Positions 1-48,022 of a stretch of 48,022 nucleotides of DNA are shown one piece after another. Each line of letters begins with the position of its first letter. Within the stretch, counting starts at the first letter, position 1. The notes below the pieces were generated by a model. That model had not been told where the DNA came from and did not search any database. It was given only the letters and a program-made list of their open reading frames with translations. Location: the NCBI GenBank assembly GCA_037442505.1, contig JBBIPZ010000010.1:32553-80574 (forward strand), in the 5' to 3' direction. Source of the stretch: JBBIPZ01 sp037442505 [NCBI: Deltaproteobacteria bacterium] (GTDB lineage: Bacteria; CALINM01). The position numbers and the translations under genes were made by a program.

Positions 1-1430
1 GCAAATACATCTTTATTTTCAACAAATTTAGGTTGAACTGAGCTCACAGAAGCCTTTTTCTCAATTGAAGAAAAAACCATTGCAAGCGTTGGTAGAGATG
101 GCTTTACTGCTTTAGCAACTTCATCGATACCTTTAATCCCGTAAGGTGCTTTAAAATTGAGAAGTTTTTGAAATATCACCTCAATATTTTCTTTCTTTCT
201 CAGTTCTTGAGATTCAACCCCACCCTCCACTGCAAAGTCAGCTTTAAGTATACTGAGCCCTTTTGAGTGCCTTTTTATGTACACCTCCTTCTTTTCCACA
301 AAGAAAGACAAAGGTAAAATCAGATCAGCATATTTAGAAAAATCGGAATGATGATGCCCAAAATAAACTATAAAAGAAATTTCTCTTAGTTTTTCGTGAA
401 GTTCATTTACAGGATAAACTAAAGTGGGATCAACATTATAGGCAATATAGTTTGATACTTTATCCTTAAACAGGTTGAAAGGTTTAGAAGTGATTGACGT
501 ATTGTAGAAGTAAACTCCACCAGGTTTGTTAACCGCTTTTAAAAATGTCGCAAGCGAAACAATTTCTTTAACAGCTGTCAATCCTTCCTCAAACTCAAGC
601 AAAGATGGCGAAAAAGTAACACAAATATTTTTAATATTTTTTACACGAGCAACTATTTCACTCAAGAACGGAAATTCGTTATTGGAGATGTTTGAAGAAA
701 GAGCAACTTTCAAAGCCTTTGCAACAGATGGTAATTGGCTTAATTTAACAGGATACCATTTTTCTCCTAATGCCGTACCTTTTGTTACAATTGGAGAAAA
801 TGTAATTACATTTTTAGCATTTTTTGATAAATAGTTTGCAGCATCTAAGAAATTACCATCAGTAAGCAAATCCGCACCAAAATTTAACACTAAAGAGGCA
901 TTTTCTAAATCAAAATAAATTTTATCAGCACCACTAACTGCCTTTAATCTATTATCTGGTATAAAATTTATTTTTGTTGAAATTGCCGATAGATAAAACC
1001 GCTCAGATTCGCCAGTCGCGATAGCATCGGTATATGTTTCCGCACTATTTATTTTTTCTTTTAAGATTTGTAATGCTTTATCATAATCGATAGGTTTAAA
1101 AGAAAAACTTCCTCTTTCCTTCACTCTCAATAAAGGTGTTTTGATTCTGTCCTCGCCATAAATTATATTATGATAGGCAGCAATTTTAGGGCACAAACCT
1201 TTAGTTTTATCTTTATTATAAACACCAAATATCAACTCGCGTTTTTTTAGTATCTCTAAACTACAAAAGGAGTTACACAAAGGACAGACAGTTTCAGCTT
1301 TTTCAAGCTGATCAGGGATTACTGGTTTCCAAACATTATATGGATCAGCCTCGTTAATGTTTACCTTTCCAAAAAAACCTGTGCCCAATAATCCAGTAAT
1401 TTTTAAAAAATCTCTTCTTTTTAGTTCCAT
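1..1430 (-). CDS. MopB (molybdopterin oxidoreductase-like) respiratory subunit, 3' end outside window
   Basis: About 476 residues are visible; the C-terminus lies beyond base 1. The start ATG at 1430 has a GAGGAAGG ribosome site that overlaps the stop of the preceding NrfD gene. The N-terminus (MELKRRDFLK, then a hydrophobic stretch) is a Tat signal, so the protein is exported. Next comes a [4Fe-4S] motif of the DMSO-reductase superfamily (C49, C52, C56, C80; CX2CX3CX23C). The region where a Mo/W-ligating Ser, Cys or Sec normally lies is very short and has no cysteine, and the text around 'NFGADLL' and 'EKWYPV' resembles QrcB/ActB more than PsrA. Context (cytochrome c, four-cluster Fe-S, NrfD) fits a quinone-linked membrane complex. 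I infer a Qrc/Act-like subunit that may not bind molybdenum; a polysulfide or thiosulfate reductase catalytic subunit is the alternative. Confidence 0.82.
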   Translation of the reverse strand, partial: MELKRRDFLKITGLLGTGFFGKVNINEADPYNVWKPVIPDQLEKAETVCPLCNSFCSLEILKKRELIFGVYNKDKTKGLCPKIAAYHNIIYGEDRIKTPLLRVKERGSFSFKPIDYDKALQILKEKINSAETYTDAIATGESERFYLSAISTKINFIPDNRLKAVSGADKIYFDLENASLVLNFGADLLTDGNFLDAANYLSKNAKNVITFSPIVTKGTALGEKWYPVKLSQLPSVAKALKVALSSNISNNEFPFLSEIVARVKNIKNICVTFSPSLLEFEEGLTAVKEIVSLATFLKAVNKPGGVYFYNTSITSKPFNLFKDKVSNYIAYNVDPTLVYPVNELHEKLREISFIVYFGHHHSDFSKYADLILPLSFFVEKKEVYIKRHSKGLSILKADFAVEGGVESQELRKKENIEVIFQKLLNFKAPYGIKGIDEVAKAVKPSLPTLAMVFSSIEKKASVSSVQPKFVENKDVF

Positions 1431-1439
1431 ACCCTTCCT

Positions 1440-2336
1440 CTACACTATTGGTATGTGCTCACCACCAACAACAACGTTATATCTCATTACAAAGATACCA
1501 GCCATGATGATAATCGCCATCAAAACATATACCCATGTTTTTCTCCACTTGGGAACAGAAAAAACAATTAAAGGTATTATTTTGCCAATAAACACTTCCA
1601 CAACAAGGAACAGAAAACCGAAAGACCCTGTTATTTCGTGTAAAACTGCCTCTATACCTTCTCTGTGACCGGTATAATGTGCAATCATATCACAAAATAC
1701 GAGAAACAAATCAAAAACAATTATCCAGATCTGCATCTGCCCAAGGGTAAAAAGCAGTTCAGTATTAATTTTTCTATCTTTAGTAAAAAAATAGCCATGT
1801 ATAACGTTTACGAGCATCATCATCGCTATACCAGAAATGATTGCAGAAACAAGAAACAATAGTGGCATGATAGGTGTAGCCCAAGCAGCACGAGCCTTAG
1901 CAACAGCTAAAACAAAACCAGTATAACCATGAACAGAAATTGCACAAGGAATTCCTATTATACCCATCCTTTTTGACCATTTTTTATCATCTTTAAACAT
2001 AAAGTAGCCATAAATGATACAAACGATAGGATAAATAGTAAGTAAGAACGAACCCCAAGAAAGAGGCGAAGTTGGATTGATAAAAACAAACAGATGCCAT
2101 GCCCTCATAGGTTGTCCAGAATGTAACAATAATGCCATTGGTGCTAAAACAAGTAAAATCACTGCAAGGACAACACCTGGCTTTCCAAGCGGTTTAAACT
2201 GTTCAAAACCAAAAACATATCTAAGAGTAGAAAGAATAAAAGAGCCAGCAGACAATCCAGTAAGATAGAAATAAATTGCTATCCAAACTCCGAATGTTTC
2301 CTGCATTGGTACGTTATATGTTAGCGTGACATCCAT
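1440..2336 (-). CDS. NrfD/PsrC-type integral membrane quinone-interacting subunit
   Basis: The 298-residue protein is almost all membrane segments (about eight), with the N-terminal pattern 'YNVPMQETFGVW' followed by 'YFYLTGLSAGSF', typical of the NrfD/PsrC/DmsC-like family. Such subunits bind quinol in the membrane and pass electrons to the attached Fe-S subunit. I chose ATG 2336 rather than an upstream ATG at 2399, because a GGAG ribosome site sits just before it and the upstream reading overlaps the ferredoxin gene by about 60 bases. It starts right after the ferredoxin stop (2341), and its own stop overlaps the ribosome site of the MopB gene. The length fits the eight-helix PsrC group rather than the ten-helix QrcD/HybB group, so the complex has mixed features. 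Confidence 0.9.
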   Translation of the reverse strand: MDVTLTYNVPMQETFGVWIAIYFYLTGLSAGSFILSTLRYVFGFEQFKPLGKPGVVLAVILLVLAPMALLLHSGQPMRAWHLFVFINPTSPLSWGSFLLTIYPIVCIIYGYFMFKDDKKWSKRMGIIGIPCAISVHGYTGFVLAVAKARAAWATPIMPLLFLVSAIISGIAMMMLVNVIHGYFFTKDRKINTELLFTLGQMQIWIIVFDLFLVFCDMIAHYTGHREGIEAVLHEITGSFGFLFLVVEVFIGKIIPLIVFSVPKWRKTWVYVLMAIIIMAGIFVMRYNVVVGGEHIPIV

Positions 2337-2340
2337 TTTT

Positions 2341-2922
2341 TTACTCCGGCATCCCTTTTTTATCGGCAAAAGAAGAATCCATACTTGTGTAAAAAACATG
2401 TGGTTTGTTACCTGTTTCTTCTTTTAGCGCCGTAACCCTTCTTTCAGTAACAAATTTATATATTTCGCTGTTTTTGTCATTTAAATCACCAAAAATCAAT
2501 GCACCATTGGGACAGGAATGCACGCAAGCAGGTTTTAATCCCTTCTGAACACGATGCAGACAAAAATCACACTTTTGCGCAATCTTAGCAAGAGGATTAA
2601 TATATCTCATTCCATAAGGACATGCAGCCATACAGTATCTACAACCAATACATCTATGCGGATCGACAATTACAATTCCGTCTTCTCTTTTTATAGATGC
2701 TCTCACTGGACAAACTGTTACACATGTAGGATTATCACAGTGATTACACATTACAGGAAGAAAAACACTATTAACATTTGGATACTTCCCCTTAACTCCT
2801 TCCTTAACCCACATACGCCAGACAGAAATCGGAACCTTGTTTTCCAACTTGCAAGCAAGTTCACAACTATGACAACCAACACACTTATCTAAGTCGATGA
2901 CCATTGCGTATCTATTTTTCAT
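2341..2922 (-). CDS. Four-cluster ferredoxin-type electron transfer subunit (PsrB/NrfC/DmsB family)
   Basis: This 193-residue subunit has four cysteine groups of the DmsB/PsrB/NrfC family: CVGCHSCELACK, CNHCDNPTCVTVCP, CIGCRYCMAACP, and CDFC followed by CVHSCP. They would hold four [4Fe-4S] clusters, a wire between the NrfD quinone site and the MopB or cytochrome subunit. There is no own signal peptide; members of this family are usually co-exported with the Tat-tagged partner encoded two genes downstream. The start at 2922 (MKNRYAM) follows a clear AAGGAAG site and overlaps the cytochrome gene by 11 bases. A longer reading from 3000 would add 26 residues unlike the family. Confidence 0.9.
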   Translation of the reverse strand: MKNRYAMVIDLDKCVGCHSCELACKLENKVPISVWRMWVKEGVKGKYPNVNSVFLPVMCNHCDNPTCVTVCPVRASIKREDGIVIVDPHRCIGCRYCMAACPYGMRYINPLAKIAQKCDFCLHRVQKGLKPACVHSCPNGALIFGDLNDKNSEIYKFVTERRVTALKEETGNKPHVFYTSMDSSFADKKGMPE

Positions 2923-3844
2923 GATGTTCCACTTCCTTTTTTTCTTCAGTCTTCCCTGCAAAGAAAAATATTGCAATGCCAACCACAAACAGTGAACCAA
3001 AAACTAATCCAAAATTTAAAATATATGCGAGAGCTGGCATATTTTTACCATGAAAATCTGTGAAGATAAAATTGGCTTCTTTTTTATGACATGCCATACA
3101 GTTAACTTCTGATTTGTTTTTACCATGAACGGCATCACCCTGATGACAGCCAACACAGTTACCATAGCTATAATCAATTGAAGAATTACCTTTCTTATGT
3201 CCATTTATCCTTAACATCGCTAATTTTCCAAAGAGGTTTTTCCCTGACAAAGTTACATCTTGATGACAGTTGCCGCAGGTTTTCACAATATTGGTCCTAT
3301 TAACGGTTGAATCTTTATCCGCTAAATTGGCATTGTGAGGATCATGACAGGCGGTACAAAACGGTGCATTACGTTTTTTAGATAAGTATGCAACACCGTG
3401 TTTACTTTCGTAGTAATCCTTTGCTACCCGTTTTTTATCTTCCATCCTTATTTGTTTAGATTTGAAAAGCTCTTTAACATAAGGAGTATATTCACTTTCC
3501 TCAATGTGACAGGAATCGCAATGTATTATAGACTCTTTGGCAAAATGGGACTTCTCCCCTGCTTTGTCTGCATCAAAATGACACTCGTTACAATAAAAAA
3601 TACCATGTTTAGAGTTTAAAAATTTGTCATAGTCAATCTTTGCAGAACGCAAATTGCCCCAATGAGTAGGTGGATTATAGTATAGATTTAACTTGCCGTG
3701 ACATTCTTCCATACACCTTTTGTCTTTTTCCCTGTATTCAGGAAGGTTCTGAGCTGACAATAACGATGTTGAAAGCGTTAACGATATCAGCACAACAAAA
3801 ACTAACAAAATTTTCTTAATAATAATGTTATTCGATAGCATCAT
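2912..3844 (-). CDS. Membrane-anchored multiheme cytochrome c (6 CXXCH plus one CX3CH)
   Basis: The 310-residue protein has an N-terminal hydrophobic signal or anchor (residues 8-30) and a C-terminal transmembrane helix (about 271-297), so the haem domain faces the periplasm. Six canonical haem sites occur with cysteines at 85/88, 109/112, 163/166, 190/193, 230/233 and 249/252. A seventh, at C44-M-E-E-C48-H49, has three rather than two residues between the cysteines. Free histidines between sites could be distal ligands. In the Qrc complex, the analogous QrcA is a multihaem cytochrome that receives electrons from periplasmic carriers; a similar role is inferred here from context. The start overlaps the upstream Fe-S gene by 17 bases, which indicates translational coupling. 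Confidence 0.88.
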   Translation of the reverse strand: MMLSNNIIIKKILLVFVVLISLTLSTSLLSAQNLPEYREKDKRCMEECHGKLNLYYNPPTHWGNLRSAKIDYDKFLNSKHGIFYCNECHFDADKAGEKSHFAKESIIHCDSCHIEESEYTPYVKELFKSKQIRMEDKKRVAKDYYESKHGVAYLSKKRNAPFCTACHDPHNANLADKDSTVNRTNIVKTCGNCHQDVTLSGKNLFGKLAMLRINGHKKGNSSIDYSYGNCVGCHQGDAVHGKNKSEVNCMACHKKEANFIFTDFHGKNMPALAYILNFGLVFGSLFVVGIAIFFFAGKTEEKKEVEHHEK

Positions 3845-5747
3845 ACACCAACTCTGAAAGGTCTTTAACTTCTATATCTTCTCTATCATACGTTTTAGTG
3901 CCGTCCGTCATCATTGTCAGACAGAATGGACACCCTACTGCAACACCTTTTAAATCTTTACCATCTTTGCTTTCAAGCACCTGTGATATCCTGGTATCGT
4001 TCATACGTGGCGCATGTTCTTCCAAGAACATATTACCACCACCAGCACCACAACAGAAACCTTTTATTCCCCTTCTATCAAACTCAACTAATGTCAAACC
4101 TAAAGTTTTAACTATTTCTCTTGGCTCTTCAATTATTCCATTATACCTTGCCAAATAACAAGAATCATGATAAGCAACCTTTCCCTCCAGCTTTTTGTTC
4201 AAAACAAGTTTGCCAGATTTGATAAGTTCTACAAGCAATTGGATGTGCGTCTTTACTGCATAGTTGCCATCAATTTGGACATAATCCTTAGAAATTGTAT
4301 TGAAACAGTGTGGACAAGCGGTAACTATATTTTTTACGCCATAACTGTTCATCGTTTCCACATTTTGTCTCGCAAGAGCATCATACAGGTATTCGTTACC
4401 AGACTTTCTTGCTGGATCTCCACAACAAGTTTCTTCTTCGGCAAGGATTGCAAACTTAAGTCCCGCCTTTTTGAATAACGCAACAAGTTTCTTCATTGCC
4501 TTGACATATCTGTCGTCAAAAGCCCCTGCACATCCTGGCCAGAACAGAAAATCAATCTGTGAGGCATCCCCCAACTCAGCCAGGGATGGCACATCCAAAT
4601 CTTTTACCCAATCACCCCGATTTGCAGCAGGCATTCCCCAAGGGTTGCCATTTCTTTCTAAGTTTTTAAACAACAACTGATGTTCTGAACTGATATTACC
4701 TTCCATCAAAACAAGATAACGCTTCATCTCAATCATCTTATCAATGTGTTCAATACCTGCAGGACAGTTTTCCATACATGCCCTACAGGTTGTACACGAA
4801 AAAAGCACATCTGGAGTGATATCTTCGTTTATCAACGCAGCTTCGGGATCCTTTTTGGAATTATCAAGCACCTTCTTAAGATCCTGTATAACCTTTTTTG
4901 GAGACAACGGCTTTTTTGTAATATAAGCAGGGCAGTTATCCTGACATCTGCCACACCTTACGCAGGTATCTAAATCCATCAAATCTTTCCATGTAAGATT
5001 GCTTATCTTATTTGCACCAAACTCTTCTGAATTCTCAAGATCAAGCAGCTTAAATACGCCTTTGGGGGCATTGTTCTTGAAAATATAGTTAATGGGTATT
5101 AAAAGAATATGAATCCCTTTTGAGTAAGGAAGGTAAGCTATGAAAAACAAAATCAAAAAGAAGTGAATACGCCAGAAAAACTGGGATAATACAGGGTATA
5201 GCCCCTCATTACTGGGTATTAAAACACTAAATATTGCACCAAATGGAGCAAAAACCATATCAGAAGAAACTACTTTCAGCCTGACAGCCTCCATAAGGAA
5301 ACCTGTGATAAATATAAAAAAGAGCACTACAAGCAAAGTATAATCTTCATTTTTATTATCGAACCCTTTGTCTTTAACGTATAAACGTCTATAAAAAAAG
5401 TATATTATTGCGACTATTGCTGCAAAACCAAGCAGATCTAACACAAGAGATTGGATAGCAGAAAAGGCCGATGGCAACGTAACAGGCAATATCTGGAAGA
5501 AAACAACAATAAACAAAGCAAGGAAAAAAATGCAAAAGATAGCCAGATGATATAAACCAACCGTTTTTTCCCTCAGGATGTCTAAATGAAAAAACACCCT
5601 TTCAAGAGCCTGAGTAACACGTTTACCTAAGTTATCAGTCCTGTTGTCCGGCCGACCTGCACACCAACGTTTGACTTTGATTGCAAAACCAACCAAAGCG
5701 ATTAAGAGTGAAAGAATAACGAGTAAAATGTCTAACGTATTTAGCAT
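3828..5747 (-). CDS. Membrane-bound NarI-like / ferredoxin / double-CCG Fe-S oxidoreductase (EMO/HdrD-like)
   Basis: The 639-residue fusion has three parts. An N-terminal membrane region (about 5-6 helices to residue 225) has histidines at 54, 67, 195 and 213, placed like NarI haem b ligands. Two [4Fe-4S] sites follow (C262/265/268/272 and C318/321/324/328). Two complete CCG domains come last (C406, C441-C442, C478/C481; C530, C565-C566, C606/C609), the type that holds the noncubane clusters of heterodisulfide reductase HdrB/HdrD. This architecture matches the ETF:menaquinone oxidoreductase (EMO) and related DUF224 membrane oxidoreductases. No ETF gene is adjacent; instead it leads an operon with a cytochrome c and an NrfD complex, so its electron donor is unclear. 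The start has a GAAGGT site and a promoter 31 bases upstream. Confidence 0.88.
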   Translation of the reverse strand: MLNTLDILLVILSLLIALVGFAIKVKRWCAGRPDNRTDNLGKRVTQALERVFFHLDILREKTVGLYHLAIFCIFFLALFIVVFFQILPVTLPSAFSAIQSLVLDLLGFAAIVAIIYFFYRRLYVKDKGFDNKNEDYTLLVVLFFIFITGFLMEAVRLKVVSSDMVFAPFGAIFSVLIPSNEGLYPVLSQFFWRIHFFLILFFIAYLPYSKGIHILLIPINYIFKNNAPKGVFKLLDLENSEEFGANKISNLTWKDLMDLDTCVRCGRCQDNCPAYITKKPLSPKKVIQDLKKVLDNSKKDPEAALINEDITPDVLFSCTTCRACMENCPAGIEHIDKMIEMKRYLVLMEGNISSEHQLLFKNLERNGNPWGMPAANRGDWVKDLDVPSLAELGDASQIDFLFWPGCAGAFDDRYVKAMKKLVALFKKAGLKFAILAEEETCCGDPARKSGNEYLYDALARQNVETMNSYGVKNIVTACPHCFNTISKDYVQIDGNYAVKTHIQLLVELIKSGKLVLNKKLEGKVAYHDSCYLARYNGIIEEPREIVKTLGLTLVEFDRRGIKGFCCGAGGGNMFLEEHAPRMNDTRISQVLESKDGKDLKGVAVGCPFCLTMMTDGTKTYDREDIEVKDLSELVYDAIE

Positions 5748-5777
5748 TCAGTTAACCTTCAATTAGTGTATGTGAAA

Positions 5778-5806
5778 AATTTAACATAACTTATAGTTTA
5801 CGTCAA
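5778..5806 (-). promoter_or_regulatory. Sigma-70-type promoter of the respiratory operon
   Basis: On the minus strand TTGACG (5801-5806) and TAAATT (5778-5783) are 17 bases apart. Transcription would start near 5771, giving a leader of about 24 bases that contains the GAAGGT ribosome site of the first gene. No clear operator palindrome is visible. Confidence 0.65.
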
Positions 5807-5834
5807 GTAGAAAAATGAAAAAAAATTTTTTTAT

Positions 5835-6428
5835 TTAAAATCTACCTCCAAGCTTAATACCTATGCGATAGTTAGATAAATCTCTGTCTCCCAAAAATGT
5901 TTTTGTCCTGCCTACATACTGATATTCACCTTCTATGCCAACAAAAGCATCGATTCCAGATGTTGATGGAAATAAAAATTTAATTTCTGCCAACCCCTGC
6001 ACACCAAAAAGCAAATTTGTATCTGATTGCACCTCTTTATCTGTAAACTCATTAGTAATAGTAAAGTCCAGATAATTCATACTAAATCCTATTCCTGCAC
6101 CTAATTCCATTCTATTGAGTGGCAGAAATCCCTTTACGTTCAGTTCTAAAGGATAGTAGTTAATCTCCTGCAAATAAGGTATACCCAGAACACTATAATA
6201 TCTTTCGCTATCGATATTTGCTACTCCAAGTGACATCATAACACCAAGGTTGTTCCATCTTTGACCAAATTCTAAAACCGAAAGAGGCTTTATCGTTTCT
6301 ATGTCTTTAAATTTAATTCCTTTAATTCCAAGCGATACTTCGCCGTTCACCTGTTGTGCTATAGCACTGTGATAAGACATCAGCAAAATAATTGTGCTGA
6401 TAAATATTTTGCCTAACGATTTAAACAT
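5835..6428 (-). CDS. Secreted outer-membrane beta-barrel-like protein, function unknown
   Basis: The 197 residues begin with a signal peptide (hydrophobic core at 8-18, likely cleavage after 'SAIAQ'). The rest is alternating short strands with aromatic and glycine residues, ending in ...KLGGRF. A terminal Phe after a beta-strand is the usual C-terminal signature of outer-membrane barrels. The size fits an 8-strand barrel of the OmpX/OmpW class. I recognise no specific family. It sits 15 bases after queF with its own AGGGGAT site, so it is probably cotranscribed with recG and queF, but this gives no functional clue. Confidence 0.72.
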   Translation of the reverse strand: MFKSLGKIFISTIILLMSYHSAIAQQVNGEVSLGIKGIKFKDIETIKPLSVLEFGQRWNNLGVMMSLGVANIDSERYYSVLGIPYLQEINYYPLELNVKGFLPLNRMELGAGIGFSMNYLDFTITNEFTDKEVQSDTNLLFGVQGLAEIKFLFPSTSGIDAFVGIEGEYQYVGRTKTFLGDRDLSNYRIGIKLGGRF

Positions 6429-6443
6429 AGCATCCCCTTAATC

Positions 6444-6836
6444 TTATCTTTTTTTCACTTTTGTCTGTTGTTCAGTCGATACTTTTATTATAGTTTTAAC
6501 GTTACCCCTTGGATTAAAATCACCAATAACCTCTAACTGACGTGGCTTTAAAAAGTTATAAATCTCGGTATAAATATCATTAACAACCTTCTCGTGTGAT
6601 ATGTGAATATCGCGAAACTTATTCAAATATAATTTTAGAGACTTTAGTTCTACAACATATTTGTCTGGGACATAAGTAATCTTTATAGTCGCAAAATCGG
6701 GATATCCAGAACGTGGACATAAACAGGTAAATTCAGGAAATGTAATATCTATTGTATAGTCTCTTTCTGGAGATGGATTTTCCCATCTTTCAAGCATAGA
6801 CTGTTCTATCGCAATTTCACCATATCTTTTTTTCAT
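6444..6836 (-). CDS. queF: NADPH-dependent 7-cyano-7-deazaguanine (preQ0) reductase
   Basis: QueF reduces preQ0 to preQ1 in queuosine synthesis in the cytoplasm. The 130-residue protein is of the short, unimodular type. Visible family features are '[15 protein letters not shown]', with C40 as the thioimide-forming cysteine and D47 as the acid, and '[20 protein letters not shown]', which is the QueF signature. ATG 6836 is chosen for its GGAGG site at seven bases; the reading can be extended to 6869 but lacks support. The gene begins ten bases after the recG stop. No other queuosine gene is visible in the window. Confidence 0.95.
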
Positions 6837-6846
6837 AAAACCTCCT

Positions 6847-9240
6847 TCACCCAACGTTGAAGTAATCAATATTTTTTGAAAAGTAAAGCCTTAAAATGTC
6901 ACTTAACCTCGTGTTATAATAACAGTTTTTTTCTTTAGAAGCAAAAAAATCAGATGTTACTTTTTTCATCAATTCAATTAACGGAGTATCTGCAATTAGA
7001 TCAACAACACTAAATTCTGGCAAGCCTGACTGTTTTGTTCCAAAAATTTCCCCTGGTCCCCTCAATTTCAGGTCGAATTCAGCTAATTTAAACCCATCAG
7101 ACACATCCCTGAAAAAAACAAGCCTCTTTCTCGCCTTTTCACTCATTTTCTTAGTATCTACAAGCACAACACAATTAGCATCATTAGCGCCACGCCCTAT
7201 CCTGCCACGCAATTGATGTAATGAAGACAGCCCAAAACGTTCTCCGTGTTCAATAACCATAATCGTCGCATTAGGAACATCTACTCCAACTTCTATAACC
7301 GTTGTGGCAACTAAAATAGAAGATTTACCCTGTTTAAAATCTAACATAATCGACTCTTTTTCATCTGCAGCCATCCTGCCGTGTAAAAGTGCTACAGTGT
7401 ACTCCGAAAATCTTGTCTTAATTATGTCATACATCTGAGTAGCAGCTTTTAATTCTAATGCGTTATTTTCATCTATAACAGGATAAACAATATATGCCTG
7501 TCTGCCTTTTTTGACTTCTTCTTGTATCATCGAAAAAACTTTTTCTCTATACATCTCTGGAAAAACAACTGTTTTAACTGGTTTTCTACCCGGTGGCATC
7601 TCGTCAAGCAAAGATACATCAAGGTCACCATAAAGTGTCATACTAAGTGTTCTGGGAATTGGTGTTGCAGTCATATACAAAACATGAGGCAAAAATCCTT
7701 TTTTTATCAATTCTTGCCGCTGTGTTACTCCAAAGCGATGTTGTTCATCAATAATTACCAATCCTAAATCATTAAACAGAACGTTTTCTTGAATTAATGC
7801 ATGCGTTCCTACTATAAGTTTTGCTTCACCAGTTCGTATTTTCTCAACAGACAAACTATATTCTTTCTTTTTGATGCCGGATATTAAAAGTAATGGGGTT
7901 AAGCCCAGTCTCTCTGTAAGATTTTTAAAATTTAAATAGTGTTGAGTTGCCAATATTTCCGTAGGAGCCATAAGTACAACCTGTTTGCCTGCATCAATAA
8001 CAGCCATGGCAGCAAGTAAAGCAACCACTGTTTTTCCTGACCCAACATCCCCCTGAAGCAGACGCTGCATAGGAAAGTTTTTTCTCAAGTCAAGCAAGAT
8101 TTCCTTAACTACTCTCTTTTGTGCACCTGTTAGTTCGTAGCCTAAATTTTTTATTATTTCCTGAGGTTTTTCCACTTTGATTTCCAGTGGTTTAATATTT
8201 GTTTTCATAAATTCAGCTCTTTTGTTATTGAGTAAGGCAAAAAACAAAAAAAGTTCCTGATATATTAAAGACAGATGGAATCGTGAACGCCTTTCAGAAT
8301 AAAGCTTCTCGTCATACTCATCAGGAAAATGTAATTGATATAATGCCTCGCCCCAATTCACCAACTGTAACTTTTTCTTAATTTCTTCCGGGACAATACA
8401 CCCTATGGTAGCCCTTGCTTCAGATGCAATCTGATGCACGAGCTTTATATAAAACTTGCTGTTTATTCCTGCAGGCAGCCCAAAATAAACAGGCAGAATC
8501 TTCCCGCGCATATTGCCAATATTTTCTGTCTGTTCCTTTTCTGATTCTACTAACTCAATCTCAGGATGGTGAATCTCTTTAATCCCTCTAAATACTTCAA
8601 TTTTCCCAAAGGCATAAACTTCGTTGTGAACCACAAGCAGATCTCTCAGAAACTTAGGAGGAGTATAAAACCATTTAAAAGTAATATAACCAGTTCCATC
8701 CGTCACCACCACCTTAATGCCTTCTTTTCTACTGCTTAAAAAACCTCTCTGTTTCCATGGTGAAACAGAAATGATTCTAACTTTTAAGTAAACTTTCTCA
8801 CCAGGTCTAGTATGCATTATTTTTACAACATTTCTTTTATCAACATAACTATATGGCAAAAAGTAAAGTATATCCCTGACGGTATAAATCATTTTTTCGT
8901 TGAGCATTGCCAAAATTTTAGACCCAACACCCTTATAATTTGACAAAGATTTTTCTAAAAAAAACCGCATTTTACTAATATCTTCCTCAGATATTTCAGA
9001 GGCAGGATCGTAAGAAAGAATCTCTTTTATTGTTTTAAGCTTTGTTTCGCGATCCTTATCGTCTATACCTTTAAAAAAATGTTGATAATGTTTTAATAGT
9101 TGTACTACCTCGCTATTTTGGTGTTTGTTTGTAAACTTTTTATAATATCCTTCAAGGTCTTTAACACGTTCCAAAAGGTTATCCTGATTAAGGATGTTTT
9201 TAAGTGGTTTTAAAAAATCTTCCAGAATTTCATTGTACAT
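6847..9240 (-). CDS. recG: ATP-dependent DNA helicase RecG
   Basis: RecG remodels stalled replication forks and Holliday junctions. The protein (797 residues from ATG 9240) has the wedge/OB domain in the first half, then superfamily 2 helicase motifs: Walker A 'QGDVGSGKT', motif II 'DEQH', 'TATPIPRT', and motif VI 'QLRGRIGRG', followed by the RecG C-terminal '[16 protein letters not shown]'. The start is uncertain. A TTG at 9282 would add 14 residues; ATG 9240 is preferred because TATTAT ends seven bases before it, which makes a leaderless start, and neither candidate has a Shine-Dalgarno site. The length is a little above the common bacterial RecG, from an extra N-terminal helical part seen in several phyla. 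Confidence 0.95.
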
Positions 9241-9300
9241 GTCTTTATAATAATTCAAGTTTACTCTTTTTAAAAGTCGCAAATATAGTATAATTTAAAA
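9241..9300. promoter_or_regulatory. Divergent, probably leaderless promoter region between recG and the TudS-like gene
   Basis: Plus strand: TATAAT at 9289-9294 ends six bases before the ATG at 9301, with no Shine-Dalgarno and no good -35. Minus strand: TATTAT (9247-9252) ends six bases before the recG ATG at 9240; a second -10-like TATACT lies further upstream near the alternative TTG. The -10 to ATG distance means transcription should begin at or next to the start codon on both sides. Confidence 0.5.
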
Positions 9301-10251
9301 ATGCAAAAGATACTTATAGGCATTAGCAGCTGTCTTTTGGGCGAAAAGGTTCGTTATAATGGTGAGCACAAAAAAGACCCCTATATAACCGAAACATTAA
9401 GCAATTTCTTTGAATGGTATCCAGTATGTCCTGAAGTAGGCTCGGGACTGTCTATACCAAGAGAACCAATGCGCCTTGAACAACAAAAAGATGTATCAAT
9501 TCGTCTTGTAACTATAAATACGAAAAGAGACTATACAGATTTACTGACTAATTTTTCTGAACAAAAAGCAAAATCGCTAACAAACGAAAATATTTGTGGT
9601 TTTATTTTTAAAGGAAGGTCTCCAAGTTCTGCAATATATGACGCAAAAATATACAACGAAAAGGGCGTTGTAATAAAAAAAGGGGCTGGTATTTTTGGGG
9701 CAACTTTTGTGAAAAATTTTCCATTAATCCCGGTTATAGATGATGGCAGGCTACACGATCCCAAACTCAGGGATAACTTTTTTGAAAAGGTGTTTTGTTA
9801 TAAAAGATGGTTAGAAACTTTAAACCTTGATAAAACAGTTAACGGATTAATTAAATTCCACACTAAGCATAAGTTGATATTAATGTCTCATAGTGTTAAA
9901 CATTACAATTTGCTTGGGAAAATGTTATCCAATACAAAAATTTACTCTAAAAACGAGCTTTTTAGTGAGTATGGAAAACATTTTATGGCTGCGTTGTCGT
10001 ATATTGCTACGACAAAGAAACATCTCAACGTGTTAATGCATTGTATGGGGTATTTTAAAAAGCTGCTTACTTCTGATGAAAAATCTGAACTATTAGAAAT
10101 TTTGGAACAGTTCAGGCTTGGCTATCTACCATTGATAGTTCCTGTTACGTTAATCAAACACTATACGAGAAAATATAAACAACCCTATCTCTCTGAACAA
10201 TACTTTTTAAACCCTTATCCTTTAGAACTTATGATAAGAAACCACCCTTGA
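9301..10251 (+). CDS. TudS-like (DUF523) protein fused to DUF1722
   Basis: The N-terminal half is a DUF523 domain: 'ISSCLLGEKVRYNGEHK', 'VCPEVGSGLSIPRE' and 'CGFIFKGRSPSSA', with cysteines 11, 43 and 99. In the DUF523 enzyme TudS, three such cysteines hold a [4Fe-4S] cluster used to desulfurate thiouracil. The C-terminal half, from about residue 180 ('LIKFHTKHKLILMSHS'), is DUF1722, a domain found alone or fused to DUF523. A role in sulfur removal from modified pyrimidines is known for TudS; for the fusion it is inference. It is cytoplasmic, with no signal peptide. No ribosome site precedes the ATG, which sits six bases after TATAAT. Confidence 0.85.
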   Translation: MQKILIGISSCLLGEKVRYNGEHKKDPYITETLSNFFEWYPVCPEVGSGLSIPREPMRLEQQKDVSIRLVTINTKRDYTDLLTNFSEQKAKSLTNENICGFIFKGRSPSSAIYDAKIYNEKGVVIKKGAGIFGATFVKNFPLIPVIDDGRLHDPKLRDNFFEKVFCYKRWLETLNLDKTVNGLIKFHTKHKLILMSHSVKHYNLLGKMLSNTKIYSKNELFSEYGKHFMAALSYIATTKKHLNVLMHCMGYFKKLLTSDEKSELLEILEQFRLGYLPLIVPVTLIKHYTRKYKQPYLSEQYFLNPYPLELMIRNHP

Positions 10252-10276
10252 GAAATGCTTATTAGTAAGCTAAAAT
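10248..10276 (+). promoter_or_regulatory. aspA promoter with an inverted repeat in the spacer
   Basis: TTGAGA (10248-10253) and TAAAAT (10271-10276) are separated by exactly 17 bases. The spacer contains a 14-base inverted repeat, GCTTA-TTAG-TAAGC (10257-10270), abutting the -10 box, placed like a repressor operator. The ATG (10285) lies eight bases after the -10 box and no Shine-Dalgarno is present, so the aspA message is probably leaderless. The -35 box overlaps the stop codon of the upstream gene. Confidence 0.6.
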
Positions 10277-10284
10277 TATAAATC

Positions 10285-11664
10285 ATGACAACATTCAGAA
10301 AAGAGACTGATTTTTTGGGAGAGGTTTTAATCCCCGCAAATGCTTATTACGGAATAAATTCTTTCCGTGCATCTCAAAACTTTCCAATATCTAATTTAAA
10401 AAATCATCAAGAGCTAACCAAAGCGATCGCTTTAATTAAAATATCAGCCTTTAAGCTTTTCAAAGATTATAAAATTTTTGATACAGATATTTGTGAAACC
10501 GTAATTCAAGCTGGAACAGAATTTTGCGATGGCTTATTCGACAATCATCTGATAGTAGATGTTTTTCAGGCGGGGGCAGGCACTTCTTTGCACATGAATA
10601 TTAACGAAATCATAGCCAATAGAGCTAACGAACTCTTAGGAAAACCTTTGGGAAGTTATAATCCTATCCATCCAAACGATACTATAAATTATGCACAATC
10701 AACTAATGATGTAATCCCAACAGCGATGAGAATATCTGTTATAAAACTTTCTGAAAATCTGTTTAAAGCTTTACACCAACTTTCTGGAACCTTTCTATCC
10801 AAAGGAGATGCCTTCAAAAATCTCATAAAATCCGGCAGGACGCATCTTTGCGACGCCACACCAATCACATTGGGGGATGAGTTTTATGCCTATGGCATCA
10901 CACTCAAGAAAGAGATTGAGCATATACAAAATACTTTGCTTTCGCTTCACGAGGTTGGAATATCAGGCACAGCAACGGGCTCAAGTATTAATGCGCCTGA
11001 AGTTTATAAGAAGCATATTATCGATTACCTTAAAAAGGAAACAGGAATTAATCTAAAACTTAACCCAAGTCTTTTCGAAGCGATGCAAAATCAGGGCGAC
11101 TTTTCTCATTTTATGGGCTCCTTAAAAGCTTTATCGCTGAACTTGACAAGAATTTCAAATGATATCAGACTTTTATCTTCAGGGCCCAATACAGGTTTTA
11201 ACGAGATTACCTTACCCAAAGTTCAGGCTGGCTCTTCTATTATGCCCGGCAAGGTTAATCCATCGATTCCAGAAATGTTAACCATGCTCTGTTTTTATGT
11301 ATGTGGGATGGAGGAAACAGTTGGGATGGCTGTACAGGCAGGGCAACTTGAACTAAACGTTATGATGCCAATTATAGCCCACGCTACCCTAACTTCTATT
11401 GAGTATCTTACAAATGCAATAAAAGTAATGAACGACAGATGCGTAAAAGGTATCCAAGCAAACGAAACTAAACTCAAAGAGTACGCATATAAAAGCTTAG
11501 GGTTAGCTACAGTGCTTAATCCTGTATTGGGTTACGAAAAGGTAGCAAAGTTAGTAAATCAGGCACGAGAACAAAACAAAACCATAATCCAGCTTATCAA
11601 AGAAAATAAGCTTTTAAATGAAAAAAAGTTGACGGCTCTAATCAAAAAATCTTTAAAAGGTTAG
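10285..11664 (+). CDS. aspA: Aspartate ammonia-lyase (aspartase)
   Basis: The enzyme deaminates L-aspartate to fumarate and ammonia. The 459 residues match the fumarase/aspartase superfamily from end to end: 'NINEIIANRANELLG', 'HPNDTINYAQSTNDVIPTA', 'GRTHLCDATPITLG' and the signature 'GSSIMPGKVNP' in the catalytic loop. Aspartase is favoured over class II fumarase by the 'FRKETDFLGE...IPANAYYGI' start and by 'GLFDNHLIVDVFQAGAGTS', but close family members are hard to separate by eye. It can feed fumarate to respiration or the TCA cycle. Its 3' end overlaps the convergent symporter gene by four bases. Confidence 0.88.
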   Translation: MTTFRKETDFLGEVLIPANAYYGINSFRASQNFPISNLKNHQELTKAIALIKISAFKLFKDYKIFDTDICETVIQAGTEFCDGLFDNHLIVDVFQAGAGTSLHMNINEIIANRANELLGKPLGSYNPIHPNDTINYAQSTNDVIPTAMRISVIKLSENLFKALHQLSGTFLSKGDAFKNLIKSGRTHLCDATPITLGDEFYAYGITLKKEIEHIQNTLLSLHEVGISGTATGSSINAPEVYKKHIIDYLKKETGINLKLNPSLFEAMQNQGDFSHFMGSLKALSLNLTRISNDIRLLSSGPNTGFNEITLPKVQAGSSIMPGKVNPSIPEMLTMLCFYVCGMEETVGMAVQAGQLELNVMMPIIAHATLTSIEYLTNAIKVMNDRCVKGIQANETKLKEYAYKSLGLATVLNPVLGYEKVAKLVNQAREQNKTIIQLIKENKLLNEKKLTALIKKSLKG

Positions 11665-13097
11665 TTTTTCTTAAGCCAGCTTGCCACAGGAACTACAATA
11701 AGTGGCAATAATATACCCATCACACCAACAAAGGGTATTTTTGACGGATTAAAATTGTAATAAAAAGAAAAAGATATAGTCACGGCAATGCCAGTTATAG
11801 TCCCAGCCAATGCTCCAAAAGCATTAACCTTTTTACTAAAAAGTCCATAAATATAAGGAGCGAGGAAGCTTCCTGATACAACGCCCCACGATAGCGCCAT
11901 TAAAGAGAGTATTATCGTAGGTTTTTTCATTGCAATAAAAACAGAAAACACAATAAATGCAAACGAAAGCAGTCTTAAAACAATCATCTGTCTATTATCG
12001 TTTTTAAAATAATCGAGATCCCCCAGTAGATCAACACAAACGGCTGAGCTTGAGACTAAAACAAGGGATGACAACGTTGACATAGATGCAGATAATACCA
12101 GTAATAGAATTAATGCAGCAACCCACGCAGGAATGTAGTTAGAAATCAACTGGGGTATAACCAGGTCTGGATTAGGTTTCATCAGCACTGGATCTACAGG
12201 AACGGTTTTAAAAAAAATAGGGGTCATTGCTCCTGCTAAGTAAGCACCACCAGCAATAATCAAAGCAAACATTGATGAGATATACATTGCAGGCTTAATT
12301 GAACTTTCATCTTTAATTGCATAAAATTTCTGTACCATTTGAGGCAAACCCCATGTCCCAAGACTCGTTAGTAGAGTCAAAAACAATATCGAGACAAAAC
12401 CTTTTCCACCCCATAACGAAACATAATCTTGATTAATTTCTTTGAGTTTAACTGTCAACCCAGTCACACCACCTACCATTGAGTTTGTCAACAAATAATA
12501 AAGCATTAAAAATACACCCATAATCATTATAAAACCCTGTATGAAGTCAGTTAAAGCAACCGCGTGGTATCCACCCATAATAAGATAAACAGTTGTTAAA
12601 CCAGCCATTAAAAATAAAGCATAAATATATGGCATCTTAAACACCGTTTCAAAAAAGTAACTCAATCCCATATAAACGGAAGCAGAGTACGGGACTAAAA
12701 ACACAAATATTATTATTGCAGCCAAATATTTGTACCGAGGGAAATTATATCTTGCTGCCAGAAATTCTGGCATAGTCCTTGCGTTATACATAGCTGTCAT
12801 TTTCCTTGTTCTTTTTGCAAGAACTTTCCATGCTAAATAGCTTCCAATTACCGCATTTCCAACTGCGATCCATAACGCAGACAGCCCAAAGTTAAAACCA
12901 ATTTTCCCAGCATAACCAATAAATAAAACTGCCGAAAAATATGTCGTGCCGTAAGCAAATGCTGAAAGCCAGGGGCCAACACTTCTATTACCTATTACAA
13001 AATCGTTTACAGTTTTCGTTTTAAAGAAACCAACAACACCTGCAAAAAGCATAATAATAGCAAATCCTAAACAAAACCATAACTTTGTCATTTCCAT
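11661..13097 (-). CDS. Sodium:solute symporter (SSS/PutP family)
   Basis: This is a 478-residue inner-membrane protein with about 13 transmembrane segments. The pattern 'VNDFVIGNRSVGPWLSAFAYGTTYFSAVLFIG', then 'ARTMPEFLAARYN' and 'LTDFIQGFIMIMGV', is characteristic of the SSS family, including the Na+-site region. The substrate cannot be read from sequence; proline, pantothenate and carboxylates are all transported by relatives. The start has an AAGGAT site. It is the last of a minus-strand run with the Crp/Fnr regulator and the isochorismatase-like hydrolase, which hints at regulated uptake of a small organic compound. Confidence 0.9.
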   Translation of the reverse strand: MEMTKLWFCLGFAIIMLFAGVVGFFKTKTVNDFVIGNRSVGPWLSAFAYGTTYFSAVLFIGYAGKIGFNFGLSALWIAVGNAVIGSYLAWKVLAKRTRKMTAMYNARTMPEFLAARYNFPRYKYLAAIIIFVFLVPYSASVYMGLSYFFETVFKMPYIYALFLMAGLTTVYLIMGGYHAVALTDFIQGFIMIMGVFLMLYYLLTNSMVGGVTGLTVKLKEINQDYVSLWGGKGFVSILFLTLLTSLGTWGLPQMVQKFYAIKDESSIKPAMYISSMFALIIAGGAYLAGAMTPIFFKTVPVDPVLMKPNPDLVIPQLISNYIPAWVAALILLLVLSASMSTLSSLVLVSSSAVCVDLLGDLDYFKNDNRQMIVLRLLSFAFIVFSVFIAMKKPTIILSLMALSWGVVSGSFLAPYIYGLFSKKVNAFGALAGTITGIAVTISFSFYYNFNPSKIPFVGVMGILLPLIVVPVASWLKKN

Positions 13098-13140
13098 AAC
13101 TATCCTTTCTTTCTACCTGAAGTTAGATGATATGAGTGTT

Positions 13141-13707
13141 TTATTTCAAATATGGTAGCATCGTTTTAAATTCATCAGTACCAGCACGTTCTAACCATTT
13201 AAATATTAAAATTTCAGTAGAAGTGAGTGATGCCCCCATCAACTCCATGTTCTTTATCCCCATCTGCCAATCAATTTTCGTCCTGCTGCCTACCGCATCT
13301 ACTGGTACATAAACATTTTTACCTGCCATTATTAAATCATAACACGTTTGTAAAACACAAATATGGCTTTCTATACCAATCAATACAACATCTCGTTTAT
13401 TTACAATGTCAATCGCTTCTTTAAAACCATCCGCACAAACGCCTGAAAAACAACTTTTTACGATAGGTTTATAATACTCACCAAGTGCATCTTTTACAGT
13501 AAGATTTGTAGGTCCAATACCTTTAGGATACTGTTCAAACACGATAATCGGATATTTTTTCAGTGCAAAGTAGCGTATCAAAAGACTACTTTTAGCAACA
13601 ACCTTCTCAGCAATCTCACTTTTAAATGCCTTTAAAAGGTTATCCTGAATATCAACAACAACAAGTACTGTATTTTCTTTTTCCGGGAAAAAAGGTTTTG
13701 ATACCAT
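13141..13707 (-). CDS. Isochorismatase-family cysteine hydrolase
   Basis: The 188-residue cytoplasmic protein keeps the Asp-Lys-Cys triad of the isochorismatase/nicotinamidase fold: D19 in 'VVVDIQ', K84 in 'PIVKSCFSG' and C117 in 'GIESHICVLQTC', with the usual cis-peptide region before the Cys. The size and 'ESHICVLQT' suit the YcaC-like subgroup, whose substrates are mostly unknown. True nicotinamidase would show metal-binding histidines near D19, and I do not see them. It lies 26 bases after the Crp/Fnr gene with a GGGAGG site. Confidence 0.85.
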   Translation of the reverse strand: MVSKPFFPEKENTVLVVVDIQDNLLKAFKSEIAEKVVAKSSLLIRYFALKKYPIIVFEQYPKGIGPTNLTVKDALGEYYKPIVKSCFSGVCADGFKEAIDIVNKRDVVLIGIESHICVLQTCYDLIMAGKNVYVPVDAVGSRTKIDWQMGIKNMELMGASLTSTEILIFKWLERAGTDEFKTMLPYLK

Positions 13708-13733
13708 AATGTTAACCTCCCTTAAATCTCTCT

Positions 13734-14369
13734 TTATTTAACATAAGTGAATATCTTAAAACCGTTTTTGTCGTAATCTATAACACCTGCTTCTTTAAGT
13801 ATCTTGAGCTCTTTATTTAAATTTTCTCTGGAACATCCTACCAACGAAGCAAGCTCTTTCTGTGAAAAGCTATGAGGTATCTCGAGATAACTACCTTTAT
13901 TGACGCCACAGTGTTCAGCTATCTTTAGCATTCTGTTGAGTATTCTGTTTGGCAGACTTAAAAAAACTGTATCTTCTGCAAAATTATTTGTATCTCTTAT
14001 GCGCTCTGACAAAATCTTAATAATATCAATGAGTAGTTCAGGATTGGTTTTCAAATGATTAATAAAAATTTTGCCATCTAATTCGTAAAGTTTTGTTTCA
14101 TTGACGGTTAGGGCACACGCAGAACGAGGCTTTTGGTCTATGACAGACATTTCTCCAAAAATATCACCTTCGTGAAGTATCGCGAAAACGAGCTCTTTTC
14201 CATCTTCAGAGTAGTTTATTATTTTAACGATGCCGCTCGATATCAAGTAAACTTTATCCCCCGGATCATCTTTATAAAACACACATGCATCACTTTCGTA
14301 ATTTTTAATCCTCCCTTTGGCCACAAAAAGAGGCTTTAAATCTTTCAAAAACGTTTTAAATGTTTCCAT
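13734..14369 (-). CDS. Crp/Fnr-family transcriptional regulator
   Basis: The 211 residues have an N-terminal cyclic-nucleotide-binding-like beta-roll ('GDKVYLISSGIVKIINY', 'GDIFGEMSVIDQKPRSA') and a C-terminal winged helix ('SFSQKELASLVGCSRENLNKEL'). The roll contains 'FGEMSVIDQKPRSA', close to the CAP phosphate-binding cassette, so a nucleotide ligand is possible. The N-terminus lacks the cysteine cluster of FNR, so it is not an O2-sensing Fe-S FNR. It begins with a GGAGG site 37 bases after nfo. Its likely targets include its own downstream genes, but no operator is identifiable. Confidence 0.92.
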   Translation of the reverse strand: METFKTFLKDLKPLFVAKGRIKNYESDACVFYKDDPGDKVYLISSGIVKIINYSEDGKELVFAILHEGDIFGEMSVIDQKPRSACALTVNETKLYELDGKIFINHLKTNPELLIDIIKILSERIRDTNNFAEDTVFLSLPNRILNRMLKIAEHCGVNKGSYLEIPHSFSQKELASLVGCSRENLNKELKILKEAGVIDYDKNGFKIFTYVK

Positions 14370-14406
14370 AAAATTAAACCTCCAAGCTTCTACCTTGATA
14401 TTTATA

Positions 14407-15240
14407 TCAGATATTTTTTGCAGTGAAAAGTTTTTTTAACACCTGTAAATTTTTTTCATCAGCATAATCTTCTTTTGGTGTCTCGAGAATATATGGCAGG
14501 TTTCCAAAAAATTGATGATGTAGCAGATTAAAAAATCCTATTTCCCCTATCTCTCCATCTCCTATATGCTCATGCCTATCGATTTTTGAATCAAGAGGTT
14601 TTTTTGAATCATTTGCATGTATTAGCCTGATCTTTGGAAGCAAATTGTTTTTTTCAAGTAAAAGATGAAATTTTTCAACTTCTTTTTCGTCTCTGATATC
14701 AACCCCAGATGCAAAAAGATGGCATGTATCAAAACATATCCCGACCCTATCGCCAAAGCCATCAATAATCGCAACGATTTCATCTATGTTTTTTCCCCAG
14801 TCATTTTTCTCTCCAGACAGGTTTTCTATCAAAATCACACCATCTTTTGTAGCGTCGATTACCAATTTTATTGCTTCTCTAATTCTGCTTATTCCATTAA
14901 CGTTGTTAGACGAGCCGGGATGAATAACATAAAATTTTATTCCCAACTTACTCATAATTTTCATATCAAAAACTGCCCTGTTAACAGATTTCTCAAATAG
15001 TTCTGGATTTAATGTCGCAAAATTTAGCAAATATGGTGCGTGAACATTGCAAAATTTATATGCTTTTACCTTTTCTTTGAATATTGTTATTTTATTGTCG
15101 TCTGGCTCACTAACCTTCCAGACACGTGGAGACCCCAAAAATATTTGAAAACAATTGATTTTTAATCTTTCAGCTTCAGCAAAAACGGAATCAATTCCAC
15201 CCGATACAGATAAATGCACACCCAATAATAACTCTTTCAT
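14407..15240 (-). CDS. nfo: Deoxyribonuclease IV (AP endonuclease)
   Basis: This enzyme cleaves DNA 5' of abasic sites in base excision repair with a trinuclear zinc centre. The 277-residue TIM barrel shows the family metal-binding blocks: 'VHAPYLLN', 'HPGSS', 'ENLSGEKNDWG', 'GICFDTCHLFASG', 'HANDSKKPLDSKIDRHEHIG' and 'ILETPK'. Its ATG shares one base with the slt stop (TAATG), which indicates coupling. It shares the window with a second base-excision enzyme, the uracil-DNA glycosylase near 47.5 kb, though not its operon. Confidence 0.95.
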   Translation of the reverse strand: MKELLLGVHLSVSGGIDSVFAEAERLKINCFQIFLGSPRVWKVSEPDDNKITIFKEKVKAYKFCNVHAPYLLNFATLNPELFEKSVNRAVFDMKIMSKLGIKFYVIHPGSSNNVNGISRIREAIKLVIDATKDGVILIENLSGEKNDWGKNIDEIVAIIDGFGDRVGICFDTCHLFASGVDIRDEKEVEKFHLLLEKNNLLPKIRLIHANDSKKPLDSKIDRHEHIGDGEIGEIGFFNLLHHQFFGNLPYILETPKEDYADEKNLQVLKKLFTAKNI

Positions 15241-17108
15241 TACTGCTCCTGTTGTTCTTGAATTTTGTTCTGGTAGAGTTTTTTATAAATCAAGTAACTT
15301 TTCATAACCTTTTTTACATAGTTTCTTGTTTCACCAAACGGTATGTCCTCAACAAATTCATCTTCGTCCTTATAGTGTTTTTTCAGCCAACTGTTAACCC
15401 TGTGTTCACCGGCATTATAAGCAGCAACAGCATAATAGTAGTTTTTATACATCTTTAAAAGTTTAGAAAGATACTTTATCCCTGCCTTGATGTTATTTTC
15501 GGGCAAATAAATATCTTTTAACTTTTTTGTTTTCAAATAACGAAAAGCAGTGTCAGGCATTAGCTGCATAAGTCCTACTGCTCCGACAATTGAAGTGTCG
15601 TTTAGATTAAATCTGCTCTCTTCTCTCATTACCGCCAAAACTAAAAAATTATCAACTTCTTCTTCCTTAGCTATATTTAACACGTAATCTATATATGCAA
15701 GCGGATAAGAATAACTGTTAATATCATTAAACACCTCTGCTAATCGAATTAGAGTTGAATAATCCGATACGCTCTCTAACAATTTTGCAAATAAAGGCAA
15801 ATATTTTTTGTCTATTTGTTTGCCAACTGCTTTTATTTCTGCTGATACAAAGTTATTTAAAGACAGCCTATTAAGACTTTCAGCCCTTAAATAGGCAGTT
15901 TTGAGCATTTCAGGCAAATTGTTAGGCTGGATTATATTCACATCATTGTTACTACTAACGTCATATCCGAGGTTTAATTTGAAAGCATAATAGCTTTTAC
16001 CACCTTTTAATTTTAAAAAGTAAGTTTCGCTACTTTGTCCTTGATATTCTCTAATTTTACCAAGCCAAAAATAGATTTTATCTTCATCTTTAAAACGTTG
16101 TTCATTTAAAATCTCTTTAAGATGTATCTCTGCTTCGGGGTAATTTTCTGTAGTTATATTTAACCAGGCAAGATACCAGAGTATTTCTGATTTCTTTTCT
16201 GGAAATAATATTAATAACCTTTTCAAACGATTAGTTGCGTTTAAAACCTTATTTTCTCTCCTTTCCAATTCTGCAAATCGAATATGAAGATTATATAAAC
16301 CTTTTTCTTCTTGTCCGGATAGACGACTAAATACTATTTCTGCAGCAATTCTATCACCTATACGTAAAAATGCATCTGCAAGAATTATCTTCGCTTCTCT
16401 AAGTGGCAAATAAATAAGACGTCTTATTGCTGCATTATAGTTTCTTACAGAAAAATACGCTTTGCCTAATAGAAACTTTAATTCATCATCAAAATTGTCA
16501 TTTTCTTCGATTACCTTTATAATTTTACGATAGTTTTTCTTAAGAAGAGCATTATTTAAGCCTTTTAAAATCTCCTCTTTTGTTAGAAATATGCCATAAG
16601 CTTTCAGTTTTTTATAAATAGTATCAATATGTTGTCCACCATTTAAAAATACCTTTTTTGCTATTTCTGTAACCTGCTGTATATCACATTTCGCCAACTC
16701 ATCAAAATATAAAATTATAAGATCGTCATTATAACCAAATTTTGAATAGTAATCCTTTGTTAGCTCGATAGCCTGTTTACTATCATCCTTAATAGCAATA
16801 TTTACAGCATCTTTATACACATCTTTAATCAAAGGAAAAGTTTTGTAGTTGTTAATTATTTCTTGTAAGTGTTTCCTTGCTTCTTGATTATTACCTTGTT
16901 TTATATGACACCTGGCAAGGTCATAAAGCACATAATCTCTTAGTATATAATCGCTCTCCGTTAAAGTACTTAATAACTTAGTAGCTTCATTACAACTATC
17001 TTTCTCTATGTAATTTCTTGCAGTTTTATAAAGTTCGTTCAAATCCTGTGCATTAACCTGCATTGTTAACAGCAAAAGCAAGAAAATACTTGTAAACAGA
17101 GACCTCAT
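15240..17108 (-). CDS. slt: Soluble lytic murein transglycosylase (Slt70-like)
   Basis: The 622-residue periplasmic enzyme cleaves peptidoglycan to 1,6-anhydromuropeptides. A signal peptide (MRSLFTSIFLLLLLTMQVNAQ) is followed by about 450 residues of helical repeats (TPR/superhelical, as in the Slt70 ring). The C-terminal SLT domain has 'MREESRFNLNDTSIVGAVG', where the Glu is catalytic, 'GLMQLMPDTA' and 'AYNAGEHRVNSWL'. The 'FGETRNYVKKVM' tail is also typical. The start ATG has no Shine-Dalgarno but lies eight bases after a -10 box, so the message may be leaderless. It probably leads an operon with nfo and perhaps the downstream regulator, hydrolase and symporter. Confidence 0.92.
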   Translation of the reverse strand: MRSLFTSIFLLLLLTMQVNAQDLNELYKTARNYIEKDSCNEATKLLSTLTESDYILRDYVLYDLARCHIKQGNNQEARKHLQEIINNYKTFPLIKDVYKDAVNIAIKDDSKQAIELTKDYYSKFGYNDDLIILYFDELAKCDIQQVTEIAKKVFLNGGQHIDTIYKKLKAYGIFLTKEEILKGLNNALLKKNYRKIIKVIEENDNFDDELKFLLGKAYFSVRNYNAAIRRLIYLPLREAKIILADAFLRIGDRIAAEIVFSRLSGQEEKGLYNLHIRFAELERRENKVLNATNRLKRLLILFPEKKSEILWYLAWLNITTENYPEAEIHLKEILNEQRFKDEDKIYFWLGKIREYQGQSSETYFLKLKGGKSYYAFKLNLGYDVSSNNDVNIIQPNNLPEMLKTAYLRAESLNRLSLNNFVSAEIKAVGKQIDKKYLPLFAKLLESVSDYSTLIRLAEVFNDINSYSYPLAYIDYVLNIAKEEEVDNFLVLAVMREESRFNLNDTSIVGAVGLMQLMPDTAFRYLKTKKLKDIYLPENNIKAGIKYLSKLLKMYKNYYYAVAAYNAGEHRVNSWLKKHYKDEDEFVEDIPFGETRNYVKKVMKSYLIYKKLYQNKIQEQQEQ

Positions 17109-17116
17109 ATTGTTAT

Positions 17117-17145
17117 ATTTTAAACTAATAGCTGATCATTTTAAA
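17117..17145 (-). promoter_or_regulatory. Promoter of slt, probably leaderless
   Basis: On the minus strand TTTAAA (17140-17145), a 17-base spacer and TAAAAT (17117-17122) lie upstream of slt. Only eight bases separate the -10 box from the ATG at 17108, and no Shine-Dalgarno is present. Confidence 0.5.
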
Positions 17146-17162
17146 CCGCTTTATAAATTTTC

Positions 17163-17212
17163 TTGACTTTTTTTGCTCTGATGGTATTAAGTATAATATA
17201 AAATGTGAGGTA
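17163..17212 (+). promoter_or_regulatory. Promoter and ribosome site of the GNAT gene
   Basis: TATAAT (17192-17197) is a perfect -10 box but has no good -35 at 17 bases. An alternative pair is TTGACT (17163-17168) with TATTAA (17185-17190), spacer 16. A GAGGTAAG ribosome site (17207-17214 region) precedes the ATG at 17219, so unlike several neighbours this gene has a conventional leader. Confidence 0.45.
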
Positions 17213-17218
17213 AGAACA

Positions 17219-17779
17219 ATGAATCTAAGCTTATACAGAAAGTTTGTTAGCTTAAACAATCAATCTAAGGTGTTGCTGCGTCCTCAGCTAAAAGAAGATT
17301 ATGAAAACCTTTTAGACCTTTTCACGAATGCCCCCGAAGAGGATATTATTTTTCTTAAACAAAACGTTCGTGACAAGCAGCTGATTAAACACTGGATAGA
17401 GGAATTAGATTTAACCAGGGTGTTCCCATTACTTGCATTTCATGGGGATAAAATCATCGGCAATGCAACCCTACATTTTGGTAAAGATAGCCATCGTCAT
17501 TCTGCCCAGATAAGAATTTATATTAGACCGGAATATAGAGGTGTTGGTTTGGGCAGTATAATGATCAAAGAACTTATTGATATTGCTGCAAAATGTGGTT
17601 TAAAGATATTGTGGGCAGAGATAGTTCTGGAACAGTCTAAAGTGATAAAAGCATTTCTCGAGTTAGGTTTTACCTTAAATTGTGTTTTAAGGGATTGGTT
17701 CATAAGGTTAGATGGTAAAACTCATGATGTAGCACTAATGATCCATACTTTAGGGAAAAAGCAGGAACTGTCGTTTTAA
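17219..17779 (+). CDS. GNAT-family N-acetyltransferase
   Basis: The 186-residue cytoplasmic protein carries the acetyl-CoA-binding motif A, 'IRPEYRGVGLGSIMIKEL', with the R/Q-x-x-G-x-G/A pattern, and the downstream 'AFLELGFTLNCVLRDWF' typical of motif B. The substrate cannot be read from sequence; 'VLRDWFIRLDGKTHDVALM' resembles RimJ/RimL- and PhnO-like members acting on proteins or small amines. It is monocistronic, diverges from slt and converges with the DUF294 gene. Confidence 0.85.
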   Translation: MNLSLYRKFVSLNNQSKVLLRPQLKEDYENLLDLFTNAPEEDIIFLKQNVRDKQLIKHWIEELDLTRVFPLLAFHGDKIIGNATLHFGKDSHRHSAQIRIYIRPEYRGVGLGSIMIKELIDIAAKCGLKILWAEIVLEQSKVIKAFLELGFTLNCVLRDWFIRLDGKTHDVALMIHTLGKKQELSF

Positions 17780-17827
17780 AGAATTTATTACATACAAAGT
17801 TAAAAAAGCTTTCTGTAAAAACTAAAG

Positions 17828-19087
17828 TTATAGTCTTAAGCCCATAGATTCTACAAGAAGCTTTTGTATCTTGTCTATATCTGATAATGCATCTAAAAGC
17901 TCTTCTTTTTCGTTTCTTGATAGGTCATCTGGATTAATATAGTGTTCTGAATCGTTTTTGCCATTGAGATAGTAAACCTGAGCGGTAACCTTTAATCTTG
18001 TAATAAGATAATAATCTCGTTTTAAAACCGATCCATCTTCTTTACTAAAAGCACCTTTTTGCACAAGCGCGTCTATCCTCTTAATCGTTCCGGTATCCAT
18101 AATCTGATTTTTCATCGCAAAAGCCCTTATAGCAAGGATTAACGGTGCCCACGCATGTAATTTAATGTTTATCATGCCCTTGTATGGGCCTTTTTTTTCT
18201 GTTTTCAGTGTTCTCATAAACCCTTTTGCAACACCAAGAGATGCTGCAGATTTTGCTATTTCATTTAAAACAATCTGGTTATCAAAAATTTTCCTATAAA
18301 CCATATCTATAAATTTTTTAGACAATTCTTCGTCGCCATAGATAAACCTTAAATCTGTGAGAGAAATCAGATTAACAAGATTTTTCTTAAAATCCTTAGC
18401 CTTAAAACGGCATAAATTTTCTACCCTCTCTATCCATTCTGAATAGCTACCCCGCCACTCCTTATTAGAAGGCATGATACCGCCAGTACACTTCTTAAAA
18501 CCACAATAACTTAAACGTTCTACAAGCAGGTCTGAAAATCTTTCGTAATACACTTCTTTGTATCTACTTTTGCTGTCTTCAAAAACAATTAGATTGTCCT
18601 GATCTGTAATAAGAGTTTGCTCCATTCTTGCATCGCTTCCCAAACTCAGATAAGCAAAGCTCTCTTCGGGCAAAAAAACACTCTGGTTAATTAGTTCCTG
18701 CACAACAAAATTGATAATCTTTTTTGTGATAAGATCTCGATACTCAGTACAGATAGACATAAGCTCATTAACAGATGGCAACATTGAAAAAAAACTTTTT
18801 TGTGTCTCATTAAGTTCAGCGTGAATATCTCTTAACTCCATATAGCTATCAGCAATTCTTATTTTTTTTATTAACATTTGTGTCTTCCATTCCAGTTCTG
18901 CAAGGTCTTCAATCTTGTCAAGAAACACCTTGTTCAGGTTTTTGAGTAATTGAATTATTTCTATACGAGTTAAGTTGGTTGATTCGCTGTTAATGACATC
19001 AAATAACTTCTTTGCTATATCCTGAACCTTTTTACTGGCGGCCATCTCGGAGGTGAGCTTCGGATTTAAAACAGTATCTATTGCCAC
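17828..19087 (-). CDS. DUF294 putative nucleotidyltransferase with DUF294_C domain
   Basis: The 419-residue cytoplasmic protein has a helical N-terminal part and then a nucleotidyltransferase core, 'LGSDARMEQTLITDQDN' (GS-x-A/G-R-x-E-Q-x-x-x-T-D-Q-D-N), the signature of the GlnD-related DUF294 family. The two Asp of TDQD would bind the catalytic metal. A DUF294_C helical domain follows. In many bacteria this domain pair sits behind CBS and cyclic-nucleotide sensor domains; those are absent here. The reaction is unproven: GlnD relatives transfer UMP to PII. It overlaps the smc gene by ten bases, so the two are coupled. Confidence 0.85.
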   Translation of the reverse strand: MAIDTVLNPKLTSEMAASKKVQDIAKKLFDVINSESTNLTRIEIIQLLKNLNKVFLDKIEDLAELEWKTQMLIKKIRIADSYMELRDIHAELNETQKSFFSMLPSVNELMSICTEYRDLITKKIINFVVQELINQSVFLPEESFAYLSLGSDARMEQTLITDQDNLIVFEDSKSRYKEVYYERFSDLLVERLSYCGFKKCTGGIMPSNKEWRGSYSEWIERVENLCRFKAKDFKKNLVNLISLTDLRFIYGDEELSKKFIDMVYRKIFDNQIVLNEIAKSAASLGVAKGFMRTLKTEKKGPYKGMINIKLHAWAPLILAIRAFAMKNQIMDTGTIKRIDALVQKGAFSKEDGSVLKRDYYLITRLKVTAQVYYLNGKNDSEHYINPDDLSRNEKEELLDALSDIDKIQKLLVESMGLRL

Positions 19088-22000
19088 ATTTCACCTCTAT
19101 CAGTTTTAACTGAGATAATTTTTGATACCGCCGGTGTTTCCATAGTAACACCATACAACACATTAGCTGCTTCCATTACTATTTTGTTGTGCGTAACTAC
19201 CATAAATTGAGAAAGCTTGCTCATTTCTTTTAACAACCCTTTAAATTTTATCACATTTGCATCATCAAGCGGTGCGTCAACCTCGTCAAGGATACAAAAT
19301 GGGCTTGGTTTGAGCATGTAAAACGCAAACATCAATGATAATGCAACCAATGCCTTTTCACCACCAGAAAGTAGCTCTATATTCTGAAACTTCTTAAATG
19401 GTGGTTCTACTGCAATATCCACGCCTGATTCTAAGGGATTATTCTCATCAGTCAGCAAAATTTTAGCCTTACCACCACCAAATAGCCTTTTGAACAGCTT
19501 ATCAAAATTTTCCTCAATCCCTTTTATCGAACTTAAAAACAGTTCAACTGAAACTTTGTTCATCCTATCTATAGCATTATTCAAACTTTCTATTGAATCC
19601 TCTATGTCCTTTTTCTGTCTGGTTAAAAAATCATATCTTGCCTTAACTTCTTCATACTCTTCTATACTCAAAAGGTTTACTTCACCCATATCTCTTAGCT
19701 GTTTCCATTTTTCTTCAATGAATGTCTGACTACATTCCTCTTTTGTCACAGGTAATTCCACATATTCTGCATAATGTTTTGATATTTCTACAAAATACTT
19801 TTCTCTTATCCTCTCTTCAATCAATTTTACCTTAAGTTCTGTTTCGTTTAACATCTCTTTTAAATTAAACACATTTTTTCTCAACTTTTCAAGTTCTGTT
19901 CTAAGCTGAGACAAGTTTTTTTCATCTTCTCTAAGTTTAGTTCTTAAGTTACTTAACTGCTCTTCGTCAATTTTTGTTTTACTGTTTATAATTTCTTCTT
20001 CTGATTTCAGCCTGTTCAGTTGTTCAATACATTCCAGCAGTTTTTTCTCTGCTTCTGTATCTATTTTCAGGAGGGCGTTTTCTTCACCCGCAACAACGTT
20101 TATCTGATTTTCTATATTACTTAATTGTCCTTTTAACCTTTCAAAATTTTCCTTTTTATGATGAAAGTTTCGCCTCTCTTCCGCCAGAGCTACTTTTATC
20201 TTAGTTATTTCTTCCTTCTTAGACTCCTGCTCAATTTTTAATTTTTCTAAAACTTCTGTCTTTTCCTTAAGTTTAGTTTCCTTTTCTAAAATACCTGCAT
20301 GTAGATTTTTCACAAGTTCAGTAAGGTTATTTTTTTTCTTATTGTAAGACGATAGATTAAGCTCTAAGTTTTTTATTTCCTGTTTAATATTTTCAATTTT
20401 AAGCAGCTTTCTCTTTAATTCCTCTTCTTTTAGTCTCAACTCTGTTTTTTCTTCAGACAGCTCAAGTTCAATGTGTGAAAGTTCCACCTTTTTTGAAGAG
20501 ATTTCTTCTTCTATAGTTCTGATGATAGACTCTTTATCTTTAATGTTTTTTCTGTCGCTTTCTAACTCATTTGAAAAAACTTCTAACTCCTTTTCTAACT
20601 CCTTTAAACGTGCCTTTTCAATTATAAACGGATTGTGCTTGCCCTTGCTTCCGCCATAAGCAACACCATACTCATCTAAAACATCACCATCCAGCGTGAG
20701 AAAATTGCAACGTTCTCCCGCCACAAATCTATCTACTGCCTCTGCAAGATTTTTAACTATTTTTATGTTCGAAAACAGCTTAAAAACAACATCTTTGACT
20801 TTATCACTAAACTTTATATAGGAAAGAACACTACCATCAATTTGAGTATTTGTGCTATCTAACTGTGAAACTGGAAGCAAGAAACAGCTGCCTAAATCAC
20901 CCTTTTTCAAATAATCTAAAGCTTTAAAAGCAACAGATATATCGTTAACCAGAATTAGTTCCATCTTATCTTTTAAAAAGTTTTCAAGAGCAAATAGAAT
21001 TTCCTCTTTAACCTCAATATGTTCGATAAATGTACCAAGGATTTCTTCTTTCCCAAAATTTTTCAAAACATGTTGCACGCCACTGCTCAAACCTTTATAA
21101 TCTTCAATAAACTTTTTGCTTGAGTTATATGAACCCAATAGCCTTTCCCTTTTGAGTTCCTTTTCCTGTAATTTCCTTCTCATTTCTGCTGCTACTTTTT
21201 TTTCCTGAACAAAATTATGGTTGAGTGATTCCAACGCAGCAAAAATTGTATTTCTCTCGCTTTCTCTCTGTTTAAATGACTGTTTCTCTTGTTCGAGGCG
21301 GCTTTTCGTAGCATCTGCATCGCCAATAAGTTCTTCCAACTCCTTCTTTAACGAAACAAGTCTATCATTTGTATCCGCAATTACACGTTCCTCGTAGGAT
21401 ATCTGTGACTCAGAATACGCCAGCTGGTTTTTATCTTTACCTGTTTCGGTTTGCAGGGATGATATGGAGCCATTCAACTCACGTATTTTAACTGCTAACA
21501 GGTTATCAACTTTCTCTTGTTCTCTTAAATACCCGTCTTTTTGAGAGAGTTCAACTTCAAAGGTCTTTAGCTCTTTTTCTATGGTTTCAAGTTCCAATTT
21601 GAGCTTGTTTTTTTTATCAATTAAATCATTTTTTTGTTGTTTCAACTCTTCTATTTTTTTCTGACGATACCCCTTGCTTTCACTAACAGCATTATGTTCT
21701 TTTTCAACCGCTAAAATAGCCTCACCTATCCTGAACAACTCCTTTTTTTGTTCCTCAACCTTTTTTTCAAGGAAAAAAAGTTCATTTTTCTTCACTTCAA
21801 GATCTGATTCAAGCGTGGAGGAAAGAATTTCTTTTTCTTGGAGCGATGTTTCCAGCAACATAATTTCTTGTTTCTTTTCGTTATACATGGAAATGAGGCT
21901 ACTATACTCTATTGCGTTTGTATGGAGTTCCACCTTTTTTAAATTATCGAATATTTTTTTATATTCTCTCGCACGTGCAGCTTCCTTTTCCAGTTCCTTA

Positions 22001-22614
22001 CAACGATTTTCTACCTCTGAAAGAATATCTTCCACCCTGTCAAGATTAAGTTTAGCAGATTCAAGCTTTTGTATTGTTGCTTTTTTTCTGAGTCTGTATT
22101 TTGCAGTTCCAGCAACCTCTTCAAAAATTAGCCTTTTTTCATCAGGCTTAAAATTCATAAAACTTTCAACCATCCCCTGCTCTATCAGACCATAAAACCT
22201 CTGACCCAGCCCAGTATCAATTGTTATATCTGTAATATCCTTTAACCTGCATTGAGACTTATTTATTAAGTATTCAGACTCGCCAGAGCGAAAAAGCCTT
22301 CTTGTGATAACAAGTTCACTTAGATTGCTATAGGGTTCTGGAAATGGTTCATTCCCTCTTTTGAAGAAAAGAGAAACTTCAGCCATACCTGAAGGAGCAA
22401 ACTCTGTCGTTCCTGCAAAAATAACATCTTCCATACTTTTGGCACGTAAATATCTTGGCGTTTGCTCTCCTAAAGCCCATTTTACCGCATCAACAACATT
22501 ACTTTTACCACAACCATTGGGGCCCACTATGCCTATTATGCCATCTGGCACTTCAATGGTTACCTTGTCCTTAAAAGATTTAAAACCAATTATCTCGATC
22601 TTATATAAACGCAT
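19078..22614 (-). CDS. smc: Chromosome segregation protein SMC
   Basis: SMC dimers with kleisin form the condensin that compacts and segregates the chromosome. At 1178 residues it has the standard length. Visible features are Walker A 'GPNGCGKSN' (31-39) with 'VVDAVKWALGEQTPRYLR', a long coiled coil, a globular hinge in the middle (around 500-660, 'DEYGVAYGG'), a second coiled coil, the ABC signature 'LLSGGEKALVAL' and Walker B 'FCILDEVDAPLDD'. The start follows 'TATCATAACATACTCT' with no Shine-Dalgarno. No scpA or scpB is nearby. The gene is bound by overlap to the DUF294 gene. Confidence 0.97.
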   Translation of the reverse strand: MRLYKIEIIGFKSFKDKVTIEVPDGIIGIVGPNGCGKSNVVDAVKWALGEQTPRYLRAKSMEDVIFAGTTEFAPSGMAEVSLFFKRGNEPFPEPYSNLSELVITRRLFRSGESEYLINKSQCRLKDITDITIDTGLGQRFYGLIEQGMVESFMNFKPDEKRLIFEEVAGTAKYRLRKKATIQKLESAKLNLDRVEDILSEVENRCKELEKEAARAREYKKIFDNLKKVELHTNAIEYSSLISMYNEKKQEIMLLETSLQEKEILSSTLESDLEVKKNELFFLEKKVEEQKKELFRIGEAILAVEKEHNAVSESKGYRQKKIEELKQQKNDLIDKKNKLKLELETIEKELKTFEVELSQKDGYLREQEKVDNLLAVKIRELNGSISSLQTETGKDKNQLAYSESQISYEERVIADTNDRLVSLKKELEELIGDADATKSRLEQEKQSFKQRESERNTIFAALESLNHNFVQEKKVAAEMRRKLQEKELKRERLLGSYNSSKKFIEDYKGLSSGVQHVLKNFGKEEILGTFIEHIEVKEEILFALENFLKDKMELILVNDISVAFKALDYLKKGDLGSCFLLPVSQLDSTNTQIDGSVLSYIKFSDKVKDVVFKLFSNIKIVKNLAEAVDRFVAGERCNFLTLDGDVLDEYGVAYGGSKGKHNPFIIEKARLKELEKELEVFSNELESDRKNIKDKESIIRTIEEEISSKKVELSHIELELSEEKTELRLKEEELKRKLLKIENIKQEIKNLELNLSSYNKKKNNLTELVKNLHAGILEKETKLKEKTEVLEKLKIEQESKKEEITKIKVALAEERRNFHHKKENFERLKGQLSNIENQINVVAGEENALLKIDTEAEKKLLECIEQLNRLKSEEEIINSKTKIDEEQLSNLRTKLREDEKNLSQLRTELEKLRKNVFNLKEMLNETELKVKLIEERIREKYFVEISKHYAEYVELPVTKEECSQTFIEEKWKQLRDMGEVNLLSIEEYEEVKARYDFLTRQKKDIEDSIESLNNAIDRMNKVSVELFLSSIKGIEENFDKLFKRLFGGGKAKILLTDENNPLESGVDIAVEPPFKKFQNIELLSGGEKALVALSLMFAFYMLKPSPFCILDEVDAPLDDANVIKFKGLLKEMSKLSQFMVVTHNKIVMEAANVLYGVTMETPAVSKIISVKTDRGEMWQ

Positions 22615-22684
22615 AGAGTATGTTATGATAACACATTTACAGTTTTTAATTGAAGTTTAAAGTTAGTGAGGGAAGCATTTTCAC

Positions 22685-22713
22685 TAAACAAAAACGTTTT
22701 TTTCTGTTATATT
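22685..22713 (+). promoter_or_regulatory. Extended -10 promoter of the radical SAM gene, probably leaderless
   Basis: TAAACA (22685-22690), 17 bases, then TATATT (22708-22713) preceded by TGT (extended -10). The ATG at 22722 is eight bases downstream and no Shine-Dalgarno is present. Confidence 0.5.
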
Positions 22714-22721
22714 AAAAAACT

Positions 22722-24122
22722 ATGAGAATTTTGCTTATAAGGATGAACAGTGCTGCTGACGAGATTATTCCGCCTATCTCACTTGGCTATCTGGCAGAAA
22801 CCGTTAAAGATAAACACTTCGTCAAAATAGTTGACTGTTTGAAAGAACAGATTGACTATGATGACGTTGCTAAACTTTCAAAAGATTTTGATGCTGCTGG
22901 TATAACTCTTTTTACAAAAGACCTGAGTCTTTGCAAAAAATACTTAAACGCCTTAAAATCTGCAAATAAGGACATAGTAACATTTGTAGGTGGTCCACAC
23001 CCTTCTGCGGTTCCAAAAGAAACACTTTTGTTTTTTGATAAACTTTGCGATTATGTTTTTGTTGGCGAGTCTGAAGTCAGTTTTCCTAAGTTTGTTTCGT
23101 ATCTGGAAAATAAAGATCTCGATTTAAAAGATATTGAAGGCCTTTGTTATACAAAAGACGGAGAAATAATACAAAACCCCTCTATCTGTCCAGAAAATAT
23201 TGATAACTTCAAAATCGCATGGGAGCTTATTCCACCTGACACTTACCCTCAGGCACCACATGGTGCTTTTTACAAACAGTATCCATTTGCACCAATAATC
23301 ACTTCAAGAGGCTGTCCCTTCCACTGCACGTTTTGTGGTGGTCACATAATATCAGGATACAGGATTAGACAACGTAGTATTGTAAATGTATTGGATGAAA
23401 TAAATCTGCTTTACCATACTTATGGAGTTAAAGAGATACACATAGAAGATGATAATTTTACGTTCAACAAGAATTACGTCATTGAATTTTGTAAAAATAT
23501 CAAGGAGATGTTTCCAGATCTTACATGGACGTGTCCAAATGGTGTTCGTATAGACACACTTGATGAGGAGATGCTTTACGCTATGAAGTCAGCTGGATGC
23601 TATGCGCTTTCTTTAGGCATAGAATCTGGAAATGACGATACTCTAAAAGCTATGAAAAAGTCACTTACCATCGAAAAAATAAAACAAAAAATAGAAGTTA
23701 TAAAAAAATCCAATTTAGACATAAATGCGTTTTTTATTTTAGGTTATCCAGGAGAAACAAAAAAACACATTGAAAACACAATAAACTTTGCACTTTCACT
23801 TCCATTAAAAAGGGCATCTTTTGCAAACTTTCAACCTTTGCCTGGAACGATTGCATACCATGAACTTATTGATAAAGGACTGCTAAAGATAGATCACTGG
23901 GAAAACTTTAATCCTTCGCTACAGGCAACAATCTGGAGTCCCCCTGGATTTACGACAAAAGAGTTATCCTGGCACAGAAGAAAGGCATTACTAAAATTTT
24001 ACTTAAGACCTCATATAATAAAAGACTTTGTGAGGGGGATCAAAAGCTTCAGTCATTTTATATATATCCTAAAACGCGCCATCAGATGGTTGACTTTTAC
24101 AGGCAAAAAACAAAATAAATAA
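22722..24122 (+). CDS. B12-binding-domain radical SAM protein
   Basis: This 466-residue enzyme has an N-terminal cobalamin-binding-like Rossmann region ('FVGGPHPSAVP', 'YVFVGESE') and a radical SAM barrel with C198-x3-C202-x2-C205 ('RGCPFHCTFC') that would hold the [4Fe-4S] cluster and SAM. 'HIEDDNFTFNK', 'SLGIESGND' and 'FFILGYPGET' are Elp3/MiaB-fold signatures common in BchE- and HpnJ-type enzymes. The family does methylations, cyclisations and chain transfers, often in lipid or pigment synthesis; the substrate here is unknown. It stands alone, convergent with the STT3 operon, whose glycosylation genes might be a functional partner, but that is only proximity. Confidence 0.88.
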   Translation: MRILLIRMNSAADEIIPPISLGYLAETVKDKHFVKIVDCLKEQIDYDDVAKLSKDFDAAGITLFTKDLSLCKKYLNALKSANKDIVTFVGGPHPSAVPKETLLFFDKLCDYVFVGESEVSFPKFVSYLENKDLDLKDIEGLCYTKDGEIIQNPSICPENIDNFKIAWELIPPDTYPQAPHGAFYKQYPFAPIITSRGCPFHCTFCGGHIISGYRIRQRSIVNVLDEINLLYHTYGVKEIHIEDDNFTFNKNYVIEFCKNIKEMFPDLTWTCPNGVRIDTLDEEMLYAMKSAGCYALSLGIESGNDDTLKAMKKSLTIEKIKQKIEVIKKSNLDINAFFILGYPGETKKHIENTINFALSLPLKRASFANFQPLPGTIAYHELIDKGLLKIDHWENFNPSLQATIWSPPGFTTKELSWHRRKALLKFYLRPHIIKDFVRGIKSFSHFIYILKRAIRWLTFTGKKQNK

Positions 24123-24127
24123 CAAAA

Positions 24128-25084
24128 TTATTGTGCTTTTATTCCAACATTAAAATACAGGTAAGAATCTTTTAAAAACCTGTATCTACTCTCATCCAAA
24201 ATCAAATAAAAGCTTTTCTTTTCTCCTTTATGGATATAGAAAGGTGCGTCTTCAGAAATTTTTACTTTTTCACCATCCGGTGTTTCAACGTAAACCATCT
24301 GTATACTTTGAGCATTTGCAGTGATTGTCACAGGAATTTTGAATAAGTTTCCATCCTTTTCTACCTCTCCAAACTCAAAATAGCTACCTGTTATTGCATC
24401 AGTAGTTGCTTCATAGTTAAACTCTATTTCCTGAATTGGTGATGTAAAATCTTTAATCTCTAAAGTAAGGATTTTTTTGTTTTTACCTGATTCAGATGGG
24501 ATAATACTACCTTGCAGAACTTTTGTCTCGCCAGGTTTAATCTCAACATTAGAAACAAACTTAATACCAGTATCCCTTTTTATGGTTACAACGCTTCCTC
24601 CCAAACTACCCCTGTTTGTAATTTCGATATAAAAATTAATAGGTTTGTTTACAGGAACCTTACCAAAATCGAACCTCTTGGGCGTTATAGATATATCATT
24701 GTAAACAGCACCTTTTGTTTTCCACGATACTGTGATATAAGCCTGTTTTGTTGCTCCATCTTCTTGATAAATGACAACCAGGGACTCCCTGAAATCTCCA
24801 AGAGCTGTACTTGAAAAAAAATTCAATACCGCTTCTGACAACTCGCCCTTTCTTAGCTCTTTTTTAGGGATTGAAAGGTTTAAACCACACTGATTGATTA
24901 CACCTAAAATCTTAATTTCACTTTCACCTTTGTTTTTCAGAATTATGTATCTTTTTTGTTCCACATCTCTACCCACTTCACCTAAATAAATGTTATCCGG
25001 TTCTATAGCAATGTGAGCATAAGAAGCGGTTGAGATGCTCAAAAATATTAAAAAATAAAACAAAAATTTCAGGCTAATTCGCAT
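24128..25084 (-). CDS. Exported Ig-like (DUF1573/ASPM-type) protein, function unknown
   Basis: From ATG 25084 the protein has 318 residues, with a signal peptide (MRISLKFLFYFLIFLSISTASYAH). Its body is beta-rich, with two tandem repeats of the type 'IEPDNIYLGEVGRDVEQKRYI' and 'ITPKRFDFGKVPVNKPINFY', the 'DFG.V..' pattern of DUF1573/HYDIN-like immunoglobulin domains that bind partners in the periplasm. A reading from 25201 would overlap the upstream lipoprotein gene by 116 bases and hide the signal peptide, so the internal ATG is preferred; it follows the lipoprotein TAA by one base. It is the last gene of the STT3 operon. No enzymatic motif is visible. Confidence 0.75.
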   Translation of the reverse strand: MRISLKFLFYFLIFLSISTASYAHIAIEPDNIYLGEVGRDVEQKRYIILKNKGESEIKILGVINQCGLNLSIPKKELRKGELSEAVLNFFSSTALGDFRESLVVIYQEDGATKQAYITVSWKTKGAVYNDISITPKRFDFGKVPVNKPINFYIEITNRGSLGGSVVTIKRDTGIKFVSNVEIKPGETKVLQGSIIPSESGKNKKILTLEIKDFTSPIQEIEFNYEATTDAITGSYFEFGEVEKDGNLFKIPVTITANAQSIQMVYVETPDGEKVKISEDAPFYIHKGEKKSFYLILDESRYRFLKDSYLYFNVGIKAQ

Positions 25085-25085
25085 C

Positions 25086-27209
25086 TTACTCACTTTTGAA
25101 TGCTGAAATTCTTTCTTCAAAAAAATCTTTTTCTTCTTTTGATTCAGCATCTTGAGAAAGCTTTTGTATGATTTGAAGCTTTGTTTTATCTCCCGCATCA
25201 AATACTATATCTACAATCTTTTCTCTAACAGCCTTCGTCTTTTTGACATGATAAACATTTTCAATAAAATTAAACCCTTTATCTTTTAATGAGGGTTTTA
25301 CATCTTTGATAATATCACGAATGCCATCAAGGGCTTCCAGAAACACCTCTTCTGTCATATCGTTTTTAAAAACATCGAACATATTATCAAAGTAAGTGTC
25401 CGGGCAACAGTAAGCCCATGTCCATATCACCCGAAAACGTATATCTTTATCTGTGTTAGCTTTGTAAGCCTGTTTCAGGATTTCACAATTGATATTTTTT
25501 TTAGTTTCTTCAAAACCCATAGTTACGTTAATAAAAATGTCTTTTGGAAATTTGTTAAGGTTTTGCAATAATTCTTCGAGTATTTCACCATCTGCAAGTG
25601 TTGCTATATTCCTGTAAACATCTTTGATTATATCTGACACTGGTTCAGTTTTTACCTTATCCCAGGCATATTTACATCCTGCCTTACTTGCTCTGGCAAT
25701 AGCAGCTAAAATTTGCTGCCTTTTCTCAGTATTAACCTTTTCTCCCTCGTAAGCTTTTATTAGTTCTGGAAGATATCTATCTTTAAATTCAGAAAGATTG
25801 TACGCAGCAAACACAACGTTTGAAACGTCCTTGTTGTAAAGGAAGTTTTCTATAAGTTTTTTAGCAAAATACTCGGCATCGGCATCCTTTAAACCTAATA
25901 ATAAATTTATATCAAGGGGAGATTTCTCGTAAAATTTGCTTAAACCTTTAAACTTTATCTCCTTTGGTGCAACTAAAAAGTATTGATAGACTAAATCTCT
26001 GTTGTCTTCTGAAAGGTAAAAGTTTATTATATCAGCATCTTTATAGCGTGTGGGCACCTGCAACCCGACTTCATAAAGCAGTTTTTTAATTTCAGTATTG
26101 CTTGTATTTAAAAATCTTTTGTAAAAAGTGGGGTCATTGCCAAAATTTTTCAACATAACAGGCGTAAGAGCATCTTTTGCGGTTGTACTTAATTTATCCC
26201 AATGTTCACGAATATAAATACCAGTCTGTTCGTCAATGCCATTCTCACTATAAATTTTTAGTGCAAGCTGTTCTTTGCCTTTATCACCAGCAAAAAGAAG
26301 CTGCTTCGTATAAACATTCGCATCGACATTATTTTTTAGGTATACAGGGAACGCCGCCACTACAAAGCCAATCATATCATTTTTTTCAGCCTTATCTTTA
26401 ATATAATTGAACACAAGCTGAGAAAATTCTGTAGAAGGATTATTAGTGAGATGCTCAATTATAAGGGGATAAATATTTGCTCTGGTTACCATCACTTGAA
26501 AGAAGGTGTCGAAATATCTCTTAACTGGACGGGATAACAAGATGTTGGTTACGTCGTAATCAACGTCAGGGTTATTTTTCTTGTATAAAAGCATTAACAA
26601 ATCGTTGCTTTTTTCTTCATGTAAAAGTTGACGGGCCGATGAAGCTACGTTTCTTAATATAATTGTATCGTTATATTTTTCTGCGATATCTATCAATAAT
26701 TGAACACGTAGATGCGTCGGGAAAAGATTTATTAAATCTCTGGTTTTATTGTAATTTTCCTTGCTTAAACGCATGTAGTTACTTAATTCTACATAAAAAC
26801 CAGTATCACTAAAGAGGGGTTCGTATTCTGGCTTGACAATTTCAGATTCTTCGTTAGCCAAATTAATCAGATTCATATAAGGGTATTTGCTGTTTTTAAT
26901 CTGAACTGTTTGAGAATATGGCTTATCGTCACAGAATAGCCTTAAAAAATTATCGCCTTCTTTTAAAACCCTATCTGATATATAAAACTCCAGTTCTTTT
27001 CCACCACCTTTTTCCCAGGTCTCAAAAATAGTCTTTTCTCCGTCTAACATTTTTATTCCAACTTTTCTACACTTTTCAAAATCAGAAGTTATCGTAACTT
27101 TAAAATTTCTCTCTTTGTCAAAGTATTTTATTTTTGACTGGTAAGCAGGAACTGCACATGAAGTTATTAAGACGCTAACAAGTAAGAAAAGCAATAACTT
27201 CTTTTGCAT
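25086..27209 (-). CDS. Large lipoprotein, helical repeat, unknown
   Basis: The 707-residue protein begins with a lipoprotein signal (MQKKLLLFLLVSVLITSCAV; lipobox ending in C18), so it should be anchored to a membrane facing the periplasm. The first about 100 residues look like a beta domain ('KIKYFDKERNFKVTITSDFEKCRKVGIKML'). The remainder is predominantly helical with many 'LLxxLxxxP' and 'IIKDVYRNIA' stretches, suggestive of HEAT-like repeats. I recognise no family. It is flanked by another lipoprotein and the Ig-like protein in the STT3/GT2 operon, with a GGAGG site, so a surface-assembly or glycosylation-linked role is inference only. Confidence 0.7.
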   Translation of the reverse strand: MQKKLLLFLLVSVLITSCAVPAYQSKIKYFDKERNFKVTITSDFEKCRKVGIKMLDGEKTIFETWEKGGGKELEFYISDRVLKEGDNFLRLFCDDKPYSQTVQIKNSKYPYMNLINLANEESEIVKPEYEPLFSDTGFYVELSNYMRLSKENYNKTRDLINLFPTHLRVQLLIDIAEKYNDTIILRNVASSARQLLHEEKSNDLLMLLYKKNNPDVDYDVTNILLSRPVKRYFDTFFQVMVTRANIYPLIIEHLTNNPSTEFSQLVFNYIKDKAEKNDMIGFVVAAFPVYLKNNVDANVYTKQLLFAGDKGKEQLALKIYSENGIDEQTGIYIREHWDKLSTTAKDALTPVMLKNFGNDPTFYKRFLNTSNTEIKKLLYEVGLQVPTRYKDADIINFYLSEDNRDLVYQYFLVAPKEIKFKGLSKFYEKSPLDINLLLGLKDADAEYFAKKLIENFLYNKDVSNVVFAAYNLSEFKDRYLPELIKAYEGEKVNTEKRQQILAAIARASKAGCKYAWDKVKTEPVSDIIKDVYRNIATLADGEILEELLQNLNKFPKDIFINVTMGFEETKKNINCEILKQAYKANTDKDIRFRVIWTWAYCCPDTYFDNMFDVFKNDMTEEVFLEALDGIRDIIKDVKPSLKDKGFNFIENVYHVKKTKAVREKIVDIVFDAGDKTKLQIIQKLSQDAESKEEKDFFEERISAFKSE

Positions 27210-27227
27210 AAAAACCTCCAGTTAAAA

Positions 27228-28310
27228 TTATTTGGACAAATTTTCTTTTTCTTTTTTAAAGATTTCGAAAAGCTCTGCCTCACCATGCATGTTGTAATAA
27301 TTATAGCCTGCCTGTACGACTTCTTCAAATTTTTCTCTAAGATTTTTATTCCAGGGCTCTTTGTTATATCCCTTTTTAATCAATACATAGGCAGGATATA
27401 ACTCGTTCTTCTCTAAAAGATAATCTACACCTTCGAGATAAAGTCTTATCATAGTCCCATCAAGTACGTAAGCCTTTTCAGCTGCCTCAATAAGATCGTT
27501 GTCACGAAATGTCTTCATTGATGCCCAAAATAATCTTTCGTAAAAGAAAGGATTATCCTGATTTTGGCTTTGAATCTCTTTTAATAACTTGTAAGCTTCT
27601 TCATACTGGGCAAAATTTATCAACCTATCTGCTTCATCCAGAGCTATTATTGCAACAGGTAACTCTTTTTTCTGCCAGCTTACGAAGATTTTTTCAACAA
27701 GATACGAGAACTCCTGTACCCAATCGGGCAGTGAAATATCCAGGCTTTTTACCAGAACTATTGTAGATGGTTTTATGTTGTATTCATCAACTGTTCTGTA
27801 AAATGTTATAACATCCATAGATTTAGGTTGCGTAATCTTGTTACGATTTATCCTAAAAAAGAAGTCAACGTCAACAATTAATACAGGATTTTCAGTCACA
27901 ATAGCTTCAATCCCTTTTTTGGGTAATATAGACACCGAAACATCATTAATGGTGCCAACTAAACCTTCGTTTGCCGGCTTGAGATCATGTTTTATACCTG
28001 TATTTTCAAGGAGTTTTAAATAAGAAACAATATCCTCAGGTCTAAACTCGTCTTCAGGGATTACCCAGTAAATTTCTTTATCTGTGTTTTTCAAAATTTC
28101 AGCAAAATTGACAGTATAATCTCTACTCGAAAAAATTATTATAGAATGTTCTTTTAGAAAATTTTCTCCAAGAATGTCGTATATTGCGTTTGCCTTTACA
28201 AAGTTTGTTTTTTCATTTACTAAAGGTATCTTACTATTTTCCAGATGTTTTGTAACAACAGAACAACTACAAATAATAACCATCAACAAAATTACAAAGA
28301 TATTTTTCAT
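27228..28310 (-). CDS. Lipoprotein with TPR-like C-terminus, unknown
   Basis: The 360 residues start with a lipoprotein signal (MKNIFVILLMVIICSCSV; lipobox cysteine 14 or 16). The middle contains an alpha/beta region ending in 'ENPVLIVDVDFFFRIN' and 'STIVLVKSLDISLPDW'. The last 150 residues look like TPR helices ('FAQYEEAYKLLKEIQSQNQDNPFFYERL', shown in part). No family could be named. The gene lies one base after the GT2 stop and 18 bases before the larger lipoprotein, inside the STT3 operon, with a GAGGA site. Confidence 0.7.
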   Translation of the reverse strand: MKNIFVILLMVIICSCSVVTKHLENSKIPLVNEKTNFVKANAIYDILGENFLKEHSIIIFSSRDYTVNFAEILKNTDKEIYWVIPEDEFRPEDIVSYLKLLENTGIKHDLKPANEGLVGTINDVSVSILPKKGIEAIVTENPVLIVDVDFFFRINRNKITQPKSMDVITFYRTVDEYNIKPSTIVLVKSLDISLPDWVQEFSYLVEKIFVSWQKKELPVAIIALDEADRLINFAQYEEAYKLLKEIQSQNQDNPFFYERLFWASMKTFRDNDLIEAAEKAYVLDGTMIRLYLEGVDYLLEKNELYPAYVLIKKGYNKEPWNKNLREKFEEVVQAGYNYYNMHGEAELFEIFKKEKENLSK

Positions 28311-28311
28311 A

Positions 28312-29004
28312 TCAATCCTCTTTAAAAAATCTACACCATAGTAGCGTAACTAAAACAGTTATGCCGTGCACCCAACGTATCTTTTTACCTTCTGTGTATG
28401 TCCTGCCATAGTAGGAAATTGGAACTTCAACTATGCGAAAGCCTTTTTTAAGAAAAAACGCTGTTATTTCAGGATCAAACCCCCAACCATTTGATTTAAG
28501 TTTTAAATCATTAATACAATCACGTTTAAATACCTTGTAACAAGTCTCCATATCAGTTAGAGTAGTGTTAAACATTATGTTTGCTATCAGTGTCAAAAAT
28601 TTATTCCCCACTAAATGCCAGAAATAAAAAACCCTCGTTATACCTTTAAATCTTGAACCATAAACCACATCAGCCCTTTTTAAAGCAATAGGCTTAATCA
28701 GCTTTTCATACTCTGCAGGGTCATACTCTAAATCGGCATCTTGAATGATTATTACATCGCCAGTAACATGCTGAATGCCTGTCCTCACCGCTGCGCCTTT
28801 ACCCATATTTTTTTCGTGGAAGATTTTTTTTACGCTGGGATTTATATATGCTTCAAGCCACTGTCTTGAACCATCAGTTGAACAATCATCCACTATTATA
28901 ATCTCATCAACCCCCTGTTTCTGAACCTCGTTTACGATATCTTCAATAGAGTTAATCTCGTTATATAACGGTATGATTACCGCAACTTTTAATCCCAATA
29001 TCAT
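28312..29004 (-). CDS. Family 2 glycosyltransferase, polyprenyl-phosphate mannose synthase-like
   Basis: The 230-residue protein has the GT-A fold of the DPM1 group: 'AVIIPLYNEINSIEDIV', 'IIIVDDCSTDGS', the metal-binding 'IIQDADLEYDP' and 'VVYGSRF'. Such enzymes transfer a sugar from a nucleotide donor to a polyprenyl phosphate at the cytoplasmic face. It lacks a C-terminal membrane domain, except for one weakly hydrophobic helix near the end. The ATG overlaps the STT3 stop as ATGA, so the two are coupled. A dolichol-phosphate-like sugar could build the glycan that the STT3 protein transfers; this is inference from the coupling. Confidence 0.88.
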   Translation of the reverse strand: MILGLKVAVIIPLYNEINSIEDIVNEVQKQGVDEIIIVDDCSTDGSRQWLEAYINPSVKKIFHEKNMGKGAAVRTGIQHVTGDVIIIQDADLEYDPAEYEKLIKPIALKRADVVYGSRFKGITRVFYFWHLVGNKFLTLIANIMFNTTLTDMETCYKVFKRDCINDLKLKSNGWGFDPEITAFFLKKGFRIVEVPISYYGRTYTEGKKIRWVHGITVLVTLLWCRFFKED

Positions 29005-31634
29005 TTGTTATCCTGCACCGGTTTCTTATGAATATTGATATAAGTTGGTTTTGTTAGTCCAGCAATATTCTTAAGTACATCTCTTACATAATCTTCAAAA
29101 GGCTTTGACGCCTTTACAGCCTTTTTGAAATCAACATTTATCTGATTCCCATTTAAAACATCTTCGTTCTTCACAAGTAGCTCTACAACTTTACCATCAG
29201 AATACACTAAGTATGGTGATAAAGGCTTTACGAAAAAATTATCATCTGCGGTTGAATATGGTAACACACCACTAAAGTTGCCATTTTCATCAGCAATTGC
29301 GGCTGCATTCCAATCAAACTCTCTGTCAAAATTGGTTATAAAATGTGCCGTGAAAAATACTATCGAACGTGGTGTTGTTTTTCCGGAAATTTTTGCACCT
29401 TTAACATATTCAAACAGTTTATAACTCTTTAGTTCGATATCGTCAAAATATTGAATAAACGTTGGATTTTGAGACTCAAAAACTAATCTAAAATGCTTTA
29501 AGGCAGGTCCAAAAGTTGTAGAACTTCCATCAAAAACCCATAGACGTGGAAGCGGTAAAGTAAAGAAGTTTTCTTTGGGAGTCGGCACCTTTTCTCCAAA
29601 ATGTCCATCAAGAAAGTTTATATATTTGTCAAAAAAGCCAGGTTTGTAATATACAGAAGATCTTGGACTAATATAGTTAATCTGATCATTTAAAAAAAGA
29701 AATCTGACGTTGTATTTGCTAACAATATCAATCATTTCCTCTTCTGATTCACAGCTCCAGATATAAAGAGCAGTCTTAAAACCATCGCCTCTTAATTGAT
29801 GTCCAAAATTATTTACTATGGTTGGCCTTTCAGCTATATACTGGATATAATGTCCATGATCCCATGGTGCAAGTATCGCATATTCAGGTTTTTTATCTGG
29901 CTTCCAGAGATGACTTGTTTTTGGTGTATAGTTTTTTATCCATACAAGAGAATTGTATAAATCTGATTGTATAGGATAACCCTGTGTGTTTAGCATACTC
30001 TCTGCCATAAAAAAGTATGGTATCATAATAAACACAATGCAAAACAACGATAAAAAGAATGGGGATTTTTCCCAATAAACAATAAGTTTAGTCAGAAAAC
30101 CAACAGAAATCTTTTTCTTTTCACGCTTCCACTGGATAAACTCCCTAAAAAGTCCATGTCCTGTTTTAATTTTAATGTAAGCTGCATTAGCAAAAAGTGA
30201 TATACCTATAGCAAGAATTGGGCTGAATGCATTCCCCCACCTTTTCTGATAAAGAGCCATAAGTCCAATCATAACACCGGAAACGCCATAAAATAGAGTT
30301 AGTATTCTTGCTTTTTTTTCGCGCTTTATAAAACCATCAATACTCATCGGTTTTTGCAATCTATAAATCAGACTGGCAGGTTTGGTGATTTTTGTTTCTC
30401 CCAGAAAGATAAAATAAAGCTTATTTTCTTTCCATTTTAGATTTCTGTAAAGATAGATGAAACCAAAATACAAAGGAAACAAGAAGCTAATCAGATAGAT
30501 TAGATTAATAATACCTTCCTGTGTTTTTATTGTTGTAATAATCAGCTTAATACTAAACGTGTTTTGAAACTCGTTTATCGAAGAGTGCCAGGGATCCGAC
30601 TTTAACAAAAACCTCACTCCATCAAATACACCCTTTCTTAAAGGTGGTATCAATAATAAAATAAGTATTGCAATGCCAACTCCCAACGCAACCTTAATTA
30701 CATTCTTTTTGTTTTTTTGAACCATCTCGATAAAATAAACAAGAAGAAAAATCACAATATAAATAAATGTCACGTAAATAGGCTGAAAATATGAAAAAAA
30801 GCCAAAATCAAAGAGCGTTTGTTCCGTACTTCTGGGGATAATAAATCTAACAATAGCAGCTATGCCAGAACCTATTAAAGCAGCAGAAAGAAAAGACATA
30901 GATAGCTTCTTAATGAGTTCCAGATTTCTATGATTCATTATTATTACTAAGGCAAGATACATTCCCCATACTGTAAAAAAAACTACCTGTCCTTGCCAGA
31001 TAAGTATTCCTAAGGCAAAAAAGATACCGGTGTTAATAATATCTTTCCTTGCCAGTTGGTTCTCAAGAATATTGTTTATTTGCTTTAAACCAAAATAAAA
31101 GAACCAGAGAAACAAAAAAGTTTCTGCTACATGATGGTCACCTGAGCCAATAGTCGAATAACCTAACATACCCGGCATAATAATCGCAAAAAAGGCAGAA
31201 AAGATAGCAATACGTTCACTTTTCCATACCGTCTTTACAATTTTATAAACTGGGTAAATACATAATGCAGCAATAATGGGTGGAAGAAGTGCTGTAATTA
31301 GTTGAAGCACCTGAACGTTTGGTTTTCCACCACTGAAGATTAATGTCAAAACAGCCAGTGTAAAGTTGTAAAGAGGCGACCATGGACATTCTGCTCCAAA
31401 TGGGTAAGACATATAGTAATCCATAGTAATTAGCTTAGGAAAATTAGCCGCCCATATCATAGCCCTACGCATCTGATAATAGGCGTCTGGTTGAATGAAA
31501 ATAACATGCTTACCCCAATCCACAATTATGCTGTTCCAAGGTAGCAATCTTAAAACAAAAGCAGTTATTACAAATAAGCCCAAAATAAAATTGGTATTAT
31601 TGAGTTTCTTGATAAATTCTATCCACTTTTTCAT
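29001..31634 (-). CDS. STT3-family oligosaccharyltransferase-like protein
   Basis: The protein has about 877 residues, with roughly a dozen transmembrane helices in the N-terminal 500 and a soluble C-terminal domain, as in AglB/PglB. Family marks are an acidic luminal motif 'IQPDAYYQMRR', 'TIGSGDHHVAETFLFLW' (the DHH...E loop), and the acceptor-binding signature 'APWDHGHYIQY'. The last reads W-D-H-G in place of the usual W-W-D-Y-G. Family members transfer glycans from a lipid carrier to asparagine in exported proteins. The start is unsure: ATG 31634, an in-frame TTG six bases upstream with better Shine-Dalgarno spacing, or ATG 31661 without a site. Enzyme activity is unproven because the signature is altered. 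Confidence 0.85.
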   Translation of the reverse strand: MKKWIEFIKKLNNTNFILGLFVITAFVLRLLPWNSIIVDWGKHVIFIQPDAYYQMRRAMIWAANFPKLITMDYYMSYPFGAECPWSPLYNFTLAVLTLIFSGGKPNVQVLQLITALLPPIIAALCIYPVYKIVKTVWKSERIAIFSAFFAIIMPGMLGYSTIGSGDHHVAETFLFLWFFYFGLKQINNILENQLARKDIINTGIFFALGILIWQGQVVFFTVWGMYLALVIIMNHRNLELIKKLSMSFLSAALIGSGIAAIVRFIIPRSTEQTLFDFGFFSYFQPIYVTFIYIVIFLLVYFIEMVQKNKKNVIKVALGVGIAILILLLIPPLRKGVFDGVRFLLKSDPWHSSINEFQNTFSIKLIITTIKTQEGIINLIYLISFLFPLYFGFIYLYRNLKWKENKLYFIFLGETKITKPASLIYRLQKPMSIDGFIKREKKARILTLFYGVSGVMIGLMALYQKRWGNAFSPILAIGISLFANAAYIKIKTGHGLFREFIQWKREKKKISVGFLTKLIVYWEKSPFFLSLFCIVFIMIPYFFMAESMLNTQGYPIQSDLYNSLVWIKNYTPKTSHLWKPDKKPEYAILAPWDHGHYIQYIAERPTIVNNFGHQLRGDGFKTALYIWSCESEEEMIDIVSKYNVRFLFLNDQINYISPRSSVYYKPGFFDKYINFLDGHFGEKVPTPKENFFTLPLPRLWVFDGSSTTFGPALKHFRLVFESQNPTFIQYFDDIELKSYKLFEYVKGAKISGKTTPRSIVFFTAHFITNFDREFDWNAAAIADENGNFSGVLPYSTADDNFFVKPLSPYLVYSDGKVVELLVKNEDVLNGNQINVDFKKAVKASKPFEDYVRDVLKNIAGLTKPTYINIHKKPVQDNK

Positions 31635-31736
31635 AAGCAAAAGTTTTCCCTCTCTCAACATTTAAGACAAAATTTCAACGTTCCATTAAATTATTTTATA
31701 GAATTCGCAAGAAAAATTCATTAAAAATAAGGAGAG

Positions 31737-31940
31737 TTACAAACCCTTTTTTCTTCTTTCGGTTACACTCTCTCCACCAATTCCCCAGTTATCGGTCTCA
31801 ACCTCTTCGATAATAACGACTGTTGTAGCAGGATTTTTACCCAAGACATCAACCAAAAGCTGCGTTACGCCTTTTATCAAAGCTGCTTTTTTTTCAGCAG
31901 ATACGTTGTCTTTAGCAATCTTGATATTAACAAGCGGCAT
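31737..31940 (-). CDS. 4-oxalocrotonate tautomerase-family protein
   Basis: The 67-residue protein starts Met-Pro-Leu-Val, so that Pro2 becomes the N-terminal catalytic base, the hallmark of the tautomerase superfamily. The 'KKAALIKGVTQLLVDVLGK' helix and 'VVIIEEVETDNWGIGGESV' beta segment match the 4-OT family in full length. Arg-type residues near the C-terminus are present ('TERRKKGL'). The metabolic substrate is unknown; many small members in anaerobes lack assigned pathways. GGAGGA precedes the ATG at good spacing. It is monocistronic, or weakly linked to the STT3 operon downstream (102-base gap). Confidence 0.92.
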   Translation of the reverse strand: MPLVNIKIAKDNVSAEKKAALIKGVTQLLVDVLGKNPATTVVIIEEVETDNWGIGGESVTERRKKGL

Positions 31941-32070
31941 ACAATATCCTCCGTCTTATATTTTTTCTAATTTTAACACAAAATGTTTGTAAAATCTGTA
32001 AAGTCTTAGAATCAATAAATGATTTTAGAACTTTTTATAAATTAATAACTTTCCAGCAGGGGCTTTAAGA

Positions 32071-32085
32071 TCTTCCCGAGGGTAA
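32071..32085. other. Small GC-rich hairpin in the 31941-32128 intergenic region
   Basis: CTTCCC-GA-GGGTAAG folds into a short stem with one bulged T, inside a locally GC-rich 32052-32089 stretch that stands out from the AT-rich flanks. It lies just upstream of the promoter of the next gene and has no T-run. The rest of 31941-32092 holds only the ribosome site of the tautomerase and AT-rich sequence. Confidence 0.35.
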
Positions 32086-32091
32086 GTGGCA

Positions 32092-32112
32092 TTTGAAAAA
32101 GGTCTCATTTCA
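32092..32112 (+). repeat. Dispersed short repeat, copy A
   Basis: tttgaaaaaggtctcatttc occurs here and, with one mismatch over 21 bases, at 42240-42260; a more diverged copy is at 39914-39934. In this copy the repeat supplies the -35 box of the promoter for the lipoprotein gene at 32129. Confidence 0.55.
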
Positions 32113-32121
32113 TGCTAAAAT
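32093..32121 (+). promoter_or_regulatory. Promoter of the small lipoprotein gene, probably leaderless
   Basis: TTGAAA (32093-32098), 17 bases, TAAAAT (32116-32121). The ATG at 32129 follows after seven bases without any Shine-Dalgarno. An in-frame TTG at 32093 is not a credible start, since it is inside the promoter. Confidence 0.6.
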
Positions 32122-32128
32122 TCGAAAT

Positions 32129-32545
32129 ATGAAGCTTGTTTACATTTTTTTGATAATGCTTATTTTAAGCTGCTCAACAATCCCTTCACAGAAACAATTA
32201 AGTATGGAAGATTACAAAAAAAGATACGAGGCGTTTGATGTCGTTATTGTATGGAACTCGATTATTGATAATAACCAGTTTAGTGTGGATGGGGTGGTAA
32301 AAAACAACTACGTATATAAGATCAGAAATCTGGAAATCACTGCTCGCGGCATTGATGAACACGGAAATATCGTCTGTTTGAGCAATTTTGATTTCTTTCC
32401 CGAAGAACTAATGCCCCAAGATGTTAAACCGTTTAAAATAGAAACCAGATGTAAAGACAATATATCTAAAATCACCTTCTTTTATAGACATTACTTCGTT
32501 GGGGATAAGGATATAGAAGATTTAAATTTTGGCAGCTTTGAATGA
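32129..32545 (+). CDS. Small lipoprotein, unknown
   Basis: From ATG 32129 the protein has 138 residues with a lipoprotein signal (MKLVYIFLIMLILSCST; lipobox ILSC). The mature part contains 'FSVDGVVKNNYVYKIRNLEITARG' (in part) and 'EELMPQDVKPFKIET', the beta-sandwich pattern of FxLYD/DUF3426-type domains that follow lipoprotein anchors and describe 'extra-cytoplasmic interaction' modules. I cannot assign a role. The gene converges with the CDP-alcohol transferase gene, leaving seven bases between the two stops. Confidence 0.75.
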   Translation: MKLVYIFLIMLILSCSTIPSQKQLSMEDYKKRYEAFDVVIVWNSIIDNNQFSVDGVVKNNYVYKIRNLEITARGIDEHGNIVCLSNFDFFPEELMPQDVKPFKIETRCKDNISKITFFYRHYFVGDKDIEDLNFGSFE

Positions 32546-32552
32546 ATTAAGT

Positions 32553-33119
32553 CTATGTAAGTTGCTTATAAACATGCGCAAATCTTTGAACCACAGTAAT
32601 AACAGAGAGAATCACTATTATCAATAAAAATAACGTAAGTTTTCCTGTAAAAAACGCAAGCAATACTAAAACAATCCTTTCGAAACGTTCTATAATGCCA
32701 ACCCTACATGTTTTGCCCAAGCTTTCAGCCTTCGCTCGAAGGTAACTTATCATAAAAGAAAGCGATAATGCCCATACAGTTAGAAAACCCGCAGTTGTAT
32801 CTTCTACAAAGTAAAAATAACCTGTAAGAGCTATAAAAATTAGACTGTCAGAAACTCTATCAGTTACAGAATCAAGAAAAGAACCAAACGGTGTAGCAAT
32901 ATTAAGCATTCTTGCCTTAGCGCCATCAAGGATATCAAAACTCCCCGCCAATAAGATCAAAATACCAGCAATAATATGCCTCCCAAAAAAAATAAATGGA
33001 ACTGAAAAAATAATTACTACAAGCCCTAAGACAGTGAGCGTATTAGGTCTGAACGGAATATAATATGCTATAGTAGTAATCTGCCTCTCAATTTTGTTGG
33101 ACAACCAGCTTCCAACCAT
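32553..33119 (-). CDS. CDP-alcohol phosphatidyltransferase (probable phosphatidylinositol phosphate synthase type)
   Basis: The 188-residue inner-membrane protein has about six helices and the full family motif DX2DGX2ARX8GX3DX3D: 'DILDGAKAR' followed by 'GSFLDSVTD'. It condenses a CDP-activated lipid with an alcohol. The ATG lies directly after the ino1 stop (TAAATG), so the product of Ino1, inositol-1-phosphate, is the likely acceptor, as in actinobacterial PIP synthase and archaeal AIP synthase. The alternative is the DIPP synthase of the thermophile solute di-myo-inositol phosphate, but no inositol-phosphate cytidylyltransferase is visible. Glycerol-3-phosphate (PgsA) cannot be excluded. 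Confidence 0.87.
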   Translation of the reverse strand: MVGSWLSNKIERQITTIAYYIPFRPNTLTVLGLVVIIFSVPFIFFGRHIIAGILILLAGSFDILDGAKARMLNIATPFGSFLDSVTDRVSDSLIFIALTGYFYFVEDTTAGFLTVWALSLSFMISYLRAKAESLGKTCRVGIIERFERIVLVLLAFFTGKLTLFLLIIVILSVITVVQRFAHVYKQLT

Positions 33120-34232
33120 TTATCTTTCAATCTCTCCTCTGGTGAACTTTTCTACTCTCTCGCGCGCCTCTTCGTCAGAATATTGTTTGATAGGATGCTT
33201 CATAAAGTAGGCTGAAGCAGATTTTAACACGCCACCAATTTTCCTATCAATTGCTATTTTTGCACAACGGATAGCATCAATAACAACACCTGCACTATTG
33301 GGCGAATCCTCCACAGAAAGCTTCAGCTCTAAATCAATAGGCACACCACCAAATGCCCTACCAGTGATTTTTAAATAACAAATTTTGTTGTCGTTTAAAA
33401 AAGGCACAAAATCTGATGGCCCTATATGGATATTGCTCCATTGTAATGGTTGTGATAGCTGTGACTGAACAGCCTCTGTCTTAGATATCTTTTTCGATTT
33501 CAATCTGCTACGATTTAACATATTTAAAAAATCTGTATTACCACCAAAATTAAGTTGATACGTTGATGTAATCTTTACTCCTCTATCTTCAAACAACTTT
33601 GTTAAAACCCTGTGAACAATAGTCGCCCCAACCTGACTTTTAATATCATCACCTACGATAGGGATATTTTTATCTTCAAACCGTTTAGCCCATGTTTCAT
33701 CTGAAGCTATAAAAACAGGCATACAGTTTATAAAAGCTACCTTTGCCTTCAAACATTCTTCAGCATAAAACCTGACCGCACGTTCAGAACCAACAGGCAG
33801 ATAACAGACTAAAATCTCTGTTCCTGTCTCTTTCAACACCCTGGCAACATTAACTGGCTTCGCATCAGAAGGAATAAAACGCATATCATCTGGATAATCT
33901 GACATATGTTCAGCAACGCCGTCGAGAATGTGCCCCATTGAAACTTTTATTTTAAAGTCTGGCAGTTTATCATAAAATAATTTGGCACAGTTAGGCTTTG
34001 CGAGTAAAGCTTCTTTTAAATCTTTTCCCACTTTTCTTACATCAATATCAAAGGCAGATACCACCTCTATGTCCTGCGGCTCATATCCACCTAAATTATA
34101 ATGCATCAAGCCAATTGATGAGTCGGGATGGTTACTACCAAGGCTTTTATAATATTCAATACCCTGGATTAGTGCACTTGCGCAGTTGCCCACCCCTAAT
34201 ATACCTATTTTAATCGCATTTCTTTTCCCCAT
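33120..34232 (-). CDS. ino1: myo-Inositol-1-phosphate synthase
   Basis: The enzyme isomerises glucose-6-phosphate to L-myo-inositol-1-phosphate using NAD. The 370 residues are of the short bacterial/archaeal type. Visible features are the N-terminal Rossmann motif '[16 protein letters not shown]', '[16 protein letters not shown]', '[17 protein letters not shown]' with '[11 protein letters not shown]', and '[18 protein letters not shown]', which are MIPS core and catalytic blocks. It sits divergently from uvrB, with GGTGG before the ATG. Bacterial Ino1 is uncommon outside Actinobacteria and thermophiles, so it says something about the lineage or lifestyle. Confidence 0.92.
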
Positions 34233-34293
34233 GGGTTATCACCACCGGATTATAATTATTTACGTTATAATAAGTTACAAAAAAAAAGTTGTA

Positions 34294-34322
34294 TTGTCAA
34301 TTTTTTTGCCAGGCATTAAAAT
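34294..34322 (+). promoter_or_regulatory. uvrB promoter, leaderless with GTG start
   Basis: TTGTCA (34294-34299), 17 bases, TAAAAT (34317-34322); the GTG start of uvrB at 34330 follows after seven bases, with no Shine-Dalgarno. The ino1 start lies on the other strand of the same 97-base intergenic region, where TATAAT-like boxes (34250-34270) serve the divergent gene. Confidence 0.6.
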
Positions 34323-34329
34323 AAACAAT

Positions 34330-36318
34330 GTGGAAAATTTTAAAATTGTCACCGACTTTGCCCCGAGTGGGGATCAACCGCATGCTATAAAAAAGCTTAC
34401 TGAGGGCTTAAAAAAAGGTCTCAAACACCAGGTACTCTTAGGTGTAACAGGTTCTGGAAAAACATTCACAATGGCAAATGTTATAGCCAATGTAAACAAA
34501 CCAACTCTTATCATTGCACCTAATAAAACACTTGCAGCCCAACTATACTTTGAGTTCAAAGAACTTTTTCCCGAAAATGCCGTTGAATACTTTGTTAGCT
34601 ATTACGACTATTATCAACCTGAAGCTTATATCCCGGAAACAGATACCTATATCGAGAAAGACTCCTCGATCAACGAAGAAATTGACAAACTACGACATCG
34701 TGCAACGTATTCGCTGCTTGAGAGAAACGATGTTATTATAGTAGCTTCTGTTTCATGTATATATGGCATAGGTTCACCTGAGGCATACCATGGCTTACTG
34801 GTCTTTCTCCAAAAATGCAACGAGGCAGATATAAGACAGGTTATGAGCAAATTGATACAGATTCAATATATCAGAAATGATTACGATTTTTACCGTGGCA
34901 CATTCAGGGTGAGAGGTGATGCTTTAGAAATTTTTCCTGCTTATGAAGATAGCAAGGCTATAAGGGTAGAATTTTTTGGCGATACAGTGGAGAACATTTA
35001 TACATTTGACCCGCTGACAGGAGAGGTGAAAGAGAGCCTGCCCAAAATAGCGATTTATCCAGCAAGCCATTATGTAGCTACAGAAGACAAGATGAAAGAG
35101 GCTATAAAGAACATACGTAACGAACTGAAAGAACGGTTAGACTTTTTGCATCAAAACAATAAACTTTTAGAAGGACAGCGTTTGAAGCAAAGAACATTAT
35201 ACGATATAGAGATACTCGAAGAAGTGGGTTATTGTAAAGGAATTGAGAACTATTCTCGCTATTTGGATGGCAGGCCTGCTGGCGCACCACCTTTTACTTT
35301 ATTAGATTATTTTCCAAAAGATTTTTTGTTGATAATAGACGAATCACATCTAACTATTCCCCAGCTTAATGGGATGTACGCAGGAGACAAATCTCGTAAA
35401 ACAACACTTGTCGAGCATGGTTTTAGACTGCCATCAGCCCTTGACAACCGCCCATTAACTTTTAGCGAATTTGAAGCACGAATTAATCAAGTTGTTTACA
35501 TATCTGCAACGCCGGGTCCTTACGAACTTGTCAAAAAGGAGCAACTGGTAGAACAGCTGATAAGACCCACAGGACTGGTAGATCCAGAAATTATTGTAAA
35601 ACCAGCAAAAAATCAGATTGAAGATATGCTAAACGAAATTAAAGCTGCAATAGAAAAAAATGAGCGTGTTTTAGTTACAACCTTGACCAAACGAATGGCG
35701 GAAGACCTTTCAACATTTCTGCAAGATAAAGGTATAAAGACAAAATACCTGCATTCCGATATAGACACAATAGAAAGGGTTAAAATTATAAAATCACTAC
35801 GAAAAGGTGATTTTGACGTCCTGATAGGCATCAATCTTTTAAGAGAAGGTCTTGATATGCCTGAAGTTGCTCTGGTTGTTATTTTAGACGCAGATAAAGA
35901 AGGCTTCTTAAGATCAGAAACATCACTTATACAGACCTGCGGGAGAGCAGCTCGAAACGTAAATGGGCGAGTCATTTTTTACGCAGATACTGTTACAAAA
36001 TCAATGTCTAACGCAATAAATGAAGCAATGCGAAGGAGGAAAAAACAGCTTGCGTATAACGAAGAACATGGTATTACACCAGAAACGATAAAAAAAGCGA
36101 TTAAAGAAGACTTTGGCATTTTATGCGAAAAAGATTATTACACCGTATCGATAGAAGAGAATAAAGAATCATATAGCATTGACGATGCTATAATAGAAAA
36201 GCAAATCAAAAAATTAGAAAAAGAGATGAAAAAAATGGCAAAAAATCTACAGTTTGAACGGGCAGCCAGGATACGTGACGAGATAAAGTTGCTTAAAGAA
36301 AGACTTGTAACTGTCTGA
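34330..36318 (+). CDS. uvrB: Excinuclease ABC subunit B
   Basis: UvrB verifies DNA damage and loads UvrC in nucleotide excision repair. From GTG 34330 the protein has 662 residues and starts '[20 protein letters not shown]', as UvrB proteins do. It has Walker A 'GVTGSGKT', the damage-probing hairpin '[20 protein letters not shown]', DEAD-like 'IIDESH', helicase motifs '[10 protein letters not shown]' and 'QTCGRAARN', and a C-terminal UVR domain ('[17 protein letters not shown]'). The upstream in-frame ATG at 34186 lies in the ino1 gene and is not used. Confidence 0.96.
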
Positions 36319-36343
36319 AATATAATCATTATTCGATGAAAGC

Positions 36344-36373
36344 TTTACTTTTTATAACGTTTATGGCTAAATT
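36344..36373 (+). promoter_or_regulatory. Possible promoter of korAB-nadA
   Basis: TTTACT (36344-36349), 18 bases, TAAATT (36368-36373). A leader of about 25 bases with an AAAGGAG ribosome site leads to the korA ATG at 36407, a conventional arrangement. Confidence 0.45.
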
Positions 36374-36406
36374 TTAATATACAAATCAGTCGTTAAAGGA
36401 GACGAT

Positions 36407-38125
36407 ATGAATATAAACGACTTTAACTGGAAATTAGGTGCAGAAGCAGGTGAAGGCGCAATGGTTACCGGGCTTATATTTGCAAAGACGTGCGCAAATA
36501 TAGGTCTTAAAGTTTATGGTTATCCGGAGTATCCTTCGCGCATTAGAGGTGGGCATAACTGCTATCAGGTTAGAGTTAGAGACTCCAATTCCACAATTGC
36601 AGAAGATAAGATTGATTTATTAGTCGCTCTAAACACCGAAACATTCGAACTTCATCAGACAGAACTGCATTCCGAAAGCGTTGTTGTTATTGATAGCAAA
36701 GAAAACACAGAAAAGTACAACTTTCACAGATTCTTCAAAGTTCCTATGGAGCAACTGGCAATCGAAGCAGGCGGAAAGATAACCAAAAACAATGTCAGTC
36801 TTGGTGTCACCTTTGCAATACTTGATTTGCCTGCTGATTATATTATCGACACAGTGCATTCGGTATTTAAAGATAAGGGCGAGGAAGTGTTAGAGATGAA
36901 CAAAAAGGCTGTTCTTGCGGGTTACAACTTCACCAAAGAACATTTTAAGTACGACTTTTCATTTAAGTTAGCCCCTACTGGTGCCAACCCAAGATATGTT
37001 GTAACGGGCAATGAAGCTATCGCAATTGGAGCTGTTAAAGCTGGTTTAAAATTATATGCTGCATATCCAATGACACCTGCTTCTTCGATTCTACATTTTC
37101 TGGCACCTTTAGCAAGGGATTACAGAATTCTTGTTAAACACACGGAAGATGAAATAGCTGCAATATTAACAGCGATTGGTGCAAGTTATGCAGGTGTAAG
37201 ATCAATGGCTGCAACGTCCGGTGGAGGTTTTAGTTTAATGGTTGAGGCTTTGGGAATGGCTGCTATCACTGAAACACCTCTTGTAATAGCTGAATGTCAG
37301 AGACCCGGTCCAAGTACAGGTATGCCTACATGGACAGAGCAGGGAGACTTGCGTTTTGTTATGCACGCCTCACAAGGTGATTTTTTAAGGGTAGTTTTAA
37401 CCCCTGGTGATGTGGCGGAGGCTTATCAACTAACACAACAGGCTTTCAATCTGGCTGAGAAATATCAAATTCCTGTAATAATCCTTAGCGACAAGATGTT
37501 ATCTGAAAGCCACGATACAGTTGATGATTTTAGCAATCTCAATATTCCCGTTGAAAGAGGAAAGCGTCTAATAAATGTTCCTGAAGGTTATAAACGTTAT
37601 GACCTGTCGATCCCCGATGGTATAACTTACAGGGCATTTCCTCCATCAGAAAATGGAATGCATTTAGCAAACAGCGATGAACACGACGAGTATGGACTTG
37701 TTAGTGAAGAAAGTGACATAAGAAATAAGATGCAGGAGAAGCGGTTTAAACGTCTTGAAATGATTAAAAAAGACACACCAAAACCGCTATTTTTTGGCAA
37801 GAAAGATGCCGACATATCTTTTGTTGGTTTTGGTTCTACCAAAAATACTGTTTTAAGAGCCATGGAACTGCTTGAACATAACGGTATCAGTAGCAATTAT
37901 CTACATTGTAGATGCACCATGCCTCTGGATATCAAATCGTACAGGGAATTTATCAATAGCTCAAAAAGGCTCATTTGTATAGAAAACAATTACACCGGAC
38001 AGTTTGCATCAATTTTACAGGAAAACCTGTGCATAGAAATTAAAGAAAAACTGTTAAAATCAGATGGTCGCCCGTTTTTCCCATCCGAGATTGTTGCATA
38101 TATCAAACAAAATTCAGGAGTGTAG
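36407..38125 (+). CDS. korA: 2-oxoacid:acceptor (ferredoxin) oxidoreductase, fused gamma-alpha subunit
   Basis: The 572-residue protein joins the gamma domain (N-terminal 190 residues, 'WKLGAEAGEGAMVTGLIFAK', with 'GYPEYPSRIRGGHN') to the alpha domain ('VTGNEAIAIGAVKAGLKLYA', 'AYPMTPASSILH', 'GASYAGVRSMAATSGGG'), an architecture common in 2-oxoglutarate:ferredoxin oxidoreductase (KorA). With the TPP subunit KorB five bases downstream it oxidises a 2-oxoacid to the CoA thioester, reducing ferredoxin. 2-oxoglutarate is the most likely substrate by family; isovalerate- or pyruvate-type relatives remain possible. It is part of the anaerobic energy metabolism suggested by the respiratory operon. 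Confidence 0.9.
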   Translation: MNINDFNWKLGAEAGEGAMVTGLIFAKTCANIGLKVYGYPEYPSRIRGGHNCYQVRVRDSNSTIAEDKIDLLVALNTETFELHQTELHSESVVVIDSKENTEKYNFHRFFKVPMEQLAIEAGGKITKNNVSLGVTFAILDLPADYIIDTVHSVFKDKGEEVLEMNKKAVLAGYNFTKEHFKYDFSFKLAPTGANPRYVVTGNEAIAIGAVKAGLKLYAAYPMTPASSILHFLAPLARDYRILVKHTEDEIAAILTAIGASYAGVRSMAATSGGGFSLMVEALGMAAITETPLVIAECQRPGPSTGMPTWTEQGDLRFVMHASQGDFLRVVLTPGDVAEAYQLTQQAFNLAEKYQIPVIILSDKMLSESHDTVDDFSNLNIPVERGKRLINVPEGYKRYDLSIPDGITYRAFPPSENGMHLANSDEHDEYGLVSEESDIRNKMQEKRFKRLEMIKKDTPKPLFFGKKDADISFVGFGSTKNTVLRAMELLEHNGISSNYLHCRCTMPLDIKSYREFINSSKRLICIENNYTGQFASILQENLCIEIKEKLLKSDGRPFFPSEIVAYIKQNSGV

Positions 38126-38129
38126 CTTT

Positions 38130-38993
38130 ATGAAAGACTACCCAGAATATAACACTTATCAAACACCTACATGGTGCCCGGGTTGCGGCAACTTTGGCAT
38201 CTGGTACGCATTAAAAAATGCGTTTCATCAACTAAATCTAAAAAACAACGAAATAACAATGGTTTTCGGAATTGGTTGTTCAGGAAATCTATCAAACTTT
38301 CTTAAAGTTTATGGTTTCCACAGCATACACGGACGCACACTTCCTGTTGCTTCTGGTATTAAACTTGCAAATCATTCACTCAACGTGATTGCAACATCCG
38401 GTGATGGTGACGGATTGGGTATCGGGTTGGGACATTTTATTCACTCATGCAGACGAAACATTGACCTCACTTATCTCATTCACGATAACAGAATCTACGG
38501 GTTAACTACAGGACAGACTTCTCCTACCAGTCCAAAAGATTTCAAAACAAAATCAACACCATTCGGGGTGATTGAGCTTCCAGTTAATCCTCTTGCACTT
38601 GCTATTCTTTCTGGTGCAACATACGTTGCAAGAGGGTATTCAGGCGAAATAGACCATCTCGCAAATCTTATAGCTAACGGAATAAAGCACAAAGGTTTTG
38701 CAGTTATAGATGTATTACAACCTTGCGTTTCTTTCAACCCGCAATATTCTTACCCCTTTTACAATCCTCGTGTTTACAAATTAGAAGATTCTGGACATGA
38801 CACTTCTGATTTTGAAAAAGCCTTAAATTTGGCTATCAATACAAATGAAAGGATACCAATCGGTCTCTTTTACAAAACAGAAAGACAAACTTACGAAGAT
38901 GCGTCTCTGGAGTTAGGCGATATACCTCTTTTTAACGACAACATTGATAATGTTGATATAACGCCAATTTTAAAAAATATACTTAACAGGTAA
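38130..38993 (+). CDS. korB: 2-oxoacid:ferredoxin oxidoreductase, TPP-binding beta subunit
   Basis: From ATG 38130 (CAGGAG site; the reading can be extended to 38064 but overlaps korA) the protein has 287 residues. It shows 'TWCPGCGNFGIW', 'VFGIGCSGN', the TPP/Mg motif 'TSGDGDGLGIGLGHFIH' (GDGD) and 'NRIYGLTTGQTSPTS'. It has no separate ferredoxin domain; Fe-S binding would use the conserved N-terminal cysteines. It is coupled to korA, and the nadA ATG follows its stop by seven bases. Confidence 0.92.
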   Translation: MKDYPEYNTYQTPTWCPGCGNFGIWYALKNAFHQLNLKNNEITMVFGIGCSGNLSNFLKVYGFHSIHGRTLPVASGIKLANHSLNVIATSGDGDGLGIGLGHFIHSCRRNIDLTYLIHDNRIYGLTTGQTSPTSPKDFKTKSTPFGVIELPVNPLALAILSGATYVARGYSGEIDHLANLIANGIKHKGFAVIDVLQPCVSFNPQYSYPFYNPRVYKLEDSGHDTSDFEKALNLAINTNERIPIGLFYKTERQTYEDASLELGDIPLFNDNIDNVDITPILKNILNR

Positions 38994-39000
38994 ACAAAAT

Positions 39001-39909
39001 ATGACTCAAGATTTAATATCAGAAATCAGAAAAATAGCAAAAGAAAAGAATGCGGTTATCCTTGCTCACAATTACCAGCGACCTGAAGTGCAGGATGCTG
39101 CTGATTTTGTTGGAGATTCATTAGAGCTAAGCATCAAAGCAAGAGATACTGAAGCCGATATTATTATTTTCTGCGGTGTTCATTTTATGGCAGAGACAGC
39201 AAAAATTCTTTCTCCACAAAAAAAAGTTGTTATGCCAAGAATAGATGCGGGATGTCCGATGGCTGATATGGTGACTGCAGATGCTCTTGCAGCGGAGAAA
39301 TTGAAGTATCCGAAACACAAAGTAGTTACATACGTTAACTCTTCCGCTGCAGTAAAAGCGATAAGTGATGCCTGTTGTACATCTTCTAATGCAGTAAATG
39401 TTGTGAAAAACATTGAATCAGATAAAATACTTTTTGTCCCAGATAAAAATCTTGGCAATTTTGTGTCACGTTTTGTAAAAAAAGAGATTGTTTGTTGGAA
39501 AGGTTTTTGTCCCACCCACGAAAAATTGAAGGTAGAAGATATTATACAAAAGAAAAGCGAGTATCCTGAAGCCAAAGTGCTTGTTCATCCTGAATGCAGA
39601 CCAGAGGTTATCGATATTGCTGACAGGGCACTTAGTACATCTGGAATAATAAAGTTTTGCAAAGAAGATGACTCAAAAATATTCATTATAGGCACAGAAG
39701 AGGGCATCTTACACAGGCTAAAAAAGGAAAATCCTGATAAAAATTTCGTTTTGGCATCAGAAAAACTTGTCTGCCCCAATATGAAACTTACCAGTATTGA
39801 AGACCTACATCAGGAGATAATTGAACTTAAAAACGAGGTCTTTGTCGCTGAAGATGTGATAGTTAATGCTAAAAAGTCACTTGAAAGAATGTATCAATTA
39901 GCCACTTGA
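39001..39909 (+). CDS. nadA: Quinolinate synthase
   Basis: NadA condenses iminoaspartate with dihydroxyacetone phosphate to quinolinate, using a [4Fe-4S] cluster. The 302-residue protein has 'LAHNYQRPEVQDAADFVGDS', 'FCGVHFMAETAK', 'VHPECRPEVIDIAD' and three cluster cysteines at 85 ('AGCPMADM'), 170 ('KGFCPTHE') and 258 ('LVCPNM'), the spacing of the short NadA type. It is downstream of korAB on the plus strand; its partner nadB lies convergent 0.7 kb away, so the NAD pathway genes are clustered but not in one operon. NadC is not visible. Confidence 0.95.
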   Translation: MTQDLISEIRKIAKEKNAVILAHNYQRPEVQDAADFVGDSLELSIKARDTEADIIIFCGVHFMAETAKILSPQKKVVMPRIDAGCPMADMVTADALAAEKLKYPKHKVVTYVNSSAAVKAISDACCTSSNAVNVVKNIESDKILFVPDKNLGNFVSRFVKKEIVCWKGFCPTHEKLKVEDIIQKKSEYPEAKVLVHPECRPEVIDIADRALSTSGIIKFCKEDDSKIFIIGTEEGILHRLKKENPDKNFVLASEKLVCPNMKLTSIEDLHQEIIELKNEVFVAEDVIVNAKKSLERMYQLAT

Positions 39910-39934
39910 CACCTTTGAAAAAGGTCCCTATTAA
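39906..39934 (+). promoter_or_regulatory. Sigma-70-like element at the nadA stop, directly before a terminator
   Basis: TTGACA (39906-39911) and TATTAA (39929-39934) with a 17-base spacer form a near-consensus promoter. It lies across the nadA stop codon and dispersed repeat copy C, and would initiate near 39941, inside the terminator stem. It may be accidental, or serve a very short RNA. Confidence 0.3.
39914..39934 (+). repeat. Dispersed short repeat, copy C (diverged)
   Basis: About 17 of 21 bases match copy A, and the flank TGACACCTTTGAAAAAG matches that of copy B (16 of 17 from 39908 against 42234). It includes the palindromic ACCTTT-GAA-AAAGGT, a possible small hairpin. Confidence 0.45.
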
Positions 39935-39938
39935 TAAA

Positions 39939-39963
39939 AAAAGCGGACATTTAGTCCGCTTTT
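39939..39963. terminator. Bidirectional intrinsic terminator between nadA and the nadB operon
   Basis: AAAAGCGGAC-ATTTA-GTCCGCTTTT forms a ten-base-pair stem with A/T arms on both sides, so it can end transcripts in either direction: from korAB-nadA on the plus strand, and from nadB-chorismate mutase on the minus strand. Confidence 0.85.
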
Positions 39964-39979
39964 AACTCTTTCAAAATAA

Positions 39980-39995
39980 GACCCCACCAGGGGTC
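39980..39995 (-). terminator. GC hairpin ending the minus-strand operon
   Basis: On the minus strand GACCCC-TGGT-GGGGTC is a six-base-pair stem with a four-base loop, followed by TTATTTT. It overlaps the stop codon of the 19-codon ORF and precedes the stronger AAAAGCGGAC terminator by about 20 bases. Confidence 0.5.
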
Positions 39996-40053
39996 AGCAC
40001 CCCTCTTTACAATGTGTGACCGGTCTCAACATATACCATGCCCTTGCTACCAT
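39994..40053 (-). CDS. Possible 19-residue leader-like or remnant ORF with perfect ribosome site
   Basis: The reading MVARAWYMLRPVTHCKEGC starts at ATG 40053. It is preceded by AAGGAGGTGA, an exact complement of the usual 16S rRNA tail, at good spacing. That same site contains the TGA stop of the preceding gene. No homologue is recognised and such a short ORF could be chance, but the ribosome site is the strongest in the window. The TGA stop falls on a hairpin, and beyond it 23 further codons are open; I see no reason to call this a selenocysteine readthrough. Confidence 0.4.
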   Translation of the reverse strand: MVARAWYMLRPVTHCKEGC

Positions 40054-40057
40054 AAAA

Positions 40058-40282
40058 TCACCTCCTTTTTTTCTTTTTAAAATCAGTGATTTTAACTACT
40101 TGCTGAACACCTTTCATATTTTCAAGTTCCGTCGAATCAAAACCCTTCACATCACCTATTACACCTATTATAACATGTTTTAGTCCTGTTGAAGTGTGAA
40201 AATCAAAATTATTTTTTATCAAGTAATCCTTTACCCTCTCTATATCTTTTTCTAAGGCATTTTCTTCAAATATAACGAGCAT
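40058..40282 (-). CDS. Stand-alone DAHP synthase N-terminal ferredoxin-like (FL) regulatory domain
   Basis: The 74-residue protein (MLVIFEENALEKDIERVKDY..., 'LKHVIIGVIGDVKGFD', 'VQQVVKITDFKKKKRR') resembles the first about 70 residues of the type I-beta DAHP synthase of Thermotoga, the FL domain that gives tyrosine feedback. The (beta/alpha)8 catalytic barrel that should follow is missing: the ORF ends in a clean stop at the linker, and the next 150 bases hold terminators and then nadA on the other strand. It sits two bases after chorismate mutase. It may be a truncated remnant, or a split regulatory subunit acting on a DAHP synthase encoded elsewhere. Identification rests on recall of the family and is moderate. 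Confidence 0.65.
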   Translation of the reverse strand: MLVIFEENALEKDIERVKDYLIKNNFDFHTSTGLKHVIIGVIGDVKGFDSTELENMKGVQQVVKITDFKKKKRR

Positions 40283-40283
40283 C

Positions 40284-40571
40284 TTAATCCTCCTCCCTGG
40301 CTTTTAGCCTTTCTAATCGCCTTGCCTCATCAATAATTCTTTCAAAAAGCCTGATTACGGCATTGCTATCAAGAGGACCGTTATTTTCTGATATTAGTCT
40401 ATTTATGATTTGTTTCTCTCGTTCAGGGTCATAAACAGCAAGATTATAAGTTTTTTTCAAAACGCCAATCTTAAGTGCAAGTGATGATCTTACATTAAGT
40501 AACTTTAGAAGGCTGCTGTCAATCGCATCAATAAGCTCTCTTATATCATAAATTTCTTTTGGCATCTTCAT
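40284..40571 (-). CDS. Chorismate mutase (AroQ type)
   Basis: The 95-residue all-helical protein converts chorismate to prephenate for phenylalanine and tyrosine. It keeps the AroQ pattern 'IRELIDAIDSSLLKLLNVRS' with 'LALKIGVLKK', the active-site 'DPEREKQIINRL' and 'LFERIIDEARRLE'. It is free-standing, not fused to prephenate dehydratase. It overlaps the nadB stop as ATGA and is followed by the DAHP synthase FL domain, a link to aromatic amino acid control. Confidence 0.9.
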   Translation of the reverse strand: MKMPKEIYDIRELIDAIDSSLLKLLNVRSSLALKIGVLKKTYNLAVYDPEREKQIINRLISENNGPLDSNAVIRLFERIIDEARRLERLKAREED

Positions 40572-42190
40572 AGATAACCACCTGGTTTCCTGAATAAAAC
40601 TGTATCTTTAGCCCACATAACATCATCTTTTTCAGGATAATCTAAATTGTAGTGAAGACCTCGAGACTCCTTTCTTAACAGTGCTGAGGTTATTATCAGA
40701 TCGGCAACAGTAGCGATATTTCTCAACTCAATCAGTGGCGCAATTAATTTAAAGTTGTGGTAATACTCTCTTATCTCATCTTTTAAAAGGTCTATACGGC
40801 GTTTTGCCCTTTCTAAACGCTTATCTGTTCTGACAATCCCAACATAATTCCACATAAAGCGTTTAATTTCATCCCAATTATGCTTTATCACAATCATCTC
40901 CTCAGGATCTATAGTTCCATAGTACTTCCATGCTAAAATTTCAGAAGTACTGGGACGTTCTGTTGATGGTAGCTTTAAAACACTGTCTTTAAAGGCATTA
41001 TGAGCAAAAACAACAGCTTCTAATAGCGAATTACTTGCAAGTCTATTTGCTCCGTGTAGTCCAGTAGCAGCAACCTCTCCTATAGCATACAAATTAGAGA
41101 TAAAGGTTTCTCCATTTTTATCCGTCATTACTCCACCACACATATAATGTGCAGAAGGCACAACTGGTATAAACTCCTTTGTAATGTCAATTCCCATTGA
41201 AAGACAATGCTGGTAAATTTGTGGAAAACGCCTAATTATAAAGTCAGGGGTTAAGTGTGTAATATCGAGATATACATGCTTTAATCCCAATCTCTTCATC
41301 TCTGCATCTATAGCCCTTGCAACAATATCACGCGGAGCGAGATCTTTCATCGGATGATACTTCTCCATAAATGGTGTTCCGTCCGGAAGTCTTAAAATCC
41401 CACCTTCTCCTCTAACAGCCTCCGAAATCAAAAACGATGTTTCACCGTTAGGTTGGTATAAAGCAGTTGGATGAAACTGGAAAAACTCCATGTTCATTAT
41501 TTTGGCTCCAGCACGATAAGCCATCGCAACACCATCGCCAGTGGCAATTGAAGGGTTTGTTGTATGTAGGTAAACTTGCCCGCCACCACCTGTTGCAAGT
41601 ATTGTGAATTTTGAGACAAAGGTTTTAACTTCTGAGGTCTCTTCATCAAGAATATAAGCCCCTAAACATCTATCCTTATTCAAGGCTGTTTTTTTCACCC
41701 TGGATTCTATCAGTAGATCAATAGCAATATGGTTTTCTAACACTTTTATGTTAGGAATATTTTTGATCTGTTCTAAAAGTGCCTTCTCAATTTCTCGCCC
41801 TGTAAAATCACCTGCGTGGAGAATTCTTCGTGCAGAATGTCCGCCCTCTTTGCCAAGATCAAAATATGTATCATCGTCCTGTGGCGCTGGTGTAAATTTA
41901 GTTCCCAACTCAATCAGGTCTTTAACTCTCTCAGGTCCTTCTTTAACAACCATTTCTACTACATCATAGTGACAGATACCAGCACCAGCATTTAAAGTAT
42001 CTTTGATGTGCGATTCAAACGAGTCGCTTTTGTTCAAAACACATGCTATGCCACCCTGTGCATAGTTTGTATTTGACTCACTGCGCTCCTTTTTCGTAAT
42101 GATATAAACTTCTCCGTACTTAGAGGCTTTTATAGAGAAAAAAAGACCTGCAATACCACTACCAATAACAAGAAAATCAGTAACAATCAT
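40568..42190 (-). CDS. nadB: L-aspartate oxidase
   Basis: NadB oxidises aspartate to iminoaspartate with FAD, using O2 or fumarate; it works with NadA. The 540 residues open with the FAD motif 'LVIGSGIAGLFFSIKAS', then 'ESNTNYAQGGIACVL', 'GGGGQVYLHTTNPSIATGDG', 'DIVARAID', 'YMCGGVMTDKNGET' and 'GLHGANRLASNSLLEAVVF', and a helical succinate-dehydrogenase-like C-terminus. In an anaerobe fumarate is the likely acceptor. The ATG has no Shine-Dalgarno and lies six bases after TAAAAT, so it is probably leaderless. It leads the operon with chorismate mutase and the FL domain. Confidence 0.95.
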   Translation of the reverse strand: MIVTDFLVIGSGIAGLFFSIKASKYGEVYIITKKERSESNTNYAQGGIACVLNKSDSFESHIKDTLNAGAGICHYDVVEMVVKEGPERVKDLIELGTKFTPAPQDDDTYFDLGKEGGHSARRILHAGDFTGREIEKALLEQIKNIPNIKVLENHIAIDLLIESRVKKTALNKDRCLGAYILDEETSEVKTFVSKFTILATGGGGQVYLHTTNPSIATGDGVAMAYRAGAKIMNMEFFQFHPTALYQPNGETSFLISEAVRGEGGILRLPDGTPFMEKYHPMKDLAPRDIVARAIDAEMKRLGLKHVYLDITHLTPDFIIRRFPQIYQHCLSMGIDITKEFIPVVPSAHYMCGGVMTDKNGETFISNLYAIGEVAATGLHGANRLASNSLLEAVVFAHNAFKDSVLKLPSTERPSTSEILAWKYYGTIDPEEMIVIKHNWDEIKRFMWNYVGIVRTDKRLERAKRRIDLLKDEIREYYHNFKLIAPLIELRNIATVADLIITSALLRKESRGLHYNLDYPEKDDVMWAKDTVLFRKPGGYL

Positions 42191-42196
42191 ATTTAA

Positions 42197-42225
42197 ATTT
42201 TAACAGTTTAAAGACGTCAAAGCAA
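42197..42225 (-). promoter_or_regulatory. nadB promoter, probably leaderless
   Basis: On the minus strand TTGCTT (42220-42225), a 17-base spacer, and TAAAAT (42197-42202) with the extended TGT in front. Only six bases lie between the -10 box and the ATG at 42190. Confidence 0.55.
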
Positions 42226-42239
42226 TTGATATTGATACC

Positions 42240-42260
42240 TTTGAAAAAGTTCTCATTTCA
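42240..42260 (+). repeat. Dispersed short repeat, copy B
   Basis: tttgaaaaagttctcatttc, one mismatch over 21 bases from copy A at 32092. It lies in the 114-base gap between nadB and the sugar transferase gene and overlaps the hairpin described as a terminator. Confidence 0.55.
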
Positions 42261-42270
42261 AAAGAATGAG
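42242..42270 (-). terminator. Probable intrinsic terminator after the sugar transferase gene
   Basis: On the minus strand CTCATT...AATGAG (stem 42252-42257 with 42265-42270, loop about seven bases) is followed by AACTTTTTC. The stem is short and AT-rich. It lies 35 bases beyond the transferase stop at 42305. Confidence 0.4.
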
Positions 42271-42304
42271 AGGCAGCGTTTTAATACCTAAAAATCTTTG
42301 AAAT

Positions 42305-43678
42305 TTATCTTGCACCTTTGCCAAAAAGTACGACCTTTATAGTCTTTAGCAAGATATAAAAATCAATAGCAGGAGACAAGTTTTTGATATAATAAAGGTC
42401 ATATTGCAGCTTTTCAAACCCATCTTCGACCTTAGCCCCATGTTTGTAATTTACCTGAGCCCATCCTGTGATACCAGGTTTTACAGTGTGTCTTAACCCA
42501 AAATAAGGAATTTCTTTTTCAAAAACTCCAACCTCTTCTTCTATCAAAGCTCTCGGTCCTATAATACTCATATCACCTTTTAATACATTCAATAGCTGTG
42601 GTATTTCATCTATCCTTAACTTTCTTAAAAACTTACCTACTTTAGTAATTCGCGGATCATCTTTTTCTCCTGCCTTTTCCCGATTATTTTCAGTCCCTTT
42701 ACGCATAGTTCTAAGCTTATATGACGTAAACAATTTACCATCTTTACCTACCCTTTGCTGCTTAAATATTACAGGACGCCCATCCTCTAACCAGATAAGA
42801 AACAATGAAATCAAAAGTATAGGCAAGCTACATAATAACATAATAAATGCAAAAACTATATCCAGCACCGATTTTAGTTTGCTGTTATAAACAGTCTTTT
42901 TCATACCAAGCATTGGATTAGCAACAATCCAGAAATCATCGATGTATTTAACAGGTATTTTGTTAAAATAAAGTTCGTAAAAAGTAGGCATATCTTTCAC
43001 TTCGACATTTTTTGCTTTACATGAAAGTATACACTTAAGAAGTTTCTCTGATTTTATTCCTTTGATCGCGATAATAACTTCGTCAATATCTTTCATTAAA
43101 TTTTCATCCAACAATTTTTCACAGTCACCTATAACAAGGGGTGAGTTGCTTTTTCCAATTTTACTCTGGTCGTCATCTATAAAAAATTTTACCTTTATCA
43201 GTGGGTCATTTTTTATAGCATTGTATAAAAATTTTCCAGAGCTACCTGCGCCAACAATCAATAAATTTTTTTGCTTCAAAAGATAACTACTGAACACCTT
43301 CTCAAACAAAATCCTCCAACTGTAACAAAGTATTACAATAAAAAGGGTTTTAATGAGCAAAACACCCCTTCCAACATTCAGGTAGCTGAAAAAATAAAAA
43401 ACGGTCGAGACTATCAAAAAACTTAATAAAACTGACACCAAAAACATGAACAAATATTTAAGATTAGAGAATGGTATGGAAAAGTCATAAAGATCAAACA
43501 AATAAAACATAAAAATGTTTATCGAAACTATAGCAAAATAGTGTAAAAAGAACACGTCATCAAAAAGTATTTCCCTTGCGCCTCTAAGCCAGAGCGCTAA
43601 AATGTAAGCAAAGGCAATCAAAATAAGATCACCACAAAAGAGCAAAAAAACCTTCTTAGGTATTCCTTTTATAAACAC
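42305..43678 (-). CDS. Polyprenyl-phosphate sugar-1-phosphate transferase (exopolysaccharide/O-antigen initiating)
   Basis: The 457-residue inner-membrane protein has an N-terminal membrane part (about four helices to residue 110), a CoA-binding-like middle ('LLIVGAGSSGKFLYNAI'), and a C-terminal bacterial sugar transferase domain with a further helix: 'FKQQRVGKDGKLFTSYKLRT', 'DEIPQLLNVLKGDMSIIGPR', 'VKPGITGWAQVNYKHGA'. It starts an undecaprenyl-linked polysaccharide by transferring a hexose-1-phosphate (WcaJ/WbaP type). The GTG start has a GAGGG site. No other polysaccharide genes are adjacent; a link with the STT3 operon at 24-31 kb, which needs a lipid-linked glycan, is inference. Confidence 0.92.
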   Translation of the reverse strand: MFIKGIPKKVFLLFCGDLILIAFAYILALWLRGAREILFDDVFFLHYFAIVSINIFMFYLFDLYDFSIPFSNLKYLFMFLVSVLLSFLIVSTVFYFFSYLNVGRGVLLIKTLFIVILCYSWRILFEKVFSSYLLKQKNLLIVGAGSSGKFLYNAIKNDPLIKVKFFIDDDQSKIGKSNSPLVIGDCEKLLDENLMKDIDEVIIAIKGIKSEKLLKCILSCKAKNVEVKDMPTFYELYFNKIPVKYIDDFWIVANPMLGMKKTVYNSKLKSVLDIVFAFIMLLCSLPILLISLFLIWLEDGRPVIFKQQRVGKDGKLFTSYKLRTMRKGTENNREKAGEKDDPRITKVGKFLRKLRIDEIPQLLNVLKGDMSIIGPRALIEEEVGVFEKEIPYFGLRHTVKPGITGWAQVNYKHGAKVEDGFEKLQYDLYYIKNLSPAIDFYILLKTIKVVLFGKGAR

Positions 43679-43697
43679 TTTACCCTCTTAATAGTAA

Positions 43698-43726
43698 GTT
43701 ATACCACAAATATGTTGGTTAAGCAA
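43698..43726 (-). promoter_or_regulatory. Promoter of the sugar transferase gene
   Basis: On the minus strand TTGCTT (43721-43726), 17 bases, TATAAC (43698-43703) with the extended TGG in front. The -35 lies just inside the 3' end region of the adenine deaminase transcript. A leader of about 12 bases contains the GAGGG site. Confidence 0.5.
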
Positions 43727-43728
43727 TG

Positions 43729-45477
43729 TCAAATATCACATTTTTTAAATAGAGGAACTTTTCGCATTGTCTTTATATCAACAAGCCCCCTGCTTGTTAA
43801 TCTTAAAAAAGGCAGCCCTGTAAAAGCAATTGTTTGAATATTTAAAAAAGGTCTTTTCATTTTACACCCCATTTTTGCTAATACATTCTCAAGGTCATTT
43901 TCTTTTTTTGCAATTTCTTGCATACTTAGCAATGGAATTAAACCGTAAATAGGCATTGGAAACTCGTAAACAACTTTTTTGTCATACGTAACTACAATAC
44001 CGCCACCTATATCGATTAATTTGTTTATAGCTATCGCTATATTGTCTTCATCAGACCCCAACGCAAGTATGTTGCAGGTATCCCAAACAAGTGTTGTTGC
44101 TACTGCTCCTTTACTAATTCCAGTGCCTTTAATAAAGGCTTTGCCCATCATCTTTGTCCCATGCCTTCTGTCAATCAAAAAAACTGGAATTATGTCTTCT
44201 TTGATATTTGCAACAAGTTTACCTTTTTCAGCCTCCAATACACCCTCACTCTGCTTAATGATGGTAGGGGAGTAAATTTCCATTACAGTTACCTTTTTGT
44301 TATCATCAGCAGTGATAAACAGTTCTTCTTCTCTTACTTTCGGCAATTTTAATGAATTTTCAATTCTTAAAGCCTTTTTTTTCTCAAAGTGAGCGATGTA
44401 TCTTCCATCGTATACTACTAATTTGCCATCAGCTATAACAGTCTTAACTTTCAGATTCTCTAAATCTTCAATTATATTAATATCTGCTACTCTACCAATA
44501 GCGATCGCTCCTCTATCTGATAATCCAAAATATTCAGCTGGATTTATAGTTACCATTTTAATCGCATCAATGACATTAAAACCAAATTCTATCGCCCTTT
44601 TAACAACAATATTAATATAGCCTTCCAGAAGCATAGAAGCGCTGAACACATCAGAAACAAGAATTAACCTCCTCATATCAATATTTAGATCCTTTAACTT
44701 ATGTAGCTCATCTAATTCTCTTCTGATGAAACCTTCTCTAATCATCACATAAACACCATGTCTTAATTTTTCAACCGCCTCTTCTACAGTTATGGATTCA
44801 TGACATGATGTTATCCCACAGTTTAAATATGAGATAAGGTTTTTTGCCTTTGCTCCTGCTGCGTGTCCTTCGACAGTTTTTTTTGCGTTTTTCGACAAGG
44901 ATACCTTACCAAAATAACACCCTTCGTTTCTAACAGCTTCGTTCCAGTATGCCTCACCAATTCCGACAAAATCTTTTCGGGCAAGTAGTTTTTTAAAGTC
45001 TTTAAAGCTAAAATGATGGGATGTTTCGAATCTTTTAAGTGGTGGCACTAAAGGTGGTGCTAAAAACAATGTATTTAAGGGGTAATCTTTAGTAGACTTA
45101 ATAAAAGAAAAAACGCCTTTTATTCCACAAGCGTTTGCTACCATTGCACACTCAGTTATTACCGTTGTTACACCACCTTTTAATGCATAAGTGACAAACT
45201 CATTAAAAGGAACCATACTATCCAGATGTGTATGCGCATCAACAAATCCTGGTGTGATATAACAACCTGCGGCATCAATAACCCTTGTCTCTTGCCCTAT
45301 AAATTCCGGACACTCTTTGCCAATATAAAAAATCCTGCGTCCTTTTATTGCCACAATCTTGCCATACTCTATTTCGTTGGTAAAAACATTAACAATTTTG
45401 CCATTTTTTATTAAAATATCGGCAAAGTCATCGCCTTTCAACACCTCTTGTATAGCCTTTATTTCACTTACTTTCAT
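43729..45477 (-). CDS. ade: Adenine deaminase
   Basis: Ade converts adenine to hypoxanthine for purine salvage. The 582-residue amidohydrolase has the metal-binding 'PGFVDAHTHLDSMVP' (H-x-H), 'GGVTTVITECAMVAN', 'TVEGHAAGAKAKNLISYLNC', 'CHESITVEEAVEKLRHG' and 'VLVSDVF' blocks of the COG1001 family and the C-terminal part with 'LPMPIYGLIPLLS'-like text. ATG 45477 is chosen because an AAAGGAGG site precedes it; the longer reading to 45522 overlaps the upstream transporter gene. It overlaps that MFS gene by 14 bases. Confidence 0.93.
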   Translation of the reverse strand: MKVSEIKAIQEVLKGDDFADILIKNGKIVNVFTNEIEYGKIVAIKGRRIFYIGKECPEFIGQETRVIDAAGCYITPGFVDAHTHLDSMVPFNEFVTYALKGGVTTVITECAMVANACGIKGVFSFIKSTKDYPLNTLFLAPPLVPPLKRFETSHHFSFKDFKKLLARKDFVGIGEAYWNEAVRNEGCYFGKVSLSKNAKKTVEGHAAGAKAKNLISYLNCGITSCHESITVEEAVEKLRHGVYVMIREGFIRRELDELHKLKDLNIDMRRLILVSDVFSASMLLEGYINIVVKRAIEFGFNVIDAIKMVTINPAEYFGLSDRGAIAIGRVADINIIEDLENLKVKTVIADGKLVVYDGRYIAHFEKKKALRIENSLKLPKVREEELFITADDNKKVTVMEIYSPTIIKQSEGVLEAEKGKLVANIKEDIIPVFLIDRRHGTKMMGKAFIKGTGISKGAVATTLVWDTCNILALGSDEDNIAIAINKLIDIGGGIVVTYDKKVVYEFPMPIYGLIPLLSMQEIAKKENDLENVLAKMGCKMKRPFLNIQTIAFTGLPFLRLTSRGLVDIKTMRKVPLFKKCDI

Positions 45478-46696
45478 AAAGCCTCCTTTGAGAGGTAAAT
45501 AAAAAAAGTGTAAATAAAACAAATGCCAGAGCTGCTTGCCCCGCCATTACATAAGAAATATTAATACGTTCCGAAATCATTCCCATTGCTATTATGCCCA
45601 GGGGATAGACACCTAAATACAACGCCGTGAAAATACTAACAACTCTACCCCTAAACTTTTGTATGACGATACTATTCAAATATGCATTTCCAGAGGCATA
45701 AAAAAACACCATCATAAACCCTAAAATAAACGAAACTACACAAGCAAAAAGAAGAGTTTTTGAAAAACCAAGGAAAAAGAGGGCAATTGGGAAAAAGCAC
45801 CCACCAAAAATAAATCTGTGCAACGTGCCTTTAATATCCCTGGGGAAAAAAGAGATATATGATGCACCAGTAAGAGCCCCAACGCCCAATAATCCCATGA
45901 CAATACTTACAGCCTTTGGATCGTCCTCAAGAAAATTCTTAACAATGTAAGGTAACATACCGAAGAAAGGTAAAACAAAAAAACTATAAACAAATATTAT
46001 TGCCATTATCGCAGTTATTCCTTTGTTTTTAACGACATAAAAAAAACCTTCCTTGATATTCATAAGAAATTTTATATTGTTTTCCCTTAGGGGTTGTTTC
46101 GAACGCAGTTTAGACAGGACAAAAATAAGCGGGATGTAGGTGACAGCATTTATCAAAAAACAACCAGCAAGGCCAAAAATTACAACAAAAACTCCAAACA
46201 GTAGTGGGCCTATAAATCTCGAAACATTAAATTGAACAGAATGTAGAGCAATTACACGTGGAATTTTATTTTTCTCAACAAGCGAAGTTAATAAGGTATA
46301 GTAAACAGGATACGATATTGCAGTAGAAACACCATTAATGAACGTCATCACTGCAAGCCCACCATAAGTTATGAAATTAAAAAAGATTCCCACACCTATA
46401 ATGGATGCGACTAACATCCCCAAAGTTTGAGTAACAACAAGTGTCTTTTTATTATCAAAATTGTCTGCCAGATACCCACCAAAAAACGGAAAAACAATAT
46501 TGGGAATTGCCCCCAGAAAGCTGATAAAACCAAAGCTTGATGCGGTATTTTTTAAAGATAGAGAAAGCCAGCTTAATGCAACGTTTTGTATCCAGCTACC
46601 AATATTAGATATAAACACAGTTAGAAAGAACAATAAGAAAGTTTTTTCTTTTAAAAGTAAAAATGCTGATTCTTCGCTTCTTGTTTCGTAAGACAT
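45464..46696 (-). CDS. MFS transporter (DHA3/enterobactin-exporter-like)
   Basis: The 410-residue inner-membrane protein has 12 predicted helices. 'FFLTVFISNIGSWIQNVALSW', split by 'FPFFGGYLADNFDNKKTLVV' (the MFS GxxxDxxxxR/K loop), is the pattern of the MFS_3/EntS-like exporters; 'FYASGNAYLNSIVIQKFRGRV' follows in the C-terminal half. The substrate is unknown. The start lacks an obvious Shine-Dalgarno. It lies between mogA and ade; a link to purine or cofactor export is not supported. Confidence 0.88.
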   Translation of the reverse strand: MSYETRSEESAFLLLKEKTFLLFFLTVFISNIGSWIQNVALSWLSLSLKNTASSFGFISFLGAIPNIVFPFFGGYLADNFDNKKTLVVTQTLGMLVASIIGVGIFFNFITYGGLAVMTFINGVSTAISYPVYYTLLTSLVEKNKIPRVIALHSVQFNVSRFIGPLLFGVFVVIFGLAGCFLINAVTYIPLIFVLSKLRSKQPLRENNIKFLMNIKEGFFYVVKNKGITAIMAIIFVYSFFVLPFFGMLPYIVKNFLEDDPKAVSIVMGLLGVGALTGASYISFFPRDIKGTLHRFIFGGCFFPIALFFLGFSKTLLFACVVSFILGFMMVFFYASGNAYLNSIVIQKFRGRVVSIFTALYLGVYPLGIIAMGMISERINISYVMAGQAALAFVLFTLFLFTSQRRLYESK

Positions 46697-46718
46697 AAAT
46701 TTTATCTTGACTTTTCAA

Positions 46719-47210
46719 CTACTTTATTTCACCACAAGGAGTAGTATCACCTTTCAACTTTTCAAGGGCATGAGGAAGTACCGGTAAAATGAAACTAATG
46801 TTCTCTCGCACCGCTTTAAGACTACCCGGCAGATTTATTATCAATGTTTTTTTCCTTATACCGCAAACACCCCTCGAAAGAATCGCATTTGGACTTTTTT
46901 CCGCTCCTTTGATTCGCATATACTCTGCAAGTCCAGGCACATCACGTTCGATGATTCTTTTTGTAGCCTCTGGAGTAATATCCCTTTCAGTGAAACCAGT
47001 CCCGCCTGTTGTAAATATTATGTCGACCATACCTGAATCACAAAGCGAAGCAAGTTTTTCTGAGATTATTTCCAAATCGTCTGGCAAAATCTCATAATGC
47101 ACAATATTGCCTAAGGATGATGTAATTGCTTTAAGTTCTTCGCCACTTAAGTCTTTGCGTTCACCCCTTGAACCCGTATCACTCAAAGTAATAACGGCAA
47201 TTTTAAACAT
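46719..47210 (-). CDS. mogA: Molybdopterin adenylyltransferase (MogA/MoaB family)
   Basis: The 163 residues have the family blocks 'VITLSDTGSRGERKDLSGE', 'IIFTTGGTGFTERDITPEAT', 'GLAEYMRIKGAEKSPNAILS' and 'TLIINLPGSLKAVRENISF'. MogA adenylates molybdopterin to prepare it for Mo insertion by MoeA. The shorter MoaB members share the fold and also carry the GGTGxxxRD motif, so MoaB-type is possible. It suggests that molybdenum- or tungsten-enzymes exist in this organism, relevant to the MopB operon at the other end. Its AGGGAGGA site straddles the UDG stop. Confidence 0.92.
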   Translation of the reverse strand: MFKIAVITLSDTGSRGERKDLSGEELKAITSSLGNIVHYEILPDDLEIISEKLASLCDSGMVDIIFTTGGTGFTERDITPEATKRIIERDVPGLAEYMRIKGAEKSPNAILSRGVCGIRKKTLIINLPGSLKAVRENISFILPVLPHALEKLKGDTTPCGEIK

Positions 47211-47930
47211 TTAATTATCCTCCCTTAAGATATCAATCATTTTTTTAAGTTTTTTCAAATCTTCCCATGCCTCTTTCTTCGCTATTGGATTTCTCAATAA
47301 AAAAGATGGATGATATGTTGGAAGCACTTTTATTCCATTGACATCGTGAAAATGTCCCCTGATTTTTGAAATTGGCAACTTAGAATTAAGTATCGCCTGA
47401 GTTGCAACAGCACCCAAACAACAAATAATTTTTGGCGAAACAATTTCTATTTGTTTCATAAGAAAAGGCAGACAAATTGGTATAGACTCAAGATGATTGG
47501 AAATCTTGTTTTCCGGCGGCCGGGATTTTAACACATTTGCGATGTAAATATTTTTCGTTCGGCTCAGCCCAATAGTAAGCAACATATTATCAAGCAATCT
47601 TCCTGCCCTACCAACAAAAGGCTCGCCTTTTAAATCTTCCTCTTCTCCTGGTGCTTCACCCACAAACATCACCTCACTACAGGGATTACCTACCCCAAAA
47701 ACAATATTTTTCCTTGTTTTATATAACTCACAACGCTTACAATCGCCCAACTCCTTTCTTAAATTTTCCATCAAAATCTTTTTTTCAACACAGTTAACAA
47801 TTCCAGGGGTATTATCAACTACAATAAATCTGTCGTAAGCAAACCCCAGCCCCTTTAAATATTTACGAATGAAATATTCATAATCTTTATGCTCATCATT
47901 TTTTTGGAAAGTGCTATAATTATTTATCAT
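47211..47930 (-). CDS. Uracil-DNA glycosylase, type 4 (Fe-S)
   Basis: This repair enzyme removes uracil from deaminated cytosine. The 239-residue protein has an N-terminal extension of about 60 residues, then 'LGDCKRCELYKTRKNIVFG' (two cluster cysteines), the catalytic 'FVGEAPGEEED', 'EPFVGRAGRLLDNML', further cluster cysteines in 'IPICLPFL' and 'IICCLGA', and 'TYHPSFLLRN'. Type 4 enzymes are typical of thermophiles and of many anaerobes. ATG 47930 is chosen because it forms an ATGA overlap with the upstream gene's stop; a TTG 45 bases upstream also opens the frame but has no ribosome site. Confidence 0.92.
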   Translation of the reverse strand: MINNYSTFQKNDEHKDYEYFIRKYLKGLGFAYDRFIVVDNTPGIVNCVEKKILMENLRKELGDCKRCELYKTRKNIVFGVGNPCSEVMFVGEAPGEEEDLKGEPFVGRAGRLLDNMLLTIGLSRTKNIYIANVLKSRPPENKISNHLESIPICLPFLMKQIEIVSPKIICCLGAVATQAILNSKLPISKIRGHFHDVNGIKVLPTYHPSFLLRNPIAKKEAWEDLKKLKKMIDILREDN

Positions 47931-48022
47931 GGTGTTGTTTTTAACCCTCTTAATATTGCTTTTTTTTCCAGACAATGGTTTTTGCTTTGGGCCAGCCTTC
48001 CATCTAAAAATTGGCTACGAGC
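47927..48022 (-). CDS. 3' end of an unidentified gene, start outside window
   Basis: The last 31 codons of a minus-strand ORF ('ARSQFLDGRLAQSKNHCLEK...LKTTP') end in TGA at 47929-47927, overlapping the UDG ATG as ATGA. The overlap and lack of stops support a real, translationally coupled gene. The fragment is too short to name. Confidence 0.55.
   Translation of the reverse strand, partial: ARSQFLDGRLAQSKNHCLEKKAILRGLKTTP

What the first reader, a model, noticed from the sequence alone, without database searches (positions are those of the whole stretch)
9241..42225. Recurrent leaderless transcription starts at transcription-unit-leading genes
At eight leading genes the -10 hexamer ends only 6-8 bases before the start codon and there is no Shine-Dalgarno: recG (TATTAT), the TudS-like gene (TATAAT), aspA (TTGAGA-17-TAAAAT), slt, the radical SAM gene (extended -10), the 32129 lipoprotein (TTGAAA-17-TAAAAT), uvrB (TTGTCA-17-TAAAAT, GTG start) and nadB. 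Internal operon genes nearly all have clear Shine-Dalgarno sites. The uniform spacing suggests this lineage uses leaderless mRNAs widely, with promoter strength and start choice tied together. Leaderless mRNAs are well known in archaea, Actinobacteria and Deinococcus, less so elsewhere.
Basis: partly seen in the sequence, partly recalled or inferred. Interest (0 to 1): 0.62.

Follow-up and report, generated by a model that had tools for sequence, protein, structure and literature searches.

The report
Promoters abutting start codons: leaderless genes
In this uncultured bacterial lineage many first-in-operon genes carry their promoter directly against the start codon and lack a ribosome-binding site, so their messages probably begin at the start codon itself; this looks real, but it is a known way of expressing genes that many other bacteria also use.

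Summary
AT-rich chance does not explain them. With starts called blind to the motif, SD-less leading genes show a -10 peak at 6-8 bases in the window (5 vs 0.2 expected) and in three related genomes: G001 28 vs 4.8, G002 8 vs 0.9, G003 8 vs 1.8. Over all leading genes of window, G001 and G002, other A/T-only hexamers there are at expectation (162 vs 165) while -10-like ones are 39 vs 8.4. A -35 peak lies at 28-32 bases in G001 (13 vs 3.6) and G003 (11 vs 1.6). Low-GC Firmicutes show no such -10 (0 vs 8.5); Deinococcus deserti does. uvrB and aspA keep the layout in all four genomes, nadB in three, with differing letters. Best reading: sigma-70-type promoters placed so that transcription starts at the start codon, giving leaderless mRNAs. 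No 5' ends were mapped. Leaderless genes are documented in many bacterial groups, so this is a new lineage with a known trait.

The parts
9247..9252 (-). -10 box TATTAT, 6 bases before recG ATG (9240)
   Evidence: located; the G001 orthologue has no strict box at 5-9 bases
9289..9294 (+). -10 box TATAAT, 6 bases before the TudS-like gene's ATG (9301)
   Evidence: in-frame TAG at 9286-9288 and no start codon between it and 9301, read
10271..10276 (+). -10 box TAAAAT, 8 bases before aspA ATG (10285)
   Evidence: orthologues in G001, G002 and G003 have TATATT, TATATT and TATAAT 6 bases before an ATG (read by eye)
10248..10253 (+). -35 box TTGAGA of aspA, spacer 17
17117..17122 (-). -10 box TAAAAT, 8 bases before slt-like (lytic transglycosylase) ATG (17108)
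   Evidence: family match below the curated cut-offs
22708..22713 (+). -10 box TATATT (TG upstream), 8 bases before radical SAM gene ATG (22722)
   Evidence: family match below the curated cut-offs
32116..32121 (+). -10 box TAAAAT, 7 bases before ATG 32129 of the small lipoprotein-like gene
32093..32098 (+). -35 box TTGAAA of the 32129 gene, spacer 17
34317..34322 (+). -10 box TAAAAT, 7 bases before uvrB GTG (34330)
   Evidence: start agrees within 2 codons with the relatives, which have boxes 6-8 bases before ATG in G001, G002 and G003
34294..34299 (+). -35 box TTGTCA of uvrB, spacer 17
42197..42202 (-). -10 box TAAAAT, 6 bases before nadB ATG (42190)
   Evidence: orthologues in G001 and G002 have TATAAT 9 bases before ATG, start position identical
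22625..22630 (-). Borderline: TATCAT 10 bases before smc ATG (22614), no SD; not counted

Best explanation
A share of the first genes of transcription units in this lineage is expressed from sigma-70-type promoters (-35 TTGAc/a, about 17 bases, -10 TATAAT) that sit at a fixed distance from the start codon, the -10 ending 6-8 bases before it. RNA polymerase normally begins 6-8 bases after the -10 (recalled), so the mRNA begins at or within about two bases of the start codon and is leaderless. Such an mRNA must be started by the leaderless route (5'-terminal AUG/GUG, probably bound by 70S ribosomes), and the promoter position therefore fixes which start codon is used. Genes inside operons, and other leading genes, use Shine-Dalgarno sites. 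Shown: the fixed position of -10 signals and, in G001 and G003, of -35 signals; their concentration at leading SD-less genes; conservation at a few genes. Inferred: the transcript 5' ends and the mode of ribosome binding.
For: -10 peak at 6-8 bases with motif-blind starts in SD-less leading genes of window, G001, G002 and G003; pooled over all their leading genes, a box at 5-9 bases in 59 of 403 vs 22.4 expected, p = 1.5e-11. TATAAT is the most enriched non-SD hexamer at 6-8, 18 vs 2.05; other A/T-only hexamers 162 vs 165.1. Reverse-complement ATTNTA 11 vs 9.8, TANAAT 35 vs 11.2. Still seen where an in-frame stop forbids an earlier start: 35 vs 10.6 in 150 genes. Motif-model log-likelihood ratio 100 vs shuffled mean 30.2, maximum 42.7 of 100 shuffles. 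-35 peak at 28-32 in SD-less leading genes: G001 13 vs 3.6, G003 11 vs 1.6; none in SD-bearing leading genes, 2 vs 2.9 (window, G001, G002) and 2 vs 2.2 (G003). Extended TG at 10 of 50 boxes at 5-9 bases vs 14 of 212 at 25-89. Conservation at uvrB, aspA and nadB and in an orthologue table: both boxed 5 pairs, one 3, neither 28, p = 1.5e-4, pairs not independent. A plasmid of D. deserti, whose genus uses leaderless mRNAs, gives the same peak, 19 vs 3.5.
Against: No RNA data. The window's own genome is not held, so genome-scale counts are from relatives at 73-76% UvrB identity. G003 is weak on all leading genes (10 vs 6.1, p = 0.09; internal genes 14 vs 8.8) and clear only after SD genes are removed. 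The -35 peak is not seen in the window (0 vs 0.2, 9 genes) or G002 (1 vs 0.4, 23 genes). Leading genes with a -35 at 28-32 are not significantly richer in strict -10 boxes (5 of 16 vs 44 of 246, p = 0.16), and internal genes also show some -35 excess there (29 vs 16.5). recG's box is not kept in strict form in G001, and neither of the two G001 genes with a box and a G003 partner keeps it in G003. The scarcity of SD sites among boxed genes (1 of 35 in G001) is partly mechanical, since the box occupies the SD place.
Confidence: 0.87

Rival explanations
1. Chance: in a 32-36% GC genome TATAAT-like words are common before start codons and the reader picked starts that fit.
For: Promoter-like sites in the window are not above shuffles; two of the eight starts lie downstream of the blind call or, for the 32129 gene, upstream of it.
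Against: Position-specific excess with blind starts, absent for other A/T-only hexamers and for ATTNTA, and absent in low-GC Firmicutes (0 vs 8.5) and in the equally AT-rich G013 (4 vs 3.6); uvrB's start is supported by homologues.
Confidence: 0.03
2. The A/T-rich element near the start is a translational feature (unstructured or S1-binding non-SD leader) and transcripts start further upstream.
For: Nakagawa 2017 offers leaderless mRNA or S1 binding as alternative causes of AT bias near -10 (passages); an S1 protein with six S1 matches in one frame is present in G001.
Against: The signal is word-specific and not general AT richness, is accompanied in G001 and G003 by a -35 box 28-32 bases upstream that contains G, and is near background at internal genes (13 vs 9.7).
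Confidence: 0.06
3. The boxes are -10 elements of secondary promoters; most protein is made from longer leadered transcripts that start further up or read through from the neighbour.
For: aspA and nadB follow a same-strand gene by 33 and 114 bases; nothing here measures transcript amounts.
Against: Six of the eight, all but aspA and nadB, are divergent from their upstream neighbour, and SD-less genes would still need an initiation route.
Confidence: 0.12

Closest known systems
TA-led (leaderless) genes of bacteria, Zheng et al. 2011 (PMC3160421; passages and section 7 read)
   Same: TANNNT/TATAAT about 10-12 bases upstream of the start, taken as leaderless genes; low-GC genomes have the full TATAAT and in some a TG before it, as here.
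   Different: That survey covers complete genomes of 2010; this lineage is not named in what I read. The share here (about 3-10% of genes) is below the ~20% of Actinobacteria and ~40% of Deinococcus-Thermus given there.
-10 region adjacent to ORFs in Deinococcus-Thermus (PMC12340547; passages read)
   Same: -10 motif typically about 6-7 bases before the ORF, transcribed as leaderless mRNA; the same peak was found here on D. deserti plasmid 1.
   Different: There a TANNNT core; here AT-rich with TATAAT and, in G001 and G003, a -35 at fixed distance, which the D. deserti plasmid did not show (1 vs 1.0).
Leaderless class of GeneMarkS-2 (Lomsadze 2018, not read; as cited in PMC9581028, passages read)
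   Same: Mixed genomes with leaderless and SD genes; 21.6% of bacterial species so predicted.
   Different: I could not run GeneMarkS-2; only an in-house finder was used.

Membership tests
Bacterial leaderless genes | -10 box ending about 6-8 bases before the start codon, beyond chance | tested here: met
Bacterial leaderless genes | no Shine-Dalgarno site at the same genes | tested here: met
   0 of 8 in the window; SD in 1 of 35 (G001), 0 of 9 (G002), 1 of 10 (G003), 0 of 5 (window) boxed leading genes vs 81 of 184, 6 of 20, 59 of 131, 5 of 9 of the others; partly mechanical
Bacterial leaderless genes | concentrated at monocistronic or operon-leading genes | tested here: met
   -10-like A/T-only hexamers at 6-8 bases in window, G001 and G002: leading 39 vs 8.4, internal 13 vs 9.7; G003 alone does not show the contrast at 5-9 bases (10 vs 6.1 and 14 vs 8.8)
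Bacterial leaderless genes | transcript 5' end at or within a few bases of the start codon | not testable with these tools
   no RNA data
Bacterial leaderless genes | mostly AUG or GUG start (recalled criterion) | tested here: met
   window 7 ATG, 1 GTG; boxed leading genes G001 32 ATG, 3 GTG of 35; G002 8 ATG, 1 TTG of 9; G003 10 ATG of 10
sigma-70 promoter | -35 box at 16-18 bases from the -10 | tested here: inconclusive
   position peak at 28-32 bases in G001 and G003, but -35 quality at boxes only modestly raised over far boxes: 21 of 50 vs 23 of 109, p = 0.008, and as high at internal boxes, 11 of 24; no gene-by-gene link (p = 0.16)

The most novel reading that the evidence does not exclude
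A deep, uncultured clade (window, G001-G003; alone on a long UvrB branch) in which the promoter, not the ribosome-binding site, sets the start codon at a third or more of transcription units, held at the same DNA-repair and metabolic genes (uvrB, aspA, nadB) through deep divergence, so that leaderless initiation is a main and conserved route and not a scattered remnant.
Probability: 0.3. Interest if true: 0.45.

Novelty: new member of a known kind. Interest (0 to 1): 0.3.

Why it matters
It adds an AT-rich, uncultured lineage to those that use leaderless mRNAs and shows how to detect this in AT-rich genomes, where -10 boxes are easily dismissed as composition. In practice it warns that start calls in this clade should be checked against the promoter: for uvrB my codon-score caller chose an ATG 99 bases upstream of the GTG that homologues and the promoter favour.

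Tried and rejected
An EM fit on the window alone is uninformative (14 genes; fraction 1.00, positions scattered). EM fractions are high even on shuffled sequence (mean 0.68), so the 0.56 for SD-less leading genes is only an upper figure; I rely on the likelihood and the position. A strict -10 pattern is nearly blind in GC-rich sets (D. deserti 1 hit), so TAnnnT was used there. TAnnnT on all leading genes is diluted in AT-rich sets (G001 69 vs 53.2; G003 30 vs 28.8).

Signals elsewhere: G023 (46.6% GC, best UvrB match outside the clade) has no strict -10 peak (1 vs 0.5) but TAnnnT 9 vs 2.6 and -35 6 vs 0.5, so it may share the trait. The mixed gamma/beta set shows TAnnnT 9 vs 2.9 without a -35 (1 vs 0.9). 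The named delta set has -35 3 vs 0.6 and TAnnnT 3 vs 1.8. G013 is borderline (TAnnnT 5 vs 2.1; -35 3 vs 0.8). G024 and G015 show no excess of TAnnnT (0 vs 1.2; 1 vs 0.9). All; none was followed up, and no correction was made for the 17 groups tested there.

The anti-SD 15-mer was found in G003, G013 and G023 but not in G001 or G002; whether the 16S end is missing from those assemblies or differs was not tested.

Literature searches: 22 of 23 papers listed; 15 of 47; 12 of 43. The search for leaderless with metagenome-assembled, promoter, uncultured and start codon and for SKW176 returned nothing; leaderless with Deltaproteobacteria and transcription start sites gave one enterobacterial paper (listing only). 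That does not show that the lineage has not been covered.

Rows dropped: genes at stretch ends, without a neighbour, with under 120 bases upstream, or with N (window: 38 of 40 called genes kept); pairs under 35% identity or with starts more than 8 residues apart; three of 110 loci that gave no usable start. Locus L119 (761 bases) was fetched but not analysed. The low-GC Firmicutes set (13 loci, 39.2% GC, so less AT-rich than the clade) and the other named sets were picked by me from the 80 loci.
Full report
What was checked. The window (48,022 bases, 35.0% GC) was read for genes with the ORF list and an in-house finder that uses codon scores and is blind to promoter motifs. They are 8 of 15 leading genes by my count; 5 others carry a Shine-Dalgarno site and 2 neither.

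Where it comes from. The window's genome is not held. A scan with its UvrB gave one close relative, a record titled 'Proteobacteria bacterium isolate SKW176' (L001, 76% identity, in G001), and then 65% or less among the 80 best kept. In a quick UvrB tree window and G001-G003 form one clade with support 100 on a branch of 0.34, with no other named close kin. The phylum was not settled.

Chance. I took 868 kb of G001, 113 kb of G002 and 554 kb of G003, called genes blind to the motif, and called a gene leading if its upstream neighbour is on the other strand or more than 60 bases away. For TANAAT, TATTAT or TATATT ending 5-9 bases before the start, leading genes gave G001 36 vs 13.7 expected from positions 20-79, G002 9 vs 2.3, G003 10 vs 6.1, window 5 vs 0.7; internal genes gave 21 vs 17.3, 2 vs 2.4, 14 vs 8.8 and 1 vs 0.4. 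Low-GC Firmicutes (39.2% GC) gave 0 vs 8.5, a second Firmicutes set 2 vs 4.2, a Pseudomonas-rich set 1 vs 1.2, and G013 (34.8% GC) 4 vs 3.6. By gene, pooled over window and G001-G003, 59 of 403 against 22.4, p = 1.5e-11; G003 alone p = 0.09. Taking only SD-less leading genes and distance 6-8: G001 28 vs 4.8, G002 8 vs 0.9, G003 8 vs 1.8, window 5 vs 0.2.

Not composition. In 262 leading genes of G001, G002 and the window, -10-like A/T-only hexamers at 6-8 bases were 39 against 8.4 while all other A/T-only hexamers were 162 against 165.1; among the top hexamers, otherwise mostly SD words, TATAAT was the first that is not one, 18 against 2.05. ATTNTA, the reverse complement, was 11 vs 9.8 and TANAAT 35 vs 11.2 at 5-9 bases; a looser reverse-complement set was 29 vs 15.2, but it holds ATAATA, which overlaps TATAAT in a shifted register. 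A motif model fitted to the 169 SD-less leading genes had log-likelihood ratio 100, against a mean of 30.2 and a maximum of 42.7 in 100 dinucleotide shuffles.

Not start miscalling. Where an in-frame stop within 36 bases and no earlier start codon forbid a start further up, 35 boxes at 5-9 bases were seen in 150 genes against 10.6. Giving every distance the same freedom to choose among ATGs of the first 24 codons leaves the peak at 6-8 (14, 16, 11 against 0-7 at the other distances from 0 to 39).

The -35. Fitted 20 bases further upstream, the same model, started from TATAAT, moved to TTGAAA (log-likelihood ratio 59 against 20.8-29.9 at three other shifts). Counting TTGA-type boxes, SD-less leading genes have an excess at 28-32 bases: G001 13 vs 3.6 (p = 9e-5), G003 11 vs 1.6 (p = 1e-6); G002 (1 vs 0.4) and the window (0 vs 0.2) are too small to tell; SD-bearing leading genes have none (2 vs 2.9 in window, G001 and G002; 2 vs 2.2 in G003). 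That is where a -35 belongs if the -10 ends at 6-8. Against this, the two boxes are not significantly linked gene by gene (p = 0.16), and internal genes show a mild excess too (29 vs 16.5).

Conservation. uvrB: TAAAAT-7-GTG in the window, TATAAT-7-ATG in G001, TATAAT-8-ATG in G002, TAAAAT-6-ATG in G003. Among 107 usable uvrB loci, an SD-less TAnnnT box at 6-8 occurs in 11, four of which are the G001 (held twice), G002 and G003 loci. nadB: 6 bases in the window, 9 in G001 and G002. aspA: 8 in the window, 6 in G001, G002 and G003, read by eye. recG: no strict box in G001. Orthologues of the TudS-like gene and slt were not found in the stretches held, and the radical SAM gene had only a 25.5% match. 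In reciprocal-best leading pairs, both have a box in 5, one in 3, neither in 28 (Fisher p = 1.5e-4; pairs share genes and are not independent); the three failures are recG in G001 and both boxed G001 genes that have a G003 partner.

Yardstick. D. deserti plasmid 1, from a genus with leaderless transcription (D. radiodurans, passages of PMC12340547), gave TAnnnT 19 vs 3.5 at 5-9 bases.

How it works. From general knowledge of sigma-70 promoters (recalled), transcription begins about 6-8 bases after the -10, so these mRNAs should begin at or next to the start codon. They would be translated by the leaderless route, while SD sites serve most operon-internal genes and other leading genes (SD 4-mers at 0.60-0.67 of internal genes, background 0.21-0.33; leading 0.21-0.43, background 0-0.28, in window and G001-G003). 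Transcript ends and ribosome route are inferred.

How much. In the G001 stretches, 219 of 765 genes lead: the strict excess (28 minus 4.8) is 11% of leading genes, the TAnnnT excess (54 minus 19.2) 16%, and the EM share of 0.56 of 137 SD-less genes 35%, the last an upper figure. This is about 3-10% of all genes there. In the window it is 8 of 15 leading genes.

Known or new. Zheng 2011 found leaderless genes in 207 of 953 bacterial genomes over many phyla, including delta-proteobacteria, with TATAAT as the low-GC form (section 7 read). The StartLink paper cites 21.6% of bacterial species with leaderless transcription (passages). PMC12340547 gives about 6-7 bases as the typical distance in D. 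radiodurans (passages). So the finding is right and well supported, but it is a known kind in a new lineage. On rechecking, the confidence was lowered from 0.88 to 0.87 because both boxed G001 genes with a G003 partner lack the box in G003.

Noticed in passing
window 29001-31661 (-): Protein resembles the archaeosortase-associated oligosaccharyl transferase STT3 subfamily (TIGR04154, E 4.6e-97, below its cut-off), which I would not expect in a bacterium.
   Followed up: no
window 34186-36318 (+): The codon-score start of uvrB (34231) lies 99 bases upstream of the GTG at 34330 and touches the start of the divergent gene at 33120-34232; homologues and the promoter favour the GTG.
   Followed up: yes
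window 9241-9300: recG and the TudS-like gene are divergent with 60 bases between them, so both promoters overlap face to face; possible co-regulation.
   Followed up: no
L208-L217 (G023): In this 46.6% GC genome SD-less leading genes have a -35 excess at 28-32 bases (6 vs 0.5) and TAnnnT at 6-8 (9 vs 2.6), hinting at leaderless genes there as well.
   Followed up: partly
L106 (G004), uvrB upstream: uvrB of a distant genome shows TTGACT, about 17 bases, TATATT, 7 bases, ATG: another leaderless-like uvrB.
   Followed up: no
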